Of a stretch of 64,000 nt of DNA, positions 1-64,000 are shown one piece after another. The number at the start of each line of letters is the position of its first letter. The stretch's first letter is position 1. This stretch comes from Agrococcus terreus (lineage in GTDB: Bacteria > Actinomycetota > Actinomycetes > Actinomycetales > Microbacteriaceae). The stretch covers positions 310,001-374,000 of the forward strand of contig NZ_BMLM01000001.1 in the NCBI RefSeq assembly GCF_014645235.1, read 5' to 3'. The translations under genes and the position numbers were made by a program. The notes beneath the pieces are model-generated. The model did not search any database. It saw only the letters and a program-made list of their open reading frames with translations, and was not told the origin of the DNA.

Positions 1-508
1 GGTCGAGCAGCTGCAGCGCGGAATCGACGCGGTCGCGGCCGCCGACACGGTAGATGCTCGCGCGAGGCAGGATCGAGCGCACGTCGGCCCAGAGGGCATT
101 GCTGAGCACGCTCGCGTTGCCGACGACGTTGACGTAGCGAGGATTGAGCCTGCGCAGCTCCTGCTCCACCACTGCCGGTACCGAGTCGCGGCGCACCATG
201 AGCACATGGGCGCCGGTGGCCGACGCGGCCGGAGGCACGGCCAACGCATCCGCGCCCGACTCTCCTGAGGTCAGGTAGACGGTGGTGGTGGGCGCCATCT
301 TCTGCGACATCAGCACGCTGGTCGCGTAGAGATCCTTGCCGCCGATCCACTCCTGACCGGTCGGCAGGGTGGCCTCAGCCGGAGCTGCTGGCGCGACGAT
401 CAGCGAGACCGCGGTCGCCGCGAGGGCGGCGGCCGCGACGGCGACGCGCACTCGACGCATCGCCGAGCCGAGCGTCGCGCGCCGAGCGTTCGAATCGTGC
501 TGTCGCAT
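1..508 (-). CDS. Cell-wall-binding repeat 2 family secreted protein (C-terminus beyond the window)
   Basis: The gene reads from an ATG at 508 leftwards off the window edge, so only about 169 N-terminal residues are visible. Residues about 18-48 form a signal peptide (RRVR followed by an Ala/Val/Leu-rich stretch ending APAEA). After it comes a repeat of the CW_binding_2 type: a GGKDLYATS start, VYLTSGESGADALA, a DSVPAVV segment and VVGNASVLS, then a second unit begins with YRVGGRDRVDSA. In this family such repeats anchor secreted proteins to the cell wall; here that role is inferred. No strong ribosome site precedes 508. The frame stays open up to an ATG at 663, but codon use argues against one long protein (see 510-663). 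Confidence 0.75.
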   Translation of the reverse strand, partial: MRQHDSNARRATLGSAMRRVRVAVAAAALAATAVSLIVAPAAPAEATLPTGQEWIGGKDLYATSVLMSQKMAPTTTVYLTSGESGADALAVPPAASATGAHVLMVRRDSVPAVVEQELRRLNPRYVNVVGNASVLSNALWADVRSILPRASIYRVGGRDRVDSALQLLD

Positions 509-509
509 G

Positions 510-663
510 TCACTGCCCCGCGATCGTCGTGAAGTGGGTGACGAAGTTCGGATCCCACGCGCCGGGCCGGTCGGAGGCGGAGCGTACGGGGGCGGCGCAA
601 CGGCGGCGCCGTTCGGCTGCTGCCAGGCGGCGGGCTGGTTGGGGGGCGAGGAGGGGTCGGTCA
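510..663 (-). pseudogene. Small Pro/Gln-rich gene with an apparent one-base frameshift
   Basis: An ATG at 663 follows a good ribosome site (GAAGG) and opens a Pro-rich peptide starting MTDPSSPPNQPAAW with G/C-rich third positions. Near position 560 that frame suddenly shows poor codon use, while the next frame becomes well formed and reads AWDPNFVTHFTTIAGQ before a TGA at 510-512. The simplest reading is a gene of about 51 codons with one base missing near 558-566, either a real mutation or a sequencing error. Its stop overlaps the start of the cell-wall-binding gene (TGACATG), so the two would be coupled. Function is unknown. Confidence 0.4.
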
Positions 664-925
664 TCGGCGTGCCTTCGAGGTGATGAGGGAGACGGCCCAT
701 GGGTGCTGGAGGCCGAGACGCGGACACGGATACCCTTTCCGGTCTCCCGTCTGGGATGAGCGTACGGCTCGCGCGACCGCGCGCCTCGCCCGGGCGAATC
801 CTTGAGCATCACTTGAGCGTCGGCGGATCCTGACGGGTCGTTCAGTCTCGACTCGCTCGGCCCCCTCGGCTCGAGGTGCGCCGCGCTTCGCGTAGCGTGG
901 AAGGTCGGACCATCGGAGGAGCCCC
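664..925. other. Divergent intergenic region without a recognisable gene
   Basis: About 260 bases separate the leftward small gene from the rightward zinc-ribbon gene. Open frames here have poor codon use. No clear operator or hairpin was recognised. A GGAGG ribosome site for the rightward gene lies at its right end. Confidence 0.4.
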
Positions 926-1525
926 ATGCCCGACCTCGCCAACGGCAAGTACGTCTCGCAGTCCGACGCGATCCGCCAGTGGTGGCCCGCGGCGCGGGAG
1001 GTGCTGCTCGAGACCGCGCGCGAGTACGGCGCCTGGATCACCGAGGAGGATCTCGGCGCCCGCATCCAGGCTGCCACCGGCATCTCGACCAAGCAGCCCG
1101 CGGAGGAGTGGGTCGGCAGCGTGCTCACGCGGGTCGCGACCGATGCGGCGGGCCGCGGCGAGCCCCGGATCGCCTCGCTGTGCGTGCGCGCCGACCTGTC
1201 GGTGGGCGACCACGCGGGCGCCGTGCCCGGCACCACGGTGCAGTCGCGCGAGCAGCGCGCAGCCGAGGACCGCTTCGACTGCTACCGGCTGTACGGCGCC
1301 GAGCTGCCGGAGAACGGCGGGCGTCCCCAGCTGACGCCGCGCACCTCGGCACGCCCCGTGACGAGGGCGCCCCGCTCGACGACCCCTCGAGCCCCGCGCA
1401 CGCCGAAGTCGACGAAGCCCGCGCCCGCGGCGATGCGCGAGGTCACCTGCACCAGCTGCTTCATGGTGGTGCCGGAGGCGGCGGAGTGCCGCGAGTGCGG
1501 GGCGAGCCTGGCGAGCGCCGTCTAG
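926..1525 (+). CDS. Hypothetical protein with C-terminal zinc ribbon
   Basis: A 199-residue protein starting at an ATG behind a strong GGAGG site. The N-terminal 135 residues look globular (WWPAAREVLLETAREYG near residues 19-35) and match no family I recognise. Residues about 136-170 are a low-complexity Thr/Pro/Arg linker. The C-terminus holds a four-cysteine ribbon, CTSC at about 174-177 and CREC at about 190-193, which could bind zinc. The stop overlaps the stop of the convergent gene on the other strand (CTAG), so no room is left for a terminator. It is presumably a cytoplasmic protein; function is unknown. Confidence 0.7.
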   Translation: MPDLANGKYVSQSDAIRQWWPAAREVLLETAREYGAWITEEDLGARIQAATGISTKQPAEEWVGSVLTRVATDAAGRGEPRIASLCVRADLSVGDHAGAVPGTTVQSREQRAAEDRFDCYRLYGAELPENGGRPQLTPRTSARPVTRAPRSTTPRAPRTPKSTKPAPAAMREVTCTSCFMVVPEAAECRECGASLASAV

Positions 1526-2142
1526 CGCAGCGGGTCCTGCTCCGCCGCGCTCAGCGGCGTGAACGCGTGGCCCGCGAGCGTGAAGTGGAGGCGCGCGGCG
1601 AGCTCGAGCTCCTCGGCGATCGCTGCCGCGTCGCCCACCGAGCGGCCGACGGCGACGAGGCCGTGCCGGTCGAGCAGCACGGCGTTCGCGCGGGCATCCG
1701 CCGCGAACCCAGCTGCGCATGCCGCGGCGAGGCCTGCATCGCCCGGGGGCACGTAGGCGACCCGCGGCAGCAGCCCGACGCGCATCGTGTAGTACGGCGT
1801 GTAGTGCGGCAGCGCGTCCTCCCGAGGCAGGTCGTCGAGGCACGAGAGCGCCAGCGCCCACGGGGAGTGCGTGTGCACGATGCCGCGCGCCTCCGGCCGC
1901 TCCTGATAGACCGCGGCGTGCAGCACCGACTCCTTGGTGGGCCGCGGGCCGTCGAGGTGCTCGCCGGCGAGCGAGATGCGCGAGAGCGCGTCGGGGTCGA
2001 GCGCGCCGAGCATCGCTCCGGTCGGCGTGACGACGATCGTGTCGCCGTCGCGCGCGCTCAGGTTGCCGCTGGTGCCCGGAGCCATGCCGAGTCCGTCCAG
2101 GCGCCGACCCAGGTCGACGATCGCGTCCGCGAGCTCGCTCAT
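1522..2142 (-). CDS. otnC: Class II aldolase, OtnC-like 3-oxo-tetronate-4-phosphate decarboxylase
   Basis: A 206-residue class II aldolase/adducin-fold protein. Visible family features are GTSGNLS (23-29, phosphate loop), E71, the zinc histidines in HTH (90-92) and H160 in LDRHG. OtnC enzymes split 3-oxo-tetronate 4-phosphate into dihydroxyacetone phosphate and CO2. The ATG at 2142 overlaps the stop of the upstream kinase gene (ATGA), so the two proteins are translationally coupled, as expected for consecutive steps. The pairing with a DUF1537 kinase supports OtnC over fuculose-phosphate aldolase. The exact stereochemistry of the substrate cannot be read from the sequence. Confidence 0.8.
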   Translation of the reverse strand: MSELADAIVDLGRRLDGLGMAPGTSGNLSARDGDTIVVTPTGAMLGALDPDALSRISLAGEHLDGPRPTKESVLHAAVYQERPEARGIVHTHSPWALALSCLDDLPREDALPHYTPYYTMRVGLLPRVAYVPPGDAGLAAACAAGFAADARANAVLLDRHGLVAVGRSVGDAAAIAEELELAARLHFTLAGHAFTPLSAAEQDPLR

Positions 2143-3386
2143 GCGCGCACGCTCCCTTCCGTGAGGTCGAGCGACCGGTCGAAGATGTCGTCGCCGCCGA
2201 AGTTCCCGGACTTCAGCAGCAGCCCCACGCGGTCGCCGTCGAGGGCGACCGTCCACGGGACGCCGGGGTCGACCTCGGCGCCGATGGCGAGGGCGCGCAC
2301 GCCCAGGCCGTTCACGACCGCGCCGCTCGTCTCGCCGCCGGCGACGACGATGCGGCGCACGCCCTCGCGGGCGATGCCTGCCGCGATGCGCGCGAAGGCC
2401 GCCTCGATCGCGAGCGACGAGGCCTCGATGCCCAGCTCGGCCTGCACGGCGGCCACGACCTCCGGATCGCTCGACGAGTAGACGAGCGGGCGCTCGTCGA
2501 GGTGCTCGGCGACGAACGCCACGGCCTCCTCGACGACCGGCTCTCCGGCGACGATGCGGTGCACGTCGACCTCGAAGGCCGGATGCGCGGCACGGTGCAG
2601 CGCAACCTGGCGTCGGGTCGCGGCGGAGCAGGAGCCCGAGAGCACCGCGGCAGGACCGTCGGGCAGCACGAGCGCATCCGCCGCGGCGTCCCGGGTGAGC
2701 ACGACGCGGCCGAGGGCTGCGGAGAGGCCCGCGGCGCCGGTGAGCAGCGGGGCGTCGGCGAGCGCGAGCGCGAGCGCGTCGAGGTCGCCGTCGGTCTCGG
2801 CGTCGGCGATGCGGAGGCGCGGACCCGCGTCGGCGACGGCGGCGCGCACCGCCTCCGCCCCGTCGCGGACCGCAGCGAGCGGCACCGCGCCGACGGGCTC
2901 GTCGACCTGTGCGGCGAGCACGCGGCGCAGGTCGCTCTCGCGCATGGGGTTGATGGGGTGGTCGCGCATGGGCGACTCGGCGAGCGGCACGCCGTGCACG
3001 AAGAGGTCGCCGTCGCGCACGACGCGGCCGTTCTCGGGCACCGAGGGCGCGAACAGCACGCGCTCCGCGCCGACGAGGTCGGCGAGCGCCGTGGCGACGG
3101 GGCCGATGTTGCCGCGATCGGTGGAGTCGAAGGTGGAGCAGTACTTGAAGTAGAGCCGGTCGGCGCTCCGTGCCCGCAGCCAGCGCGCTGCCGCGAGCGA
3201 CTGCTCGACGGCCTCGGCGGCCGGGATGCTGCGCGACTTCAGCGCCACGACGACGACGTCCGCGTCGGACGAGGCACCGTCATCGGGGACGCCGAGGTGC
3301 TGGATCGCGCGGAAGCCGGCCCGCACGAGCATGCCGGCGAGGTCGGTGGCGCCGGTGTAGTCGTCAGCGATGACGCCGAGCTGCAT
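2139..3386 (-). CDS. otnK: Four-carbon acid sugar kinase (DUF1537 family), OtnK-like
   Basis: A 415-residue protein with the N-terminal acid-sugar-binding signature DDYTGATD (8-15) and a C-terminal nucleotide-binding half with GSCSAATRRQ and GGETSGAV. Family members phosphorylate 3-oxo-tetronates (OtnK) or D-threonate/erythronate (DtnK). The ATG at 3386 follows a GGAGGAG site. The adjacent class II aldolase, TRAP transporter and dehydrogenase favour the OtnK reaction: ATP-dependent 4-phosphorylation of a 3-oxo C4 acid made by the dehydrogenase at 5351-6307. The gene lies downstream of dctP, separated by a 13-bp hairpin that may reduce read-through into the enzymes. Confidence 0.8.
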   Translation of the reverse strand: MQLGVIADDYTGATDLAGMLVRAGFRAIQHLGVPDDGASSDADVVVVALKSRSIPAAEAVEQSLAAARWLRARSADRLYFKYCSTFDSTDRGNIGPVATALADLVGAERVLFAPSVPENGRVVRDGDLFVHGVPLAESPMRDHPINPMRESDLRRVLAAQVDEPVGAVPLAAVRDGAEAVRAAVADAGPRLRIADAETDGDLDALALALADAPLLTGAAGLSAALGRVVLTRDAAADALVLPDGPAAVLSGSCSAATRRQVALHRAAHPAFEVDVHRIVAGEPVVEEAVAFVAEHLDERPLVYSSSDPEVVAAVQAELGIEASSLAIEAAFARIAAGIAREGVRRIVVAGGETSGAVVNGLGVRALAIGAEVDPGVPWTVALDGDRVGLLLKSGNFGGDDIFDRSLDLTEGSVRA

Positions 3387-3408
3387 GGGTCTCCTCCAAG
3401 GGGTGGGT

Positions 3409-3440
3409 GCGGTGCCCGCGCGCGAGGGCGCGGGCACCGC
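3409..3440 (-). terminator. Perfect 13-bp hairpin between dctP and otnK
   Basis: GCGGTGCCCGCGC and its exact complement flank a 6-base loop. No T-run follows. Placed inside the operon, it probably stabilises the 3' end of the binding-protein message and lowers expression of otnK and otnC, a common arrangement for transporter binding proteins. Role inferred from position. Confidence 0.6.
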
Positions 3441-3448
3441 AGGGGTGA

Positions 3449-4468
3449 TCAGCCGCGGAGGCCGATGATGGTCTCGGCCCACTCCCGCACCTGCGGGTCG
3501 GCCTGCTCGATGAGGCCGGCCGTGGGCTGGCGCCACTCGGCGAGGTCGATCGGGTAGAACTCCACGCCGTTCTCCTCGAGGAACGCGCGGTGCTCCTCGC
3601 GCTCCGAGATCGAGGTCTCTCGGTAGGTCGACGAGACGGTGTCGGCCGCCTGGAGCAGGATCTCCTGCACCTCCGGCGCGTAGCCGTCGAAGGTGTCGCC
3701 CCACATCTGGAAGTGGAAGTTGCCGTAGAGGTGGTTCGTCTCGGTCACGTACGGCGCGACCTCGTAGAACGACGAGAAGCGGACGACGTCGAGGGGGTTC
3801 TCCTGGCCCTCGATCGCGCCCTGCTCCATGGCAGAGAAGACCTCGTTGAGCGCCATCGGCGTCGGGGCTGCGCCGAGCGCCTGCCAGGTGTCGATGTAGG
3901 TCTGCTGGTTGGGCACGCGCAGCTTGAGGCCGCCGAGGTCGGCCGGGCCCTCGACCGGGCGCGTCGAGTTGAGCACGCGGCCGCCGCGGTACAGGCTGCC
4001 GATCAGCTGGAAGCCGGAGTCGTCGCGCACGGCGGTGAGGATCTCGTCCTTCATCTCGCCGTCCCACACCTCGAAGAAGTGCTCCTCGTCCTCGTAGAGG
4101 AACGGGAGGCCCTCGATCGCGGCGAGGTCGGTGTAGCGCTCGAGCGAGCCGAGGCTCTCGATGACGATGTTCGTCGAGCCGATCTCGAGGCCCTCCTGCA
4201 TCTCCTCCCAGCTGCCGAGCTGGGCCGAGGGGAACACCTCGATGGTGATCGCGCCGTCGGAGAGGGTCGAGACCTCCTCGGCCAGCTGCTCGGCGGCGCG
4301 GTGCTGCAGGCTGTCGACCGCGTAGGCGTGGCCGAGCGTGAGGGCCATCGGCGCGATGCTGCCGTCCTCGGTGGTGCCGCCCTCGGCGCTCGAGCAGCCC
4401 GTGAGGGCGAGCCCGGCGATGGCGATGGCCGCGATGCCGGTGGTGGCGCGGCGGGAAGTGATCTTCAT
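3449..4468 (-). CDS. dctP: TRAP transporter substrate-binding lipoprotein DctP
   Basis: A 339-residue lipoprotein: signal sequence with lipobox LTGC (Cys25), then a DctP/SiaP-fold domain that includes the family segment GGLKLRVPN and ENPLDVV. It would capture a carboxylate ligand outside the membrane and deliver it to the DctQ/DctM permease encoded divergently at 6541-8417. Binding protein and membrane subunits are therefore split across the control region, with the regulator and dehydrogenase between. Genetic context points to a C4 sugar acid such as threonate or erythronate, or a precursor; this is inference. Confidence 0.85.
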   Translation of the reverse strand: MKITSRRATTGIAAIAIAGLALTGCSSAEGGTTEDGSIAPMALTLGHAYAVDSLQHRAAEQLAEEVSTLSDGAITIEVFPSAQLGSWEEMQEGLEIGSTNIVIESLGSLERYTDLAAIEGLPFLYEDEEHFFEVWDGEMKDEILTAVRDDSGFQLIGSLYRGGRVLNSTRPVEGPADLGGLKLRVPNQQTYIDTWQALGAAPTPMALNEVFSAMEQGAIEGQENPLDVVRFSSFYEVAPYVTETNHLYGNFHFQMWGDTFDGYAPEVQEILLQAADTVSSTYRETSISEREEHRAFLEENGVEFYPIDLAEWRQPTAGLIEQADPQVREWAETIIGLRG

Positions 4469-4550
4469 TGATGCGTCTCCTGTGGTGGTGGGTGGAGGGC
4501 GCAGTCGACCGACTCCGGAGGACAGGGTGCTCCGGTAGGCGTCGGCTGCA

Positions 4551-4560
4551 GGGGGGGGGG
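4551..4560. repeat. Run of ten G residues
   Basis: A G10 tract (C10 on the coding strand) directly follows the stop codon of the FadR-type regulator and lies about 82 bases upstream of dctP. Runs this long are slippage-prone and also error-prone in sequencing. It lies outside coding sequence, so any effect would be on the dctP leader. Confidence 0.8.
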
Positions 4561-5346
4561 CTAGCGGAGCGGGCCGTCCTCGCGGAGGTCGGTCGCGTGG
4601 AGGGAAGCGGGGGCGTCGCCGAGGGTGCGGCGGAGGCGCCGCTCGGCGCCGCGCATGTGGCTGCGCATGGCCGACTCGGCGGCGCGGCGGTCGCCGGAGG
4701 CGATGGCGGCGACGATCGTGGCGTGCTCGGAGCAGGAGCTGTCGGTCTCGCCAGCGGCGCGCAGCGAGCGCGACATCCAGATCCGCAGCAGCGAGGTGAT
4801 GTTCGACAGCATGTCGGCGAGCGCGGAGTTGCGTGCGGCGTCGGCGATGGTGCGGTGGAAGCGGATGTCGAGGTCGACGAACGCCGCGGCGTCGCCGGAG
4901 ATGGCGTCCATCTCGGCCAGGAGCGCCTCGAGCGATGCGAGGTCGGCGGGCGTCGCGCGCCTCGAGGCCAGGCCCGCGAGCACGATCTCGATGTGCTGGC
5001 GGGCCTCGACGAGCTCGAGCAGTCGGCGCTCGCCGAGGAAGAGGCCCCATTCGATGACGCGCGGCAGCAGGTCGCCGCCCGACTCGCGCAAGTAGGTGCC
5101 GTCGCCATGACGGATCTCGACCACGCCGAGCAGGCCGAGCGACTGGATCGCCTCGCGCACCTGCGCCCGGCTGACGCCGAGCTCCTCGGCGAGCTGGCGC
5201 TCGCTCGGCAGCTTGGAGCCGGCCATGTGCGGCCCCTCGAACATGCGCGTCGTGAGCGCGTGCACGATCGCCTCGCGCACCCCGCTGCCGTGCGGCGTCG
5301 AGGGTGCCGCGTCGGCGGCGGGTGTGGTCTCGTCCATGAGGGTCAT
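4561..5346 (-). CDS. FadR-subfamily GntR transcriptional regulator
   Basis: A 261-residue protein with an N-terminal winged helix (LPSERQLAEELGVSR near 46-60, then VREAIQSLG) and a C-terminal FCD ligand domain with the metal/ligand residues of the family (DLDIRFH, EHATIV, SHM). It probably represses the surrounding sugar-acid genes until a pathway acid binds. Two palindromes of the FadR type, TGGT..ACCA, lie in the divergent promoter region at 6385-6394 and 6460-6473 and are its likely targets. The gene starts 4 bases after the dehydrogenase stop, so it belongs to the leftward operon and would be autoregulated. Confidence 0.85.
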   Translation of the reverse strand: MTLMDETTPAADAAPSTPHGSGVREAIVHALTTRMFEGPHMAGSKLPSERQLAEELGVSRAQVREAIQSLGLLGVVEIRHGDGTYLRESGGDLLPRVIEWGLFLGERRLLELVEARQHIEIVLAGLASRRATPADLASLEALLAEMDAISGDAAAFVDLDIRFHRTIADAARNSALADMLSNITSLLRIWMSRSLRAAGETDSSCSEHATIVAAIASGDRRAAESAMRSHMRGAERRLRRTLGDAPASLHATDLREDGPLR

Positions 5347-5350
5347 GGTC

Positions 5351-6307
5351 TCAGGCTGCGTCCTCGGCGAGCTCGCGCCGCAGGCGCGAGAGCTCGCTGT
5401 AGGCGTTGTCGCGCTGGGCGACCATGCTCGCGGCGGCCTCGGCGTCGAGCCCGAGGTAGCCGCCGCCCGTCTTGATGCCGAGGTCGCCGGCCTCCACTCG
5501 CGCCTTCAGCGAGGGCGGCACGGCGAAGCGGTCGCCGAAGGCGCGCTCGAGCGAGACGTAGGAGTTGGCGTAGATGTCGAGGCCCGCCATGTCGGCCACG
5601 GCGAAGGGGCCGTAGAGCGCGAGGCGGAACCCGAAGGAGGCGCGCACGATCGTGTCGATCTGCTCGGCGTCGGCGTGGCCGTCCTCCACCATGCGCGCGG
5701 CCTCCTTGAACAGCGCGAACTGCAGGCGGTTGCAGACGAAGCCGGGGGTGTCCTTGACGATCGCCGGCTCCTTGCCGGCCTCCGTGAGCAGGCCCGCGAT
5801 GAGCGGCGGCAGGGATGCGTCCGTGCTCGCGTGGGGGATGATTTCGACGCCCGGCAGCAGCGTCGCCGGGTTGAAGAAGTGCACGCCGAGGAAGCGCTCC
5901 GGGCGCTCGAGCGCCTCGGCCAGGTCGCCGATCGGGATGGCAGAGGTGTTGGTGGCGATGACGACGTCGTCGCCGATCACGGCCTCGATCGCGCGCAGCA
6001 CCTCGTGCTTCACCGAGAGCTCCTCGAAGACGACCTCGAACACGATGTCGGCGCCGACGACGCCCTCAGCGAGCGATCCCGACCACGAAAGGTTCGCGGC
6101 GACGCTCGAGCCCTGCTCGGCGGTGAGGTAGCCCCGCGCGACGTGGTCGGCGGTCTCGGCGATGACCCGGGCGTGGCCGGACTCGGCTCGCGCGGCGTCC
6201 GTGTCGATGAGGACGCAGCGGGCTCCGGCTCGGGTCAGCACCTGGGCGATGCCGCCGCCCATGTATCCGGATCCGACGATGGCGATCGTCGTGGCTGCCA
6301 GCTGCAT
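5351..6307 (-). CDS. 3-hydroxyacyl-CoA dehydrogenase-fold enzyme, probable sugar-acid 3-dehydrogenase
   Basis: A 318-residue NAD-dependent dehydrogenase: Rossmann motif VGSGYMGGG (11-19), NTSAIP with the catalytic-site serine, the His-Glu pair in HFFNPATLLPGVE, and GFVCNRL with the conserved Asn. The fold is that of short 3-hydroxybutyryl-CoA dehydrogenases and of lambda-crystallin/L-gulonate 3-dehydrogenase. Beside otnK and otnC no fatty-acid genes are present, so oxidation of C3 of a C4 sugar acid, the step usually done by an unrelated-subfamily dehydrogenase (LtnD), is the likelier role. It is the first gene of the leftward operon, with ribosome site GGAGAG. Confidence 0.75.
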   Translation of the reverse strand: MQLAATTIAIVGSGYMGGGIAQVLTRAGARCVLIDTDAARAESGHARVIAETADHVARGYLTAEQGSSVAANLSWSGSLAEGVVGADIVFEVVFEELSVKHEVLRAIEAVIGDDVVIATNTSAIPIGDLAEALERPERFLGVHFFNPATLLPGVEIIPHASTDASLPPLIAGLLTEAGKEPAIVKDTPGFVCNRLQFALFKEAARMVEDGHADAEQIDTIVRASFGFRLALYGPFAVADMAGLDIYANSYVSLERAFGDRFAVPPSLKARVEAGDLGIKTGGGYLGLDAEAAASMVAQRDNAYSELSRLRRELAEDAA

Positions 6308-6377
6308 GTCTCTCCTTCGAGGTGGTGCACCGCCATCATCGGTGCGCGGACTGATCGTGCACTGCGCGCCTTGCTCA

Positions 6378-6394
6378 TGTCAAGTGGTCGACCA
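6378..6394. promoter_or_regulatory. Leftward -35 element and first FadR-type operator
   Basis: On the minus strand a TTGACA -35 hexamer (6378-6383) sits beside the perfect palindrome TGGTCGACCA (6385-6394). FadR-family repressors classically bind TGGTnnnACCA. It would control the dehydrogenase-regulator-dctP-otnK-otnC operon. A plausible -10 lies about 17 bases further left but is weak. Confidence 0.6.
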
Positions 6395-6459
6395 ATAAGG
6401 TCAAAAAAGCGTTGCAATCAAAGACATTGAGCGTGGAACGTTGCACATCGACGTGCATC

Positions 6460-6473
6460 ACTGGTAGACCAGT
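6460..6473. promoter_or_regulatory. Second FadR-type operator, ACTGGT-AG-ACCAGT
   Basis: A perfect 6-2-6 palindrome with the TGGT..ACCA core, 66 bases from the first site and upstream of the dctQ start at 6541. Likely a target of the regulator at 4561-5346 for the rightward permease genes. Confidence 0.6.
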
Positions 6474-6540
6474 CACTCGACAGAGGTCGACCTCTCCCGA
6501 GCAGAGCGGGAGCGGCCGAGGGATTCGAAGGAGAGTCGCC

Positions 6541-7155
6541 ATGCACGAGCGCAGATGGATGCCGAGCCCGCCCGGGCTCTCGGGAGGCATCCTCGGCATC
6601 CTCGACAAGACCGCCGCCTGGCTGGTCGTCGTCGGGCTGGGGCTGCTGGCGGCGGTGATCTTCCTGCAGGTCGTCGCGCGCTACGCGCTGAACGCCCCGA
6701 CCGTCTGGTCGGAGGAGCTCGCGATCAGCATCTTCGTCTGGGTCTCGATGCTCGCGATCCCGCTGGGCCTCCGCCGCGGCGAGCACCTCACGCTCGACTT
6801 CGTCATCAAGCGCTTCTCCGGCACCGTTGCGAAGGTCGCCGCCATCGGCATCGCGGCGCTGACCGTGCTGATGTTCTCGATCCTGGTGTGGCTCACGGTG
6901 CAACTGCTGCCCGCCGCTGAACGGCAGCTGCTGGCCGGCATCGCGGGTGGCCTCGGTATCCAGGCGAAGGTCTCCTGGGTCTACGCCGCGGTGATCGTGG
7001 GCGGCGCGCTCTCGGTCGTGTTCTCGGTGGAGCGCGCGGTGCTCTTCGCCCGCGGCCGCATCGAAACGCTCGTCGAGGACGCCGACCAGCAGGTCATCGA
7101 GCAGCTCGAGGCGGAGGCCGACGGCCGCCCGCAGGGCCCGGCGGCGGGGATCTGA
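6541..7155 (+). CDS. dctQ: TRAP transporter small permease DctQ
   Basis: A 204-residue membrane protein with four hydrophobic segments (roughly residues 20-42, 53-70, 90-110, 130-152) and the DctQ signature region around VVARYALNAPTVWSEELA and RRGEHLTLDF. The ATG at 6541 follows GAAGGAGAG; ATGs further upstream in frame would start inside the operator and are rejected. The 50-residue tail is acidic. Together with DctM it forms the sodium-driven permease; the DctP partner is encoded on the opposite strand at 3449-4468. The stop is 2 bases from the dctM start. Confidence 0.85.
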   Translation: MHERRWMPSPPGLSGGILGILDKTAAWLVVVGLGLLAAVIFLQVVARYALNAPTVWSEELAISIFVWVSMLAIPLGLRRGEHLTLDFVIKRFSGTVAKVAAIGIAALTVLMFSILVWLTVQLLPAAERQLLAGIAGGLGIQAKVSWVYAAVIVGGALSVVFSVERAVLFARGRIETLVEDADQQVIEQLEAEADGRPQGPAAGI

Positions 7156-7157
7156 GC

Positions 7158-8417
7158 ATGGGCTACGCACTCCTCGGCGGCTTCGCCCTCCTGCTCCTCA
7201 TCGGCGCGCCCATCGGCGTCGCCCTCGCGCTCGCCTCCATGTTCGGCATCGAGTTCTTCTCCTCCGTGCCGCTCGAGGTCACCGCCCAGCGCATGATCGC
7301 CGGCATCCGCAGCTTCCCGCTGCTCGCGATCCCGCTCTACATCCTCGCCGGCGCGCTCATGAACGCCTCCGGCATCACCCAGCGCCTCGTCGACTTCGCC
7401 TACGCGATCGTGGGCTCCATACGCGGCGGCCTCGCGCAGGTGACGATCATCACGACCGCGATCTTCGGCGGCATCTCCGGATCCCAGGTCGCCGACACCT
7501 CGAACGTCGGCCGCCTGATGATCCCGCAGATGGTCGCCCGCGGATACAAGCCCACCTACGCGGTGTCCGTGATGGCGACCGCGGGCGCGATGTTCGTGAC
7601 GATCCCGCCGAGCATCAACCTGATCGTCTACGGCGTCCTCGCGCAGGCGTCTATCGCCGACCTCTTCTTCTACGGCCTGCTCATCGGCATCGCGTTCGTC
7701 GTGGTCCTCATGGCTGCGGCGTACGTCGCCGCGATCATCCAGGGCCAGCCGGCGGAGGCGCGTGAGAGCTTCGGCAACGTCATGCGAGCGATGGGCCGGG
7801 CCGTTTGGTCGCTGCTGCTGCCGGTCGTGATCATCGGCGGCATCCGCATGGGCATCTTCACGCCCACCGAGGGCGGCGCCGTGGCCGTGTTCTACGCGCT
7901 CATCATCGGCTTCTTCGTGCACCGCGAGCTCACCTGGAAGAAGATCGTGCACTCCCTCACGGAGTCCGGTCTGCTCGTGGGCGTCATCATGCTCGTGATC
8001 GCGGCCGCTCAGATGTACTCGTGGGCGCTCATCTCCGGGCAGATCCCGCAGCAGATCACGCAGGCGATGCTGTCGCTGACCGAGAACCCGCTGCTGATCC
8101 TGCTGCTGATAAACCTCCTGCTGCTCATCATCGGCACGGTCATCGAGACGAACGCCGCGCTCATTGTGTTCGTGCCGCTGCTGCTGCCGGTCGCGACCGC
8201 CGTCGGCATCGATCCCGTGCACCTCGGCCTCATCATGGTGGTCAACCTCGGCATCGGACTGCTCACGCCGCCAGTCGGCCTGGTCTTGCTCGTGGCGAGC
8301 AAGATCGGGAAGCTCTCGATCTCCGAGATCATCCGTCCGATGCTGCCGTGGTTCGGCCTGTGCCTGGTGTTCCTCGCTGGTGTGACGTACCTGCCGTTCG
8401 TGTTCGGTTGGGTGTAG
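7158..8417 (+). CDS. dctM: TRAP transporter large permease DctM
   Basis: A 419-residue highly hydrophobic protein with about 12 membrane segments and DctM motifs such as GGISGSQVADTSNVG, IPPSINLIVYG and GLLTPPVGLVL. It is the transport subunit that moves substrate handed over by DctP. The start lies 2 bases after dctQ, so the two are one operon. A strong hairpin follows at 8446-8467. Substrate as for DctP: most likely a four-carbon sugar acid, judged from the otn genes. Confidence 0.9.
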   Translation: MGYALLGGFALLLLIGAPIGVALALASMFGIEFFSSVPLEVTAQRMIAGIRSFPLLAIPLYILAGALMNASGITQRLVDFAYAIVGSIRGGLAQVTIITTAIFGGISGSQVADTSNVGRLMIPQMVARGYKPTYAVSVMATAGAMFVTIPPSINLIVYGVLAQASIADLFFYGLLIGIAFVVVLMAAAYVAAIIQGQPAEARESFGNVMRAMGRAVWSLLLPVVIIGGIRMGIFTPTEGGAVAVFYALIIGFFVHRELTWKKIVHSLTESGLLVGVIMLVIAAAQMYSWALISGQIPQQITQAMLSLTENPLLILLLINLLLLIIGTVIETNAALIVFVPLLLPVATAVGIDPVHLGLIMVVNLGIGLLTPPVGLVLLVASKIGKLSISEIIRPMLPWFGLCLVFLAGVTYLPFVFGWV

Positions 8418-8445
8418 TCGGCGAGCCGCCAGACGCTCGTGGCGG

Positions 8446-8467
8446 CCCCGGTGCACGCGCACCGGGG
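8446..8467 (+). terminator. Hairpin after dctM
   Basis: CCCCGGTGC and its exact complement around a 4-base loop (ACGC), 29 bases past the dctM stop. No U-tract follows, usual for high-GC actinobacteria. It separates the transporter from the next gene, whose own promoter lies at about 8487. Confidence 0.65.
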
Positions 8468-8486
8468 TCACCCGTGAGTACCGGGA

Positions 8487-8492
8487 TACCGT
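8487..8492 (+). promoter_or_regulatory. Candidate -10 (TACCGT) for a leaderless transcript of the pyrophosphohydrolase gene
   Basis: TACCGT lies 6 bases before the ATG at 8499, so transcription would begin at or next to the start codon. No ribosome site is visible, which fits. The -35 region is poor. Confidence 0.4.
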
Positions 8493-8498
8493 GAACCC

Positions 8499-8819
8499 AT
8501 GACCGACGACCGCGTGCTCGCCGCCCTGCGCGCCTTCGTCGCCGAGCGCGACTGGGCCCAGTTCCACACCGCTCCCAACCTCGCCAAGAGCGTGTCGATC
8601 GAGGCGGCCGAGCTGCTCGAATGCTTCCAGTGGAGCGATGAGGCCGACGAGGCGCGGGTGCGCGAGGAGCTCGCCGACGTCCTCACCTACTGCCTGCTCC
8701 TGGCCGACCGCATCGGCGCCGACCCGGCGCAGCTCGTGCTCGACAAGCTCGAGACGACGAAGCAGAAGTACCCGGTCGACCTCGCTAAGGGCTCGATGAT
8801 CAAGTACGACCGGCGCTGA
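8499..8819 (+). CDS. MazG-like nucleotide pyrophosphohydrolase
   Basis: A 106-residue all-alpha NTP pyrophosphohydrolase of the iMazG/DCTPP1-like type. The metal-binding glutamates are seen in SIEAAELLE and the second pair in EELADVL, with conserved W near FQWSDE and the C-terminal K..YPV segment. Such enzymes cleave (d)NTPs to NMP and pyrophosphate, in house-cleaning or in antiviral nucleotide depletion. The next gene, a GIY-YIG/DUF2075 helicase, begins 8 bases after its stop, so the two form an operon. A transcript without leader is suggested by the promoter position. Confidence 0.85.
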   Translation: MTDDRVLAALRAFVAERDWAQFHTAPNLAKSVSIEAAELLECFQWSDEADEARVREELADVLTYCLLLADRIGADPAQLVLDKLETTKQKYPVDLAKGSMIKYDRR

Positions 8820-8827
8820 CGACGACC

Positions 8828-10546
8828 GTGCCGACCATCCACGAGCTGCCCTTCGACGACGCGTCGATGCGCGCCTGGGCCGGGGCCGACCCTCGCGCCA
8901 CGAACTGGCCCGTCGTCTACACGCTGGAGGGCGGATCCGAGGTCTACGTCGGCGAGACGCTCAACATGCGCAAGCGCGCCGAGCAGCACCTCAAGGGCGA
9001 GCGGCAGCACCTCCAGCGAGCGCACGTGGTGGTCGACGAGACCTTTCACAAGTCCGCGTGCCTCGATCTCGAGTCGTTCCTCATCCGGCTGTTCAGCGGC
9101 GACGCCGCTCGGACGGTGCTCAATCGCAACACAGGCATCGTCGACGCCGACTACTACCGGCGCGACGAGTACCAGGCGCGCTTCGACACCGTCTTCGACG
9201 AGCTCCGCAGCCGCGGCCTCTTCACGCGCAGCATCCCGGAGATCCGCAACTCCGACCTCTTCAAGCTCTCGCCCTTCAAGGCGCTCACGGTCGACCAGGC
9301 CGCCGCGACGGCCGACATCGTCGAATCGCTGTTCCACGACCTCGAGGCCGGTGTGCAGAGCACGAGCATCGTGCAGGGCAACCCGGGCACGGGCAAGACG
9401 ATCGTCGCGATCTACCTCATGAAGCTGCTCGCCGACATCGCCGCGGCGGATCGCGACGAGGAGCCGACCGGCGAGTCGCTCTTCGACGACTTCTTCACGG
9501 CAGGGCACCGCGAGCTGCTCGGTTCGGCCCGAATCGGACTCGTCGTGCCCCAGCAGTCGCTCCGAGCCTCCATCCGTCGCGTCTTCTCGCACACGCCGAA
9601 CCTCGACCCGTCGATGGTGCTCTCGCCGTTCCAGGTCGGGCACAGCGAGGAGCGCTTCGACGTGCTCGTCGTCGACGAGGCGCACCGGCTCTCGCAACGA
9701 GCCGCACAGGCCGTCGGCGTGCAGACCCGCGACTTCCGCCTCATCACCGAGCGCCTCTTCGGCGAGGACGACCACGCCCGGTCGCAGCTCGACTGGATCG
9801 AGGCGAGGGCCGAGCATCGCATCGTGATGCTCGACGAGCTGCAGGCAGTGCGCCCCTCCGACCTGCCCGCCGAGGTCGTGGGCCCGCTCGTCGAGCGCGC
9901 GGCAGCCGACGGGCGAGTCCACCGGCTCGCGACGCAGATGCGCGTCGCGGCCGGCACCGACTACGTCGCGTTCGTCCGCGATGCGCTCGCCGCGGAAGGC
10001 GACGCGACCGTCGTGCGGCCCGACCTCGGCGAGTACGACCTGCGCTTCTTCGAGAATGCCGCCGCGATGCGCGAGGCGATCCTCCAGCGCGACGACGAGG
10101 TCGGGCTGTCGCGGATGCTGGCTGGCTATGCCTGGCGGTGGCGCAGCAACAAGGATCGATCCGCGCCCGACATCGAGGTCGACGGCCTCGAGCTGCAGTG
10201 GAACCGGACGGCGACGGAGTGGATCCGCTCCCGGACCTCGCGCGAGGAGGTCGGGTCGATCCACACGGTGCAGGGCTACGACCTGAACTACGCCGGGGTG
10301 CTCATCGGCCGCGACGTCGGCTGGGACGCCGAACGCCGTCGCGTCGTGTTCCGCCGCGAGCACTACTTCGACGCGCGCGGCAAGGCGAACAACAACATCC
10401 GCGGCATCGCCTACTCGGATGAGGACCTGCGCACCTTCGTCCTCAACATCTATGCGGTGCTGCTCACCCGCGGGATGCTCGGCACCTACGTGCACGTCGT
10501 CGATCGGGACCTGCGGGAGGCGCTCCGTCCTTCGTTCGCTCGATAG
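8828..10546 (+). CDS. GIY-YIG nuclease fused to DUF2075 (Schlafen-like) ATPase/helicase
   Basis: A 572-residue two-domain protein. Residues about 27-120 are a GIY-YIG-type nuclease (VVY at 29-31, YVG at 40-42, R in NMRKRAEQH). The rest is a DUF2075 P-loop ATPase: Walker A GNPGTGKT near 184-191, Walker B VLVVDEAHRLS near 278-288, a TQMR motif and, near 475, the VGSIHTVQGYD motif VI-like segment. The family is predicted to unwind or translocate on nucleic acid and is often linked with defence. Start is GTG at 8828, 8 bases after the pyrophosphohydrolase, with little ribosome site; coupling is likely. Anti-phage or DNA-processing function is inferred, not shown. Confidence 0.8.
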   Translation: MPTIHELPFDDASMRAWAGADPRATNWPVVYTLEGGSEVYVGETLNMRKRAEQHLKGERQHLQRAHVVVDETFHKSACLDLESFLIRLFSGDAARTVLNRNTGIVDADYYRRDEYQARFDTVFDELRSRGLFTRSIPEIRNSDLFKLSPFKALTVDQAAATADIVESLFHDLEAGVQSTSIVQGNPGTGKTIVAIYLMKLLADIAAADRDEEPTGESLFDDFFTAGHRELLGSARIGLVVPQQSLRASIRRVFSHTPNLDPSMVLSPFQVGHSEERFDVLVVDEAHRLSQRAAQAVGVQTRDFRLITERLFGEDDHARSQLDWIEARAEHRIVMLDELQAVRPSDLPAEVVGPLVERAAADGRVHRLATQMRVAAGTDYVAFVRDALAAEGDATVVRPDLGEYDLRFFENAAAMREAILQRDDEVGLSRMLAGYAWRWRSNKDRSAPDIEVDGLELQWNRTATEWIRSRTSREEVGSIHTVQGYDLNYAGVLIGRDVGWDAERRRVVFRREHYFDARGKANNNIRGIAYSDEDLRTFVLNIYAVLLTRGMLGTYVHVVDRDLREALRPSFAR

Positions 10547-10621
10547 TTCGGCAATTCACTGAGTCGGTCTCAGCGATGTCGTCGCTCCGCGCTACTGTCG
10601 TGGCAATCCCGGGAGGTAGAT

Positions 10622-11719
10622 GTGGAATTCAGCGATCGCCTGAACGCGTTGGCGACGAAGGTGCAGAACCAGAAGTCGGCCATTCAGACCGAAGAGGCAA
10701 CGAAGAACGCGTTCATCATGCCGTTCATCTCGTCGATCCTCGGCTATGACGTGTTCAACCCGCTCGAGGTCGTGCCTGAGTTCACCGCGGATGTCGGCCT
10801 CAAGAAGGGCGAGAAGATCGATTACGCCATCCTCCGCGATGGCGAGGTGCAGATCCTGCTGGAGTGCAAGGCGTCAGTCGGCAACCTCAAGTTCGAGCAC
10901 GCATCCCAGCTCTTCCGGTATTTCGCCGTGACGAACGCGCGGATCGCGGTTCTGACGAACGGCGAGGTCTATCAGTTCTTCACGGATCTCGATCGCCCCA
11001 ACCGCATGGACGAGAAGCCGTTCCTCGTCTTGGATCTCTCCGACATCGACGAATCGATCGTGCCCGAGCTCCGCAAGCTGACGAAGGAGAACTTCGATCT
11101 CGATTCCGTCATCAGCGCTGCCGAGGAGTTGAAGTACGTCGGGGCGATCAAGCGAGCTATCGGGGAGCAGTTCAAGGAGCCGACCGACGACTGGGTGCGG
11201 TTCTTCACCACGCGCGTCTACGAGGGCGCCTTCACGCAGAAGGTTCGAGAGCAGTTCTCCACCCTCGTCGCGAAGGCGGGCAAGCAGTATCTGAGCGACC
11301 AGGTGAACGACCGGCTCAAGACTGCGCTCGGCGCGACCGGTTACACGCCGGCGCCGGTGTCCGAGTCGGCGACGGCCGTCGCCAGCGAGCCGATCGCCGA
11401 GAAGGATCTCGACCGCGACACCGAGGTCGACACGACGCTCGAGGAGCTCGAGGGTTACCAGATCGTCAAGGCGATCGCCTGCAGCGAGGTCAAGCCTCCG
11501 CGTATCGTGCACCGCGACGCCAAGTCATACTTCGCGATCCTGCTCGACGACAACAACCGCAAGCCGATCGCCCGACTGCATTTCAACGGCCTGAAGCAGA
11601 AGTACCTCGGTCTCTTCGACGACGCGAAGGTGGAGACCAAGCATCCCCTCGAGTCGCTCGACGACATCTACAGGCACGCGAATGCTATCCGTGAGGCTGT
11701 TCGCCGCTACCGGGGGTAG
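10622..11719 (+). CDS. Stand-alone HsdR N-terminal-domain (type I restriction-like) nuclease
   Basis: A 365-residue protein starting at GTG 10622 behind GGGAGG. The N-terminal 160 residues match the HsdR_N PD-(D/E)xK nuclease domain: KIDYAILRDGEVQILLECKAS carries the catalytic D, E and K in the usual spacing, followed by QLFRYFAVT. No helicase or methylase partner is present, so this is not a classic type I system. Residues about 270-365 form a separate C-terminal domain (EGYQIVKAIACSEV onwards). GC content is visibly lower than in the flanking metabolic genes, suggesting transfer. It lies directly after the DUF2075 gene with its own upstream region of 75 bases. Confidence 0.75.
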   Translation: MEFSDRLNALATKVQNQKSAIQTEEATKNAFIMPFISSILGYDVFNPLEVVPEFTADVGLKKGEKIDYAILRDGEVQILLECKASVGNLKFEHASQLFRYFAVTNARIAVLTNGEVYQFFTDLDRPNRMDEKPFLVLDLSDIDESIVPELRKLTKENFDLDSVISAAEELKYVGAIKRAIGEQFKEPTDDWVRFFTTRVYEGAFTQKVREQFSTLVAKAGKQYLSDQVNDRLKTALGATGYTPAPVSESATAVASEPIAEKDLDRDTEVDTTLEELEGYQIVKAIACSEVKPPRIVHRDAKSYFAILLDDNNRKPIARLHFNGLKQKYLGLFDDAKVETKHPLESLDDIYRHANAIREAVRRYRG

Positions 11720-11738
11720 GGAGCGAAGGCGGATCCGA

Positions 11739-12599
11739 CTAGTTGTGGTTCATGCCATGGCGTCGAGTATCGAGCGCCTGCTTCCAGAACGCTTCCCGCT
11801 GCAGCACGGTTGCCGCACTCGTCTTGGGATCGAAGATCTCCAGGATCGAGTACTGGAAGTGCTCGATGAGATGACCGTCGCCGGCTGAGGAGCGCAAGTC
11901 CTCGAACCCCTTGTTGCCTCCGCTCAGGTTCCAGACATCGGCGTAGCTCGACCACCGCTGCCAGAGCCCGTTGGCCTCTCCTGACGCCGACCCAATGTAG
12001 AGGGCGCCATCGCTCAGGTCCGTGATGACATAGACACCCTTCACGCTCGATAGCGCGTCCTTCCAGCTCGGCTCGTCATTGGCAATGATGCGCTGGAGTT
12101 CGTGGTGTCGCAGTCTGACGTTCTGGTAGCCGGGGAAGGTTCCGAGCTTCACGTCGGGTGCCAGCTCGTACACCTCCGGTGCAAGACGGCTCTCCTGGAG
12201 GCGGTCGTACTTCCGCAGGTACAGGTCGCGGCCGATCGGTTGTCGCAGCTTGACGATGAGGCGCTTGATGTAGTCCTCGTGCATCGGCACGGGAGTGAGG
12301 TCGTATCCGTATCCGCCGATGATCTCGGGGACGACCTTCCGGACTAGGAAGAAGCCACCGAAAATGAAGTACTGCGGCCCGTACGGGTAGTACTGCGCGA
12401 ACGACATCAGGTACTCGGCATCGCCCAAGTTGTTGTTCTGCTGCTTCGCGCGGTAGCGGCTCATGTTCAGCCACTCCTCTTGGTTCTCCTCGAGCAGCAG
12501 GTCCCATGCCGCGACGCCGCCGACGCCCGCGCGGATGTTGAACTTCACCTTCGTCCGTGAGGGTTCAGGGACGGGCAGGAAGTCAGTGAAACGGATCAT
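11739..12599 (-). CDS. GIY-YIG nuclease-domain protein
   Basis: A 286-residue protein. The C-terminal 100 residues carry a GIY-YIG nuclease core: GVYVITD near 188, ALYIGSA near 200, then a W/R-rich helix (LWQRWSSYAD). The first 180 residues belong to no family I recognise and may bind DNA or a partner. GC is about 60% by eye, clearly below its neighbours, a sign of transfer. Its ATG (12597-12599) overlaps the stop of the alpha/beta hydrolase (ATGA), so it is translated from the metabolic operon at 13420-14808. Its stop faces the HsdR-like gene with only 19 bases between. Confidence 0.7.
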   Translation of the reverse strand: MIRFTDFLPVPEPSRTKVKFNIRAGVGGVAAWDLLLEENQEEWLNMSRYRAKQQNNNLGDAEYLMSFAQYYPYGPQYFIFGGFFLVRKVVPEIIGGYGYDLTPVPMHEDYIKRLIVKLRQPIGRDLYLRKYDRLQESRLAPEVYELAPDVKLGTFPGYQNVRLRHHELQRIIANDEPSWKDALSSVKGVYVITDLSDGALYIGSASGEANGLWQRWSSYADVWNLSGGNKGFEDLRSSAGDGHLIEHFQYSILEIFDPKTSAATVLQREAFWKQALDTRRHGMNHN

Positions 12600-13411
12600 G
12601 CGCTCTCTCCTGCTCGTGATGCGAAGTTGGCCAGCCCGCCGTTGACTGCCCGCCACTGCTCCATGTTCGTCGCGTGGCCCGCGCGCTCGACGACCGCCGA
12701 TGATCCGCGAGGCGCCAGCGCGGCGGCAGCGGCGGCATGCGAGGACGGCCAGTACTCGCTCTCGGCCCCGGCCACGAACAGCACCGGCCGCGAGAACGAG
12801 GCGATCACCGTCCTCCAATCGGCTCGAGCGTGGTCGTTCAGGAGCCCGAGGTCGCCCGGCCTGAATTCGCGCGAGACGCCCGCCATCGCCCGCAGAAGCC
12901 GCAGCGTGCGCACGGGCTTCCGCCACAGCGGCGTGCCCATCCCCGTCTCGGGGATCGTCGTCGCGAAGTAGGTGTCGCGGTTCGCGGCGTCGTAGCCGTA
13001 GAAGCCGTGGTCCCAGCCGTCGCCGTTCAGCATCCGCGGCGTCTGGTCCACCGACACCGCCGCCCGCACGCGCGACTCCCCGAACTCGGCGACGTAGGCC
13101 CAGATCGTCGACGCGCCCATCGAGCCGCCGACGAGCACCGCATCCGAGATCCCGAGGTGCCGCAGCAGCACGTCGACATCGGAGGCGCGGGTCGCCATCG
13201 TGGTCCCGACCGGCGACGGATCCGCGGCGCCGTGCCCGCGCAGGTCGAGCACCGTCACACGGTACCCGGCCGCCACGAGCGCCGGCACCTGGAACCGCCA
13301 CGAGGTGCCGGGCGCGCGGAAGCCGGCGAGCAGCACGACAGCGGCGCCAGAGGCGGGCCCGTGCTGCGAGTACGCCAGCCGGACGCCGTCGGGAGCGGTG
13401 AGGAACGGCAC
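12596..13411 (-). CDS. Alpha/beta-fold hydrolase
   Basis: A 271-residue alpha/beta hydrolase starting at GTG 13411 behind GGAGG. Visible features are the oxyanion segment AGFRAPGTSW, DLRGHGAAD, the nucleophile elbow GGSMGAS (Ser) and the terminal His in AGHATNME. The family covers esterases, haloperoxidase-like enzymes and C-C hydrolases; the substrate cannot be named. The gene starts 8 bases after the GlcD-type oxidase and overlaps the next gene by 4 bases, so the three are one operon. Confidence 0.8.
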   Translation of the reverse strand: MPFLTAPDGVRLAYSQHGPASGAAVVLLAGFRAPGTSWRFQVPALVAAGYRVTVLDLRGHGAADPSPVGTTMATRASDVDVLLRHLGISDAVLVGGSMGASTIWAYVAEFGESRVRAAVSVDQTPRMLNGDGWDHGFYGYDAANRDTYFATTIPETGMGTPLWRKPVRTLRLLRAMAGVSREFRPGDLGLLNDHARADWRTVIASFSRPVLFVAGAESEYWPSSHAAAAAALAPRGSSAVVERAGHATNMEQWRAVNGGLANFASRAGESA

Positions 13412-13419
13412 GTGACCTC

Positions 13420-14808
13420 CTAGGTCGAGAGCCCCGGGAACGCCTTCCCGGGGTTGAGGATGCCCTGCGGGTCGAGGGCCTGCTTGATGGCGCGGTGCAT
13501 CGCGAGCACCTCGGGCGAGAGCTCCGCCGCCGCGCCCGGAAGCTTCAGCAGCCCCACGCCGTGCTCGCCCGTGACGGTGCCGCCGAGGTCGCGGCACGCC
13601 TCGACGATGCGGTCGAACGCCTCCTTCGCGCGGCCCCGCGCATGCGCGTCGCCCTCCGGCGCGATGATGAGCGGATGCAGGTTGCCGTCGCCCGCGTGGG
13701 CGATGTTCGCGATCGTCACGTCGTGCTCGAGCGCGATCGCCTCGATGCGCGCGAGCATCTCGGGCACCGCGCGGCGCGGCACGCAGACGTCCTCGGTGAG
13801 CACCGGGCCGAGCCGCTCGAGCGACGGATACGCGAGGCGGCGGGCGAGGAAGAGGCGGTCGGCGTCCTCCGGATCGACGGACCGCGACACCGACGTCGCG
13901 CCGGCCGCGGTCATGTGCTCGGCGACCCGCGCGGCCAGCGCCTCACCCGCGGCGCCCGGCTCGTCGACGCGCGCGAGCAGCAGCGCCGCCTGCCCGGTCG
14001 GCAGGTCGAGGTGCTGCCAGGCCGCGACGGCGTCGAGGCAGGTGCGGTCGATGAGCTCGAGCGCCGACGGGATGATGCCGTCGGCCGAGATCGCCGCCAC
14101 GGCGACGCCCGCCGCGTGCAGCGACGCGAACGACCCGACGATCGCGCGGTCCTCGCGCCCGGCGAGCGGCCGCAGCTTCACCGTCGCGTCCACGACGATC
14201 CCGAGCGTGCCCTCGCTGCCCACGAGCAGCTGCGCCAGCTGGTAGCCGGTCGAGCCCTTCGCGGTGCGCCGCCCGACGCGCGCCACCGACCCGTCGGCCA
14301 GCACGACCGTGAGCGCGATCACCGCATCCGCCGTCACGCCGTACTTCACGCAGCACAATCCGCCGGCGTTCGTCGCCACGTTGCCGCCGATCGTCGAGAT
14401 CGCGCTCGACGCCGGATCCGGCGGGTACCAGAGGCCGTGCTCGGCCACGGCGGCGCGCAGCGCGTCGTTGAGCACCCCCGCCTCGGCCACCGCGAAGCGC
14501 TCGCCCGCGTCGATCTCGAGGATGCGCGTCATCCGCTCGAGCGACAGCACGACCGACCCCGCGGTCGCGTTCGCGCCGCCCGAGAGCCCGGTGCCGGCGC
14601 CGCGCGGGACGATCGGCGTGCCCGTCGCGGCGCACGCGTGGACGACCGCGACGACGTCGTCGATCGACTCGGCGAAGACCACCGCGAGCGGGGGAGCGAA
14701 GTCGGCCCACTCGGCGTCGTCGTGCGCGTACGCCTCCCGCACCGCGTCGTCGAGGCCGAGCTGGTCGTCGCGCAGCGCGCCCCGCAGTCGGTCGAGCACT
14801 CCCTGCAT
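13420..14808 (-). CDS. FAD-linked 2-hydroxyacid oxidase, GlcD family
   Basis: About 462 residues from the ATG at 14808, chosen because GGAGG lies 5 bases upstream; an in-frame ATG at 14844 has no such site. The N-terminal half is a PCMH-type FAD domain (PRGAGTGLSGGA, STIGGNVATNAGG, GSEGTLGIV). The C-terminal half has the GlcD/D-lactate dehydrogenase cap and active-site segments HAGDGNLHP and TGEHGVG. Members oxidise glycolate, D-lactate or D-2-hydroxyglutarate. No GlcE/GlcF partner is next to it, so a single-subunit D-2-hydroxyacid dehydrogenase is more likely. Confidence 0.85.
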   Translation of the reverse strand: MQGVLDRLRGALRDDQLGLDDAVREAYAHDDAEWADFAPPLAVVFAESIDDVVAVVHACAATGTPIVPRGAGTGLSGGANATAGSVVLSLERMTRILEIDAGERFAVAEAGVLNDALRAAVAEHGLWYPPDPASSAISTIGGNVATNAGGLCCVKYGVTADAVIALTVVLADGSVARVGRRTAKGSTGYQLAQLLVGSEGTLGIVVDATVKLRPLAGREDRAIVGSFASLHAAGVAVAAISADGIIPSALELIDRTCLDAVAAWQHLDLPTGQAALLLARVDEPGAAGEALAARVAEHMTAAGATSVSRSVDPEDADRLFLARRLAYPSLERLGPVLTEDVCVPRRAVPEMLARIEAIALEHDVTIANIAHAGDGNLHPLIIAPEGDAHARGRAKEAFDRIVEACRDLGGTVTGEHGVGLLKLPGAAAELSPEVLAMHRAIKQALDPQGILNPGKAFPGLST

Positions 14809-14878
14809 CCGCGCCTCCGCATCGTCGCCTGGCCGTGCGCCCATCCGATCACACGCGGCCGCGAGCCGCGCAGAGGAC

Positions 14879-14990
14879 GTGCACGGATCGGCCCCTCGAG
14901 AGCGCCGAAGACGGCGGTCCGGTGCACCTACGCAGCGAGAGGTGCACCGATCTGCCCCGCGCGCGGTGCCGACAGGACCGCTCGGTGCAC
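14879..14990. repeat. Pair of 49-base GTGCAC-bounded units
   Basis: Two units of exactly 49 bases (14879-14927 and 14942-14990), each beginning and ending with GTGCAC, separated by 14 bases. Both start GTGCACnGATCnGCCCC and their ends are partly complementary, so each could fold into a hairpin. The same 49-14-49 layout recurs at 47839-47950, and a single unit lies at 20885-20933. All three places are intergenic. Confidence 0.8.
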
Positions 14991-15000
14991 GTCGAGCTCG

Positions 15001-15351
15001 TCAGCCCTCCGAGTCGCCCGCCGAGCCGGCCGCCTGCGGGAACCCCGCAGGGCTCGGCTCCTTCAGCTCCACGAGGATCGCGTGGCCGTCGCTCGAGCCG
15101 ACGTTCTCGCCGACGTGCGACTCCTCGGGCACCCACTGGGCCACGCCCGACTCGAGCGTCCGGTCGGTCGTCCGCGAGCCGTGCTCCAGCCTCAGCTCGA
15201 ACGAGGAGAGCGGGATGAGCACGCTGTCGGGGTGATGGTGCGCGCTGCTCCTGGCACCGGGCGAGTCGCGGTACTCGAGCACGCGCACGCGCTCGTTCTC
15301 GAACACCACGGTGTACAGACCGGGATCGGTCGAGACGGCGTCGTCATCCAT
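15001..15351 (-). CDS. Small cupin-domain protein
   Basis: A 116-residue single-domain cupin. The metal-binding motif is seen as SSAHHHPDSVLIPL (histidines) followed by E in SFELRLEHG, and the second motif region as VPEESHVGENVGS with DGHAILVELKEP. Such small cupins bind a metal and act as isomerases, dioxygenases or sensors; no substrate can be assigned. The ATG at 15351 was chosen because the upstream extension lacks coding character. No ribosome site is visible, so a short-leader or leaderless transcript is possible. Its stop lies close to the repeat pair at 14879-14990. Confidence 0.7.
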   Translation of the reverse strand: MDDDAVSTDPGLYTVVFENERVRVLEYRDSPGARSSAHHHPDSVLIPLSSFELRLEHGSRTTDRTLESGVAQWVPEESHVGENVGSSDGHAILVELKEPSPAGFPQAAGSAGDSEG

Positions 15352-15411
15352 GCGGCGGACCGTACACCCGCGTCCTGCGAGCGTGGGGGACGGATGCTCG
15401 CCGCGCACGCG

Positions 15412-15443
15412 GACGGGCCGCCGCCCGGAGGCAGCGGCCCGTC
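15412..15443 (-). terminator. Hairpin after the small membrane protein gene
   Basis: GACGGGCCGC and its exact complement flank a 12-base loop, just past the stop of the leftward gene at 15458. Role inferred from position. Confidence 0.5.
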
Positions 15444-15457
15444 GCGGAGCAGGGGGC

Positions 15458-15778
15458 TCAGCCCTCCTGCGACTCGAGCAGCTCGTCGAGCTGCACCTGC
15501 AGGCGGTCACGGTGGTCGCGGATGAGGTCGAGGCTGCTGCCGAGGATGTCGGCGCGCGTCTGCACGTCGCCGAGCTCCGACTGCGTCTCGGCGAGCTGCG
15601 CCTGCGCGGCCGAGGCCTGCGAGAAGCCCAGCGCCGTGCCCGTCGCGCCGAGGGCGGCGACCACCACGAGCGCTACGATCCACGGCCAGCGTCGCGCGCG
15701 GGGCGCCGCGGCGGCGGTCGTCGGCGTGCCGGCCTCGGTCGCGGGGGCGGTCTGCTCGGTGCTGTGCGTCGTGGTCAT
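15458..15778 (-). CDS. Single-span membrane protein with coiled coil
   Basis: A 106-residue protein starting at ATG 15778 after GAGGAG. A Thr/Ala-rich cytoplasmic tail is followed by a basic patch (RARRWPW), one membrane span (about residues 33-53) and an outward coiled coil rich in Gln, Ala and Leu (QAQLAETQSELGDVQTRAD onwards) ending in ELLESQEG. No family is recognised. The layout resembles small actinobacterial envelope proteins; function is unknown. It is transcribed away from the olefin operon. Confidence 0.65.
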   Translation of the reverse strand: MTTTHSTEQTAPATEAGTPTTAAAAPRARRWPWIVALVVVAALGATGTALGFSQASAAQAQLAETQSELGDVQTRADILGSSLDLIRDHRDRLQVQLDELLESQEG

Positions 15779-16031
15779 CGGATGCTCCTCGGCAAGGGAC
15801 GGCGCACGCCAGCGGGCACGGCCGATCGCCGTGCGCCGGTCGCGCCCGTCGTCGGTGATGGGGGATCGGGACGCATGCTCGTGGCGCGTCCAGCAGACCA
15901 TCATCCCACGGACGTGGGGGACACGGGCGCGCCTCGGTCCGCCCGGAGCGAACCATGCCCGTCCCCCACAGGGTCGCTCGCTAGCCTGGCGGGCGTGCCG
16001 GAACCCAGAGCCGGCGCACTCTGGAGCACGC
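15779..16031. promoter_or_regulatory. Divergent upstream region of the olefin operon with an inverted repeat
   Basis: This 253-base gap holds an imperfect inverted repeat, GTGGGGGACACGGGC at 15914-15928 and GCCCGTCCCCCAC at 15957-15969 (a 2-base bulge). A TAGCCT hexamer at about 15982 could be the -10 for oleA. The repeat may be an operator; no regulator gene is adjacent. Confidence 0.4.
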
Positions 16032-17054
16032 ATGACCGGCAACGCGACCACCCGATTCAGCAACGTCTCGCTGCTGTCCGTCGCGAGCACCCTGCCCAGT
16101 CGCACGACCACGTCCGAGGACATCGAGCACCGCCTCGACGGCGCCCTCAGCCGCCTGAAGCTGCGCAAGGGCCTGCTGCGCCGCGTCGCCGGCGTCGACG
16201 CGCGGCGCAACTGGGCCGAGGGCGAGAGCGCGGATGCGGCCACGGTCCGGGCGGGCAACGAGGCGCTCGCGCAGGCGGGCGTGCAGCCGGGTGACGTCGG
16301 CCTCCTCATCAACACGAGCGTCACGCGCAAGCACCTCGAGCCGAGCGTCGCCGTGCGCCTCCACCACGAGCTCGGCCTGCCCACGAGCGCCATCAACTTC
16401 GACGTCGCCAACGCGTGCCTCGGCTTCGTGAACGGCATGAGCCTCGCGGCCGGGATGATCGAGTCGGGCCAGATCCGGTACGCGATCGTCGTCAACGGCG
16501 AGGACGCCGACGACATCCAGGTGAACACCGTCGAGCGGCTGCTGGGCGACGACATCGACCGCGACGACTTCCTCAGCGAGTTCGCCACCCTCACGCTCGG
16601 CTCCGGCTCGGCCGCCGCTGTGCTCGGCCGCGCCGACGAGCACCCCGAGGGCCACCGCATCCTCGGCGGCGTCACCCGCGCCGCCACCCAGTGGCACGAC
16701 CTCTGCGTCGGCAGCGCCGAGGGCATGTACACGAACGCGAAGGCGCTCCTCAAGGGCGGCCTCGAGCTCGTCGTCTCCGCCTGGAAGGAGGCGGCGCCGG
16801 AGTGGAAGTGGTCGGAGGTCGACCGCTACATCACGCACCAGGTCTCGTCGGTGCACACCAACGCGATCGTGAAGGCCGCGAAGCTCGACCCGGCCAAGGT
16901 GCCCACCACCTACCCGCGCTACGGCAACGTCGGCCCCGCCTCCATCCCGATCACGCTCGCCGAGGAGCAGGCCACGCTCCAGCGCGGCGACCGCGTGCTG
17001 CTCATGGGCGTCGGATCCGGCCTCAACACGGCCATGATGGAGCTCGCCTGGTGA
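16032..17054 (+). CDS. oleA: Acyl-CoA condensing thiolase OleA
   Basis: A 340-residue thiolase-fold enzyme related to FabH. The catalytic cysteine is C129 in NACLGFVNG; the His and Asn partners appear in THQVSSVHTN and GNVGPAS. OleA joins two long-chain acyl-CoAs head to head to a 2-alkyl-3-ketoacid, the first step of long-chain olefin synthesis. The following genes encode OleB-OleC and OleD, so the assignment is firm. The stop overlaps the oleBC start (GTGA). The start ATG 16032 follows CTGGAG. Confidence 0.92.
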   Translation: MTGNATTRFSNVSLLSVASTLPSRTTTSEDIEHRLDGALSRLKLRKGLLRRVAGVDARRNWAEGESADAATVRAGNEALAQAGVQPGDVGLLINTSVTRKHLEPSVAVRLHHELGLPTSAINFDVANACLGFVNGMSLAAGMIESGQIRYAIVVNGEDADDIQVNTVERLLGDDIDRDDFLSEFATLTLGSGSAAAVLGRADEHPEGHRILGGVTRAATQWHDLCVGSAEGMYTNAKALLKGGLELVVSAWKEAAPEWKWSEVDRYITHQVSSVHTNAIVKAAKLDPAKVPTTYPRYGNVGPASIPITLAEEQATLQRGDRVLLMGVGSGLNTAMMELAW

Positions 17055-19837
17055 GCTCGGCTCGCCACGACCACGCTCCCGGCAGCGGCTCCGGCCCCGC
17101 CGTCACCGCGCCGCGCACCACCACCGCGCCCGCCTCGCTCCCGCCCGAGGGCCTCCCCGGCCTCGACCCCGCGTGGAGTCGCCTCGTGCGCGTGCCTGGC
17201 CGCGGCATCGACGCCGGTGTCACGCGCGGCTGGCACTGCCTCGACACGGCCGGCGAGCTCGAGGCGCTCGGCGTCGAGCCGGCCGGCACGATCCTCGCGG
17301 TGCACGGCAACCCGACGTGGTCGTTCCTGTGGCGGCGCCTCGCCGAGGGGACGCTGGCCGCCGCCGCAGCGGGCGGACCCGCCTGGCGACTCGTCGCCGT
17401 CGACCAGCTCGAGATGGGCTTCTCGGAGCGCAGCGGCCTGCACCGCACGGTCGCGCAGCGCGTGCACGACCTCGCGGGCTTCGCGGATGCGGTGGTCGGC
17501 GACGGCCCCGTCATCACCATCGGGCACGACTGGGGCGGCGTCGTCTCGCTCGGTTGGGCCGTCGACCACGCGCCGCAGCTCGCCGGCGTCGCGCTGCTGA
17601 ACACCGCCATCCACCACCCGGCCGGCGTGCCGATCCCCGCGCCGCTGCGCCTCGCCCGCGCCCGCGGCGTGCTCGCCGCCTCCACCGTCGCGACGCCCGC
17701 GTTCCTCGAGACGACGCTCTCGCTGCCCGCCGAGCCGCTGCCGGCCGACGTGCGTGAGGCGTACCGCGCGCCCTACCGCACCGCCGCCCGGCGCGACGGC
17801 ATCGGCGGCTTCGTCGCCGACATCCCCGCCGACGCATCCCACGAGAGCCACGCCGAGCTCGAGCGCATCGCCGCCGGCGTCGCCCGGCTCGAGGCGCCCG
17901 CGCTCCTGCTGTGGGGGCCGCGCGACCCGATCTTCGGCGACCGCTACCTCGACGACCTCGTCGACCGCCTCCCGCACGCCCGCGTGCACCGCTTCGAGGG
18001 CGCGGGACACCTCGTGGCGGAGGAGCGGCTGTACGCGGATGCGGTGCTGTCGTGGGTGGGGGAGGACGTCGCTCCGGCTGCGGGTGGTCTCGAGACGCCG
18101 CGGCCTGCGGCCGAGGCTCCTCGACCAGCGGAGGGGGCGGCCGAGGCTCCTCCGCCAGCGGATGCGGAGGCGTTCCGCCCTCTCTGGCACCGCCTCGACG
18201 AGCGGGCGCTCGATGACGGCACGGCCGTCATCGACATGACGCGCACCGACGCCGGCGAGCCGCGCACCGTCTCGTGGCGGCAGCTGCATGCGCGCGTGCA
18301 GGAGCTCGCCGCCGGCCTCCACCGCCTGGGCATCCGCAGGGGCGACCGCGTCTCGCTGCTGCTCCAGCCCGGCCCCACCCTCACCGCCGTCGTCTACGCG
18401 TGCCTGCGCATCGGCGCGATCGCGGTCGTGGCGGATGCGGGGCTCGGCGTGCAGGGCCTCTCGCGCGCCGTCCGCGGCGCCCAGCCCGACGTCATCATCG
18501 GCGAGCAGAAGGGCCTCGCGGCCGCCCGCGCGCTCGGCTGGCCGGGACGCCGCTTCAGCGCCGGGCGCCTCCCGCGCGCCGCGGAGGCTGCGCTCGGCGT
18601 CGAGGCGAGCCTCGGCGAGGTCGCGCGCCTCGGCTGCGGCGAGCCCCTCCCGCCCGAGCCCGCCCCGGCCGACGAGGCGGCGGTGCTCTTCACCTCCGGC
18701 TCCACCGGCCCCGCGAAGGGCGTCGTCTACACGCACGCGCAGCTGAGCGCTCTCCGCGACGTGCTCGAGCAGCACCTGGCGATCCACGGCGGCACGGGCC
18801 TCGTCACCGGGTTCGCGCCGTTCGCGCTGCTCGGCCCCGCGCTCGGCACCCGCTCGGCGACGCCCGACATGGACGTCTCGGCGCCCCGCACGCTCACCGC
18901 ATCCGCCGTCGCCGCGGCCGTCCGGGCGTCGGACGCGCGCATCGTCTTCCTCTCGCCCGCGGCCGTCCTCAACGTGGTCGCCACCGCCGACGCGCTCACC
19001 GACGCCGACCGCGCGGCGCTCGGCCGCATCGAGACCTTCCTCTCCACCGGCGCGCCGATCGGGCTCGGGATGCTGCGCTCGATCGCCGCGCTCATGCCGG
19101 CCGCGACGCCGCGCACGCCTTACGGCATGACCGAGTGCCTGCTCGTCGCCGACATCACGCTCGCCGAGGTCGAGGCTGCGGCGACCGCGCCCGACGAGGG
19201 CGTCTGCGTCGGCCGCGCGATCGACGGCAACCGCATCCTCATCAGCGCCCTCGACGCCGACGGCCGCGCCGTGGGCGAGCCGAGCGCCGAGCCCGGCGTG
19301 CTCGGCGAGGTCGTCATCGCGGCACCGCACCTGAAGCGCGGCTACGACCGGCTCTGGCTCACCGACCGCGAGGCCGCGCGCGGCACCGAGGCGCTCGACG
19401 CCGGGAGCCCCGAGCACCCGATCCGCTGGCACCGCACGGGCGACGTCGGCCACCTCGACGCCGACGGGCGCCTCTGGATCGAGGGCCGCCTGCCGCACGT
19501 GCTCGTCACCGCCGACGGCCCGCTCGCGCCGGTCGGCACCGAGCAGGACGTCGAGGCGGTGGATGCGGTGCGCCGTGCCGCCGTCGTCGGCGTCGGCCCG
19601 CACGGCCTCCGCCAGGCGGTCGCCGTGGTCGAGTCGCTCCCGGCCGCCCGCCGGCCCGGCCTCGCCGACGCGGGCCTCGCGGCCGCCGTGCGCGCGAGCA
19701 CCGCGCAGCCGCTCGCGGCCGTGCTCGTCGTGCCGAGCCTCCCGACCGACGTGCGCCACAACTCCAAGATCGACCGCGTGCGCCTCTCGGCCTGGGCCGA
19801 GCGGACCCTCGCCGGCCGCACGCCGGGCGCGCCGTGA
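17051..19837 (+). CDS. oleBC: OleB-OleC fusion: beta-lactone decarboxylase and beta-lactone synthetase
   Basis: A 928-residue fusion. Residues about 35-340 are an alpha/beta hydrolase of the haloalkane-dehalogenase type with Asp nucleophile in GHDWGG (158-163) and His in GAGH (about 317), i.e. OleB, which decarboxylates a beta-lactone to the olefin. Residues about 372-928 are an AMP-ligase fold with FTSGSTGPAKG (about 547-557), TPYGMTEC and the HRTGDVGHLD hinge, i.e. OleC, which makes the beta-lactone. Such fusions are known in actinobacteria. The linker (346-371, Ala/Pro/Glu-rich) coincides with a dispersed repeat seen elsewhere in the window. GTG start overlaps oleA; stop overlaps oleD. Confidence 0.92.
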   Translation: MSSARHDHAPGSGSGPAVTAPRTTTAPASLPPEGLPGLDPAWSRLVRVPGRGIDAGVTRGWHCLDTAGELEALGVEPAGTILAVHGNPTWSFLWRRLAEGTLAAAAAGGPAWRLVAVDQLEMGFSERSGLHRTVAQRVHDLAGFADAVVGDGPVITIGHDWGGVVSLGWAVDHAPQLAGVALLNTAIHHPAGVPIPAPLRLARARGVLAASTVATPAFLETTLSLPAEPLPADVREAYRAPYRTAARRDGIGGFVADIPADASHESHAELERIAAGVARLEAPALLLWGPRDPIFGDRYLDDLVDRLPHARVHRFEGAGHLVAEERLYADAVLSWVGEDVAPAAGGLETPRPAAEAPRPAEGAAEAPPPADAEAFRPLWHRLDERALDDGTAVIDMTRTDAGEPRTVSWRQLHARVQELAAGLHRLGIRRGDRVSLLLQPGPTLTAVVYACLRIGAIAVVADAGLGVQGLSRAVRGAQPDVIIGEQKGLAAARALGWPGRRFSAGRLPRAAEAALGVEASLGEVARLGCGEPLPPEPAPADEAAVLFTSGSTGPAKGVVYTHAQLSALRDVLEQHLAIHGGTGLVTGFAPFALLGPALGTRSATPDMDVSAPRTLTASAVAAAVRASDARIVFLSPAAVLNVVATADALTDADRAALGRIETFLSTGAPIGLGMLRSIAALMPAATPRTPYGMTECLLVADITLAEVEAAATAPDEGVCVGRAIDGNRILISALDADGRAVGEPSAEPGVLGEVVIAAPHLKRGYDRLWLTDREAARGTEALDAGSPEHPIRWHRTGDVGHLDADGRLWIEGRLPHVLVTADGPLAPVGTEQDVEAVDAVRRAAVVGVGPHGLRQAVAVVESLPAARRPGLADAGLAAAVRASTAQPLAAVLVVPSLPTDVRHNSKIDRVRLSAWAERTLAGRTPGAP
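18086..18162 (+). repeat. Intergenic-type repeat inside oleBC, forming the inter-domain linker
   Basis: GGTCTCGAGAC at 18086-18096 and GCTCCTCGACCAGCGG at 18116-18131 reproduce the ends of the elements at 55516-55563 and 57051-57096. A further 24-base copy of the right part follows at 18139-18162, offset by 30 bases (10 codons) from 18109-18132 with two differences. All is read in frame as the linker between OleB and OleC. Confidence 0.75.
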
Positions 19838-20820
19838 TCGCGCTCGTCACCGGCGCCTCCGGCTTCCTCGGCCGTGCCGTCGCCGCGCAGCTCGTCGCCG
19901 AGGGGCACGAGGTGCGCACGCTGCAGCGCCGCCCCTCGGGTGTCGCGGGCGCGACCGACGTGCTCGGCTCGATCACCGATCCGGATGCCGTGGCCCGCGC
20001 CGTCGCCGGGGATGGGTCGGCACCCGTCGAGGGCGTCGTGCACCTCGCCGCGAAGGTGTCGCTCACGGGCGACCCCGCCGACTTCCGCGCCGTGAACGTC
20101 GAGGGCACGCGCGCGCTGCTCGACGCCGCCGAGAGCGCGGGCGCCGCCCGCTTCGTGCAGGTCTCGTCGCCCTCGGTCGCGCACGCGGGCGCCTCGCTGA
20201 CGGGCGTCGGCGCCGAGCCCGCCTCGCCGCAGCACGCGCGCGGCGACTACGCGCGCACGAAGGCCGAGGCCGAGCGCATCGCCCTCGAGCGCGACTCCGA
20301 CCGCCTCGCCGTAGTCGCGATCCGCCCCCACATCGTCTGGGGGCCGGGCGACGAGCAGCTCATCGAGCGCGTCGTCGACCGCGCCCGCCGCGGCCGGCTG
20401 CCGCTGCTGAACGGCGGCACGGCCCTCATCGACTCCACCTACGTCGACAACGCGGCGACCGCGATCGCGGCCGCGCTGCGGCGGGCGGATGCGGCGCACG
20501 GCCGCGCGCTCGTGGTGACCAACGGCGAGCCCCGCCCCGTCGGCGACCTGCTCGCGGGCATCTGCACGGCGGCGGGGGTGAGGCCCCCGCGCATCAGCGT
20601 GCCCGCCGCGCTCGGCCGAGCGGTCGGCTCGCTCGTGGAGCGCGCGTGGGCGATCCGCCCCGGTGCCGACGAGCCGCCGATGACGCGGTTCCTCGCCGAG
20701 CAGCTCTCGACCGCGCACTGGTTCGACCAGCGCGAGACGCGTGAGGCGCTCGACTGGGCGCCGACGGTCACGATCGACGAGGGCCTCGCGCGCCTTGCCG
20801 CGCACTACCGCGCGCGCTGA
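19834..20820 (+). CDS. oleD: NAD(P)H-dependent 2-alkyl-3-ketoacid reductase OleD
   Basis: A 328-residue extended SDR-fold protein: VTGASGFLGRAV at the N-terminus binds the nucleotide, DYARTKAEAE gives the catalytic Tyr and Lys, and IRPHIVWGPGD is typical of the 3-beta-HSD/NSDHL-like branch. OleD reduces the OleA product to the 2-alkyl-3-hydroxyacid that OleC cyclises. GTG start at 19834 overlaps the oleBC stop. With OleA and OleBC the set is complete, so this strain should make long-chain internal olefins from fatty acyl-CoA. Confidence 0.9.
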   Translation: MIALVTGASGFLGRAVAAQLVAEGHEVRTLQRRPSGVAGATDVLGSITDPDAVARAVAGDGSAPVEGVVHLAAKVSLTGDPADFRAVNVEGTRALLDAAESAGAARFVQVSSPSVAHAGASLTGVGAEPASPQHARGDYARTKAEAERIALERDSDRLAVVAIRPHIVWGPGDEQLIERVVDRARRGRLPLLNGGTALIDSTYVDNAATAIAAALRRADAAHGRALVVTNGEPRPVGDLLAGICTAAGVRPPRISVPAALGRAVGSLVERAWAIRPGADEPPMTRFLAEQLSTAHWFDQRETREALDWAPTVTIDEGLARLAAHYRAR

Positions 20821-20881
20821 GCGCGCCGCCCGCTGCGGCGATCGCTGCCCGCCGCGGTTCGCCGCCATGCCGGCGCGACGG

Positions 20882-20936
20882 TTGGTGCACGCCGTGGTCG
20901 GTCTGCACGACCGAGAACGACCACGGCGTGCACCAA
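20882..20936. repeat. Perfect 19-bp inverted repeat containing a 49-base GTGCAC unit
   Basis: Arms TTGGTGCACGCCGTGGTCG (20882-20900) and the exact complement (20918-20936) flank 17 bases that hold a further small stem (CGGTC/GACCG). From GTGCAC to GTGCAC it measures 49 bases (20885-20933), as in the pairs at 14879 and 47839. It could also end the oleABCD message; the stop of oleD is 61 bases away. Confidence 0.8.
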
Positions 20937-21027
20937 GTCTCATCGGGCGCTGCGCCGATTGGTGCCCGGCGCGTCGCACGGAGCGGGCGGGCGCGGCCGT
21001 GCGGGGCGCGCGGTCGCCCGCGGCGCG

Positions 21028-21381
21028 TCAGTCGCGCTCGAGCGCGGGCACCGACTCGTGCACGGGCGCGGTGCCGAGCATGTGCTCGCCCTGGTGCATC
21101 GCGATCGTCACGAGCTCGCTCGCGTGGTCGTCCGCGAGCCGGTAGAAGACGCGCGTGCCGACCTGGCGGGCGATGACCATGCGGGCGAGCCGCATCTTCG
21201 CGAGGTGCTGCGAGACGGCCGGCGTGGGGCGCCGGGCGACGGCGGCGAGGTCGCCGACCGACATCTCGCCCTCGCGGAGCGCGAGGAGGATCCGCAGCCG
21301 GGTCGCATCGGCGAGCATCGAGAACACCTCGACCGCGAGCTCGACCGGCTCGTCGTCGACGTACGACATATCTGCATCCAT
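21028..21381 (-). CDS. ArsR/SmtB-family metal-sensing repressor (zinc type)
   Basis: A 117-residue winged-helix repressor starting at ATG 21381. The recognition helix is in TPAVSQHLAKMRLAR. The last helix reads DDHASELVTIAMHQGEH and carries Asp, His, His and Glu/His in nearly the spacing of the alpha-5 zinc sites of SmtB and CzrA. It is divergent from a CDF cation exporter, and a palindrome overlaps the exporter's promoter, so it most likely represses zinc (or cobalt) efflux until metal binds. Its C-terminus lies near the repeat at 20882. Confidence 0.85.
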   Translation of the reverse strand: MDADMSYVDDEPVELAVEVFSMLADATRLRILLALREGEMSVGDLAAVARRPTPAVSQHLAKMRLARMVIARQVGTRVFYRLADDHASELVTIAMHQGEHMLGTAPVHESVPALERD

Positions 21382-21449
21382 GCGCACACGATGACACAGC
21401 GCGCCAGCACTGGCAAGGCGCGGCGTCCGCCAGAGACGAGCGTTGCCGC

Positions 21450-21486
21450 ATTGCAGATTGTCAACATTCTGCAATCACGCTACGGT
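21450..21486 (+). promoter_or_regulatory. ArsR operator and leaderless promoter of the CDF exporter
   Basis: ATTGCAGA (21450-21457) and TCTGCAAT (21468-21475) form a perfect inverted repeat with 10 bases between. Overlapping it is a promoter, TTGTCA (21458-21463), 17 bases, TACGGT (21481-21486). The ATG at 21493 is 6 bases past the -10, so the transcript should be leaderless and the repressor would block polymerase directly. Confidence 0.75.
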
Positions 21487-21492
21487 GGGCCC

Positions 21493-22551
21493 ATGAGCGC
21501 CACCCACGAGCACAGCGACCACGGTCACCACGACCACGGCCCGGGCGACCACGGCCACGACCACGACCACGACCACGGCCACGCCTTCGACGAGGCGCAC
21601 CCGCCGCGTCCGGCCTCCGCGAGCGGCGGCCACCACAGCCACAGTCACGGCCTCGAGGGCCACACGACGGCCACCGGCAAGCACCGCAAGAAGCTCGTCA
21701 TCGTGCTCTGCATCACCGCGAGCATCTTCGTCGTGCAGCTCATCGGCGCCTTCGTCGCCAACTCGCTCGCGCTGCTCGCCGACGCCGGCCACATGCTCAC
21801 CGACGCGATGGGCGTCACGATCGCGCTCATCGCGAGCATCCTCGCGGCGCTCCCGGCCACGTCGAAGCGCACCTTCGGCCTCATGCGCGTCGAGGTGCTC
21901 GCCGCCATGGCGAACGGCATCATCCTCGGCGTCATCTGCGTCGTGATCGTCATCGAGGGCATCCGCCGCCTCGGCACCGAGGTCGAGGTCGAGGCCGGCC
22001 CCATGCTCATCGCGGCCATCGCCGGCGCGCTCGCGAACCTCGTCTCGCTGCTCATCCTGCAGTCGGGCCAGAAGGAGAGCCTCAACGTGCGCGGCGCCTA
22101 CCTCGAGGTGCTCGGCGACCTGCTCGGCTCGGTCGCCGTCATCATCGCCGGCTTCATCATCCTGTTCACCGGGTGGATGGTCGTCGACCAGATCGCCTCG
22201 TTCGCGATCGCGGCCCTCATCGCACCGCGCGCCTACAGCCTCCTCAAGGACGTGCTGCGGGTGCTGCTCGAAGCCACGCCGCAGGACGTCGACCTCGACG
22301 CCACGCGCGAGCACATGCTCTCGGTGAAGGGCGTCGTCGACGTGCACGACCTCCACGCCTGGACCATCACCTCCGGCGTCAACGCCCTCTCGGCGCACGT
22401 CGTCGTCGACGACGCGATCGACGAGCGCGACTACCACGACGTGCTCGACGAGCTCCACGCGTGCATCGGCGAGCACTTCGACACCGAGCACTGCACGCTG
22501 CAGATCGAGCCGGCGAAGCACGCGCCGCACGAGCACGCGCTCCACGCGTGA
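21493..22551 (+). CDS. Cation diffusion facilitator (zinc/cobalt exporter)
   Basis: A 352-residue CDF protein. The first 55 residues are very His/Asp-rich (repeated HDHDH stretches), a likely metal-catching tail. Six membrane spans follow; the transport site is visible as DAGHMLTD in span 2 and EVLGDLLGS in span 5, where the usual His is Glu. The C-terminal domain contains VHDLHAW and a His-rich end (HAPHEHALHA). It should export Zn(II) or Co(II) in exchange for protons under control of the divergent ArsR repressor. No ribosome site precedes the ATG, in line with leaderless transcription. Confidence 0.9.
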   Translation: MSATHEHSDHGHHDHGPGDHGHDHDHDHGHAFDEAHPPRPASASGGHHSHSHGLEGHTTATGKHRKKLVIVLCITASIFVVQLIGAFVANSLALLADAGHMLTDAMGVTIALIASILAALPATSKRTFGLMRVEVLAAMANGIILGVICVVIVIEGIRRLGTEVEVEAGPMLIAAIAGALANLVSLLILQSGQKESLNVRGAYLEVLGDLLGSVAVIIAGFIILFTGWMVVDQIASFAIAALIAPRAYSLLKDVLRVLLEATPQDVDLDATREHMLSVKGVVDVHDLHAWTITSGVNALSAHVVVDDAIDERDYHDVLDELHACIGEHFDTEHCTLQIEPAKHAPHEHALHA

Positions 22552-22606
22552 CGCGTCGGCCGTGACGCCCGACGTCGTCCGGTCATAGCGCCCGCACATC
22601 GTCGTG

Positions 22607-22617
22607 ATGTAGACAAT
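22607..22617. promoter_or_regulatory. Candidate GntR operator upstream of the first VanR-type regulator
   Basis: ATGTAGACAAT (ATTGTCTACAT on the other strand) lies 23 bases before the ATG at 22640. The stretch ATTGTCTAC is shared with the region before the paralogous regulator at 41396 and resembles the ATTGTnnACAAT core at 29445 and 41510. Probably an autoregulatory site. Confidence 0.45.
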
Positions 22618-22639
22618 AGGAAGATAGGCAGGGGGAGCC

Positions 22640-23341
22640 ATGGTGGGACTGCAGTCCATCTCGGCGATCGAGAGCCGCTCGACGGCCGTGATCATCGCCG
22701 ACCAGCTCCGCGAGGGGATCATCGCCGGCACGTTCGAGTCGGGCGACCAGATCAACGAGGCCCAGCTGGCCGAGCGCCTCGAGGTCTCGCGCGGTCCCGT
22801 GCGCGAGGCGCTGCACCGCCTCGTGCAGGAGGGGCTCCTCGAGGGGCGCCCCAACCGCGGCGTCTTCGTCAAGCAGGTCACGCATCGCGACATCGCGGAG
22901 GTGGCGGAGGCGCGCGAGGTCATCGAGTGCGCGGCGGCGGAGGTCGTGGTCGGCCACGGCGCCGCCGAGCGCTCGCGCATCGCCGACGCCCTCGTCGCCG
23001 CCACCGAGCCGATGGCGGATGCGGTGCGCCGCGGCGACCGGGCGGCGCTGCGCCGCGCCGACCTCGGCTTCCACGCGCTGCTCGTGGCGCAGGGCGCCAA
23101 CCGCCGCCTCGAGCGCGCCTATCGCACGCTCGCCACCGAGGCGCTCATCGCGATGAGCCACTTCGACGGCTGGGAGCCCGACGACGCGCTCATCGCCGAG
23201 CACGTGCGGCTCGCCGAGCTGCTCCGCGCCGGCGACATGGAGGCGTTCCACCGCGTGCTCCACGAGCACCTGGCCATCGACACGATCGAGCTGCACACGC
23301 ACGACGACGAGCCGCTCCGCCACGGCCGCGTCGAGGCCTGA
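22640..23341 (+). CDS. GntR-family regulator with FCD domain (paralogue A)
   Basis: A 233-residue regulator: winged helix about residues 15-75 (QINEAQLAERLEVSRGPVRE) and an FCD effector domain with ligand residues in RADLGFH, EHVRLAELL and LHEHLA. It is a close paralogue of the regulator at 40668-41396: both share an ST/RPTAVxIADQLRE start, SRGPVREALHRLVQEGLL and RPNRGVFV. The gene stands alone, with ribosome site GGGGAG. Its target may include the ABC/catabolic operon starting at 29535, whose promoter carries a similar operator; that link is inferred. Confidence 0.8.
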   Translation: MVGLQSISAIESRSTAVIIADQLREGIIAGTFESGDQINEAQLAERLEVSRGPVREALHRLVQEGLLEGRPNRGVFVKQVTHRDIAEVAEAREVIECAAAEVVVGHGAAERSRIADALVAATEPMADAVRRGDRAALRRADLGFHALLVAQGANRRLERAYRTLATEALIAMSHFDGWEPDDALIAEHVRLAELLRAGDMEAFHRVLHEHLAIDTIELHTHDDEPLRHGRVEA

Positions 23342-23537
23342 CGCGCTCCCGGCGCGGCACCGACGCGCCGGCTCTGAGGGCCGCATCCGGGGCTGCCGCG
23401 ATCGCGTCGATGGGCGGCCGCGCGCAGGCCGCGCACATCGCGGTGCGCGAGACTGCAGGTCCGCACCGAGATCGGGGATCCGCATGGCATCGCACGTCCG
23501 ACGGCGGGGGCGCGACCTCGCAGGCCGCAGGCCCTGA

Positions 23538-23777
23538 ATGGCCCCCGACGGGCCGGGCGACGCTCGGCCCTCGTTCGCGGGATGGCTCGCGTTCGGCCTG
23601 TCCTGCTGCTCGGTCGGCCTCCTGGCGCTCGCGATCGGGCTGCGCTTCATGACCGAGCTGCCGCGGCCGATCGCCGACGCGGTGCTCGTCGGCTCCGCCG
23701 CCTACTTCCTCGCCGGCCTGGTCGGCTGGCTCGTGTGGCGCAGGCAGTCGGCCGGCGCCGAGCCGCCCGCCGGCTGA
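23538..23777 (+). CDS. Small two-span membrane protein
   Basis: A 79-residue protein with two hydrophobic segments (about 14-36 and 45-67) joined by a short loop (RFMTELPRPIAD) and a hydrophilic tail. Codon use fits coding sequence, but the ribosome site is weak and the 196 bases before it hold no recognised promoter. No family is recognised. Confidence 0.5.
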   Translation: MAPDGPGDARPSFAGWLAFGLSCCSVGLLALAIGLRFMTELPRPIADAVLVGSAAYFLAGLVGWLVWRRQSAGAEPPAG

Positions 23778-23790
23778 GGTCGCCGCGCGC

Positions 23791-24165
23791 TCAGTGCGAG
23801 CGCCGCCACTCGCCGTCGACGAGGCTGAACTCCACCCATCCGCCGCCCGCGGTCCTGCCCGTCAGCCGCACCGAGCTCACGACCCGGCTGGCGCGCACGA
23901 GCGCCGTGCGCACGTCGCGGCGGCCCGCCCAGCGGCGCAGCGCGTGGGGGTCGGTGCCGCACGCGGCGAGCTCGGCGAGGATCGCGTCGAGGTCGTCGGC
24001 GGAGTAGACGTCGTGCTGCGTGGGATGCACGGCGTCGTCGGGTCGCGCCGGGCGCCTGGCGTCGAGGGAGGTCGGATCCCATCCGCACGAGGCGCATCGC
24101 CGCTGGACGATCGTGAGGAGGGAGAGGCAGCGCGGGCACAGGTCGCCGAACGCGTCGAGGGTCAT
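23791..24165 (-). CDS. Hypothetical zinc-ribbon protein
   Basis: A 124-residue protein from ATG 24165 (AGAGG upstream). An N-terminal four-cysteine ribbon, CPRC near residue 10 and CASC near 24, suggests zinc binding. The rest (DDLDAILAELAACGTDPHALRRWAGRRDVRTALVR is paraphrased here by its DDL and HALRRW parts) looks helical and ends in an SLVDGEWRR beta-like tail. No function is recognised. The stop faces the small membrane protein gene 13 bases away. Confidence 0.6.
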   Translation of the reverse strand: MTLDAFGDLCPRCLSLLTIVQRRCASCGWDPTSLDARRPARPDDAVHPTQHDVYSADDLDAILAELAACGTDPHALRRWAGRRDVRTALVRASRVVSSVRLTGRTAGGGWVEFSLVDGEWRRSH

Positions 24166-24308
24166 GGAGGACCTCTGAGAGGTGGCGGGATCGCGCCATG
24201 CGTCGCCCCACGGGTGGGCGTTGGGCTGCGGCACTGTTCCGTCGCCCCTGCAGTGTCCCACGGCGGAGGCCCGCGCGCGCTGACCGCGCGCCGCCCTATC
24301 GCCACCTC

Positions 24309-24327
24309 GTAGGATTGCCCTACAATC
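24309..24327 (+). promoter_or_regulatory. Promoter with overlapping palindromes before the aminotransferase gene
   Basis: TACAAT (24321-24326) is a good -10. It overlaps GTAGG-N5-CCTAC (24309-24323) and GATTG-N5-CAATC (24313-24327). The latter resembles the GATTG-N4-CAATC sites at 29444 and 41509 but with a longer spacer. Either the local GntR regulator (27219-27959) or the paralogue pair could bind here. Confidence 0.5.
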
Positions 24328-24379
24328 AGAACGTCTACCAGCCGCGCGATCTCGCGCGACGACCGAAGGAGCTGAGCCC

Positions 24380-25660
24380 GTGCACGACCTCCCCGACTCG
24401 ATCCCGGCGCTCTGGAGCGCACAGGCCCACATGCCCTCGGTCCTCGGGCGCCAGCTCGTCATCGACCGCGGCGAGGGCAACTACGTCTTCACCGCCGACG
24501 GGAGGCGGCTCTTCGACGGCACCGCCGGCCTCTGGCACGCGAACATCGGCCACGGCCGGCCCGAGATGGCGGAGGTCGCCGCGGCGCAGATCCGCAGGCT
24601 CGAGACCTACCACGTGTTCGGCCGCTACGTGAACGACCGCGCGCTCGAGCTCGCCGAGAAGGTCGCCTCCGTCGCGCCCATCGACGACGCCCGCATCATC
24701 CTCAACAGCGGCGGCTCCGACTCCATCGACGTCGCCCTCAAGCTGGCCCGCCGCTACTGGCAGCTCCGGGGTCGCCCCGAGCGCACCGCGATCCTCAGCC
24801 GCGACCTGGCCTACCACGGCCTCCACGCCTACGGCACGAGCGTCGCCGGCCTCGACTTCAACCGCGAGGGCTACGGCACCGACTCGCTCGTGCCCGACAC
24901 CGTGCGCTTCGACACCTACGACATCGAGCGCGTGCGCGAGACGGTCGAGCGCGTCGGCCCGCACCGCATCGCCGCGATCATCGCCGAGCCGATCCAGGGC
25001 ACCGGCGGCGTCATCCCGCCCACGCCCGGCTACCTCGAGGGCCTGCAGGCGATCGCCGACGAGCACGACATCCTGCTCATCCTCGACGAGGTCATCACCG
25101 GCTTCGGCCGCACGGGCGAGTGGTTCGCCGCGCAGCGCTACGGCCTCCGCCCGCACATCGTCGCGATGGCGAAGGGCATCTCGTCCGGCTACTCGGCCGT
25201 CGGCGGCATCATCGTCGCGCCCGAGCTGTGGCGCCCCTTCTACGAGGCGGATGCGCCCATCTACCGCCACGGCACCACCTACTCGGGCCACGCGACCGCC
25301 GCGGCGCTCGCGCTCGAGAACCTCGCCATCATCGAGCGCGAGGGGCTGCTCGGCCGCGTGCGCGAGCTCGAGGCCGTGCTCGAGACCGAGCTCGCGGGCC
25401 TCGCCGGCGACGACCGCGTCGCCCAGGTGCGCCACGCCGGCCTCCTCGGCGGCATCGAGCTGCGGCCGGAGGTCTCGGCCGAGCAGGTCACCGACCGGAT
25501 GGTCGAGCAGGGCTGGATCGCGCGGCCGCTGCGCGGCAACGTCATCCAGCTGAGCCCGCCCTTCACCACGACCGACGCCGAGCTCCGCGAGCTCGTCGCC
25601 GCCGTGCCCACCGCCATGGACGCGCTCCGAGGCGCGCCCGTGCCCGCCGCCGCACGCTGA
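24380..25660 (+). CDS. Class III (omega) aminotransferase
   Basis: A 426-residue PLP enzyme of fold type I from GTG 24380, which follows GAAGGAG. Visible motifs are GLWHANIGHG near the N-terminus, NSGGSDSIDVALK (cofactor phosphate), LILDEVITGFGRTG (PLP Asp) and MAKGISSGYSAVG with the Schiff-base Lys. Enzymes of this group transfer amino groups from omega-amino acids or diamines (GABA, beta-alanine, putrescine) to pyruvate or 2-oxoglutarate. The aldehyde dehydrogenase that follows 23 bases later would oxidise the semialdehyde. Substrate remains open. Confidence 0.85.
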   Translation: MHDLPDSIPALWSAQAHMPSVLGRQLVIDRGEGNYVFTADGRRLFDGTAGLWHANIGHGRPEMAEVAAAQIRRLETYHVFGRYVNDRALELAEKVASVAPIDDARIILNSGGSDSIDVALKLARRYWQLRGRPERTAILSRDLAYHGLHAYGTSVAGLDFNREGYGTDSLVPDTVRFDTYDIERVRETVERVGPHRIAAIIAEPIQGTGGVIPPTPGYLEGLQAIADEHDILLILDEVITGFGRTGEWFAAQRYGLRPHIVAMAKGISSGYSAVGGIIVAPELWRPFYEADAPIYRHGTTYSGHATAAALALENLAIIEREGLLGRVRELEAVLETELAGLAGDDRVAQVRHAGLLGGIELRPEVSAEQVTDRMVEQGWIARPLRGNVIQLSPPFTTTDAELRELVAAVPTAMDALRGAPVPAAAR

Positions 25661-25683
25661 CGATCGCCGAAGGAGACATCGCC

Positions 25684-27177
25684 ATGACGACCGCGACCAC
25701 CACCCCCATCCGCCGCGACGTCGACGCCGCGCTGCTGACCGCCTCCGACGAGGCCGTCGCCAGCGTCGTGCTCGACCGCCTGCAGCTCGGCACCGGGCGC
25801 ACCTTCGAGGTGCACGACCCGGCGACCGGCCGCACGATCGCGACCCCGCCCGACCACTCCGTCGAGGACGCCCTCGTGGCGCTCGGCAGGGCGGATGCCG
25901 CGGGCCGCGCCTGGGCGGGCACCACCGCGCGCCACCGCTCCGACGTGCTCCACCGCGCCTACGGCCTGCTCATCGAGCAGCAGGAGCGGCTCGCGCACAT
26001 CATCACGCGCGAGATGGGCAAGCCGCTCGCCGAGGCGCGCGGCGAGGTGCAGTACGCCGCCGACTACGTGCGCTGGTACGCCGAGGAGGCGCTGCGCCCC
26101 TCCGGCAACTACCGCGAGAACCCCGTGGGCGGCTCGACGATCCTCACCACCCGCGCGCCGATCGGCACGACCCTGCTCATCACGCCGTGGAACTTCCCGA
26201 TGGCGATGGCCACCCGCAAGATCGCCCCGGCGATCGCGGTCGGCTGCGGCGCGGTCGTCAAGCCCGCCGCGCTCACGCCCCTCACGACCCTCGCGGTCGT
26301 CGAGGTGTTCGTGCAGGCGGGCGTGCCGGAGGAGCTCGTGCAGGTCGTCACGACCTCGAAGGCCGGCCCGTTCAGCGCCGCGCTCATGGCCGACGGCCGC
26401 GTGCGGAAGGTCTCGTTCACCGGCTCGACCGGCGTCGGCAGCGTGCTGCTCGGCCAGGCCGCCGAGCACGTCATCAAGAGCTCGATGGAGCTCGGCGGCA
26501 ACGCGCCGCTGCTCGTCTTCGACGACGCCGACCTCGAGCGCGCCGTCGAGGGCGCCGTGGTGGCGAAGCTCCGCAACGGCGGGCAGTCGTGCGTGGCCGC
26601 CAACCGCATCCTCGTGCAGGACGGCATCGCCGACGCTTTCGTCGAGGGCTTCGTGGAGCGGATGCGCGCCACGGTGCTCGGCAACGGGCTCGCCGAGGGC
26701 GTCGCGCTCGGCCCCGTGATCGACGACCGCGCCGTGCGCGGCTTCTCGCGCCTCGTGGAGGACGCCGTCGACAAGGGCGCGGAGCTGCGCACCGGCGGCG
26801 CGGCGGTCGGCGGCGACGGGCACTTCTTCGAGCCCACCGTGCTCGACCGCGTGCCGGAGAGCGCCGAGATCGCCGTCGAGGAGATCTTCGGCCCGGTCGC
26901 GTCGATCGCCCGCTTCGGGACCGAGGCCGAGGCGCTCGAGCGCGCGAACGCGACGCCGTTCGGCCTCGCGAGCTACGTCTTCTCGCAGGACGTCGACCGC
27001 GCGTTCCGGGTGGCCGACCGCCTCGACGCCGGCATGGTCGGCATCAACCAGGGCATCGTCTCGAACGTCGCGGCGCCCTTCGGCGGCACGAAGGCCTCGG
27101 GCCTCGGCCGCGAGGGCAGCGGCGAGGGCCTCGAGGAGTACCAGGAGATCCGCTTCTACAACCTGGCTCGCGGCTGA
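25684..27177 (+). CDS. NAD(P)-dependent aldehyde dehydrogenase, succinate-semialdehyde type
   Basis: A 497-residue aldehyde dehydrogenase. The general base is in MELGGNAPL (Glu), the catalytic nucleophile in GGQSCVAANR (Cys), and TPWNFPMAMATRKIAPA is typical of the GabD group. The upstream aminotransferase would produce its semialdehyde, giving a two-gene route for GABA or a related omega-amino acid. The start ATG follows GAAGGAG. The last codons are partly duplicated just after the stop (16-base copies at 27167 and 27190). Confidence 0.87.
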   Translation: MTTATTTPIRRDVDAALLTASDEAVASVVLDRLQLGTGRTFEVHDPATGRTIATPPDHSVEDALVALGRADAAGRAWAGTTARHRSDVLHRAYGLLIEQQERLAHIITREMGKPLAEARGEVQYAADYVRWYAEEALRPSGNYRENPVGGSTILTTRAPIGTTLLITPWNFPMAMATRKIAPAIAVGCGAVVKPAALTPLTTLAVVEVFVQAGVPEELVQVVTTSKAGPFSAALMADGRVRKVSFTGSTGVGSVLLGQAAEHVIKSSMELGGNAPLLVFDDADLERAVEGAVVAKLRNGGQSCVAANRILVQDGIADAFVEGFVERMRATVLGNGLAEGVALGPVIDDRAVRGFSRLVEDAVDKGAELRTGGAAVGGDGHFFEPTVLDRVPESAEIAVEEIFGPVASIARFGTEAEALERANATPFGLASYVFSQDVDRAFRVADRLDAGMVGINQGIVSNVAAPFGGTKASGLGREGSGEGLEEYQEIRFYNLARG

Positions 27178-27208
27178 CGCGCAGGCTCGCTCGCGGCTGA
27201 CGCGCGCG

Positions 27209-27237
27209 GGCGGCCGGCTCAGCGCGGGCCGGCCGCC
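27209..27237. terminator. Hairpin between convergent genes
   Basis: GGCGGCCGG and its exact complement with an 11-base loop. It lies between the rightward dehydrogenase gene and the leftward GntR gene and overlaps the latter's last codons, so it could serve both strands. Confidence 0.5.
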
Positions 27238-27959
27238 GCGCGCTCGGCGAGGATGTCGCGGATGCGCCGGTGGTTCGCCGCCAGGTGCTCGGCGACCGCG
27301 GCCCGCGCCGCCGCGGCGTCGCCGGCGCGGATCGCGTCGACGAGCACCCGGTGCTGCGCGAGCACGGCGTCGTCGGCGTGGCCCGGCTCGTCGTCGGTGT
27401 GCGACAGGATGCGCAGGTAGTAGCCCATCTCGGTGATCACCTGGGCGAAGAACGCGTCGAGGCGCTCGCTGCCGAGCCGCGCGACGATCGTGGCGTGGAA
27501 GGCCATGTCGGCCTCCACGATGGTGCGGGCGTCCCGCGTGGCCGCGGCGGCCTCCAGCCGCGCGTAGGCGGCCTCGAGCGCCTGGTCGCGGCCGCCGTCG
27601 TCCGGCAGGCCCGCGGCGAGCTCCTCGAGCCGGTGGCGGGCCGTGTAGAGGTCGTCGAGGTCGGCGACCGAGGGGGTGGCGACGACGGCACCGCGGTGCA
27701 TCTCGGAGCGCACGAGCCGCCCGCGCTCGAGCAGCCGGATGCCCTCGCGCACCGAGTTGCGCGAGATGCCGAGCGACGCGGCGAGCGTGCTCTCGGGCAG
27801 CCGGTCGCCCGGCAGCAGCGTGCCGTCGAGGATGAGCGCGGTGAGCCGGTCGGCGACCTGCTCGGGCGCGCTCGTGCGGCGCAGCGCCACGGGGTCGAGC
27901 CCGTGGGCGCGCGCGACGGGCGGTGCGCCGTCGCGCCCGGGCCCCTGCTCGCTCGTCAT
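27219..27959 (-). CDS. GntR-family regulator (FCD domain)
   Basis: A 246-residue regulator with winged helix (LPESTLAASLGISRNSVREGIRL region, about residues 53-75) and an FCD domain showing EADMAFHATIV, AQHRVLVDAI and VAEHLAANHRR. It differs clearly from the paralogue pair at 22640 and 40668. Its neighbours are the aminotransferase/aldehyde dehydrogenase pair on one side and an MFS transporter on the other; it probably controls one of these. Start ATG 27959; a Gly/Arg-rich N-terminal extension of about 35 residues precedes the helix-turn-helix. Confidence 0.8.
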   Translation of the reverse strand: MTSEQGPGRDGAPPVARAHGLDPVALRRTSAPEQVADRLTALILDGTLLPGDRLPESTLAASLGISRNSVREGIRLLERGRLVRSEMHRGAVVATPSVADLDDLYTARHRLEELAAGLPDDGGRDQALEAAYARLEAAAATRDARTIVEADMAFHATIVARLGSERLDAFFAQVITEMGYYLRILSHTDDEPGHADDAVLAQHRVLVDAIRAGDAAAARAAVAEHLAANHRRIRDILAERAAAGPR

Positions 27960-28047
27960 CGTGTGCAGTCTGCCACCGAGCGGGACCGAGCCCGCACCGC
28001 CGCATGACGCTCCGTGACCGCGATCCTGAGCATCCGCCGACAACCGC

Positions 28048-28076
28048 TTGACTACTTGCGCAGATGCGCAAAGACT
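28048..28076 (+). promoter_or_regulatory. Promoter and TTGCGCA-GA-TGCGCAA operator before the MFS gene
   Basis: TTGACT (28048-28053), 17 bases, AAGACT (28071-28076). The spacer contains a perfect 7-2-7 palindrome at 28056-28071. The ATG at 28084 is 7 bases past the -10, so a leaderless transcript is likely. The palindrome type is one used by ArsR-like repressors in actinobacteria, but no such gene is adjacent. Confidence 0.65.
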
Positions 28077-28083
28077 GATGCAC

Positions 28084-29307
28084 ATGTTCGCCGCCCTCCA
28101 GCACGCAGCCTTCCGCCGCCTGTTCGCCGCCCACGTCGTCGCCCTCCTGGGCACGGGCCTGGCGACGATCGCCATCGGCTTCCTCGCGGTCGACGTGGCG
28201 GGCGGCGACGCCGCGGGCGTGCTCGGCACCCTGCTCGCGCTGAAGATGCTGACCTTCCTCGTCATCGGCCCGCTGGCGCCGGCGATCGCCCGCCGCGTCG
28301 GCACGAAGCGCCTGCTCGTCGCCACCGACCTCGGCCGTGCCGGCGTCGCGCTCGCGCTCCCGTTCGTCGACGACGTCGTCACCGCCTTCGTGCTCGTGAT
28401 CGTGCTGCAGTCGGCCGCGGCGCTCTTCACGCCCACGTTCCAGGCGGCGATCCCGACGGTCGTGCGCGACGAGCGCCAGTACACCGGCGCCCTCGCCCTC
28501 AGCCGGCTCGCCTACGACCTCGAGGCGCTCGCCTCGCCCACGCTCGCGAGCCTCATCCTCGTCGTCGCCCCGTCGGTCGCGCTGTTCGGCGGCACGGCGG
28601 CGGGCTTCCTGGCCTCGGGCCTCCTCATCCTCTCGGTGGCGCTGCCGAAGCCCGCGGGCCCGGCGGCAGGGGAGCCCTCGCGCCGCAGCCGCCTGACCCG
28701 CGGCATCCGCCTCATGGTCGAGCTCCCGCGCCTGCGCGGCGCGCTCGCGATGCACCTCGCGCTCGCCGCCGTCGGCGCCGTGCCGATGGTGCTCACCGTG
28801 CCCCTCGTGCGCACGGGCCTCGGCGGCGACGAGGGGCAGGCGGCCGGGCTGCTCGCCGCGTTCGGAGTCGGCTCGATGCTCGCGGCGCTCGCGATGACGA
28901 CCGTCGTCGACCGCATCGGCCCTCGCCGCTACATGATCGCCGGGCTGGCGCTCGAGGTGCTCGCCGTGGCCGCCGTGTGGCCGGTGCTCGCGCTCGCGCC
29001 GGGCACGGGGGCGCTGCCGTGGCTCTGGCTCGTGTGGGGCCTCGCCGGCATGGGCAACGCCGCGGTGCTCGCGCCGATGGGGCGGGTCGTGCGCGACGCC
29101 GTCGACGACGCCGACCTGCCCGACGTCTTCGCCGCGCAGTTCTCGCTCGCGCACGGCTGGTGGCTGCTCACGTACCCGCTCGCCGGCTGGGGCGCGACGC
29201 TGCTCGGCTTCGGCCCGACGACGCTCGTGCTCGCGGCCCTCGGCGGCGCGGTGCTCGCGGTCGCGGTGCGGATGTGGGCGGTGCGGGAGCGCGTCCCCGT
29301 GGGCTGA
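28084..29307 (+). CDS. MFS transporter
   Basis: A 407-residue membrane protein with about 12 hydrophobic segments, of the drug/metabolite efflux type (AAHVVALLGTGLATIA in span 1, RRVGTKRLLVATDLGRAG in the loop after span 2-3, DRIGPRRYMIAG in the central repeat). The ATG at 28084 is chosen because the promoter predicts transcription starting there; ATG 28078 is an alternative. Substrate is unknown. A symmetrical operator in the promoter points to repression by a small dimeric regulator, possibly metal- or toxin-responsive. Confidence 0.8.
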   Translation: MFAALQHAAFRRLFAAHVVALLGTGLATIAIGFLAVDVAGGDAAGVLGTLLALKMLTFLVIGPLAPAIARRVGTKRLLVATDLGRAGVALALPFVDDVVTAFVLVIVLQSAAALFTPTFQAAIPTVVRDERQYTGALALSRLAYDLEALASPTLASLILVVAPSVALFGGTAAGFLASGLLILSVALPKPAGPAAGEPSRRSRLTRGIRLMVELPRLRGALAMHLALAAVGAVPMVLTVPLVRTGLGGDEGQAAGLLAAFGVGSMLAALAMTTVVDRIGPRRYMIAGLALEVLAVAAVWPVLALAPGTGALPWLWLVWGLAGMGNAAVLAPMGRVVRDAVDDADLPDVFAAQFSLAHGWWLLTYPLAGWGATLLGFGPTTLVLAALGGAVLAVAVRMWAVRERVPVG

Positions 29308-29321
29308 GCGCGTCGCAGCGC

Positions 29322-29349
29322 GACGGCCGGGCGGCGACGCCCGGCCGTC
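29322..29349 (+). terminator. Hairpin after the MFS gene
   Basis: GACGGCCGGGC and its exact complement with loop GGCGAC, 14 bases past the stop. The same loop and flanking bases occur in the hairpin at 35406-35433. Confidence 0.65.
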
Positions 29350-29442
29350 GTCATGCGCTCGCGCGGCTCGTGCGGCGAGCCTCGGCGACGGCTCGCGGCG
29401 GGCTTCGTGTCGTCCAGATTTCACCGGGGTAACGAAATCATT

Positions 29443-29478
29443 GGATTGTTGACAATCTGCATGAGGCGGGTCTACGTT
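29443..29478 (+). promoter_or_regulatory. Operator-promoter of the ABC/catabolic operon
   Basis: GGATTGTTGACAATCTGCA (29443-29461) holds the perfect palindrome GATTGT-TG-ACAATC and, inside it, a TTGACA -35 (29449-29454). TACGTT (29473-29478) at 18 bases spacing is the likely -10. The same 19 bases occur at 41508-41526 before the cupin gene. A GntR-type repressor bound here would cover the -35. Confidence 0.75.
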
Positions 29479-29534
29479 CACTGCAAGGGCCAGCGATGGA
29501 GCGGGCCGCCGGATCTCTTTCTACAGGGGTGAGC

Positions 29535-31190
29535 ATGCACAGTCTCGAAGTGACCGACCTGCGTATCTCGATCGGCGGGCGCACCATCGTGAACGGCACG
29601 ACGTTCTCCGTCGGCCAGGGCCAGCGCGTCTGCCTGCTCGGCGAGTCGGGCTCGGGCAAGTCGCTCACCGCCGCCGCCGTCCTCGGCCGCCTGCCCGCGA
29701 ACGCGGAGGCCGACGGCAGCATCAAGGTCAACGGCATCGAGGTGCTCGGCATCCCCGCGTCGAAGCGTCCCGAGGATGCGCGCGTCGCGATGGTCTTCCA
29801 GGACTCCGCGGTCGCCCTCAACCCGCTCGTGCGCCTCAAGGAGCAGCTCATCGAGCCGCTCCGCCGCCACCGCGGCCTCTCGCGCGAGGACGCGGCCAAG
29901 GCCGCCGTCGAGCTCGCCGAGTCGGTCGGCCTCCCCGACCCGGAGCAGATCGTCGAGCGCTTCTCGGCCGAGCTCTCCGGCGGCCAGCGCCAGCGCGTCT
30001 GCATCGCCCTCGCGCTCGCCTGCAACACCCGGCTCATGGTCGCCGACGAGCCGACCACCGCGCTCGACGTCGTCACGCAGAAGCGCGTGCTCGACGTGCT
30101 CAAGCGCTACACGGCCGGCCAGCGCACCCCCGCGCTCCTCTTCATCACGCACGACTTCGCCGTCGCCTCCGAGCTGTGCAGCGACTCCGTCGTCATGAAG
30201 GACGGCGACGTCATCGAGCAGGGCCAGGTGCACTCGATCTTCGCCCGCCCCGAGCACGCCTACACCCGCGAGCTCATCCGTGCCGCGCAGGCGGCCACGG
30301 TCGACCCCTACGTGCAGCAGTTCCGCGACGAGCTCGCGGCGCTGCGTGCGTCGGAGGCCGCGGAGGTCGCGGCGCGCCCCGTGTTCTTCGACGTCGGCCG
30401 CGTCAGCCGCAGCTACCGGATGCCGGCGAAGGGCCTGTTCGGCCCGCGCGTCGACAGGACCGCGCTGGAGGAGACGAGCCTCGCGATCGCAGAGGGCGAG
30501 CGCGTCGGCATCGTCGGGGTCTCCGGCTCCGGCAAGACGACGCTCCTGCGCCTCATGCTCGCGCTCGACGAGACCGACACGGGCGCCGTCAGCTGCCAGG
30601 GCAAGCCCGTGCGGCCCGGCACCGTGCGCGCGCTCAAGTGGTATCGGCGCAAGGTGCAGTACGTGCCGCAGGACCCCGCGAGCACGCTCGACCCGCTCAT
30701 GACGGTGCGGGCGCTCGTGCGCGAGCCGCTCGTGCGCCTCGGCGTCGAGGGCGACCACGACACGATGGTGCGCGAGGCGCTCGAGTCCGTCGGCCTCGAC
30801 GCCACGTACCTCCGCCGCCGCGCCAACGAGCTCTCCGGCGGCCAGGCGCAGCGCCTCGCCATCGCCCGCGCGATCGCGACGCGCCCCGACTTCCTCCTCG
30901 CCGACGAGCCCGTGAGCGGCCTCGACCTGCCGATGCGGGAGTCGATCGTCGCGCTGCTCCGGAAGGTCTCCGAGGAGCGCGGCACCGGCATCGTCGTCGT
31001 CTCGCACGACCTCTCGATGGTCGCGAGCCTGTGCGAGCGCACCGTCGTGATGCACGGCGGCGCGGTCGTGGAGGACCGCCCCACCCGCGAGCTGCTCACC
31101 GCACCGCGGCACGAGCGCACCAAGGAGCTCCTCGACGCGATCCCGACGCTGCATGTCGTGCCCGAGGGCATGACGCCGGTGGCGGCCTAG
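29535..31190 (+). CDS. ABC transporter ATPase with two fused nucleotide-binding domains (DppD-DppF type)
   Basis: A 551-residue protein with two complete ATPase cassettes: Walker A GESGSGKS (near 38) and GVSGSGKT (near 330), signatures LSGGQRQR and LSGGQAQR, Walker B LMVADEPTTALD and FLLADEPVSGLD. It powers the oligopeptide/nickel-type importer formed with the fused permease (31212-33116) and the binding protein (33888-35399). The ATG at 29535 was chosen because the domain begins there; an in-frame ATG at 29496 also lies downstream of the predicted transcription start. Confidence 0.9.
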   Translation: MHSLEVTDLRISIGGRTIVNGTTFSVGQGQRVCLLGESGSGKSLTAAAVLGRLPANAEADGSIKVNGIEVLGIPASKRPEDARVAMVFQDSAVALNPLVRLKEQLIEPLRRHRGLSREDAAKAAVELAESVGLPDPEQIVERFSAELSGGQRQRVCIALALACNTRLMVADEPTTALDVVTQKRVLDVLKRYTAGQRTPALLFITHDFAVASELCSDSVVMKDGDVIEQGQVHSIFARPEHAYTRELIRAAQAATVDPYVQQFRDELAALRASEAAEVAARPVFFDVGRVSRSYRMPAKGLFGPRVDRTALEETSLAIAEGERVGIVGVSGSGKTTLLRLMLALDETDTGAVSCQGKPVRPGTVRALKWYRRKVQYVPQDPASTLDPLMTVRALVREPLVRLGVEGDHDTMVREALESVGLDATYLRRRANELSGGQAQRLAIARAIATRPDFLLADEPVSGLDLPMRESIVALLRKVSEERGTGIVVVSHDLSMVASLCERTVVMHGGAVVEDRPTRELLTAPRHERTKELLDAIPTLHVVPEGMTPVAA

Positions 31191-31211
31191 GCGAGGACGG
31201 AAGGAACGGCG

Positions 31212-33116
31212 ATGGCTCTCTCCACCCAGGCGGTCCCCGCGCTGCGCCGCACGCAGCGCCGCAGCACCGGCATCTCGGACGCGTCGCGCGCGATGCTCAT
31301 CTCCACCGCGTCGCGCATCGGCACGATCCTGCTCGTGATCTTCCTGCTCGGCATCCTGCCGCTGCTCTCGGGCCGCGACATCGCGGCCACGGTGTTCCGC
31401 TCCCGCTACGCCGAGGGCGAGATGACGCCGGCGGCCCTCGAGGCCATCCGGCAGGAGCTCGGCCTCGACGGCGGCCCGGTCGGCGCCTTCTTCGCCTGGC
31501 TCGGCAACGCGGCCCAGGGAGACTTCGGCGTCTCGTGGACGACGAGGCAGCCGGTGCTGCCGACGATGCTCGAGGCGATGGGCAACTCGCTCATGCTGAT
31601 GCTCGCGTCGCTCGTCGTGGCCGTCGTGCTCGCCGCCCTCCTCGTCATCCCGACCATCCGGCGCGGCCTCGCCGGCCGCTCCGACCGCACGGGCGGCGGC
31701 GTCGCCGCGGCCTTCACGGCGCTGCCGGAGTTCCTCCTCGCGTCGGTGCTGCTGGTGGTCTTCGCCGTCTGGCTCGGCTGGTTCCCGCCGTTCGGCTGGC
31801 GCGGCCCGGCCTACCTCGTGCTGCCCGCCCTCTCGATGGGCCTGCCCGCGGGCGGCTTCCTCGGCCGGCTCCTGTCGGACGCGCTCGCCAGCACGTTCAG
31901 CGAGCGCTGGGTCGCGACCTGGCAGGTCGCCGGGTTCTCGCGGACCCGCGTGGTGCTCGCCGCGATCCGCCGCACCCTCCCGGGCGTCACGGCGCCGATG
32001 TCGCTCATCCTGGTCGGCATCACGGCAGGCGCGGTCGTCATCGAGCAGGTCTACGCCATCCCCGGCATCGGCAGGGAGACGCTCGCCGCCGCGCAGTCGC
32101 AGGACCTGCCGACGCTGCAGGCGGGCGTGATCCTCCTGATGCTCCTCGCCGTCGCCCTCGGCATCGGCGCGAACCTCGTGCGCCGCCTCCTGCTCGGCCC
32201 GGCGCTGCGCTCCAGCTCGCTGCCCGCCCCCGTGCCGAAGGCGCCGAGCTCGCGCTGGGCCCTGCTGCTCCCCGCCGCCATGCTCGCCCTGCTCGTCGTG
32301 GTGATCGTCGCGGGCCTGCCGCGCGACCCCTTCTCGCTCGACTACGCCCGCCTCGAGGGCCCGAGCCTCGCGCTGCCCCTCGGCGCCGACGCGAGCGGGC
32401 GCGACGTGCTCGCCCGCATCTCCCACGGCGCGCTCTCGACCATCGGCCTCGGCGCGATCGTCGCCGCGATCTGCCTCGCGATCGGCCTGGTCGTCGGACT
32501 CTTCCCGAACCTCGGCTCCGGGCCCATCGAGGTCACGAACGCGGCCCCGCCCATCCTCGCCGGCCTCATCGTCGCGGCCGTCATGGGCCCGTCCTCCTTC
32601 GGCGCCGCCGTGGCCGTCACCATCGTCAGCTGGGCGCCGCTCGCGGCCCACACCGCGGCCCTGGTCGCGGAGGTGAAGGCGCAGCCGCACGTGAAGATCG
32701 CGCCGGTGCTCGGCGTCGGCCCCGTGCGCCTCATGCTCCGCTACATCCTGCCGAGCGTGATCGGTCCGGTGTTCCGCCACGCGTGCCTCCGCCTGCCCGG
32801 CATCGCGCTCGCGCTCGCCGCGCTCGGCTTCCTCGGCCTCGGCCCGCAGCCGCCCGCCTCCGACTGGGGGCTCATCCTCGCCGAGGGCATGCCCTACGTC
32901 GAGCGCGCCCCGCTCGTCGTGCTCGTGCCCGCCCTCTCGCTCATCGCGCTCTCGATCTTCGCGGTCTCGCTCTCGAGCCTCAGCATCGACCTGCGCGGCG
33001 GGAAGCCCCGCGTCAGCCGACGCCGCAAGCCGCGTCGCAGCATCACCGACCCGCGCACGGGGCTCGTACCGGCGGCGCGCACGAGGACCGCCGACATCCC
33101 CGTCACGACCCCCTGA
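31212..33116 (+). CDS. ABC transporter permease with DppB and DppC halves fused
   Basis: A 634-residue membrane protein. The first half (to about 330) is DppB-like, with the coupling segment TWQVAGFSRTRVVLAAIRRTLPG and IEQVYAIPGIGR. The second half (about 345-600) is DppC-like, with LGADASGRDVLARISHGA, and VLGVGPVRLMLRYILPS as its coupling loop. Dipeptide/oligopeptide importers normally use two permeases; here one gene supplies both. The Arg-rich tail (RRRKPRRS) is cytoplasmic. It is in operon with the fused ATPase, 21 bases upstream. Confidence 0.88.
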   Translation: MALSTQAVPALRRTQRRSTGISDASRAMLISTASRIGTILLVIFLLGILPLLSGRDIAATVFRSRYAEGEMTPAALEAIRQELGLDGGPVGAFFAWLGNAAQGDFGVSWTTRQPVLPTMLEAMGNSLMLMLASLVVAVVLAALLVIPTIRRGLAGRSDRTGGGVAAAFTALPEFLLASVLLVVFAVWLGWFPPFGWRGPAYLVLPALSMGLPAGGFLGRLLSDALASTFSERWVATWQVAGFSRTRVVLAAIRRTLPGVTAPMSLILVGITAGAVVIEQVYAIPGIGRETLAAAQSQDLPTLQAGVILLMLLAVALGIGANLVRRLLLGPALRSSSLPAPVPKAPSSRWALLLPAAMLALLVVVIVAGLPRDPFSLDYARLEGPSLALPLGADASGRDVLARISHGALSTIGLGAIVAAICLAIGLVVGLFPNLGSGPIEVTNAAPPILAGLIVAAVMGPSSFGAAVAVTIVSWAPLAAHTAALVAEVKAQPHVKIAPVLGVGPVRLMLRYILPSVIGPVFRHACLRLPGIALALAALGFLGLGPQPPASDWGLILAEGMPYVERAPLVVLVPALSLIALSIFAVSLSSLSIDLRGGKPRVSRRRKPRRSITDPRTGLVPAARTRTADIPVTTP

Positions 33117-33158
33117 CCGACCGACCCGACCTCCCTCCCCTCCCACCGAAAGGCGCCC

Positions 33159-33833
33159 ATGTCCATCGAGCTCCCTCGCCCGAAGTACATCTCGTTCGAC
33201 ATCATCGGCACGCTCATCCACTTCGAGATGCGCAAGATCGTCGAGCCGATGGTCGCCGACCGGCTGCCGGCCGGCCAGATCGACCAGTTCTTCGACGACT
33301 TCAGCTTCATCCGCTACGACGAGATCCTCGAGTACCGCCCCTACGACGAGGTGCTCGAGCGGTCGTTCCGCCGCATCAGCGAGCGCTACGGCCTCGAGGC
33401 GCGCGACGAGGACATCGCCACGATCCAGCGCGAGGTGCTCGAGTGGGGCGCGCACCCCGACGTCCCCGAGCCGCTCGCGAAGATGGCCGAGCACTTCCCG
33501 CTCGTGGCGCTCTCGAACGCCGACGACCGCCACCTGAACGCCTTCATCCCGCGTCTGGGCGCTCCCTTCCACCGCGTCATCACGGCCGAGCAGACGGGCG
33601 CCTACAAGCCGCGCGTGCAGGCGTTCGACCACATGCTCCGGGAGCTCGACGCAGAGCCGTCCGAGTTCCTCCACATCTCCTCGCACCAGCACTACGACCA
33701 CATCCCGATGCAGAAGCTGGGCTTCACCAACAAGGTGTTCCTCGACCGCGGGTACGACCCCGACCTGCCCTCCTACGGCGCCATCCGCATGACCTCCCTC
33801 GACGAGGTCAACCGGGCGCTCGGCATCGCGTAG
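33159..33833 (+). CDS. HAD-family hydrolase, haloacid dehalogenase type II-like
   Basis: A 224-residue HAD protein. Motif I is SFDIIGTL (nucleophile Asp), motif II LSNADD, the motif III Lys lies in AYKPRVQAF, and motif IV is SSHQHYDH. Length and SSHxxxD pattern fit L-2-haloacid dehalogenase-like enzymes, but that family also contains phosphatases and enzymes of unknown substrate. Placed between permease and binding protein of the importer, it may act on the imported compound. A dehalogenating role should not be assumed. Confidence 0.75.
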   Translation: MSIELPRPKYISFDIIGTLIHFEMRKIVEPMVADRLPAGQIDQFFDDFSFIRYDEILEYRPYDEVLERSFRRISERYGLEARDEDIATIQREVLEWGAHPDVPEPLAKMAEHFPLVALSNADDRHLNAFIPRLGAPFHRVITAEQTGAYKPRVQAFDHMLRELDAEPSEFLHISSHQHYDHIPMQKLGFTNKVFLDRGYDPDLPSYGAIRMTSLDEVNRALGIA

Positions 33834-33887
33834 CACCCCCGCGCGCCGCTTCCGGATCCCTCCCTCGCACTCGAAAGGCACCACACC

Positions 33888-35399
33888 ATGAGCACCACCC
33901 CAGGTCGCAGGCTCGCGACCGCCGTCGCGCTCGCCGCGAGCGCCGCCCTCCTCCTCGCCGGCTGCGCCGGTGGCGCGGGCGCCTCGCAGGGCGGCGGCGA
34001 TGGCGACGACCGCATCCAGGTCTCCTTCATGCAGCCGCCCAAGGCGGCGCTGAACCCCTTCAGCGACGACGCGTTCAAGCTCTCGCGCTGGAGCACCGCC
34101 GAGACGCTCGTGCGCCTCACGCCCGACCTCGAGATCGAGCCGCTGCTCGCGACCGAGTACGAGCAGGTCGACGACCTCACCTGGGTCTTCACCCTGCGCG
34201 AGGGCGTCACCTTCCACGACGGCACGCCGTTCGACGCCGCCGCGGTGCAGAACACGCTCGACCAGGCGACGAGCTACTCGCCGCCCCCGCGCGCGCTCAA
34301 CGGCGTCGCGCTGACGACCGAGGCGACGGGCGACATGGAGATCACGGTCACGACCGACGTGCCCGACCCGCTGCTGCCGAACCGCCTCGCGAGCCCGCAG
34401 CTGTCGATCCTCTCGGCCGCGGCCTACCAGGACGGCGGCGTCATCAGCCCGATCGGCACCGGCACCGGACCCTTCGAGCTCGTCGACGTCAACGGCAGCA
34501 CGACCGCGACCCTCGACCGCTACGACGACTACTGGGGCGAGCCCGCCGCTGCCGCCGGCATCGACGCGTCGTTCGTGCCCGACGGCACCGCCCGCGCCGC
34601 GTCGCTCCGCTCCGGCGAGGCCGACGCCGCCGAGACCATCCCCGTCTCGCAGATCAGCCTCCTCGACCCCGAGCAGGTCTTCGAGGTGCAGCAGTCGCGC
34701 AGCACCTACCTCGCCCTGAACAGCGAGAGCGGCCCGTTCGCCGACCCGGCGGTGCGTGCCGCGGCCCGCGCCGCGATCGACCCGTCGACCATCGTCGACA
34801 CGATCTACGAGGGCCACGCGGACCCCTCGGTGGGCCTCATCCCGCCGGCCATCCCGTGGGCCGAGGACCTGCGCGGCGACGTCGCTTCGGCGACCGACCC
34901 GGCGGCCGAGGGCGTCGCGATCACGCTCGCGACGTACACCGACCGCGCCGAGCTCCCGGAGATCGCCGTGCAGCTCGAGCAGCAGCTCGAGGCCGCGGGC
35001 TTCGACGTCACGCAGGACGTGCGCGAGTACGTGAACATGGAGGCCGAGATGCTCGACGGCGGCTTCGACGCGGTCATCATGTCGCGCAACGTGCTCCTCG
35101 ACACCGGTGACCCGCTCTCGTACCTCGCGCAGGACTTCACCTGCGACGGCGGCTACAACATCGCCCAGCTGTGCGACCCGGGCGTCGACGAGATCGTCGC
35201 CGCCGGCCTGCAGCTGCCCGTCGGCCCCGAGCGCCAGCAGGCCACGATGGACGCCGAGGCGGCCATCCTGCAGCTCGACGCCGTCGTCCCGCTCGTCCAC
35301 GACCGCGTCGCCCAGGGCGAGGCCGGCACGTGGACGAACATCGAGCGCGACCCCTTCGAGCGGCGCCTCATCACGGAGCTCACCGCTCCCGCCGAGTAG
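33888..35399 (+). CDS. ABC transporter substrate-binding lipoprotein (peptide/opine/nickel family 5)
   Basis: A 503-residue lipoprotein with lipobox LLAGC (Cys26) and a family-5 solute-binding fold: LTWVFTLREGVTFHDGTPFDA is characteristic. It would deliver the substrate to the fused permease/ATPase encoded upstream. The family binds peptides, opines, nickel chelates or sugars; the neighbouring amine oxidase, RidA and D-threonine-aldolase-like genes favour an amino-compound. An 11-bp hairpin follows the stop, likely raising this gene's expression over the enzymes after it. Confidence 0.88.
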   Translation: MSTTPGRRLATAVALAASAALLLAGCAGGAGASQGGGDGDDRIQVSFMQPPKAALNPFSDDAFKLSRWSTAETLVRLTPDLEIEPLLATEYEQVDDLTWVFTLREGVTFHDGTPFDAAAVQNTLDQATSYSPPPRALNGVALTTEATGDMEITVTTDVPDPLLPNRLASPQLSILSAAAYQDGGVISPIGTGTGPFELVDVNGSTTATLDRYDDYWGEPAAAAGIDASFVPDGTARAASLRSGEADAAETIPVSQISLLDPEQVFEVQQSRSTYLALNSESGPFADPAVRAAARAAIDPSTIVDTIYEGHADPSVGLIPPAIPWAEDLRGDVASATDPAAEGVAITLATYTDRAELPEIAVQLEQQLEAAGFDVTQDVREYVNMEAEMLDGGFDAVIMSRNVLLDTGDPLSYLAQDFTCDGGYNIAQLCDPGVDEIVAAGLQLPVGPERQQATMDAEAAILQLDAVVPLVHDRVAQGEAGTWTNIERDPFERRLITELTAPAE

Positions 35400-35405
35400 T
35401 GCGCT

Positions 35406-35433
35406 GCCGGGCGGGCGGCGACGCCCGCCCGGC
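35406..35433 (+). terminator. Hairpin between the binding protein and the enzyme genes
   Basis: GCCGGGCGGGC and its exact complement around loop GGCGAC, 6 bases past the stop. Probably an internal attenuator or RNA-stabilising stem, since the next gene follows at 35477 in the same direction. Confidence 0.6.
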
Positions 35434-35476
35434 ATCCCTCGGCCATCAGGCTCACCCACGACAGACGGAGACACCC

Positions 35477-36784
35477 GTGACCACCGACCAGACCCACGCC
35501 GTGACGATGCGCTCGTACTGGCTCGAGACCTCGACGCCGAGCGGCGACCACAGCAGCACCCCCATCCCCAAGGAGGTCGACGTCGCCGTCGTCGGCGGCG
35601 GCTTCACGGGCCTGTCGACCGCTTACCACGCGGCGAAGGCCGGCAAGTCGGTCGCACTGCTCGAGGCCAATACGGTCAACTGGGGTGCATCGGGCCGCAA
35701 CGGCGGCATGGCCACCACGGGCCTCGCCATCGGCTTCCGCGACGCGATCAAGCGCTACGGCGAGCGTCGCGCGATCGGGTACTTCGAGGAGTACAACAAG
35801 GCGATCCAGCTCATCGAGGACCTGGTGCACGAGCACGACCTCGACGTCGACTACGAGCGCTCCGGCAAGATGAACCTCGCCTACAAGCCGTCGCACTACG
35901 AGGGCATGAAGGCGACCGCCGACGCGCTCCACCGCCTCGTCGGCCAGCCCGTCGAGCTCGTCGACAAGGCGAACATCCGCTCCGAGATCGGCTCGGACTA
36001 CTACCACGGCGCCCTCGTCGACCCGCTCGGCGCCGGCATGCACGTGGGCAAGTTCGGCCACGCGCTCGCGGGCCTCGCCCTCGACGAGGGCGCGACCATC
36101 CACGAGCGCGCGGAGGTGACCGACGTCGAGCGCGTCGGCAGCTCCACGACGCACGTCCTGACCACGACGCGCGGCTCGGTGCGCGCCGGCAAGGTCGTGC
36201 TCGGCACGAGCGGCTACACCGGCAAGCCGTTCGGCTGGCAGCAGCGCCGCGTCATCCCCGTCGGCAGCTTCATCGTCGTCACCGAGCCGCTGCCGCAGGC
36301 CGTCGTCGACGAGCTCCTGCCCAACCGCCGGATGGCCTCCGACAGCAAGAACTTCATCTACTACTTCCGCATCACGCCCGACAACCGCCTGCTGTTCGGC
36401 GGTCGCGCGCGCTTCGCGCTCTCCGACCCGTCGCAGGACCGCGCGAGCGGCGAGATCCTGACCAAGGCGATGCACACGATCTTCCCCCAGACGACGCAGG
36501 CGCGGATCGATTACATGTGGGGCGGCCTCGTCGACATCTCGATGGACCAGATGGTCCACGCCGGCGAGCACGACGGCATCTACTACTCGCTGAACTACTC
36601 CGGCCACGGCGTCCAGATGGCCAACTACATGGGCAAGGTCATGGTCGACATGCTCGACGGCAAGCCCGGCGCGAACATCTGGAGCGACCTGAAGAACCCG
36701 TGGATCCCCGGCTACTTCGGCAACCCGTGGCTGCACCTGCGGGTGGGCGGCGCCTACTACGGCCTGCAGGACAAGCTCAGCTGA
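35477..36784 (+). CDS. FAD-dependent amine/amino-acid oxidase (DAO family)
   Basis: A 435-residue flavoprotein from GTG 35477. The dinucleotide motif is VVGGGFTGLSTAYHAAK; WGASGRNGG follows as in gamma-glutamylputrescine oxidase and sarcosine/glycine-oxidase relatives; the C-terminal segment has NYSGHGVQMANYMGK. Such enzymes oxidise C-N bonds to an imine with FAD. A RidA imine hydrolase and an aldehyde dehydrogenase are encoded in the same operon, which fits amine to imine to aldehyde/ketone to acid. Substrate is unknown. Confidence 0.85.
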   Translation: MTTDQTHAVTMRSYWLETSTPSGDHSSTPIPKEVDVAVVGGGFTGLSTAYHAAKAGKSVALLEANTVNWGASGRNGGMATTGLAIGFRDAIKRYGERRAIGYFEEYNKAIQLIEDLVHEHDLDVDYERSGKMNLAYKPSHYEGMKATADALHRLVGQPVELVDKANIRSEIGSDYYHGALVDPLGAGMHVGKFGHALAGLALDEGATIHERAEVTDVERVGSSTTHVLTTTRGSVRAGKVVLGTSGYTGKPFGWQQRRVIPVGSFIVVTEPLPQAVVDELLPNRRMASDSKNFIYYFRITPDNRLLFGGRARFALSDPSQDRASGEILTKAMHTIFPQTTQARIDYMWGGLVDISMDQMVHAGEHDGIYYSLNYSGHGVQMANYMGKVMVDMLDGKPGANIWSDLKNPWIPGYFGNPWLHLRVGGAYYGLQDKLS

Positions 36785-36812
36785 GGCTGGGCCGGACGAC
36801 GAGGAGCGATCG

Positions 36813-38282
36813 ATGACGACGCACGTGCACGAGGCGGCCACCGCGACCGGGCTGGAGGCGCTGGGCATCCCCGGCGGCGGCTACGTCGACGGGGCCTGGA
36901 TCGTCGACGAGCTCACGCTCGCGGTGACCGACCCCGAGGACGGCGCCGTGGTGGCGCACGTGCACGTGGGCGACGCGGCGACCATGGACCGCGCGATCGC
37001 CGGCGTCGAGCGGAGCCTGCGCGACGAGTGGGAGCTGTGGGAGCGCCGCGAGGTGCTCGAGCGCGCCGCCGCCCTCGTCCGGGCGGAGTCCGGCAGGCTC
37101 GCGCGCATCATCTCGGCCGAGAGCAGCAAGACGATCACCGAGGCGACGCGGGAGGCGGCGCGCACCGCCGAGACCATCCGGCTCTCCGCCGCCTCGGCGC
37201 ACCTCCTCGAGGGCGAGACGCTCGCGCTCGCCGACACCCCGCGCGGGCGCGGCCGCTTCGGCTGGAACCGCCGCGCCCCGCTCGGGGTGGTCGCCGCCAT
37301 CACGCCGTTCAACGACCCGATGAACCTCGTGGCGCACAAGGTGGGCCCGGCGCTCATCGCCGGCAACGCGATCGTGCTGAAGCCCGCGCTCACCACGCCG
37401 CTGTCGGCGCTCGCGCTGCTCGACATCCTGCTCCGCGCCGGCATGCCGGCAGGGCGGATGGCGGTGCTCGTCGCGGAGCGGGAGGCCGGCACGGCGCTCG
37501 TGAGCGACCCGCGCGTCGCCGCGGTCTCCTTCACGGGCGGCCCGACCGCCGGCGACGCGATCGCCCGAGCGGCGGGCGCCCGCAAGGTGATGATGGAGCT
37601 CGGCGGCAACAACGCCGTCGTCGTCTGCGAGGACGGCGACGTCGTCACCGCGGCGGCGGGCATCGTCGACGGCGCCTTCGGCGTCGCAGGCCAGAACTGC
37701 CTCTCGGTGCAGCGCGTCTACGTGCACGAGTCGCGCTACGACGAGCTCGTGCGACGCGTCGTCGACGGCACCGCGCGGCTCGTGGTCGGCTCGAAGCGCG
37801 ACCCCGCGACCGACGTGGGCCCGCTCATCGCCGAGCGCGAGGCGATCCGCATGGGCTCGTGGGTCTCGGAGGCCGTGGAGCAGGGCGCGCGCGTCGCCAT
37901 CGGCGGCACGCGCGACGGCGCCTACTTCGCGCCGACCGTGCTCGTCGACGTCCCCGACGACGCCCGCGTGCTCCGCGAGGAGGTCTTCGGACCCGTCGTC
38001 TCGATCCTGCCGTTCCGCGACCTCGACGACGCGCTCGACCGGGTCGACGACACCGAGTACGGGCTGCAGGCCGGCATCTTCACGGGGTCGATGGCGACCG
38101 CGATGGAGGCGGTGGAGCGGCTGCACGTGGGCAGCGTGCTCATCAACGAGACGAGCGACTTCCGCATCGACTCGATGCCCTTCGGCGGCAGCAAGCGCTC
38201 CGGCGTGGGCCGCGAGGGCGTCGCGAGCGCCGTGCTCGAGTACAGCGAGCCGAAGAACGTCATCGTCAGCGTGCTGGCATGA
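36813..38282 (+). CDS. NAD-dependent aldehyde dehydrogenase
   Basis: A 489-residue aldehyde dehydrogenase with Glu in MELGGNN, Cys in AGQNCLSVQR and ITPFNDPMNLVAHKVGPA in place of the usual PWNFP segment, a pattern of the lactaldehyde/phosphonoacetaldehyde/glyceraldehyde-3-P (non-phosphorylating) group. It probably oxidises the aldehyde released by the amine oxidase or by the aldolase downstream. Its stop overlaps the next start (ATGA), so the two enzymes are made together. Confidence 0.87.
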   Translation: MTTHVHEAATATGLEALGIPGGGYVDGAWIVDELTLAVTDPEDGAVVAHVHVGDAATMDRAIAGVERSLRDEWELWERREVLERAAALVRAESGRLARIISAESSKTITEATREAARTAETIRLSAASAHLLEGETLALADTPRGRGRFGWNRRAPLGVVAAITPFNDPMNLVAHKVGPALIAGNAIVLKPALTTPLSALALLDILLRAGMPAGRMAVLVAEREAGTALVSDPRVAAVSFTGGPTAGDAIARAAGARKVMMELGGNNAVVVCEDGDVVTAAAGIVDGAFGVAGQNCLSVQRVYVHESRYDELVRRVVDGTARLVVGSKRDPATDVGPLIAEREAIRMGSWVSEAVEQGARVAIGGTRDGAYFAPTVLVDVPDDARVLREEVFGPVVSILPFRDLDDALDRVDDTEYGLQAGIFTGSMATAMEAVERLHVGSVLINETSDFRIDSMPFGGSKRSGVGREGVASAVLEYSEPKNVIVSVLA

Positions 38283-39397
38283 GCGGCGCTCCTCACGAGC
38301 GGTTCGAGCACGTGCTCCGCGCGCTCGGCGACCAGGTGAGCACGCCGGCGCCGATCGTGCTCATCGACGTCGTCGAGGAGAACATCCGACGCATGCAGGC
38401 CTTCGCGGAGGCGCACGGCAAGGCCGTCCGTCCGCACGTGAAGACGCACAAGAGCGTGGCGATCGGCCGGATGCAGCTCGACGCCGGCGCGATCGGCCTC
38501 ACCGTCGGCACCCTCAGCGAGGCGGAGATCTTCGCCGACGCGGGCTGCGACGACCTCATGCTCGCCTACCCGATCTGGCCCGCGGGGACGAAGGCCGAGC
38601 GCATCCGGTCGCTCGCGGTGCGCACCCGCCTGACCGTCGGCGTCGAGAGCGCGGCTGCGGTCGACGCGCTCGCCGCCGCGATGAGCGACGACGCCGCCTC
38701 GCTCGGCGTCGTCGTCGAGATCGACTGCGGCGCCCGCCGCTCGGGCGTGCGTCCCGAGGAGGCGGGCGCGCTCGCCGCCCGGGCGCGCGAGGCGGGCCTC
38801 GACCCGCGCGGCATCTTCACCTACCCCGGCCACGGCGGCTCCGTCGGCAAGCCCGAGGGCGCGGCGGCCGACCAGGCCGTCGCGCTGCGGCGAGCCGCCG
38901 CGTCGCTGCGCGAGCACGGCATCGAGCCGAGCATCGTGAGCGCCGGCTCGACGCCGACCGCCTCGCGCAGCACCGACGACGTCATCACCGAGATCCGCCC
39001 CGGCGAGTACGTCTTCAACGACCACGACGGCGTGCGCATCGGCGCCGCGGAGCCCGAGCAGATCGGCCTCTTCGTCGCGACGACCGTCATCAGCGACCAG
39101 GGGCATCCGCACGTCATCGTCGACGCCGGCACGAAGGCCCTCGCGCGCGAGGGGAACCCGGATCGCGGCTACGGGCAGGTGCCCTCCTACGGTGCGCACC
39201 TGTCGCTGCTGAACGAGTACCACGGCTTCGTCGCGCTGCCCGAGGGCGGCGAGCGGCCGCAGGTCGGCACCCGCATCGTCGTCGTGCCGCACCACGTCTG
39301 CCCCGTCGTGAACAGCTTCGAGGAGCTGCTCGTGACCGACCGCGCCGGGTCGCGCCTGGAGCGCTGGCCGGTCGACGCGCAGGGGCAGCTCAACTGA
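38279..39397 (+). CDS. D-threonine aldolase / D-serine dehydratase-like PLP enzyme
   Basis: A 372-residue fold-type III PLP enzyme. The N-terminal barrel has TPAPIVLID and the Schiff-base Lys segment RPHVKTHKS; the C-terminal domain ends with the metal pair in PHHVCPVVN (His and Cys), as in metal-activated D-threonine aldolases, 3-hydroxyaspartate aldolases and DSD1-type D-serine dehydratases. It would split or dehydrate a D-beta-hydroxy amino acid. The coupled aldehyde dehydrogenase could take the aldehyde product. Which reaction it performs cannot be decided here. Confidence 0.82.
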   Translation: MSGAPHERFEHVLRALGDQVSTPAPIVLIDVVEENIRRMQAFAEAHGKAVRPHVKTHKSVAIGRMQLDAGAIGLTVGTLSEAEIFADAGCDDLMLAYPIWPAGTKAERIRSLAVRTRLTVGVESAAAVDALAAAMSDDAASLGVVVEIDCGARRSGVRPEEAGALAARAREAGLDPRGIFTYPGHGGSVGKPEGAAADQAVALRRAAASLREHGIEPSIVSAGSTPTASRSTDDVITEIRPGEYVFNDHDGVRIGAAEPEQIGLFVATTVISDQGHPHVIVDAGTKALAREGNPDRGYGQVPSYGAHLSLLNEYHGFVALPEGGERPQVGTRIVVVPHHVCPVVNSFEELLVTDRAGSRLERWPVDAQGQLN

Positions 39398-39439
39398 ACT
39401 CGCCGCCGCGGCGCGGCGGCACGACGAGAGGAGGGGCGC

Positions 39440-39928
39440 ATGGGCGTCCACACCCTGACCGACATCGACACCGATCCGGCCGCGGCGCTCGCCGCGCTCG
39501 GCCTCGAGCTGCCGACGATCGCCGATGACCCGAAGTACATCAACGCCCGCGCGCTCCGCGACGGCACGATCCACATCTCCGGCCAGCTGCCCTACCGCGA
39601 CGGCGCGCTCCCGGTGGCGGGCACCGTCGGCGCCGACGTGGACGTCGACACGGCGCGCGAGATGATGGCGCAGGCGACGCTCAACGGCCTCGCGGTCGCG
39701 GCGCAGGAGCTCGGCGGCCTCGAGCGCGTGCGCATCGTGCAGCTGCTCGTCTTCGTCCGCAGCGCCGATGGGTTCGGCGAGCAGTCGCGGGTCGCCGACG
39801 CCGGCAGCGAGCTGCTCGTCCAGGTGCTCGGCGAGCACGGCCGCCACGCGCGCACCGCGATCGGCGTCGCCGGCCTGCCCCGCAACAGTCCCGTCGAGGT
39901 GCAGATGGTCTGCGAGCGGCGCGGATGA
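39440..39928 (+). CDS. RidA-family imine/enamine deaminase
   Basis: A 162-residue member of the RidA (YjgF/UK114) family with an N-terminal extension of about 25 residues. The barrel shows ISGQLPYRDG, ATLNGLAVAAQELGGLERV and the conserved Arg in HARTAIGVAGLP near the end, followed by PVEVQMV. RidA proteins hydrolyse reactive imines or enamines. In this operon it would process the imine from the FAD oxidase or the enamine from a dehydratase-type PLP enzyme. Its stop overlaps the SDR start. Confidence 0.85.
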   Translation: MGVHTLTDIDTDPAAALAALGLELPTIADDPKYINARALRDGTIHISGQLPYRDGALPVAGTVGADVDVDTAREMMAQATLNGLAVAAQELGGLERVRIVQLLVFVRSADGFGEQSRVADAGSELLVQVLGEHGRHARTAIGVAGLPRNSPVEVQMVCERRG

Positions 39929-40662
39929 CCGACGCCGGCCTCGCCGTCCTGCTCACGGGGGCCTCGAGCGGCATCGGCGACGCCGTCGCCGAGCGCTTCC
40001 GCGCGGACGGCGCTCGCCTCGTCCTCACCGGGCGGCGCGAGGAGCCGCCCGCGTCGCTGCGAGCGGGGGAGCGCTACGTCCCGGGCGACCTCGGGGACCC
40101 CGCGTTCGTCGAGCGGCTGGTCGCCGAGGCGGTCGAGGCGGTCGGGCCCCTCGACACCGTCGTGCTGTGCCACGGCCTGCAGGGCGACGGCGCGATCGAG
40201 GCCATGCCGCTCGAGCGGGCGGCGGCGCTCCTCGACGCCAACGTGCTCAGCGCGTTCTCGGTCCTGCAGCGCGTCGTGCCCGCCATGCACGAGCGCGGCG
40301 GGCAGGTCGTGCTCGTGAGCTCCCGGCTCGGCATCGTCGGCATCGCCGGCCAGGTCATGTACACGGCGGCGAAGGGCGGGCTGACCATGCTGGGCAAGGG
40401 TGCCGCGGTCGAGCTCGCGCCGCGCGGCATCCGCGTGAACGTCGCCGCTCCGGGGCTCACCGAGACGCCCACGATCGCCGCCGCGTTCGACGCGAAGGAC
40501 GACCCGGTCGCCTACCGCGCCCAGCGTGCGGCGACGATCCCGATGCGCCGCCTCGCGCGGCCGGAGGAGGTCGCGGAGGCGATCTTCTTCCTGGGATCGC
40601 CTGCCTCGTCGTACGTCACGGGCGTCGTGCTGCCGATCGACGGCGGCTACACCGCCGCCTGA
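39925..40662 (+). CDS. Short-chain dehydrogenase/reductase (FabG-like)
   Basis: A 245-residue classical SDR: cofactor motif GASSGIGDAVAERF, LCHGLQ in place of NNAG, catalytic Ser in VSSRLG, Tyr and Lys in MYTAAKGG, and PGLTETPT after the beta-strand. It probably oxidises or reduces a hydroxyl/keto intermediate of the same pathway. ATG overlaps the RidA stop. It is the last gene of the rightward operon; the regulator gene faces it with 5 bases between. Confidence 0.85.
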   Translation: MTDAGLAVLLTGASSGIGDAVAERFRADGARLVLTGRREEPPASLRAGERYVPGDLGDPAFVERLVAEAVEAVGPLDTVVLCHGLQGDGAIEAMPLERAAALLDANVLSAFSVLQRVVPAMHERGGQVVLVSSRLGIVGIAGQVMYTAAKGGLTMLGKGAAVELAPRGIRVNVAAPGLTETPTIAAAFDAKDDPVAYRAQRAATIPMRRLARPEEVAEAIFFLGSPASSYVTGVVLPIDGGYTAA

Positions 40663-40667
40663 GGTCG

Positions 40668-41396
40668 CTACGGCTGGCTCGCGACGGCGTCGCCCTCGGG
40701 CCGGCCGTGCCGCAGGTCTCCGTCGGCGTCGTGGCCGTGGAGGCGGTGGTCGTCCACCGAGAGGTGCTCGTGGAGCGCCCGGTGCAGCTCCTCCATGGTC
40801 CCCGAGCGGACGAGCTCGATGAGCTCGCGGTGGCCGGGCACGACGTTCGATCGCTCGGGGTAGGCGCCGGGGAAGTGCGTGAGGCAGATGAGTGCCTCGG
40901 TCGCGAGGGTGGCGTAGGCGCGGTCGAGCCGCGAGTTGCCGGCATCGGCGACGAGCGCGGTGTGGAACTCCAGGTCGATCCGGCCCAGCCGTGGCCAGTC
41001 CCCGGCGTCGAACGCAGCCTGCATGCGGTCGACGATCGCCGTCAGCCGGTCTGCCGCAGCCTCGCGTCGATCGGCGTCGCGGCCCGTCACGATCTCGCCG
41101 GCCGCGCACTCGATCACCTCGCGCGCCGCGAACACCTCCGCGACGTCCCGCGCATCGAGCTCCTGCACGAACACGCCGCGGTTGGGCCGCGCGAGGAGCA
41201 GGCCCTCCTGCACGAGCCGGTGCAGGGCCTCCCGCACGGGGCCGCGCGACACGTTGAGCCGGCTCGCGACGAGCGCCTCGTTGACCTGGTCGCCGGGGGC
41301 GAACGCGCCGTCGATGATGCTCTCGCGGAGCTGGTCGGCGATCACCACCGCCGTCGGCCTGCTGTTGATGGCCGACAGTGCCTCGACTCCTCGCAT
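40668..41396 (-). CDS. GntR-family regulator with FCD domain (paralogue B)
   Basis: A 242-residue paralogue of the regulator at 22640-23341, sharing SRGPVREALHRLVQEGLL, RPNRGVFV and REVIECAA segments. FCD ligand residues are seen in RIDLEFHTALV, GHRELIELV and LHEHLSV. The gene is convergent with the catabolic operon and divergent from the cupin, whose promoter carries a GATTGTTGACAATC palindrome. It is therefore the best candidate to control both the cupin and, through the identical site at 29443, the ABC operon. The start ATG 41396 leaves a leader with a GGTCCCC/GGGGACC stem at 41417-41435. Confidence 0.83.
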   Translation of the reverse strand: MRGVEALSAINSRPTAVVIADQLRESIIDGAFAPGDQVNEALVASRLNVSRGPVREALHRLVQEGLLLARPNRGVFVQELDARDVAEVFAAREVIECAAGEIVTGRDADRREAAADRLTAIVDRMQAAFDAGDWPRLGRIDLEFHTALVADAGNSRLDRAYATLATEALICLTHFPGAYPERSNVVPGHRELIELVRSGTMEELHRALHEHLSVDDHRLHGHDADGDLRHGRPEGDAVASQP

Positions 41397-41444
41397 GCGC
41401 GCTCCCCTCGTGACGCGGTCCCCGATCGGGGGACCGTTCCTCGC

Positions 41445-41456
41445 ATCGTAGACAAT
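41445..41456. promoter_or_regulatory. Candidate operator upstream of GntR paralogue B
   Basis: On the minus strand ATTGTCTACGAT, an imperfect ATTGT-NN-ACAAT palindrome with the ATTGTCTAC stretch also found upstream of paralogue A at 22607. Suggests autoregulation or cross-regulation. Confidence 0.45.
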
Positions 41457-41507
41457 CCACACGGACAACCGGTGAGGCGCGGCTCGACTTCCCGGATCCG
41501 TCGATGC

Positions 41508-41543
41508 GGATTGTTGACAATCTGCACGTGCGGGCGGGACGAT
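41508..41543 (+). promoter_or_regulatory. Operator-promoter of the cupin gene
   Basis: The same 19 bases as at 29443 (GGATTGTTGACAATCTGCA) include a perfect 6-2-6 palindrome and a TTGACA -35 (41514-41519). GACGAT (41538-41543) at 18 bases spacing is a possible -10. The cupin ATG is at 41591. Confidence 0.7.
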
Positions 41544-41590
41544 GGAGGGGAGCGGGCGCGACGCGGCGCCCCAGCACCGAGAGGATCCGC

Positions 41591-41971
41591 ATGCCCAACG
41601 CCATCGTCGTCGCCGACGCGACGCAGGCCGACGCCGGCGAGCACCGGCCCAAGGCCACCGCCGAGCAGCCCGGCCAGACCGAGTCCTCCCGGACCGTGTG
41701 GGAGTCCGGCGAGGGCATCCGCTCGGGCGTGTGGGAGGTGACCCCCGGGTCGTTCCGCAGCACCCGCCCCGAGTACCACGAGATGTGCCAGATCGTCTCG
41801 GGCACCGCGACCATCACCGAGGACGACGGCAGCTCGTTCGAGATCGGCCCCGGCTCGCTCTTCGTCACGCCCGAGGGCTGGACCGGGCACTGGCAGGTGC
41901 ACGAGACGCTCCGCAAGGTCTGGGTGACGATCCCGTTCTCGGCGCTCGCCGCGCCGGTGCGCTCGGCCTGA
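41591..41971 (+). CDS. Cupin-domain protein (Cupin_3 type)
   Basis: A 126-residue cupin from ATG 41591 behind GAGAGG. The core reads ESGEGIRSGVWEVTPGSFR, EYHEMCQIVSGTATI and PGSLFVTPEGWTGHW, typical of the DUF861/ethanolamine-utilisation-like cupins that often accompany amine oxidase and aldehyde dehydrogenase genes. The role is probably catalytic or sensing in the same catabolic pathway. It shares its operator sequence with the ABC operon at 29535 and diverges from the GntR paralogue B. Confidence 0.78.
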   Translation: MPNAIVVADATQADAGEHRPKATAEQPGQTESSRTVWESGEGIRSGVWEVTPGSFRSTRPEYHEMCQIVSGTATITEDDGSSFEIGPGSLFVTPEGWTGHWQVHETLRKVWVTIPFSALAAPVRSA

Positions 41972-42001
41972 GATCCCGCATCCGCCGAGCGGCGGACACG
42001 A

Positions 42002-42035
42002 AGGAGGCGCCGCCCCGCTCGGGGCGGCGCCTCCT
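42002..42035. terminator. Bidirectional 15-bp hairpin between convergent genes
   Basis: AGGAGGCGCCGCCCC and its exact complement with loop GCTC, between the cupin stop and the YHS gene stop. The strongest terminator-like stem in the window. Confidence 0.75.
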
Positions 42036-42052
42036 GCTGTGCGGCGTCGCGA

Positions 42053-42265
42053 CTACGCGGCCGCCAGGTAGCGCTCGGGGTCGGCGTCGAAGAGCGGGCC
42101 GCAGGCGGCGCAGCAGAGGTAGTAGGTCTGGCCCTCGTGCTCGCGGACGAGGCCCTGCGAGGCCGCCGTCTCCTTGTCGACGAAGTTGCCGCGCATCACG
42201 GGGCACTCGGCGGTGGCCTCCTCCGGCGTGGTCGCGGCGGCGTGGTGGTTGTGCGCTTCGCACAT
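42053..42265 (-). CDS. Small YHS-domain metal-binding protein
   Basis: A 70-residue protein with a His-rich start (HNHHAA) and a YHS/TRASH-like core: CPVMRG near residue 21 and YYLCCAACGPLFDADPERY near the end. YHS domains bind copper or other soft metals. It is the last gene of the copper operon, 52 bases after copA, and is probably a cytosolic copper carrier or sensor. Confidence 0.75.
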   Translation of the reverse strand: MCEAHNHHAAATTPEEATAECPVMRGNFVDKETAASQGLVREHEGQTYYLCCAACGPLFDADPERYLAAA

Positions 42266-42317
42266 GGTGGTGGTCCTCTCGGATGGGGGGTGAGGGATCG
42301 GGCGCCGGTCCGGATCG

Positions 42318-44621
<2,304 letters not shown>

Positions 44622-44655
44622 GTGCGGTTCCTTCGCGGTTCGGGCGCGGGACGCG

Positions 44656-45639
44656 TCAGTGGTCGTCGTCGTGGCCGTCGTCGGCCGGGGACTCGCTCGG
44701 CGAGCCCTCGGTCGCCGGCGCCGACTGGGCGGGGGCTGCGGTGCCGTCGGTGGTCACGACGAACGACGCGGTCTGGACCTCGCCGTCGACCTGGAAGTCG
44801 AAGTAGAGGAGGTAGCGGCCGGGCGTGGGCGCCTCGGTGGCGAACTCGACCGTGGGGCCGGACTCCTGGCCGGCCTCGGGCTCGGCGCCCTCGGGGTGCA
44901 CGTGGAGGTAGGCGAGGTCGCCGTCGCGGAGCGCGACGAGGTGGCCGAAGGCGCCCAGGTAGGGCTCGAGCTCCGTGACGGACTCGCCGTCGCGGCTCAC
45001 CTCGACGGTGAGGGTCGAGCTGCCGCCGGCGACGAGGTCGCCCTCGAGCCGCACGTCGAAGTCGCCGGCGCGAGACTCCCGCACCTCGTCGCCGAGCGCG
45101 ACGGCCTCCACCTCGCCCGGCACCGAGATGCTGCGGGTGAGGGTGATGCCGTCCTCCTGCGCCGCGGGCGTGAAGTCGGCGAACACGCGGTAGGTGCCAG
45201 CCTCCTCCCACGTCCACGGGATCGACCAGGTGCCCTCGGCGTCGAGCTCGGGGTGCACGTGGCGGAACTCGCTGCCGTCCTCGCGGACGACGATGAGGTG
45301 GAGGTCCTTCTCGTGCTCCTCGGTGTACTCCGTCACCGGCTCGCCCTCGGGGTCGAGCACCTGGAACGAGAGCTCGCCGTCCTCGTCGGTCGCGGCGGGG
45401 GCCGCGACGGGGCTGAGGAGGTAGCCGTCGGCCTCGAGCGAGAGGCCGGGGAGCGCGGCGCTCGCGGCCTCGCCCTCGGGGGCGGTCTCGGCGTGGCCGC
45501 CGTGGCCGCCCTGCTCCTCGGCGGCCGCGCGCGCCTCGACGGCGCTCTCGGGCACCACGGCGCCCGCGACGACGAAGGCCGCGCCGAACGCGGCGAGCAG
45601 GCCGAGGCCGTACAGGGAGAGTCGGGCGGGAGCGTTCAT
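44656..45639 (-). CDS. Secreted or membrane-anchored copper-operon protein
   Basis: A 327-residue protein with an N-terminal hydrophobic anchor (about residues 7-30) and His-rich patches just outside (GGHGGHAE) and at the C-terminus (DDGHDDDH). Two similar beta-rich halves each contain a histidine motif: [10 protein letters not shown] near 125 and [11 protein letters not shown] near 245. Proteins of this type occur beside copA in actinobacteria and are thought to hold metal outside the membrane; the exact role is unknown. Start at 45639 after GAGGATC. Confidence 0.72.
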
Positions 45640-45714
45640 CGGATCCTCGTCGTTCGTCGCGTCGGTTCGGTGCGGTGCGGGGTCGGTGCGGTCGGCCGCG
45701 GGGGCCGGGCCGGG

Positions 45715-45927
45715 TCAGGCGGGCTGGGCCTCGTAGCCGGCCTCCTCGACGGCCGCGAGCACCGCGGCGTCGTCGACGGGGGAGTCGGCCGTGGTGACGG
45801 CGAGGTGGCCGTCGGCGGCGCGGACGTCGATCGAGACGACGCCGTCGATCTGCGAGACCTCGCCGCGGATCGCGCCCTCGCAGTGCGAGCACGTCATGCC
45901 GGTCACCTGGTACTCGGTGGTTGCCAT
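45715..45927 (-). CDS. copZ: Copper chaperone CopZ
   Basis: A 70-residue heavy-metal-associated domain with GMTCSHC (10-16). It carries Cu(I) to CopA. First gene of the leftward copper operon, start at 45927 behind AGGAGG, with a CsoR-type operator in its promoter. The 75-base gap to the next gene is G/C-rich with repeated TCGGTGCGG and no clear stem. Confidence 0.9.
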   Translation of the reverse strand: MATTEYQVTGMTCSHCEGAIRGEVSQIDGVVSIDVRAADGHLAVTTADSPVDDAAVLAAVEEAGYEAQPA

Positions 45928-45983
45928 CGCTGCCTCCTGGTCGCTGGGGCTCCCGCCGTCCGCGGGTGCCTGCTACGGTCGAA

Positions 45984-46011
45984 ACTATACCCCTGGGGGG
46001 TATGCACGCAA
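45984..46011 (-). promoter_or_regulatory. Copper promoter with CsoR-type operator
   Basis: On the minus strand TTGCGT (46006-46011), 16 bases, TATAGT (45984-45989). The spacer is the near-symmetrical ATACCCCTGGGGGGTAT (45987-46003 on the plus strand), matching the known CsoR consensus of TATACCCnnnGGGTATA type. CsoR releases DNA on binding Cu(I). No csoR gene lies in the window. Confidence 0.8.
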
Positions 46012-46031
46012 CACCGATCGAGGAGGCCGGG

Positions 46032-47234
46032 ATGGCATCGGAGCAGGACGGCATCGTGATCGTGGGCGCGGGCGCCGCGGGCCACGCGGCCGCGGCGGGG
46101 CTGCGCCGCCACGGCTGGACGGGCCGCATCCGGCTCGTCCACGGCGAGGACGGCCCGCCCATCAACCGCACCCTCGTCGACACCGGCCTCCTGCCGGGGC
46201 TGCTCACGGTCGGGCAGATCGCGCTGCCGCCGCTCGACGACGTCGAGCTCGTGCATGCGCGCGCCATCGCGCTCGATCCGGAGAGCCGCTCGGTGGCGCT
46301 CTCGAACGGCCAGGTGCTCACCGGCGAGGCGATCGTGCTCGCGACCGGCAGCGCGCCGCGCGCGCTCGACCCGTCGGTCGAGGTCGACGCCGAGGTGCCG
46401 CTCCACGTGCTCCACACCGCCGACGACGCCGCATCGCTCCGCGGCGCCGTCGCGGCGCTCGACGCGCCCCGCATCGCGGTGCTCGGCGCCGGCTTCATCG
46501 GGGCGGAGGTCGCGAGCCTCTGGGCACCCGGCGCCCGCGTGACGCTCGTGGGCCGCTCGGCGCTGCCGCTGCGCGACGCCGTCGGCGAGGGGATCGCGGC
46601 GCGGCTCGCGGCGCTGCACGCCGAGCGGGTCGACGCCCGCCTCGGGTCGCGGGTGCTCGCTGTGCGCGCGACGCCCGGCGGCGCGGCGCCCGTGCGCGTC
46701 GAGCTCGCGGGCGAGGACGGCGCGAGCGACGTGGTCGACGCCGACCTCGTGGTCGTCGCGGTCGGCGCCGCGCCCGCGGCCGCGTGGGCGGGCTTCCCCG
46801 GCGCGGTCCCGACCGACGACCGCCTCCGCGTGCCCGGCATGCCGGGCGTCTACGCCGCCGGCGGCGCGGCGGCGCCCGAGGTCGATGGCGCCCCGCTGCG
46901 CGTCGACCACTGGGATGCGGCGGCCGCACAGGGCGCGCACGCGGCGCAGGCCGTGCTGCACGACCTCGGCCTCGCCGCCGATCCGGGCCCGTGGCGGCCC
47001 ATCACGGGCTTCACGCTCATGGCCCACGGCGCCGTCGTCTCGGGCCGCGGCGCCTGGGCGCCGGGTGCCGAGACGACGACCGAGGCGGCCGGCGACGGCC
47101 TGCTCGCCTTGGTGCGCGACGCATCCGGCACCCTCGTGGGCGTCGCCGGCTGGAACGCCGGGCGCGCGGTCGCCGAGGCCGCCGCCCGCATCGGGGCGGC
47201 CGCGGCGCCGGTGGCTTCGGGGAAGCCGGCCTAG
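46032..47234 (+). CDS. FAD/NAD(P)-dependent pyridine nucleotide-disulphide-family oxidoreductase
   Basis: A 400-residue two-dinucleotide-domain flavoprotein: GAGAAGHAAAAG (12-23) for FAD, ATGSAPR, GAGFIGAEVA for NAD(P)H and VYAAGGAAAPEV near 290. No redox-active CxxxxC pair is seen, so it resembles ferredoxin/rubredoxin reductases rather than disulphide reductases. ATG 46032 was chosen for its GAGGAGG site; an in-frame ATG at 46002 lies inside the CsoR operator. Divergent from copZ across that operator, it is probably copper-induced; the electron acceptor is unknown. Confidence 0.82.
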   Translation: MASEQDGIVIVGAGAAGHAAAAGLRRHGWTGRIRLVHGEDGPPINRTLVDTGLLPGLLTVGQIALPPLDDVELVHARAIALDPESRSVALSNGQVLTGEAIVLATGSAPRALDPSVEVDAEVPLHVLHTADDAASLRGAVAALDAPRIAVLGAGFIGAEVASLWAPGARVTLVGRSALPLRDAVGEGIAARLAALHAERVDARLGSRVLAVRATPGGAAPVRVELAGEDGASDVVDADLVVVAVGAAPAAAWAGFPGAVPTDDRLRVPGMPGVYAAGGAAAPEVDGAPLRVDHWDAAAAQGAHAAQAVLHDLGLAADPGPWRPITGFTLMAHGAVVSGRGAWAPGAETTTEAAGDGLLALVRDASGTLVGVAGWNAGRAVAEAAARIGAAAAPVASGKPA

Positions 47235-47773
47235 AGGAACTCGAGCGGGTCGAACTCGTCGATGGGGATGATCCGCACGCGCGGCAGGCGGCTGTTGAAC
47301 GCCGCGACGTCGTACTCGAGGTCGAAGAGCTCGACGCCCTCGACGTTCCGCAGCCCGCCCGCCACGAACTCCGCGAACCCGACGACGCCCACGCGGCGCT
47401 CGCCCTCGGCCAGCTGCTCGAGCTGCGGCGCGAAGTCGCCGTCGTGGCTGACGAGCATGACGTCGGCGTCGCGCTCGAGCAGCGCCTCGGCCGTGCGCTG
47501 GATGGCGATGTCGACGACCTTGCCCTCGCCGCTCAGCGGCACCGGGCGGTAGCCGATGGCGATGAGCGCCTGCACGAACGACGTGGGCAGCTCGCCCGGC
47601 ACCGCGAGGAAGAACAGGCCCTGCACGGGCTGCTCCCACGCGCGCTCGGCGAAGGCGAGCAGCTTGTTCCAGCGCGGCCGCTCCTCGGGCTGCGGTCGTC
47701 GGTTGAGCAGCGAGACCCCGAGGGTCGCGTCGATGTTCTCGCCGTCGACGAGCAGGTACGTGGTGCGGGCCAT
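47231..47773 (-). CDS. NYN-domain protein (LabA/DUF88-like putative ribonuclease)
   Basis: A 180-residue PIN-like NYN protein. Acidic residues of the predicted metal site are in LVDGENID at the N-terminus, GKVVDIAIQR in the middle and LVSHDGDFAPQL. Such proteins are predicted RNases. Its stop overlaps the stop of the facing reductase gene (CTAG). It stands alone on this strand, with the paired 49-base repeats directly upstream. Confidence 0.8.
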   Translation of the reverse strand: MARTTYLLVDGENIDATLGVSLLNRRPQPEERPRWNKLLAFAERAWEQPVQGLFFLAVPGELPTSFVQALIAIGYRPVPLSGEGKVVDIAIQRTAEALLERDADVMLVSHDGDFAPQLEQLAEGERRVGVVGFAEFVAGGLRNVEGVELFDLEYDVAAFNSRLPRVRIIPIDEFDPLEFL

Positions 47774-47838
47774 GGGCCGATCCTAGGTGCGGCCGGGCGT
47801 CGGGCCGCCGGGCCGCGCGGCTCGCGCCGGATGCCGAG

Positions 47839-47950
47839 GTGCACCGATGCGCCCCTCCGGCGCCGCTCGAGGGGCGCTTCGGTGCACGGGCTGCGGGGCA
47901 CGTGCACCGATCGGCTCCGACGGGCGCCGCCGCGGGGCCGATCCGTGCAC
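47839..47950. repeat. Second pair of 49-base GTGCAC-bounded units
   Basis: Units 47839-47887 and 47902-47950, each 49 bases with GTGCAC at both ends, spaced by 14 bases exactly as at 14879-14990. The first unit forms a long hairpin: GTGCACCGA pairs with TCGGTGCAC and GCGCCCCTC with GAGGGGCGC. Both start GTGCACCGAT. Confidence 0.85.
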
Positions 47951-47961
47951 GTGCGAAGCGC

Positions 47962-48435
47962 TCAGCGCCGCTCGAGGTAGGCCGCGATGCGGTCGAACGC
48001 GCCCTGCCACGCCATGCCGGCGAAGAAGTCGCGCACCTCGGGGGTGGGGAAGCCGCTCTGGACCACGCGCATCCGCGTGCCCGCCCCCTCCGCCTCGAAC
48101 GTGACCGTCACGCGCGTCGTCATCGTCGCGCCGCTCGGATCGGAGCCGACCGACTCGGTGACGAGCCGATGCGGCCGCTCGATCTCGAGGAAGGTCTGCA
48201 CCTCGCGGAAGAGGGTCTGCGCGTCGGGGCCCCAGACCGCCGTCTGCTGCCCGCCGACCCGCAGGTCGGTCTCGATCTCGACGATCCCCGGCTCGTCGTC
48301 GAGGATCGAGAACCAGATCCGCTGCTGCGCGGGGTCGGTGTAGGCGTCGAAGACCTGCTCCGGGGTGGCCGGCAGCAGCCGGTCGGTGCGGAGCTCGAGC
48401 CCCTCGTCCTGGGTGGTGCGCTGCGTCTCGTTCAT
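47962..48435 (-). CDS. SRPBCC/AHSA1-family protein
   Basis: A 157-residue START-like fold protein (AHSA1 type) with the usual opening LPATPEQVFDAYTDPAQQRIWF and a closing TRMRVVQSGFPTPEVRDFFAGMAWQGAF. The family binds hydrophobic ligands in a cavity. The ATG at 48435 overlaps the stop of the ArsR-type regulator (ATGA), the standard two-gene arrangement for this pair, in which the regulator probably controls both. Ligand unknown. Confidence 0.85.
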   Translation of the reverse strand: MNETQRTTQDEGLELRTDRLLPATPEQVFDAYTDPAQQRIWFSILDDEPGIVEIETDLRVGGQQTAVWGPDAQTLFREVQTFLEIERPHRLVTESVGSDPSGATMTTRVTVTFEAEGAGTRMRVVQSGFPTPEVRDFFAGMAWQGAFDRIAAYLERR

Positions 48436-48770
48436 CGTCCTGCTCCGTCCTTCAGGGTGCAGTAGGCGTCCAGGCCGTCGAGGCGACGCTCCCAGAGCCG
48501 TTGGTAGAAGCCGATCCATGCCATGGCGTCGTCGAGCCGGTCGGCGCCGAGCCGGACCTGGCGCGTGCGCCCGACCTTCTCGGTGGCGACGAGGCCAGCC
48601 TCCTCGAGCACGCGCACGTGCTTCGCCATGCCGGTGACGGTGATGCCCGCGGGTGCCGCGAGCTCGCCGATGCTGGCGGAGCCGTGGCGCCCGAGGTGCT
48701 CGAGCACGTCTCGGCGGCTGGGGTCGGCGATCGCCGCGAGCGTGCGGTCGACGACGTGAGAGTGAACCAT
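48432..48770 (-). CDS. ArsR-family regulator partnered with SRPBCC protein
   Basis: A 112-residue winged-helix protein (DPSRRDVLEHLGRHGSASIGEL, then TGMAKHVRVLEEAGLV as recognition region). No cysteine metal site is present, so a non-metal ligand is likely. It is translationally coupled to the SRPBCC gene. An inverted repeat GTTCAG-N9-CTGAAC lies 4-24 bases before its ATG (48770) and is the likely autoregulatory site. Confidence 0.83.
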   Translation of the reverse strand: MVHSHVVDRTLAAIADPSRRDVLEHLGRHGSASIGELAAPAGITVTGMAKHVRVLEEAGLVATEKVGRTRQVRLGADRLDDAMAWIGFYQRLWERRLDGLDAYCTLKDGAGR

Positions 48771-48773
48771 GCT

Positions 48774-48794
48774 GTTCAGTGGTGCACGCTGAAC
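48774..48794. promoter_or_regulatory. Operator candidate GTTCAG-N9-CTGAAC
   Basis: Perfect 6-bp arms with 9 bases between, immediately upstream of the ArsR-type gene. Position and symmetry fit self-repression. Confidence 0.55.
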
Positions 48795-48877
48795 CGGATG
48801 GTGCAACGTCCGATCTGCGACGGCAGGGGAGCCGCGCCGCCCGCTCCCTCGCCCCGAGCGGTCGATGCGCGCGAGGG

Positions 48878-48970
48878 AGTGGTCACCTCCTGCGAGCAGT
48901 GGTCACGAAGTGCTGCGACGAGCGACCACTCCCGACACTTCGTGACCACTCGATGCAGGAAGTGGCCACT
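48878..48970. repeat. Nested inverted repeat with AGTGGTCAC motifs
   Basis: Inner arms AGTGGTCACGAAGTG (48898-48912) and exact complement (48936-48950). Outer arms AGTGGTCACCTCCTGC (48878-48893) and GCAGGAAGTGGCCACT (48955-48970) match at 14 of 16 positions. A 4-base bulge on each side gives one 93-base hairpin. It lies between the ArsR gene and the CtlX-like gene, downstream of the latter. A related unit is at 60484-60535. Confidence 0.75.
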
Positions 48971-48987
48971 CGAGCTCGGGCCGCGAG

Positions 48988-50040
48988 CTACGCGGCCCCG
49001 ACCACCACGCCCGGCACCGGCTCCGACGCCGCCTCGGCACCATCCATCGTCTCCGGCTCCTCGGCGATCGCCTCGACGGCATCGGTGAGCTCGGGCGTGC
49101 GCGCCGGCCGCGCGTCGAGGTGGATGCCCGCGATCATGCAGCGCACGGAGCCGCCGGCGAGCTCGATGGTGGGGATGTCGACCGCGACGATCTCGCAGGA
49201 CTCCTCGATGGCCGCGATCTGGTCGGGTCGCAGCGAGCGCCGCGCGCGCTCCGACATCGCCATGATCGTGCGGCGGCGCCCGTCGGGCCAGCGGCCCGCG
49301 AGCTCGACGGCGTTCCCGGCGAACTCCCGCACCTGCGTCTCGGTGAGCTGGACGACCTTCCGGCCGTGCACCGCGAGGCGCTCGCGCACCTGCTCGCGCC
49401 GCCGCGCATCCGGGATCATCTCGAGCGCGAACAGCGCCACGTCGGTGCCCACGCAGGCGATGACGTTGGTGTGGTAGACCGGCACGCCGTCGGCGTCGAC
49501 CGCGTCGAACACCATCGGCTCGTAGCCGAAGTCGGTGCAGAAGCGCTCCAGCACCTGCGCGTCCGCGCGGTGGCTGCGGGCCATGTAGGCGACGCGCGAG
49601 ACGTGGTCGAGCACCATGGCGCCCGTGCCCTCGAGGAAGACGCCGTCGGGCTCGAGGCCCGAGTAGTCGACGACGACCTGCACGCGGTAGGTGCTCTTCA
49701 GCATCTCGAGCACGTCGGTGCGGCGCTCGTGCCGGCGGTTGGAGGCGTACATCGGGTAGACGGCGACCATGCCGCCCGCGTGCGTCGACAGCCAGTTGTT
49801 CGGGAAGACGGAGTCGGGGCGTGTGTGGTCCTCGTCCTCGAAGACGTGCACGACCACCCCCGCGGCGCGGAGGGCCTCGGCGACGGCGTCCATCTCGGCC
49901 AGCGCGCTCGCGGCGACGGCGGCGGCGCTCTCGCCGTCCTCCGGCTCCGCCTGGAAGGCGTTGTCGGCCGCGGTCGCGGGGTTCGGGCGGAACCGCAGGG
50001 CGCGGACGAGGATGACGGCTTCGGGTGCGACGGCGCTCAC
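48988..50040 (-). CDS. CtlX-like amidinohydrolase (citrulline/arginine-deiminase superfamily)
   Basis: A 350-residue protein of the guanidine-group-modifying fold from GTG 50040. Characteristic segments are VFPNNWLSTH, GVFLEGTGAMV, YHTNVIACVG (catalytic His region) and GGSVRCMIAGIHL with the catalytic Cys. It resembles citrulline-utilisation hydrolase CtlX and dimethylarginine-type hydrolases. Likely substrates are citrulline, arginine or methylarginine. The C-terminal 35 residues are acidic and Ala-rich. Promoter TACTGT lies 7 bases upstream, so the transcript seems leaderless. Confidence 0.8.
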   Translation of the reverse strand: MSAVAPEAVILVRALRFRPNPATAADNAFQAEPEDGESAAAVAASALAEMDAVAEALRAAGVVVHVFEDEDHTRPDSVFPNNWLSTHAGGMVAVYPMYASNRRHERRTDVLEMLKSTYRVQVVVDYSGLEPDGVFLEGTGAMVLDHVSRVAYMARSHRADAQVLERFCTDFGYEPMVFDAVDADGVPVYHTNVIACVGTDVALFALEMIPDARRREQVRERLAVHGRKVVQLTETQVREFAGNAVELAGRWPDGRRRTIMAMSERARRSLRPDQIAAIEESCEIVAVDIPTIELAGGSVRCMIAGIHLDARPARTPELTDAVEAIAEEPETMDGAEAASEPVPGVVVGAA

Positions 50041-50047
50041 GATGCCG

Positions 50048-50053
50048 ACAGTA
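50048..50053 (-). promoter_or_regulatory. -10 hexamer (TACTGT) of a leaderless transcript
   Basis: On the minus strand TACTGT ends 7 bases before the GTG at 50040, where no ribosome site is seen. The -35 is not clear. Confidence 0.45.
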
Positions 50054-50145
50054 GCGACGCTCGCGCGCGGATTCCGAGCATCCGCGCTCGCGAGCCGCGC
50101 CGGGCCACCTTGACGTGCAACGATCGTGCTGTGGAGCGCTCGGCG

Positions 50146-50514
50146 ATGGATCGGCGGCCCCTGTGGCTGGCGGCGCTGGCGCTCGCGGTCGTGGTCCAGC
50201 TCGTGGTGCTCTACCTCCCGAGCCCGCCCGAGGGGCCGGGCATCCCGGGCCTCGACAAGGTCGTCCACGTGGGCGTCTTCGCGGCGCCGGCGCTCGCGGG
50301 AGTCCTCGGCGGCCTGCGCCCGGCGGTGCTCGGCGCTGCGCTCGCGGCCCACGCCGTCGTCTCGGAGCTCGCGCAGCACGCGCTGCTCGCGGAGCGGTCG
50401 GGGGATGCGTGGGACGTGGCCGCCGACCTCGTCGGCGTCGCGCTCGGCCTCGCGGTCGGCGTCGCGCTGCGGCGGCGCGCAGCCCGCCCGATCGAGCGCC
50501 ACGAGCGCCGATGA
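50146..50514 (+). CDS. VanZ-like small membrane protein
   Basis: About 122 residues with four hydrophobic segments, and the VanZ-family signature of an Asp/His pair in the second span (GLDKVVHVGVFA) and GDAWDVAADLVGVALGLAVG in the last. VanZ-like proteins are of uncertain function and are linked with envelope stress or teicoplanin resistance. ATG 50146 has TGGAG upstream; the GTG at 50131 in the same frame is an alternative start. Confidence 0.75.
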   Translation: MDRRPLWLAALALAVVVQLVVLYLPSPPEGPGIPGLDKVVHVGVFAAPALAGVLGGLRPAVLGAALAAHAVVSELAQHALLAERSGDAWDVAADLVGVALGLAVGVALRRRAARPIERHERR

Positions 50515-50568
50515 GCGCTGCGGAGCGGCGTCCGCAGCCGCTCTCTGCACATGTGCGGCGCGCGCTGC

Positions 50569-51609
50569 TCACGGGCGGTGCGGCGGGCTCGCCACCACCC
50601 ACGGCACCTGGCCGGTGCGGCGGCGGGCGTCGTCGAACGTGTGCCCGAGGCGCTTGTAGTAGTGCAGCAGGAGGCTGCGGTCGAGCACGCGGGCGGTGAG
50701 CCCGCGGGTGATCTGCGCCTCGATCTCGGCTGCCTCCTCGAGCGAGCGCAGCCAGACGATCGCGTAGAGGTTCGACTGCCCGCCCGCGAGCGCCGCGCAC
50801 AGCCGCGTCGTGGGCAGGTCGCCGATGCGGCGCGCGGCCTCGTCGAGCTGCGCCGCCGGCACCACCATCCACAGCGCGAGCGAGTGCGGCCAATGCGGCT
50901 GGTCGAGCGTCACGTCGACGCGCTGCACGATGCGGCGCGAGTCGAGCAGCCGGTGCACGGTGCGGCGCGCGTGCGCCTCGCCCGAGCCCATCGCCGCAGC
51001 GATGCGCGCGGTCGGCGCGCGCCCGTCGCGCTCGAGCTCGCCGAGCACGGCCATCGTGCCGGGCGCCGCGAGCGGCGGCGTCGCGCCGGCCGAGGGCGCG
51101 GCGCCCACGCCGCGGGCCGGGCTGTCGAGCACCCCCGCCCGCCAGTGCGAGCCCTCGCGGAACACGCGCGTCATGATCGACGACCGCACGCCCACGACGT
51201 CGCCGTGCGCGCCCAGGTCGCGCTGCACGATGCGCCGCAGCTCGGTGAGGTCCTCGGCGAAGACGATGAGGCCGAGGTCGCGCTCGCCGGTCTGCGCAGA
51301 GACGGTCACGATGCGCGGATGCGTCGAGAGCGACGCCGCGACGGCATCGGAGGTGCCGGGCCGGCACCGCACCTCCACGAGCCCCGCCACGAGGCCCGCG
51401 CCGATGCCGGGGTAGGTCGTGATCCAGGCCGTGCCGTCGGCGACGAGCCGCTCCCAGCGCCGTCGCGCGGTGGGCGCCGAGACGCCGACGGCGGCCGCGA
51501 CCTGCGCCCACGACGCCCGCGGATCGCGCTGCAGCGCCTCGATGAGCGCGAGGTCCGAATGCGAGAGCGCGGGGGCGGGATCGGCGGGGCTGAGGTCCAC
51601 ATCGGACAT
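50569..51609 (-). CDS. Tandem-type Lrp/AsnC regulator
   Basis: A 346-residue protein with two Lrp-like halves. The first has an HTH (RASWAQVAAAVGVSAPTARRR) and an AsnC ligand domain to about 155; the second HTH begins near 190 (PTARIAAAMGSGEAHARR) and is followed by a second ligand domain. Single-domain Lrp proteins are half this length; doubled ones are known in actinobacteria. It is divergent from the AbgT transporter gene and probably controls it, sensing an amino-acid-like ligand such as aminobenzoyl-glutamate or glutamate. Confidence 0.83.
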   Translation of the reverse strand: MSDVDLSPADPAPALSHSDLALIEALQRDPRASWAQVAAAVGVSAPTARRRWERLVADGTAWITTYPGIGAGLVAGLVEVRCRPGTSDAVAASLSTHPRIVTVSAQTGERDLGLIVFAEDLTELRRIVQRDLGAHGDVVGVRSSIMTRVFREGSHWRAGVLDSPARGVGAAPSAGATPPLAAPGTMAVLGELERDGRAPTARIAAAMGSGEAHARRTVHRLLDSRRIVQRVDVTLDQPHWPHSLALWMVVPAAQLDEAARRIGDLPTTRLCAALAGGQSNLYAIVWLRSLEEAAEIEAQITRGLTARVLDRSLLLHYYKRLGHTFDDARRRTGQVPWVVASPPHRP

Positions 51610-51729
51610 CCTGCACCCGTTTCGGGTCGGATCCGTCGGATGTCACACGTCCGCAACAGCAGAACCGCATCCTGGTCGGCAACGTCAGCCCGGGGCATCC
51701 GACGCCCGGGCACTCCCGAGAGGGCACCC
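51610..51729. promoter_or_regulatory. Divergent control region of the regulator and AbgT genes
   Basis: Contains ACCCG-TTT-CGGGT (51615-51627) next to the regulator start and a repeated TCGGAT/TCGGATG stretch just beyond. These are candidate Lrp-type sites; such sites are degenerate, so confidence is low. Confidence 0.35.
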
Positions 51730-53286
51730 ATGACCACCACCAGGAAGCAGCCGCAGGCCGGCCCCGAGCTCGCGCTCGCCGACGCGCCGGGCCTCACCGG
51801 CCGGATGCTGCGCGGCATCGAGCGCGTGGGCAACCGCCTGCCGCACCCCTTCTACCTGTTCCTCATCCTCGCGGCGCTCGTCGCCGTCGCGTCCGCGATC
51901 GCGGCGGCGGCCGGCGCGACGACGCTCGACCCGGCCACCGACGAGGTCGTGCCGGTGCAGAGCATCCTGTCGCCGGAGGGCGCGGTCTACGCGCTGACGA
52001 GCGCGATCGACAACTTCGTCGCGTTCCCGCCGTTCGGCCTCATCGTCACCGTGATGCTCGGCATCGGCGTCGCCGAGCGCCTCGGCCTGCTCAGCGCCTT
52101 CATGCGCGGCGCGGTGCTCGCGGCGCCGCGCTCGCTCGTGACGGTGGTCGTCGTGGTCGTGAGCCTCATGGGCAACCTCGCGTCCGACTCCGCGATGGTG
52201 ATCATCCCGCCGCTCGCGGCCGCCGCGTTCCTCGCCGCCGGCCGGCACCCGCTCGCGGGCTTCATCACGAGCTACGCCGCCGTCGTCGCCGGCTTCAGCG
52301 CCAACGTCATCATCGCCGGCACCGACGTGCTGCTCTCGGGCATCACCACTTCGTCGGCGCAGATCGTCGACCCGGAGGCGCAGGTCACGCCGCTCGCCAA
52401 CTGGTACTTCATGTCGGTGTCGCTCGTGATCCTCGCGATCGCCATCACGATCACGTGCCAGCGCTTCCTCGAGCCGCGCCTGGGCCCGTGGGGCGGCGAG
52501 GCGGAGGCCGACGACACGAAGCCGCTCGAGCGCAGCGAGCGCCGCGGCCTCATCGCCGCCGCGATCGCGGTCGTCGTCTTCATCGGCGTCGTCGCGACGC
52601 TCGCGCTCCTTCCCGGCTCGCCGCTGCAGGGCGAGGGCGGCCAGCTGCTGCGCTCGCCGTTCATGGACGGCCTGCCGATCTTCCTGCTCCTGTTCTTCCT
52701 CGCCGTCGGCGTCACCTACGGCCTCGCCGCCGGCACGCTCACGCGCTGGGCGCAGGTGCCCGAGATGATGGTGGATGCGGTGAAGGAGCTCGTGCCGTTC
52801 ATCGTCGTCATCTTCACGGCCGCGCAGGCGATCGCCTGGTTCTCGTGGTCGAAGCTGGGCCTGCTCGTCGCCACGAGCGGCGCGGAGGCGCTCGGGGCCG
52901 CGGGCCTCGACGGCATCGGCGGCCTGCTGCTGTTCAGCCTCTTCGTCGTGCTGCCGGCGCTGCTGCTCGCGAGCGGCTCGGCGCTGTGGACGCTGCTCGG
53001 CCCGATCTTCGTGCCGATGTTCATGCTCAACGGCGTCGACCCGGCCGCCGTGCAGGCCGCGTTCCGCATCGCCGACTCGGCCACGAACCCGCTCGTGCCG
53101 ATGAACCCGATGCTCCCCGTCATCCTCGGCCTCATGCAGCGCTGGGCGCCGAAGGGCGGCCTCGGCACGCTGTTCAGCCTCGTGCTGCCGTTCACGATCG
53201 TCATCTTCGCCGTGTGGCTGCTGCAGCTGCTCGTGTGGGGCCTCGCCGGGCTGCCGTTCGGCCCCGGCCACGGCCTGATGCTCTGA
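51730..53286 (+). CDS. abgT: AbgT-family transporter (p-aminobenzoyl-glutamate type)
   Basis: A 518-residue membrane protein with about 11-13 spans. Typical AbgT parts are GNRLPHPFYLFLILA near the start, MGNLASDSAMVIIPPLAAAAF and the closing RIADSATNPLVPMNPMLPVIL. The family takes up p-aminobenzoyl-glutamate or exports sulphonamides. A single M20 amidohydrolase gene follows 49 bases later, the usual partner for cleavage of the imported dipeptide-like compound, which favours uptake. Confidence 0.88.
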   Translation: MTTTRKQPQAGPELALADAPGLTGRMLRGIERVGNRLPHPFYLFLILAALVAVASAIAAAAGATTLDPATDEVVPVQSILSPEGAVYALTSAIDNFVAFPPFGLIVTVMLGIGVAERLGLLSAFMRGAVLAAPRSLVTVVVVVVSLMGNLASDSAMVIIPPLAAAAFLAAGRHPLAGFITSYAAVVAGFSANVIIAGTDVLLSGITTSSAQIVDPEAQVTPLANWYFMSVSLVILAIAITITCQRFLEPRLGPWGGEAEADDTKPLERSERRGLIAAAIAVVVFIGVVATLALLPGSPLQGEGGQLLRSPFMDGLPIFLLLFFLAVGVTYGLAAGTLTRWAQVPEMMVDAVKELVPFIVVIFTAAQAIAWFSWSKLGLLVATSGAEALGAAGLDGIGGLLLFSLFVVLPALLLASGSALWTLLGPIFVPMFMLNGVDPAAVQAAFRIADSATNPLVPMNPMLPVILGLMQRWAPKGGLGTLFSLVLPFTIVIFAVWLLQLLVWGLAGLPFGPGHGLML

Positions 53287-53335
53287 TGCCGGGCGCATCC
53301 GCCACCCCTACGCCCCTGCCCCAGGAAGGAACCGC

Positions 53336-54562
53336 ATGACCACCACCGAGACCCCCGTCGCCGCGTCCGAGGCCGACGCCACCGACGCCGCCGCGCTCGT
53401 CGACGAGGCCCGCGAGGCGCTCGCCGCTCACCTGCCCACGCTCGTCGACGTCGCCGCCGACCTGCACGCGCATCCCGAGATCCGCTTCACCGAGGTGCAC
53501 GCCGCCTCGCGCCTCACGGCCGAGCTCGAGGCCGCAGGCTTCACCGTGGAGCGCGGCTTCGCGGGCCTCGAGACCGCGTTCGTCGGCCGCTGGTCGACGC
53601 CGGATGCGGGGGAGGACGCGGCGACGATCGCGATCTTCCTCGAGTACGACGCGCTCGAGGGCATCGGCCACGCCTGCGGGCACAACATCATCGCCGCCGC
53701 GGGCCTCGGCGCGGCGCTCGCGACCAAGGACGTGCTCGCCGCCGAGGGCACCCCCGCGCACCTCGTGGCGATCGGCAGCCCCGGCGAGGAGGGCGCCGCC
53801 GGCAAGGTGCCGATGATCGACGGCGGCGTGCTCGACGGCATCGACCTCGCGATGATGATCCACCCGGCGGGCGAGGACGTCGCCGCCTCCTCGTCGCTGT
53901 CGCGCGTCGCGCTCGACGTCGACTTCACCGGCCGCGCGAGCCACGCCGCCGCGCACCCCGAGCGGGGCATCAACGCGCTCGACGCGTCGACCCTCGCGCT
54001 CACGGCCATCGGCCTGCTGCGGCAGCAGCTCGCCGACGACGTGCGCATCCACGCGATCGTCACCGACGGCGGCCAGGCGCCCAACATCATCCCCGAGCAC
54101 ACGGCGCTCCGCGTGTTCGTGCGCGCCGAGGATCGGGATGCGCTGCTCGAGACCGTCGTGCCGCGCGTGAAGGCGTGCTTCGAGGGCGCCGCGATCGCGA
54201 CGGGCTGCGAGGTGGCGATCGCCGAGAACACGCCGCCGTACTTCTCGCTGCGCCCGAACCCGACGCTCGCCGGCATCGCGGAGCAGGCGATGGTCGCGCT
54301 CGGCCGGCCGTCGTCGGTCGCGCCGCAGATGGGCGGTTCGACCGACATGGGCAACGTGAGCCACGTCGTGCCCGCGATCCACCCGATGCTGACGCTGCTG
54401 CCCGACTGCTCGCCGCACACGCGCGAGTTCGCCGAGGCTGCGGGCGGCCCGGCAGCGGAGCCGGTGATCGCCGACGGCGCGGCGCTGCTGGCCGCCACGG
54501 CGCTCGCGGCGTTCCGCGACCCCGCGGTCGTCGTCGCCGCGAAGGCGACCTTCGCCGGCTGA
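53336..54562 (+). CDS. M20-family amidohydrolase (AbgA/AbgB-like)
   Basis: A 408-residue M20 metallopeptidase: DLHAHPEIRF near 40, the metal ligands HACGHN near 110 and GSPGEEGAAGK (catalytic Glu pair) near 150, a dimerisation insert and GGSTDMGNVSHVVP with a late ligand. It should hydrolyse an N-acyl amino acid such as p-aminobenzoyl-glutamate or another aminoacyl amide, after import by the AbgT protein encoded upstream. Only one subunit gene is present, unlike the AbgA/AbgB pair of enterobacteria. A hairpin follows. Confidence 0.87.
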   Translation: MTTTETPVAASEADATDAAALVDEAREALAAHLPTLVDVAADLHAHPEIRFTEVHAASRLTAELEAAGFTVERGFAGLETAFVGRWSTPDAGEDAATIAIFLEYDALEGIGHACGHNIIAAAGLGAALATKDVLAAEGTPAHLVAIGSPGEEGAAGKVPMIDGGVLDGIDLAMMIHPAGEDVAASSSLSRVALDVDFTGRASHAAAHPERGINALDASTLALTAIGLLRQQLADDVRIHAIVTDGGQAPNIIPEHTALRVFVRAEDRDALLETVVPRVKACFEGAAIATGCEVAIAENTPPYFSLRPNPTLAGIAEQAMVALGRPSSVAPQMGGSTDMGNVSHVVPAIHPMLTLLPDCSPHTREFAEAAGGPAAEPVIADGAALLAATALAAFRDPAVVVAAKATFAG

Positions 54563-54573
54563 CGCCGCGCATC

Positions 54574-54612
54574 CGAGGCCCCGGCCCGTCCTCACGGACG
54601 GCCGGGGCCTCG
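54574..54612 (+). terminator. Hairpin after the M20 gene
   Basis: A stem of about 12 bp (GAGGCCCCGGCC with its complement), extended by a CGTC/GACG inner part with a one-base bulge, 12 bases past the stop. Confidence 0.65.
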
Positions 54613-54642
54613 CCGTGCAGGTGCGCGACACGCCGAAGCATC

Positions 54643-54690
54643 TCTTTTGAAAGAAGCGTTGCGAAGCGGGCGATGTGAAAGTAGTCTTTC
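54643..54690 (+). promoter_or_regulatory. Promoter with two GAAAG/CTTTC palindromes
   Basis: TCTTT-TG-AAAGA (54643-54654) and GAAAG-TAGT-CTTTC (54677-54690). A promoter TTGCGA (54659-54664), 17 bases, TAGTCT (54682-54687) overlaps the second site. The ArsR-like regulator encoded just downstream is the likely binder. Confidence 0.65.
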
Positions 54691-54731
54691 GGATGTCGGC
54701 ATCCCCGCCGGCCGAAACCGAGGAGGCAGCC

Positions 54732-54872
54732 ATGGGACGCATCCGCCGCATCCCCGCCCGCATCGCCGAGGCGCTCGAGGAGCGCCACCGCATGCGCCGC
54801 ATGGCCGAGCGCCAGGAGCGGCACTACGACCGCATCCGGGCCGAGGCCATGATCCAGCGTGGTTTGATCTGA
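54732..54872 (+). CDS. Very small basic protein preceding an ArsR-like regulator
   Basis: A 46-residue Arg-rich protein (ATG 54732 behind GAGGAGG), predicted helical, with repeated RRM/ERH segments (EERHRMRRMAERQERHYDR is its centre). It starts about 36 bases after the predicted transcription start and its stop is 2 bases before the regulator's ATG. No family is recognised. It may be a leader peptide, a small regulator or nucleic-acid binder. Confidence 0.6.
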   Translation: MGRIRRIPARIAEALEERHRMRRMAERQERHYDRIRAEAMIQRGLI

Positions 54873-54874
54873 GC

Positions 54875-55492
54875 ATGGCTGAGGACTCCGCGCAGCACGA
54901 GGGCATCGACGCACGGCCGTCGCTGCGCACGAGCGACCCCGCGGTGCTGCGGGCCCTCGCGCACCCCCTGCGCGTCGAGATCCTTGCCGCCATCGACGAC
55001 CTCGGCGAGGCGACCGCGACGCAGATCGCGGAGCGCATCGGTGACACCCCGTCCAACTGCTCGTTCCACCTCCGCACCCTCGCCAAGGCCGGCTTCATCG
55101 AGCGGGCCGAGGCGCAGGGCACGTCGAAGCCGTGGAAGGCAGTGCACAAGGAGCGCGACCTGCGGCCCGACCCGAACGACCCGGAGTCGGTGCGCAGCTC
55201 CGGCACGATCGGCGCGCTCTACGTGCAGCACGAGGCCGACCGCATGGTGCGGTTCCTCACGACGCAGGCGCCCGAGGCCGTGGCCGCCTGGTCCGTCACG
55301 GTGACGACGTCGAGCTTCTGGGCCACGCCCGAGGAGCTCGCGGCGCTGGCCGAGGAGGTCCACCACCTCGCCGACCGCTTCGCCGGCCGCAGCGCCGACC
55401 CATCGCTCCGACCCGCGGGCAGCCGCAAGGCGTACCTGTTCGCCACGGTGAACCCCGACCTCGAGATCCCGGCGACCCCCGCCGCCGAGTAG
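54875..55492 (+). CDS. ArsR-like winged-helix regulator
   Basis: A 205-residue regulator, longer than typical ArsR. The DNA-binding part (LAHPLRVEILAAIDDLGEAT and SNCSFHLRTLAKAGFIE) is at residues about 25-85; the C-terminal 110 residues resemble the domain found with MFS efflux genes in actinobacteria (ATPEELAALAEEVHHLADRF). No metal-site cysteines. An MFS gene follows, separated by 188 bases that include a repeat; it is probably its target, together with its own promoter. Confidence 0.82.
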   Translation: MAEDSAQHEGIDARPSLRTSDPAVLRALAHPLRVEILAAIDDLGEATATQIAERIGDTPSNCSFHLRTLAKAGFIERAEAQGTSKPWKAVHKERDLRPDPNDPESVRSSGTIGALYVQHEADRMVRFLTTQAPEAVAAWSVTVTTSSFWATPEELAALAEEVHHLADRFAGRSADPSLRPAGSRKAYLFATVNPDLEIPATPAAE

Positions 55493-55515
55493 CCCAGCGC
55501 TCTCGGCCGTCCTCC

Positions 55516-55563
55516 CCGCTGGTCGAGGAGCTCGCCGCCGACGGCGGCTCGCGTCTCGAGACC
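55516..55563. repeat. CCGCTGGTCGAG ... GTCTCGAGACC element
   Basis: Starts CCGCTGGTCGAGGAGC (55516-55531), has a GCCGCC/GGCGGC stem in the middle and ends GTCTCGAGACC (55553-55563). In reverse orientation it matches the element within oleBC at 18086-18131. Intergenic, between the ArsR-like and MFS genes. Confidence 0.75.
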
Positions 55564-55680
55564 CCCCCCGACCCCGCCCCGGGTCTCCCCAGCGCGCCCG
55601 CGCGCGCCTCCGCCGACGCACCCCGCGCATCCCGCCCGAGCCCCGCCCGCACCGTCGCGGGCCCGCCCCGAGAGGCCCCC

Positions 55681-56955
55681 ATGAGCACCACCGACACCGC
55701 CCCGCCCGACGCGGTCCGCCCCGGCCGCGCCCCGTCGCCCATGCGGCGCCCGGCCTATCGACGCCTCGTCGTCGGCTGGTTCGCCACGAACCTCGGCGAC
55801 AGCGCGCTCTACCTCGTGCTCGCGATCTGGATGCGCGAGCTCACCGGGTCGGACGCCGCGGGCGCGCTCGTCTTCCTCTTCATCGGCCTGCCGGCGCTGC
55901 TCGCGCCGTTCGCCGGCCAGCTCGCCGACCGCATGAGCCGGCGACGCCTGCTCATCGGCACGAACCTCGGCACCGCAGCGGTCGTGCTCGTGCTGCTGCT
56001 CGTCGACGGCCCGGACCGAGCCTGGGTCATCTACGCCGTGACCTTCGCGTACGGCCTCGCCGGCTACCTCACCGCGGCGGCGCAATCGGGCCTGCTGCGC
56101 GACCTCCTGCCTGACGAGGAGCTCGCGAGCGCCAACGGCATCTTCACGTCGATCGACAACGGCATGCGGATCGTCTCGCCGGCGCTCGGCGCCGGGCTCT
56201 ACGTGCTCGCCGGCCCCTGGTCGGTCGTGCTCGTGAGCGCCGCATGCTTCGTCGTGATGGGGCTGCTGCTGCTCACGATGCGGGTCGAGGAGTCTGCGCC
56301 CGAGCCGCGCCTGGAGGGGGAGACAGCGTGGCACGAGATCACCGCGGGCTTCCGCGCGCTGCTGCACGACCCGACCCTGCGGCTGCTCACGATCGCCACG
56401 GCGGTCGCGTTCGGCATCACGGGCCTCCTGAACGCTACGATCTTCCCGCTCATCGAGGACGGACTGCGGGAGGGTCCCGCGGCGCTCGGGCCCGCGCAGA
56501 CGATCCAGGGCGTCGGCGCGCTCGCCGGCGGCCTGCTCGCGGCGGCCGTGCTGCGGCGCATCGGCGAGCGGATGCTCGTCTTCTGGGGCCTCACGATGCT
56601 CGGCGGCGGCATCGCCCTCGCGCTGCCGCTCGTCATCCTCGACCTGCCGGAGGCATGGATGCGCTGGGGCGGCATCGGCGCCGTGCAGGCCCTGATCGGG
56701 TTCGGCGTGCCGTGGGTGATCGTGGGCGTCGTGACGCTGCGGATGCGGCTGACGCCGGCCAGGCTGCAGGGCCGCACGTCGGCGGCGCTCAACATGGCGA
56801 TCAACGTGCCGCAGATGCTCATGCTGGCGCTCGGCGCCTCGCTGCTCGGCGTGCTCGACTACCGCTGGCTGCTCGTCGCCTCGGCGGTGGGCGTGCTGGG
56901 TGCCGCGGTCGCGGTGCTGCTCGGGCTGCGGCGGGGCGCGCCCACCGCTGGTTGA
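55681..56955 (+). CDS. MFS transporter
   Basis: A 424-residue transporter with about 12 membrane segments (AYRRLVVGWFATNLGDSALYL opening, ADRMSRRRLLIGTNLG loop). Similar to macrolide/drug-type MFS exporters. ATG 55681 has an AGAGG site. It follows an ArsR-like regulator in the same direction, a usual efflux arrangement; substrate unknown. The end of the gene runs into a repeat-rich spacer. Confidence 0.82.
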   Translation: MSTTDTAPPDAVRPGRAPSPMRRPAYRRLVVGWFATNLGDSALYLVLAIWMRELTGSDAAGALVFLFIGLPALLAPFAGQLADRMSRRRLLIGTNLGTAAVVLVLLLVDGPDRAWVIYAVTFAYGLAGYLTAAAQSGLLRDLLPDEELASANGIFTSIDNGMRIVSPALGAGLYVLAGPWSVVLVSAACFVVMGLLLLTMRVEESAPEPRLEGETAWHEITAGFRALLHDPTLRLLTIATAVAFGITGLLNATIFPLIEDGLREGPAALGPAQTIQGVGALAGGLLAAAVLRRIGERMLVFWGLTMLGGGIALALPLVILDLPEAWMRWGGIGAVQALIGFGVPWVIVGVVTLRMRLTPARLQGRTSAALNMAINVPQMLMLALGASLLGVLDYRWLLVASAVGVLGAAVAVLLGLRRGAPTAG

Positions 56956-57292
56956 GCGGCCCCACCGCTCTTCCCGCTGGTCGAGCCGGACGGCGCCGCA
57001 GGCGCCGCCCGAGTCGAGACCACAGCGTTGCGGGCCGTCCGTCGCACGGCTGGTCTCGAGACACGGCCGTCTCCGCCGGCAGCTCCTCGACCAGCGAGGG
57101 CTGCTCGACCGGAGGAGCGCGGATGAGCAGGCGAACCCCGGAAGATCCAGCCCTGAGCGGGCACCTGAGTGGATAGTGCGCTCAGTCCTCCGCTCAGAGC
57201 CGATTTCTCCGGAGGTGCCGCCCGCTCGCCGACCAGCGGGTGAGCGGAGCGGCTCATCGGATCCGCAGAGCAAGCCGCGGCAGGATGGAGCC
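56956..57292. repeat. Repeat-rich intergenic region
   Basis: 337 bases without a gene. Two opposed copies of the CTGGTCGAG/GTCTCGAGAC element are present: CCGCTGGTCGAG (56974-56985) to GTCGAGACCA (57013-57022), then TGGTCTCGAGAC (57051-57062) to CTCCTCGACCAGCG (57083-57096). Degenerate pieces lie on both sides (CCGCTGGTTGAG near 56946, CCGACCAGCGGG near 57230). The last 40 bases should contain the promoter of the peroxidase gene; none is clear. Confidence 0.7.
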
Positions 57293-57772
57293 ATGACGAC
57301 GCTCAGCGACTTCACGGTGCGATCCCTCGAGGGCGGCGAGGTCGACCTCGCGCAGTACGAGGGGAAGGTGGTGCTCGTCGTGAACACCGCGAGCAAGTGC
57401 GGCCTCACGCCGCAGTTCGAGGGCCTCGAGCAGCTCCACCGCGAGCTCGGCGACGACGGCCTCGTGGTGCTCGGCTTCCCCTCCGACTCCTTCGCGCAGG
57501 AGCACGACTCCGCCGACGAGATCGCCGACGCCTGCCAGCGCAACTACGGCGTCACCTTCCCCATGCTCGAGAAGGTCGCCGTCAACGGCGCCGACACCCA
57601 CCCCGTCTTCCAGTGGCTGAAGGCGGAGCAGAAGGGCCTCCTCGGCGGCGCGATCAAGTGGAACTTCACGAAGTTCCTCATCGGCCGCGACGGCGCGGTG
57701 CTCGAGCGCTTCGCCCCGACCGCCACCCCCGAGGAGCTGCGCCCGCGCATCCAGGAGGCGCTCGCCGCCTGA
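57293..57772 (+). CDS. Glutathione-peroxidase-family (thiol) peroxidase with altered active site
   Basis: A 159-residue GPx-fold protein. The peroxidatic Cys36 (NTASKCGLT) and a second Cys81 in the position of the usual resolving cysteine (DACQRNYGVTFP) are present, as are W123 and N124 (KWNFTKF). In most members the segment after the second strand is FPCxQF; here it is FPSDSF (62-67), so the catalytic-tetrad Gln and the neighbouring Cys are both Ser. It probably still reduces peroxides with thioredoxin, with changed efficiency. Start ATG 57293 behind GGAG. Confidence 0.83.
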   Translation: MTTLSDFTVRSLEGGEVDLAQYEGKVVLVVNTASKCGLTPQFEGLEQLHRELGDDGLVVLGFPSDSFAQEHDSADEIADACQRNYGVTFPMLEKVAVNGADTHPVFQWLKAEQKGLLGGAIKWNFTKFLIGRDGAVLERFAPTATPEELRPRIQEALAA

Positions 57773-57838
57773 CCGGCGCATCCGCCCCGCGCATCCGACC
57801 GGCGCATCCGCTCGGCGGCGCGGGTCTACGCTCGCGCC

Positions 57839-59074
57839 ATGAGCATGATCAACCACGCCGGTGAGGCCGACGGCGACGGCGACGAGGTCGTCCCCGCGGC
57901 CGAGCAGGGCAGGTTCCGCCTGCTGCGGATGCGGGCGCGCGACCCCGAGGAGGTCGGCCGCACGGCGACCCCGCTCGAGCTGTTCTTCGACCTCGTCTTC
58001 GTGGTCGCGGTGAGCATCGCCGCCGTCAACCTCCACCACGCGCTCACCGATGCCCACGTCGTCGAGGGCCTCCTCGCCTACGGCGCCATCTTCTTCGGCA
58101 TCTGGTGGGCGTGGATGAACTTCACGTGGTTCGCGACCTCGTTCGGCACCGACGACTGGCTGTACCGCGTGCTCACGTTCGTGCAGATGGGCGGCGTGCT
58201 CGTGCTCGCCGCCGGCATCAAGCCGATGTTCGAGGAGGGCGACGCCACCGTCCTCATCCTCAGCTACGTCGTCATGCGCGTCGCGATGGTGGCCCAGTGG
58301 CTGCGCGCGGCGCGCTCGGGCGGCGAGGGCGGCCTGGCCGCGAAGCACTACGCGATCGGGATCGGCGCCGCGCAGGTGCTCTGGCTGCTGTCGCTGCTGC
58401 TGCCCGACGGCCTCACCCCCATCGCGTTCGTGCTGCTCATCGGCGTCGAGCTCGCGGTGCCGATCCTCGCCGAGCGGCGGGGCAGCACGCCCTGGCACCC
58501 GCACCACATCACCGAGCGGTTCGGCCTGTTCAGCCTCATCCTGCTCGGCGAGAGCCTGCTCGCGTCGGCGAACGCGGTGGTCGAGGCGCTCGAGACCGTG
58601 CAGGAGCTCGGGCCCCTGCTGTGGATCGCGGTGCTGGCGCTCGCGGTCACGTGCGCGCTGTGGTGGATCTACTTCTGGCCGCCGCACCACCGCGTCATCA
58701 ACGGCTACGCGTCGTCGCTCGTGTACGGCTACACGCACTTCTTCGTCTTCGCCGCCGCCGGCGCGCTGTCGGCGGGCATCGAGGTCGAGATCGACGTGCT
58801 CACGGGGGAGTCGAAGCTCGACCCGCTCGCCGCCTCCTTCACCGTCACGGTGCCGATCGCGATCTTCGTGCTCGGCATCTGGTGGATCGCGCTGCGGCAC
58901 CAGGCGGATCGGGTGGTGAACATCGCGGTGCCGGCGGGCGCGGTGCTCGTGCTGCTCGACCCGATCCTGCCGTTCCCCGTCGCGGTGACGGCGATCATCC
59001 TCGCGCTCGTCGTGGCCGTGCTCGTCGTGCGCGCGCCGCTGGAGGCGCACGAGCACGGCAGGATGGTGGGGTGA
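57839..59074 (+). CDS. Low-temperature-requirement A (LtrA) family membrane protein
   Basis: A 411-residue protein with about 10-11 membrane segments and the LtrA signatures TPLELFFDLVFVVAV (after residue 45), WWAWMNFTWFATSFGTDDW and ERFGLFSLILLGESLLA. Biochemical role of the family is unknown. Its stop overlaps the GTG start of the TauE/SafE gene, so the two are co-translated. The 66 bases upstream carry three GCATCCG repeats and no clear promoter. Confidence 0.88.
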   Translation: MSMINHAGEADGDGDEVVPAAEQGRFRLLRMRARDPEEVGRTATPLELFFDLVFVVAVSIAAVNLHHALTDAHVVEGLLAYGAIFFGIWWAWMNFTWFATSFGTDDWLYRVLTFVQMGGVLVLAAGIKPMFEEGDATVLILSYVVMRVAMVAQWLRAARSGGEGGLAAKHYAIGIGAAQVLWLLSLLLPDGLTPIAFVLLIGVELAVPILAERRGSTPWHPHHITERFGLFSLILLGESLLASANAVVEALETVQELGPLLWIAVLALAVTCALWWIYFWPPHHRVINGYASSLVYGYTHFFVFAAAGALSAGIEVEIDVLTGESKLDPLAASFTVTVPIAIFVLGIWWIALRHQADRVVNIAVPAGAVLVLLDPILPFPVAVTAIILALVVAVLVVRAPLEAHEHGRMVG

Positions 59075-59925
59075 ACGACGCCCCCGACGCCCCGCAGCTC
59101 GAGACCCCGCACAAGCGCCCCATCTGGGCCTACGTCGTCATCGGCCTCGTGGCCGGCTTCCTCTCGGGCCTGTTCGGCATCGGCGGCGGCATCGTCATCG
59201 TGCCGCTGCTCGTGCTGCTCGCGCACGTGGAGCGAAAGCGCGCCTCGGGCACCTCGCTCGCCGCGATCGTGCCCTCGGCGCTCGTGGGCGTCGCGAGCTA
59301 CGCCGTGGGCGGGCACGTCGACTGGCTCATCGCGCTCATCCTGGTGGTCGGATCCGTGATCGGCGCGCAGGTGGGGGCGTGGCTGCTGCACCGCCTGCCG
59401 GTGGGCGTCATCCGCTGGGCGTTCATCGCGTTCCTCGCGGTCGTCGCCGTCAACCTCTTCCTCGCCGTGCCCTCGCGCGAGGCGGGCATCGCGCTCGACG
59501 TCTGGCCGATCGTCGGGCTCGTCGCGCTCGGCTTCGTCACCGGCGTGCTCTCGGGCATCCTCGGCGTCGGCGGCGGCATCGTCGTCGTGCCGATGCTCAT
59601 CCTGCTGTTCGGCCAGAGCGACCTCGTCGCCAAGGGCACGTCGCTCGCGATGATGATCCCCACCGCGCTCTCGGGCACCATCGGCAACCTGCGCCGCAAG
59701 AACGTCGACCTCGTGGGCGCGGGGCTCGTGGGCGTCTCGGCGTGCGTGACGACGGCGCTCGGCGCGGCCGTCGCCCTCGCGCTCGACCCGCGCACCGCAT
59801 CCATCGTCTTCGCCGCGTTCCTCGCGGTGCTCATCGTGCGGCTCGCGTTCGAGGCCGTGCAGACGGGCCGGAAGGAGCGCGCGGCGAAGCGCGCCGAGCG
59901 GGCCGAGGAGCCCGCCGCCGACTGA
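59071..59925 (+). CDS. TauE/SafE-family membrane permease
   Basis: A 284-residue protein with eight membrane segments and two copies of the family signature: GFLSGLFGIGGGIVIVP and GVLSGILGVGGGIVVVP. The family exports or imports sulfite, sulfoacetate or related anions. GTG start at 59071 overlaps ltrA. The C-terminal tail is charged (RKERAAKRAERAEE). Substrate not known. Confidence 0.87.
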   Translation: MNDAPDAPQLETPHKRPIWAYVVIGLVAGFLSGLFGIGGGIVIVPLLVLLAHVERKRASGTSLAAIVPSALVGVASYAVGGHVDWLIALILVVGSVIGAQVGAWLLHRLPVGVIRWAFIAFLAVVAVNLFLAVPSREAGIALDVWPIVGLVALGFVTGVLSGILGVGGGIVVVPMLILLFGQSDLVAKGTSLAMMIPTALSGTIGNLRRKNVDLVGAGLVGVSACVTTALGAAVALALDPRTASIVFAAFLAVLIVRLAFEAVQTGRKERAAKRAERAEEPAAD

Positions 59926-59951
59926 GGCGTCCGCTGGCTCTCTCGCGCCGG

Positions 59952-60428
59952 CTACCAGCCGCGCGTGCCGGGCGCGCCCTTGAACGGCCCCTGCACGCGC
60001 GACGTGATCCAGCCGCCGTAGAAGCCGCCCTCCTGCGGGCGCACGACCTCGCCGTCGACCTCGCACCGGTCCATGCGGGCGGGGTAGATCGCGACGTGGC
60101 CGACGAGCGCCTCGAAGCCGGGCAGCGGCAGCGGGTAGTGCCAGGCGGCGCCCTCCTCGGCGCGACCGCCGCCGGCGACGGTGAGGTAGGCGGCGCGGCC
60201 CTTCCACTCGCACATGCTGGCGCCGTTCGCGCGCTCGAGGGCGCCCGGCACGAACGCCTCGCGCGGCAGGTAGTAGGTGGGCGGGTGGCTCGTCTCGAGC
60301 ACGCGGAGGCTGCTGCGGGTCTCGGCGATCACCTCGCCGCCGAGCACGACGCGCACGAGCTCGTCGCTCGGCTCGACGCGGGGCGGCCGCGGGTAGTCCC
60401 AGACGGATTCGACCGGATGCTCGGGCAT
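59952..60428 (-). CDS. DUF427 protein
   Basis: A 158-residue DUF427 protein with the domain's WKGRAAYL and YPARMDRCEVDGE segments. The family has a beta-tent-like fold and an unknown role. It faces the TauE/SafE gene and stands alone. Confidence 0.8.
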   Translation of the reverse strand: MPEHPVESVWDYPRPPRVEPSDELVRVVLGGEVIAETRSSLRVLETSHPPTYYLPREAFVPGALERANGASMCEWKGRAAYLTVAGGGRAEEGAAWHYPLPLPGFEALVGHVAIYPARMDRCEVDGEVVRPQEGGFYGGWITSRVQGPFKGAPGTRGW

Positions 60429-60483
60429 GCCGCGACGCTAGCCGCGCGTCCTATGCGCCGGATGCGCGTCCCCTCGCGATCGG

Positions 60484-60535
60484 GTGGTCACGAACGGCCC
60501 CGCTGACGGCGCATCGGGGGGCCACAGCTGACCAC
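60484..60535. repeat. GTGGTCAC-bounded inverted repeat
   Basis: GTGGTCA (60484-60490) pairs with TGACCAC (60529-60535), and GGCCCC (60496-60501) with GGGGCC (60518-60523). The outer motif is the same as at 48878-48970. It sits between DUF427 and the MFS gene. Confidence 0.6.
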
Positions 60536-60563
60536 TCGGCTCCGGACGGCCGGGATGCCCGCG

Positions 60564-61829
60564 TCAGCGGACGATGTCGACCGATTCCGTGGGGGAGCCG
60601 AGCGTGAGCGTGCCCGTGCGGCTCATGCGGTCGGCGCGGCGCGCCCGCGCCCACCAGATCGCGCCGATGACGAAGGCGAGCAGGCACGTGACCGAGGCGA
60701 CCATGATGCCCCAGCGCGGGCCGAACTCATCGGCGACCCAGCCCACGATCGGCGCGCCGATCGGGGTGCCGCCCATGAACACCGCGCCGTAGAGCGCCAT
60801 GACGCGGCCGCGCATCTCGGGCGCCGACGTCAGCTGCACCGTCGCGTTCGCGTTCGTCATGAACAGCTGCGCCGTGAAGCCGGCGAGGGCGAGGGCCGCC
60901 CCGAACACGACGATGTGCGGCGACCACGCGGCGGCCGCGCACGCGACCGAGAACGCGCCGAGGCCGCCGATCACGAGGGTCCAGCGCGGCCGCTCGGCGC
61001 GCGCCGCGAGCAGCGCGCCGGTGACCGAGCCGATGGCCATCGCGGAGGAGAGGATGCCGAACACGTCGGCGTCCGAGAGGTACTCGACGCTCGTCATGGT
61101 CGAGATGTAGATGGGGAAGTTCAGACCGAACGTGCCGAGGATGAACGCCATGACGAACACGACGACGAGGTCGTCGCGCCGCCGCACGTAGCGGAACCCC
61201 TGCGCGATGTCGCGGAAGCCCTTCGCGCCGCGCGGGCTCGGCTGCAGCTCGGACACCCGCATCCGCAGCAGCGCGACGATCATCGCGAGGAACGTCGCCG
61301 CGTTGATGAGGAACACCGGACCCGGGGCGAGGAAGGCGATGAGGAGGCCGGCCACGGCGGGGCCGATGAGGCGCGCGCCGTGGAAGGAGGCGGAGTTGAG
61401 GGCGACGGCGTTCGCGATGTCGCCCTTGCCGACCATCTCCGAGACGAACGCCTGGCGCGCGGGGGTGTCGAAGGCCTGCACGGTGCCGAAGGCGAGCGCG
61501 AAGACCTGCACCATCCACAGCTCGACGACGCCGGTGACGACGATGATGCCGAGCGCGAGGGCGAGCACGCCGAGGCCGCTCTGCGTCCACAGCAGCACCT
61601 TGCGCCGGTCGTACTTGTCGGCGATGAGGCCGGTGATGGGCACGAGCAGCAGCTGCGGGCCGAACTGCAGCGCCATGTTGATGCCGACCGCGGTCGCGTC
61701 GTTCATCGTGAGGACGGTGAGGACGGTCCACGACAGGGCGGTGCCCTGCATCCAGGCGCCGACGTTCGAGATGAGGGCGCCGACGAACCAGGTGCGGTAG
61801 TTGAAGATGCGCAGGCTGCGGAACATCAT
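60564..61829 (-). CDS. MFS transporter (EntS-like)
   Basis: A 421-residue exporter of the DHA3/EntS type: SLRIFNYRTWFVGALISNVGAWMQ opening, DKYDRRKVLLWTQSG loop and DTPARQAFVSEMVG. It is translated from an ATG that overlaps the MarR stop (ATGA), so it is probably an efflux pump under MarR control. Substrate unknown (antibiotic or siderophore are typical). Confidence 0.85.
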   Translation of the reverse strand: MMFRSLRIFNYRTWFVGALISNVGAWMQGTALSWTVLTVLTMNDATAVGINMALQFGPQLLLVPITGLIADKYDRRKVLLWTQSGLGVLALALGIIVVTGVVELWMVQVFALAFGTVQAFDTPARQAFVSEMVGKGDIANAVALNSASFHGARLIGPAVAGLLIAFLAPGPVFLINAATFLAMIVALLRMRVSELQPSPRGAKGFRDIAQGFRYVRRRDDLVVVFVMAFILGTFGLNFPIYISTMTSVEYLSDADVFGILSSAMAIGSVTGALLAARAERPRWTLVIGGLGAFSVACAAAAWSPHIVVFGAALALAGFTAQLFMTNANATVQLTSAPEMRGRVMALYGAVFMGGTPIGAPIVGWVADEFGPRWGIMVASVTCLLAFVIGAIWWARARRADRMSRTGTLTLGSPTESVDIVR

Positions 61830-62245
61830 GCTTCCGCGAGCCTCGCCAGGATCGGGATGGCCCGCTCGAGCGTCGCGCGCTCGTCGGCGTCGAGCGAGTC
61901 GATCGCGGCGGCGAGCGTGCGGTTCCGCAGCTCGCGGAACTCGGCGATCATCGCCTCGCCCTTGCCGCTGATGCGCAGCACGACCATCCGGCCGTCGGTG
62001 GGGTGCTCGCTGCGCTCGATGTAGCCGAGCGACTCGAGGTGCTGCAGCGTCTTCACCATGCTCGGCGGCTTCACGCCCTCGAGCGCGGCGATGCGCGCGA
62101 GCGTGGGCTCCTCGAGCTGCTGCATGGTGCCGAGCGCCGACAGGTGGTGGATCGCGAGGTTCTCGTCGAGGTGCTCGCGGCGCATCCGGCGCTGCAGGCG
62201 CACGAGCGCGACGCGGAGGGAGTCGGCGAGCGCGATCGTGGGCAT
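61826..62245 (-). CDS. MarR-family transcriptional regulator
   Basis: A 139-residue MarR protein: winged helix with PTLARIAALEGVKPPSMVKTL and the beta-wing ERSEHPTDGRMVVL with the Asp-Gly-Arg typical of the family. It is coupled to the MFS gene and most likely represses the pair until a drug-like ligand binds. The promoter leaves 6 bases before the ATG, so the transcript seems leaderless. Confidence 0.88.
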   Translation of the reverse strand: MPTIALADSLRVALVRLQRRMRREHLDENLAIHHLSALGTMQQLEEPTLARIAALEGVKPPSMVKTLQHLESLGYIERSEHPTDGRMVVLRISGKGEAMIAEFRELRNRTLAAAIDSLDADERATLERAIPILARLAEA

Positions 62246-62251
62246 GCCATT

Positions 62252-62280
62252 AGCCTACCGAACGATCTGACAGCGGTCGA
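62252..62280 (-). promoter_or_regulatory. Promoter of marR-MFS, leaderless
   Basis: On the minus strand TCGACC (62275-62280), 17 bases, TAGGCT (62252-62257), then 6 bases to the ATG at 62245. No ribosome site is present. Confidence 0.55.
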
Positions 62281-62295
62281 GGATGCGCGCAGACG

Positions 62296-62328
62296 GCAGC
62301 GCCCCCGCCGATCGGGCGGGGGCGCTGC
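62296..62328 (-). terminator. 14-bp hairpin after the first Ala/Pro-rich gene
   Basis: GCAGCGCCCCCGCC and its exact complement around a 5-base loop, 9 bases past the stop at 62337. Confidence 0.7.
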
Positions 62329-62336
62329 GGGTGGGG

Positions 62337-62858
62337 TCAGTCGTTCGAGCCGGCGCTCGGCGCTGATGCGGCCGAGGGCGGCGACGCGGGCGACGTGGGC
62401 GAGGCGGGCGATGCCGGGGAGGCGGGCGAGTCGGCCGGAACCGGGGCGGGTGCCGGCGCCGGTGCGGGCCGCGGCGACGGCGCGGACTGGACGGCCGGGG
62501 CCGGGGCCGGGGCGCGCGCGGGCGCCGGTGCCGGTCGCGCCGAGGGGGCGGAGGCGCTCTGCTGCGCGCTGCCCGCCGGCGCGGCGGCCGGGCTCGGGGC
62601 CGAGGCGTGCGACGCGGCCGTGGCGGCCGAGGGCGACGCGGTGGGCGAGGGCGCCGAGACGATCGAGGCGTGGTCCTGGCCCGCCTTGATGTGCACGGTG
62701 CCGCGGTCGAGCACGTCGCCGCGCAGGTGGGCGGCGTCGACGACGCGGCCTTCCGAGTCGCGCAGCTCGACCGCGTTCGCGACGCTGGCGGCGCTGGCGG
62801 CGATCGCGCCGAGGCCGAGGGCTCCGAGGGTGCCGACGGCGATCCACTTCGTGTGCAT
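62337..62858 (-). CDS. Secreted Ala/Pro/Ser-rich protein (paralogue 1)
   Basis: A 173-residue protein starting at ATG 62858 behind AGGAGG. An N-terminal hydrophobic segment (KWIAVGTLGALGLGAIA) is a signal peptide or anchor. It is followed by a short conserved part (LRDSEGRVVDAAHLRGDV) and about 100 residues of low-complexity Ala, Pro and Ser with PAPAPAP and SPASPASP runs, typical of wall-spanning linkers. It is a paralogue of the gene at 62984. Function is unknown; the low-complexity tail may stretch through the cell wall. Confidence 0.65.
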   Translation of the reverse strand: MHTKWIAVGTLGALGLGAIAASAASVANAVELRDSEGRVVDAAHLRGDVLDRGTVHIKAGQDHASIVSAPSPTASPSAATAASHASAPSPAAAPAGSAQQSASAPSARPAPAPARAPAPAPAVQSAPSPRPAPAPAPAPVPADSPASPASPASPTSPASPPSAASAPSAGSND

Positions 62859-62938
62859 GGTGTTCCTCCTGGTGGTGGTGTTCATCGGTCGGCTTCCGAC
62901 CTGGTACCACCGTCCCGCTCCGGTGTGAGGTGCTGAGG

Positions 62939-62970
62939 AGGCCCCGGTGAGAGCGCTCTCACCGGGGCCT
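62939..62970. promoter_or_regulatory. Perfect 32-base palindrome between the two paralogues
   Basis: AGGCCCCGGTGAGAGC followed directly by its exact complement. It may end the message of the gene at 62984, but its core GTGAGAG-nn-CTCTCAC also recurs upstream of that gene at 63408-63421, suggesting a shared binding site. Confidence 0.65.
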
Positions 62971-62983
62971 CGAGACGTGCGGA

Positions 62984-63361
62984 TCAGCCGTTGGACGCGG
63001 CCGACCAGCCGGATGCGGAGCCGTCGGGAGCGACGGGCGCGGGCGGCGCGACGGGCTGCGGCGCGGGCGCCGGGGCCGCAGCGGGTGCGCTCGGGGCGCT
63101 CGCCGCGGGCGGGGGCGTGGCGCTCGGCGTGGTCGAGCCGGCCGCGGCCTTGGGTTCGAGCTGCGCCTGCTCGCCCTGCCCCTGCACCTGCGCCTGCTGC
63201 GCGTCGGCCGCGACCTCGCCGCGGAGCTCGACGCCGGCGACGGTGCGGCCGGCCGCGTCGTGCACGGTCATGGCGTTCGCGATGCCCATGGCGCCGATCG
63301 CGATCGCGCCGATGCTGAGGGCGCCTGCCGCGCCCGCGATGATCCACTGCTTCCGCTCCAT
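62984..63361 (-). CDS. Secreted Ala/Pro-rich protein (paralogue 2)
   Basis: A 125-residue protein from ATG 63361. Its signal-like start (KQWIIAGAAGALSIGAIA) and following part (TVHDAAGRTVAGVELRGEV) align with paralogue 1. The tail is Gln-rich (QQAQVQGQGEQAQLE) and then Ala/Pro-rich. Ribosome site weak. Both proteins are probably exported or anchored and of the same unknown function, arisen by tandem duplication. Confidence 0.62.
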   Translation of the reverse strand: MERKQWIIAGAAGALSIGAIAIGAMGIANAMTVHDAAGRTVAGVELRGEVAADAQQAQVQGQGEQAQLEPKAAAGSTTPSATPPPAASAPSAPAAAPAPAPQPVAPPAPVAPDGSASGWSAASNG

Positions 63362-63406
63362 GGCCCCAGCCTCGCGACCGCGCGTGAGCGCGCGAGGAGG
63401 GCCGGG

Positions 63407-63420
63407 TGAGAGGACTCTCA
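63407..63420. promoter_or_regulatory. GTGAGAG-nn-CTCTCA site upstream of paralogue 2
   Basis: An inverted repeat of the same core as in the palindrome at 62939-62970, about 45 bases before the ATG at 63361. Candidate operator; position given to within a base or two. Confidence 0.4.
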
Positions 63421-63452
63421 TGCAGCGCGGGTCGCCCCGGATCGTCAGCGGG

Positions 63453-64000
63453 TCACGTCGCGCCCTCGCGTCGTGCCGCGCCGCGCCCGGCCGCCCTCGC
63501 CGCCTCTTCTCGGCCCAGCACGGCGGCGCCGAGCCCGAGCTGGGCGGCCGCGACGCGGAGCTCGCCGCGCTCGACCGGCGCGAGCGCGTGCGCGAGCACG
63601 TGCACGGCGAGGCGGTGCGCGAGGCGGGTGCGCTCGGCGCCTCCGCTGGCAGTCTCTCCGCTGGCGGTCTCTCCGCCCTGCGGGGCGGGCCCGAGCCAGC
63701 GACCGGCCGCCTCGCCGAGGATCCGGCGGTAGCCGCGCGCGCGGTCCGGGTCGTCCGCGAGCCCGATCGAGGCGACGAGGTGTCCGAGCAGCGCCGCCCG
63801 GTCGTCGACCGGGTCGCCGAGGCCGGCCGTGTCGACGTCGATGAGGCCCGTCACGGCGCTCGCGCCGTCGACGAACAGCTGGCCGACGTGGAGGTCGCCG
63901 TGCACGGTGCGGAGCTCGGCAGCCGGCACCTCGAGCGCCGCGGGGTCGGCGGCGTCGATGCCCGCCTCGAGCGCGCCGAGCGCCGCACGGGCGGCCGCCG
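63453..64000 (-). CDS. Phosphotransferase/APH-family protein (N-terminus beyond the window)
   Basis: The visible 181 residues are the C-terminal part of a kinase-fold phosphotransferase. The catalytic loop is HGDLHVGQLFVDG (the usual Asn of HGDxxxxN is Gln) and the metal-binding Asp is in GLIDVDTAGLGDP. A low-complexity insert (GGETASGETASGG) is encoded by a short direct repeat near 63645-63675. The family includes aminoglycoside and choline kinases and maltokinase-like enzymes; substrate unknown. The reading frame is open to the right edge. Confidence 0.72.
   Translation of the reverse strand, partial: AAARAALGALEAGIDAADPAALEVPAAELRTVHGDLHVGQLFVDGASAVTGLIDVDTAGLGDPVDDRAALLGHLVASIGLADDPDRARGYRRILGEAAGRWLGPAPQGGETASGETASGGAERTRLAHRLAVHVLAHALAPVERGELRVAAAQLGLGAAVLGREEAARAAGRGAARREGAT

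Follow-up and report, generated by a model that had tools for sequence, protein, structure and literature searches.

Dispersed palindromic repeats flanking genes for MTES_1575/DUF559-like nucleases in Agrococcus and other actinobacteria

The closest described systems are the REP/BIME elements and the REPtrons, in which REPs are combined with a RAYT tyrosine transposase; two accounts (PMC3733652, PMC2817692) describe dispersed intergenic palindromes, located past stop codons and between convergent genes, arranged in pairs and clusters, with several families per genome and an enzyme gene flanked by its own repeats, and give REPs as hairpins of 20-40 bp. The elements reported here share all these traits of arrangement, including the position past gene ends or between convergent genes by which REPs and REPINs are defined, but are at least 49 bp long with long free centres, and the gene linked to them encodes a Vsr/DUF559-like nuclease instead of a RAYT. 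Phased direct repeats of about 20 bp are found in plasmid iterons, while in paired TALEN/FokI-type sites inverted half-sites enclose a free spacer whose length is fixed. The arrays described below resemble both but, unlike either, are dispersed at gene ends and lie beside the gene of a nuclease of another family. This family is presumably akin to the EDxHD (Vsr-like) homing endonucleases, which are alike in their selfish-looking, free-standing genes; homing endonucleases have one interrupted site, whereas here many solo sites exist per genome and full palindromes usually occur on both sides of the gene. The DUF559/MTES_1575 proteins are a further related group; no account of palindromes or palindrome arrays around DUF559/AbiEi genes was found in the literature search.

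The window is a stretch of 64,000 bp from Agrococcus terreus (contig NZ_BMLM01000001.1, positions 310,001 to 374,000). The original prediction had listed five intergenic 49 bp units bounded by GTGCAC, four of them in two pairs with a 49-14-49 layout; all five units and both layouts were recovered, and the intergenic position was confirmed by using a simple gene caller. Four units belong to one family, named A. Units w1 (14879-14927) and w2 (14942-14990) are separated by a 14 bp spacer (14928-14941), as are w3 (47839-47887) and w4 (47902-47950; spacer 47888-47901). Unit w1 consists of a half-site, a random centre of 15 bp and an inverted half-site. The distance between the end of w2 and the nearest stop codon, that of a minus-strand gene (15001-15351), is 10 bp; for w4 it is 11 bp, to the stop codon of an AHSA1-domain gene (47962-48435, minus strand). 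The fifth element (20885-20933), a 49 bp palindrome with arms GTGCACGCSGTGGTCG, is a member of a different family, type B, and lies in the convergent gap between genes 19834-20820 (plus strand) and 21028-21369 (minus strand). For each window element, the nearest stop codon is 10 to 64 bp away.

The genome (2,830,661 bp) contains 12 matches to GTGCAC-N37-GTGCAC, against one for the reversed-pattern control. When the gap was left free between 22 and 52, a range of 31 possible lengths, 36 matches were obtained, 12 of which have a gap of exactly 37, the single length at which the family A peak sits; the control produced 12 matches summed over all gaps. The excess of 49-base spacing on which the prediction depended is therefore present. 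Family A comprises 13 clear units at 8 places. Two of these hold a single unit; the other six hold two or three, with some units degenerate, and the period there is exactly 63 bp. The spacer measures 14 bp in all seven adjacent pairs. Type B has one other copy, at C1:1018727, both copies being single. A sister family, class 2, was found in 8 of 24 genomes of the genus; when lengths of 38-68 were allowed, 70 of its 76 matches measured 51-52 bp. Many palindrome families coexist within a single genome. A pattern scan of the genomes of 84,980 species, a collection which may not include this genome or its near relatives, detected nine stretches, in Streptomyces, Hymenobacter and others, none of which resembles the family.

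Family A arms are 80% identical among units, while the identity of the unit centre is 35%, against 34% expected, so the middle 15 bp amount to random sequence. All 13 exact half-sites are inside units, no isolated one being found; when one mismatch was allowed, 22 of 34 matches fell outside units (control 9). The original prediction had named covariance between arms as a test and selection on a folded RNA or DNA shape as one reading. Arms of the same unit are 81.9% alike and arms re-paired between units 81.1%; a further re-pairing test gave p 0.33 for family A and p 0.15 for class 2a, and the arms of the 42 class 2c units agree, at two variable positions, in 24 cases versus 26 expected and in 33 versus 31 (p 0.16). 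Arm covariation is thus absent for family A, and a selected fold is unsupported, since arms are no more alike than re-paired ones in any of these three sets. When classes 2a and 2b were mixed, arms within a unit were more alike than re-paired ones (p 0.002), which probably stems from pooling the sub-classes. Apart from this mixed set, the behavior of the arms in A and 2c differs from that of REP arms, for which selection for complementary mutations is deduced (PMC2817692). Fixed length, lack of arm covariation and a random centre together point to two inverted, independently conserved half-sites of about 17 bp, with no maintained hairpin.

Half-sites also form arrays. Those of class 2c gave 137 matches versus 4 in the control, with a direct spacer of 15 bp in 38 of 47 cases and an inverted spacer of 17 or 18 in 39 of 41. 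Of the iterons that flank the L087 nuclease gene, the 12 on one side are direct and the 14 on the opposite side inverted, with 20 bp at every step; the L243 array has a period of 31. Overall, half-sites are repeated within arrays about every two or three helical turns (20, 31, 31.5 or 32 bp), and 15-18 bp of free sequence separate inverted ones. Since only one pair among 42 units has similar centres, as judged by eye, recent copies are lacking and active copy-paste is not seen; ongoing spread by copying of whole units was rejected because unit interiors are unrelated. A CRISPR or CRISPR-like array was also discarded on the orientation of the repeats, which alternates in family A.

Element density is 1.78 per kb in convergent, 0.54 in tandem and 0.18 in divergent gaps, and 0.025 in coding sequences, in agreement with the predicted intergenic bias. 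For class 2c, 21 of 41 placements are convergent, 15 tandem and 5 divergent; in the 13 tandem gaps that contain an asymmetric class 2c array, the array follows the direction of the genes in 6 and opposes it in 7. Occupation of orthologous gaps is variable. No A half-sites occur beside the NYN gene adjoining w3/w4 in any of the 21 loci of relatives where the gene is called, the gene going uncalled in one more, and no type B element was found beside the epimerase gene (19834-20820) in 17 loci. Palindromes of other families occupy the same gaps in genomes G021, G008 and G023 (NYN) and in G002 and G011 (type B). Presence and absence were also seen at five orthologous gaps. In two orthologous array pairs, L230/L234 and L204/L223, the spacers have diverged but half-sites and spacing are retained, apart from one centre that measures 17 versus 18.

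By inspection, each of the nine complete MTES_1575/DUF559-like nuclease genes in 2.15 Mb of sampled sequence has same-family palindromes or phased arrays on either flank; one of these genes, L008:8504-9439, is located between two family A arrays. Only 5 of 1,871 genes have same-family palindromes on both sides, and 4 of these 5 encode such nucleases (hypergeometric 1e-9); excluding L175, first noticed through this screen itself, the result is 3 of 4 (2e-7). Flanks share at least two 11-mers, a threshold set after looking at the data, in 8 of 8 complete nuclease genes versus 55 of 1,768 others (7 of 7 without L175, Fisher 4.5e-11), and at least four in 5 of 8 versus 19 of 1,768. Nuclease genes L186 and L198, truncated at the end of the sampled stretch, were left out of the counts, and L073, a false match of the first nuclease profile, was dropped. 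Across 11 genes, similarity among the nucleases is correlated with that among their hand-picked half-sites (Mantel r 0.56, p 0.0003). Outside the genus, flanking arrays accompany 7 of 9 homologue regions, those of L247 and L249 being assessed by eye; none was found in L244 and L246, the latter a 32% match. No cognate nuclease was found for type B and class 2a. That related palindromes border genes for an unexpected type of DNA-cutting protein, within the genus as well as in distant actinobacteria, suggests a repeat system linked to a nuclease and undescribed in the literature searched.

The linked genes match DUF559/MTES_1575 models partially (Pfam, PADLOC, record annotation), and family assignment by public models is weak. 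In 11 proteins, S209, E212, R216, D243 and E254 are invariant and H260 and D269 nearly so, while Pfam matches are mostly below cut-off: PF18741 is matched at E 0.01 or better by 7 proteins, L175 alone passing the cut-off, and DUF559 by 3, two of them over it. No Pfam model matches L075, L093, L163 and L235, which were placed only from custom profiles. Four of the 11 proteins match AbiEi models: L075, L093 and L163 in their N-terminal residues, and L087 weakly in a middle stretch. A PADLOC homing-endonuclease model matches the C-terminus of L175, and 3hrl is a PDB relative. Some DUF559/MTES_1575 records are annotated as "type IV toxin-antitoxin system AbiEi family antitoxin domain-containing protein"; the AbiEi-AbiEii arrangement of AbiE toxin-antitoxin systems is lacking at L008, whose called neighbours, fumarase-like and prolyl oligopeptidase-like, include no AbiEii nucleotidyltransferase toxin partner.

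The palindromes are probably recognition sites of cognate nucleases, encoded by genes with same-family arrays on either flank, in an arrangement analogous to REP-RAYT pairs. Each enzyme would have a Vsr-like C-terminal domain and, in some members, an AbiEi-like N-terminal region; the N-terminal part would bind one half-site, two subunits would occupy the inverted pair, and the nuclease domains may meet, and cut, over the free spacer, so that spacer length, and not its sequence, would be selected. Solo palindromes at gene ends might be dispersed targets or remnant sites, comparable to the REPs that surround RAYT genes, although the enzyme is unrelated. More tentatively, and with rather less assurance than for site recognition, these could be selfish or immune AbiEi-DUF559 nucleases spread across the actinobacteria, dimeric on inverted half-sites across a free spacer, as a natural equivalent of the paired TALEN/FokI geometry, shifting in specificity between lineages and seeding solo sites at gene ends: REP-like, with a non-HUH enzyme. 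The binding-site pair and the REP-like element of the original prediction are supported in outline (fixed geometry, gene-end location, lineage-specific dispersed families, linked enzyme gene), while its REP-type transposase is absent. Double-strand breaks at many sites would harm the genome, a consideration against reading the palindromes as nuclease sites.

The same sites and protein might operate without mobility, the sites serving as decoys or parking places, or as a chromosome-wide regulon, which hold or titrate the nuclease while host selection keeps half-sites and spacing. Conserved half-sites, saturated spacers, the absence of recent copies and the two orthologous array pairs fit this account, which nevertheless seems unlikely, as presence and absence at five orthologous gaps suggest gain and loss, w3/w4 and the type B unit are missing at the same genes in relatives, and families are lineage-specific. 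It is improbable that a nucleoid- or supercoiling-related host protein owns the sites and that nuclease genes just insert beside arrays: the convergent, gene-end bias and the helical phasing would be explained, but not the occurrence of same-family arrays on either flank of a nuclease gene, the correspondence of half-site to nuclease sequence, or the many families in each genome.

Still less probable is a role as bidirectional transcription terminators or as hairpins at mRNA 3' ends, whether spread by duplication or by convergence. Units do sit directly past stop codons, and four single units fold strongly (z -5.4 to -7.1), but the loops are long, random and of fixed length, the arms do not covary, asymmetric class 2c arrays show no preferred direction in tandem gaps, neither of the window's two family A pairs has an intrinsic terminator (GC stem, short loop, T run), and no Rfam family matches in 8 sources apart from a single tRNA. 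Classical REP/REPIN or MITE copies, moved by a RAYT or DDE transposase, are hardly tenable. For all that units are dispersed, intergenic and paired, copy interiors are unrelated, no consistent target duplication is visible by eye, exact half-sites occur in units only, and no GTAG/CGTC tag is common to the flanks of the 13 A units; the linked REP-associated transposase of the original prediction is lacking, PF01797 (Y1_Tnp) being absent from this genome and present in 5 of 14 control genomes.

If the palindromes are cognate sites, MTES_1575/DUF559 proteins, often "hypothetical" and in some cases AbiEi-like at the N-terminus, gain a likely DNA target; as this can be read from the gene flanks, nuclease specificity becomes testable gene by gene. 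The partnership of REP-like repeats with an enzyme may also have arisen with a second, unrelated enzyme. CGTC REPs have no transposase dedicated to them (PMC3733652), and the present system may bear on how palindromic repeats spread without a RAYT. Related nucleases with differing half-sites might also be instructive on how DNA specificity changes.

Two related elements of the window were absent from the original prediction: a class 2a unit of 52 bp, GTGGTCA...TGACCAC, at 60484-60535, and a class 2b array of GAGTGGTCRC half-sites at 48877-48971, with start-to-start steps of 20, 25, 20 and 20 bp and one inversion. By eye, the latter is of the same family as the arrays which flank the nuclease gene L044:2884-3753 on both sides.

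The five 49-bp units bounded by GTGCAC, at 14879-14927, 14942-14990, 20885-20933, 47839-47887 and 47902-47950, were confirmed by a position check, as was the 49-14-49 arrangement of the two pairs. That this fixed length recurs elsewhere was shown by a scan of the genome (2.83 Mb, 8 contigs) for GTGCAC-N37-GTGCAC, which returned 12 matches, versus 1 for the reversed pattern. When the gap was left free between 22 and 52, 36 GTGCAC pairs were found in the same genome, 12 of them at gap 37; the control gave 12 over all gaps. Ten of the 12 matches carry TGCACCGAWSSGCCCC arms and form family A, while the other two, the unit at 20885-20933 among them, constitute a separate family, type B. An additional clear A unit was detected at position 702344 of contig C2, by a covariance model built from 12 units. 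Family A is found at 8 places in the genome: six contain two or three units, some degenerate, with an exact 63-bp period, and two are single. Unit length is constant across the genome, in a search that permitted variation.

The arms of 13 A units are 80% identical, reaching 90% over the outer nine positions, while identity within the central 15 bp is 35%, versus 34% expected from composition. Selection on a folded shape had been proposed, with covariation between arms as its mark, but the two arms of one unit proved no more alike than arms of different units. Exact A half-sites are located inside such units in 13 out of 13 cases genome-wide; with one mismatch, 12 of 34 are inside and 22 outside, the reversed control giving 9. 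Given the random centre, the constant length, the lack of arm covariation and the confinement of exact half-sites to units, the symmetry of family A comes from a pair of half-sites, each conserved independently, and not from a maintained hairpin; this is what protein binding to DNA at a fixed spacing would lead one to expect.

Scans of sampled stretches from this genome and its relatives revealed several more palindrome families, a number of which keep to a single length. A sister family, class 2 (GTGGTCA...TGACCAC), has 13 copies in the A. terreus genome; 11 measure 51 bp and the other two 52 bp. In 24 same-genus genomes 76 matches were found, distributed over 13 genomes; 70 of them, from 8 genomes, measure 51 or 52 bp within a permitted range of 38-68, and the remaining six 41, 41, 47, 53, 55 and 61 bp. 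Inner arms vary between species despite the 51/52-bp length. Sub-class 2c was examined in 42 units from four genomes, excluding three unlike units of G009 and one 55-bp match of G001; the genomes outside these four carry other class 2 sub-classes. Its centre is random in sequence and 17 bp (11 units) or 18 bp (31 units) long, and arm agreement at two variable positions was close to expectation (24 vs 26, 33 vs 31). Within-unit arm similarity is in excess for class 2 when sub-classes are mixed (p 0.002), and not in sub-class 2a alone (p 0.15). Around 41 of the class 2c sites, in 40 fetched loci, 137 half-sites were detected with up to 3 mismatches, versus 4 in the control. Direct neighbours are spaced by 15 bp in 38/47 cases and inverted ones by 17 or 18 bp in 39/41, the typical layout being two direct half-sites and an inverted one. 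A class 2b array, with 20-bp steps and one inversion, lies at 48877-48971 in the window. A 63-bp family, CTCAACG...CGTTGAG, is present in several species (loci L078, L089, L092, L093, L175, L035), and in G006 it flanks the nuclease gene L175:11151-11999. A-like arrays of G005 (L031, L029, L030) have a period of about 73 bp and near-identical neighbours, as if produced by recent tandem duplication.

A Pfam search of the genes neighbouring A units detected, between two A arrays, a MTES_1575-type nuclease gene (L008:8504-9439, corresponding to C2:249003-249938), with a below-cut-off score of 26.6 bits. Profiles seeded from it identified, in 106 loci (2.15 Mb), nine complete homologues and two cut by stretch ends. 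One of the nine, L175, was first spotted through its flanks and afterwards joined to the profile, and passes both Pfam cut-offs itself. By inspection, all nine complete genes are flanked on both sides by same-family palindromes or iterons. In a mechanical screen only 5 of 1,871 genes showed same-family palindromes on both flanks, and four of the five encode these nucleases (p 1e-9; three of four, p 2e-7, minus L175); the fifth, in G021, is peptidase-like by eye. At least two 11-mers are common to both flanks for 8/8 nuclease genes vs 55/1,768 others (Fisher 1.6e-12; 7/7, 4.5e-11, minus L175), where L008 was left out as ascertained and the threshold of two was chosen after looking; at least four are shared by 5/8 and 19/1,768, respectively. 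Targeted loci showed arrays on both sides in L025 (G007) and L203 (G006), and on one side, followed by the contig end, in L235 (G009). The clearest array, at L087:4620-6270, surrounds a nuclease gene: 12 direct iterons precede it on the left and 14 inverted iterons follow on the right, with 20-bp steps throughout. Nuclease similarity tracks half-site similarity (Mantel r 0.56, p 0.0003, on half-sites picked by the author). Nuclease elements of two palindrome families adjoin the purK 3' end in L163, L203 and L235 (G002, G006, G009), a possible insertion hot spot in three species.

PF18741 matched 7 of 11 aligned proteins with E values of 0.01 or lower, L175 alone exceeding the cut-off, and DUF559 matched three (L175 and L087 above cut-off, L044 below). 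No Pfam model matched L075, L093, L163 and L235, which rest on in-house profiles. AbiEi models matched L075, L093 and L163 in their N-terminal part, whereas in L087 the match was weak and fell in a middle stretch; an NCBIfam search gave nothing convincing. Among solved structures the closest chain is the endonuclease-like protein 3hrl (E 1.4e-4). The conserved residues, Ser, Glu, Arg, Asp, Glu, His and Asp, would fit a Vsr-like nuclease.

Outside the genus, plasmid records contain homologues at nine distinct places, seven of which have same-family arrays on both sides: Arthrobacter L241, L242 and L243, Tsukamurella L245, L247 and L249 (one strain, the latter two assessed by eye) and Collinsella L248, whose two flanks carry four and two palindromes. 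L243 resembles class 2c in layout: three direct half-sites, 31 bp apart, are accompanied by an inverted one. Flanking arrays were not found at L244 (Tsukamurella) and L246 (Nonomuraea, a 32% match).

In 1.26 Mb sampled from five genomes, with genes called by a simple in-house program, the density of palindromes with a length of 45 bp or more and a score of 17 or more is 1.78 per kb in convergent gaps, 0.54 in tandem gaps and 0.18 in divergent gaps, compared with 0.025 within coding sequence. Of the 42 in tandem gaps, 34 are closer to the stop codon. In five gaps an array present in a relative is missing from the orthologous gap. The NYN gene was called in 21 relative loci, and none of these has units corresponding to 47839-47887 and 47902-47950 upstream of it; type B units are likewise missing from 17 relative loci; five of these orthologous gaps hold palindromes of different families. 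The NYN upstream gap is occupied by TGCGTTTCGCAGGCGATC-family palindromes in L122, L123 and L124 (G021, G008, G023). In a divergent orthologous gap (L228 of G001, L036 of A. terreus) arm sequences differ and the 51-bp geometry is common, and in the orthologous arrays L230/L234 spacers have diverged while half-sites and spacing are kept. In G017, the A unit lying between the photolyase gene and the gene convergent to it retains 32/34 arm and 9/15 central bases.

The fixed length and free sequence of the spacer, the inverted half-sites, the phased arrays and the flanking gene together suggest that the linked nuclease would bind inverted half-sites as a dimer, its nuclease domains meeting over the spacer; the flanking gene probably combines a DNA-binding and a nuclease part. 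The palindromes would be recognition sites of their cognate nuclease, the main rival being that they act as decoy sites. Dispersal by ongoing copying is unsupported, because unit interiors are unrelated. The layout of repeats plus enzyme gene is reminiscent of a REPtron, but the tests that define the latter, for the tag, the REP-associated tyrosine transposase and a covarying hairpin, all gave negative results here. Palindromes around these nuclease genes were not described in the literature records searched, a set leaving most subscription papers outside.

Other genes are also flanked by repeats. The DUF222-HNH gene L045:15499-16848 has 20 direct 11-mers in common between its flanks, and an insertion sequence of G016 (L183:7490-8665), composed of a gene with a rve integrase domain and flanking inverted repeats, likewise ranked high in the flank test. 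In the window, at 55493-57293, inverted repeats of the CTGGTCGAG/GTCTCGAGAC type are located on both sides of a MFS transporter gene (55681-56955); they represent another family, not linked here to a nuclease.
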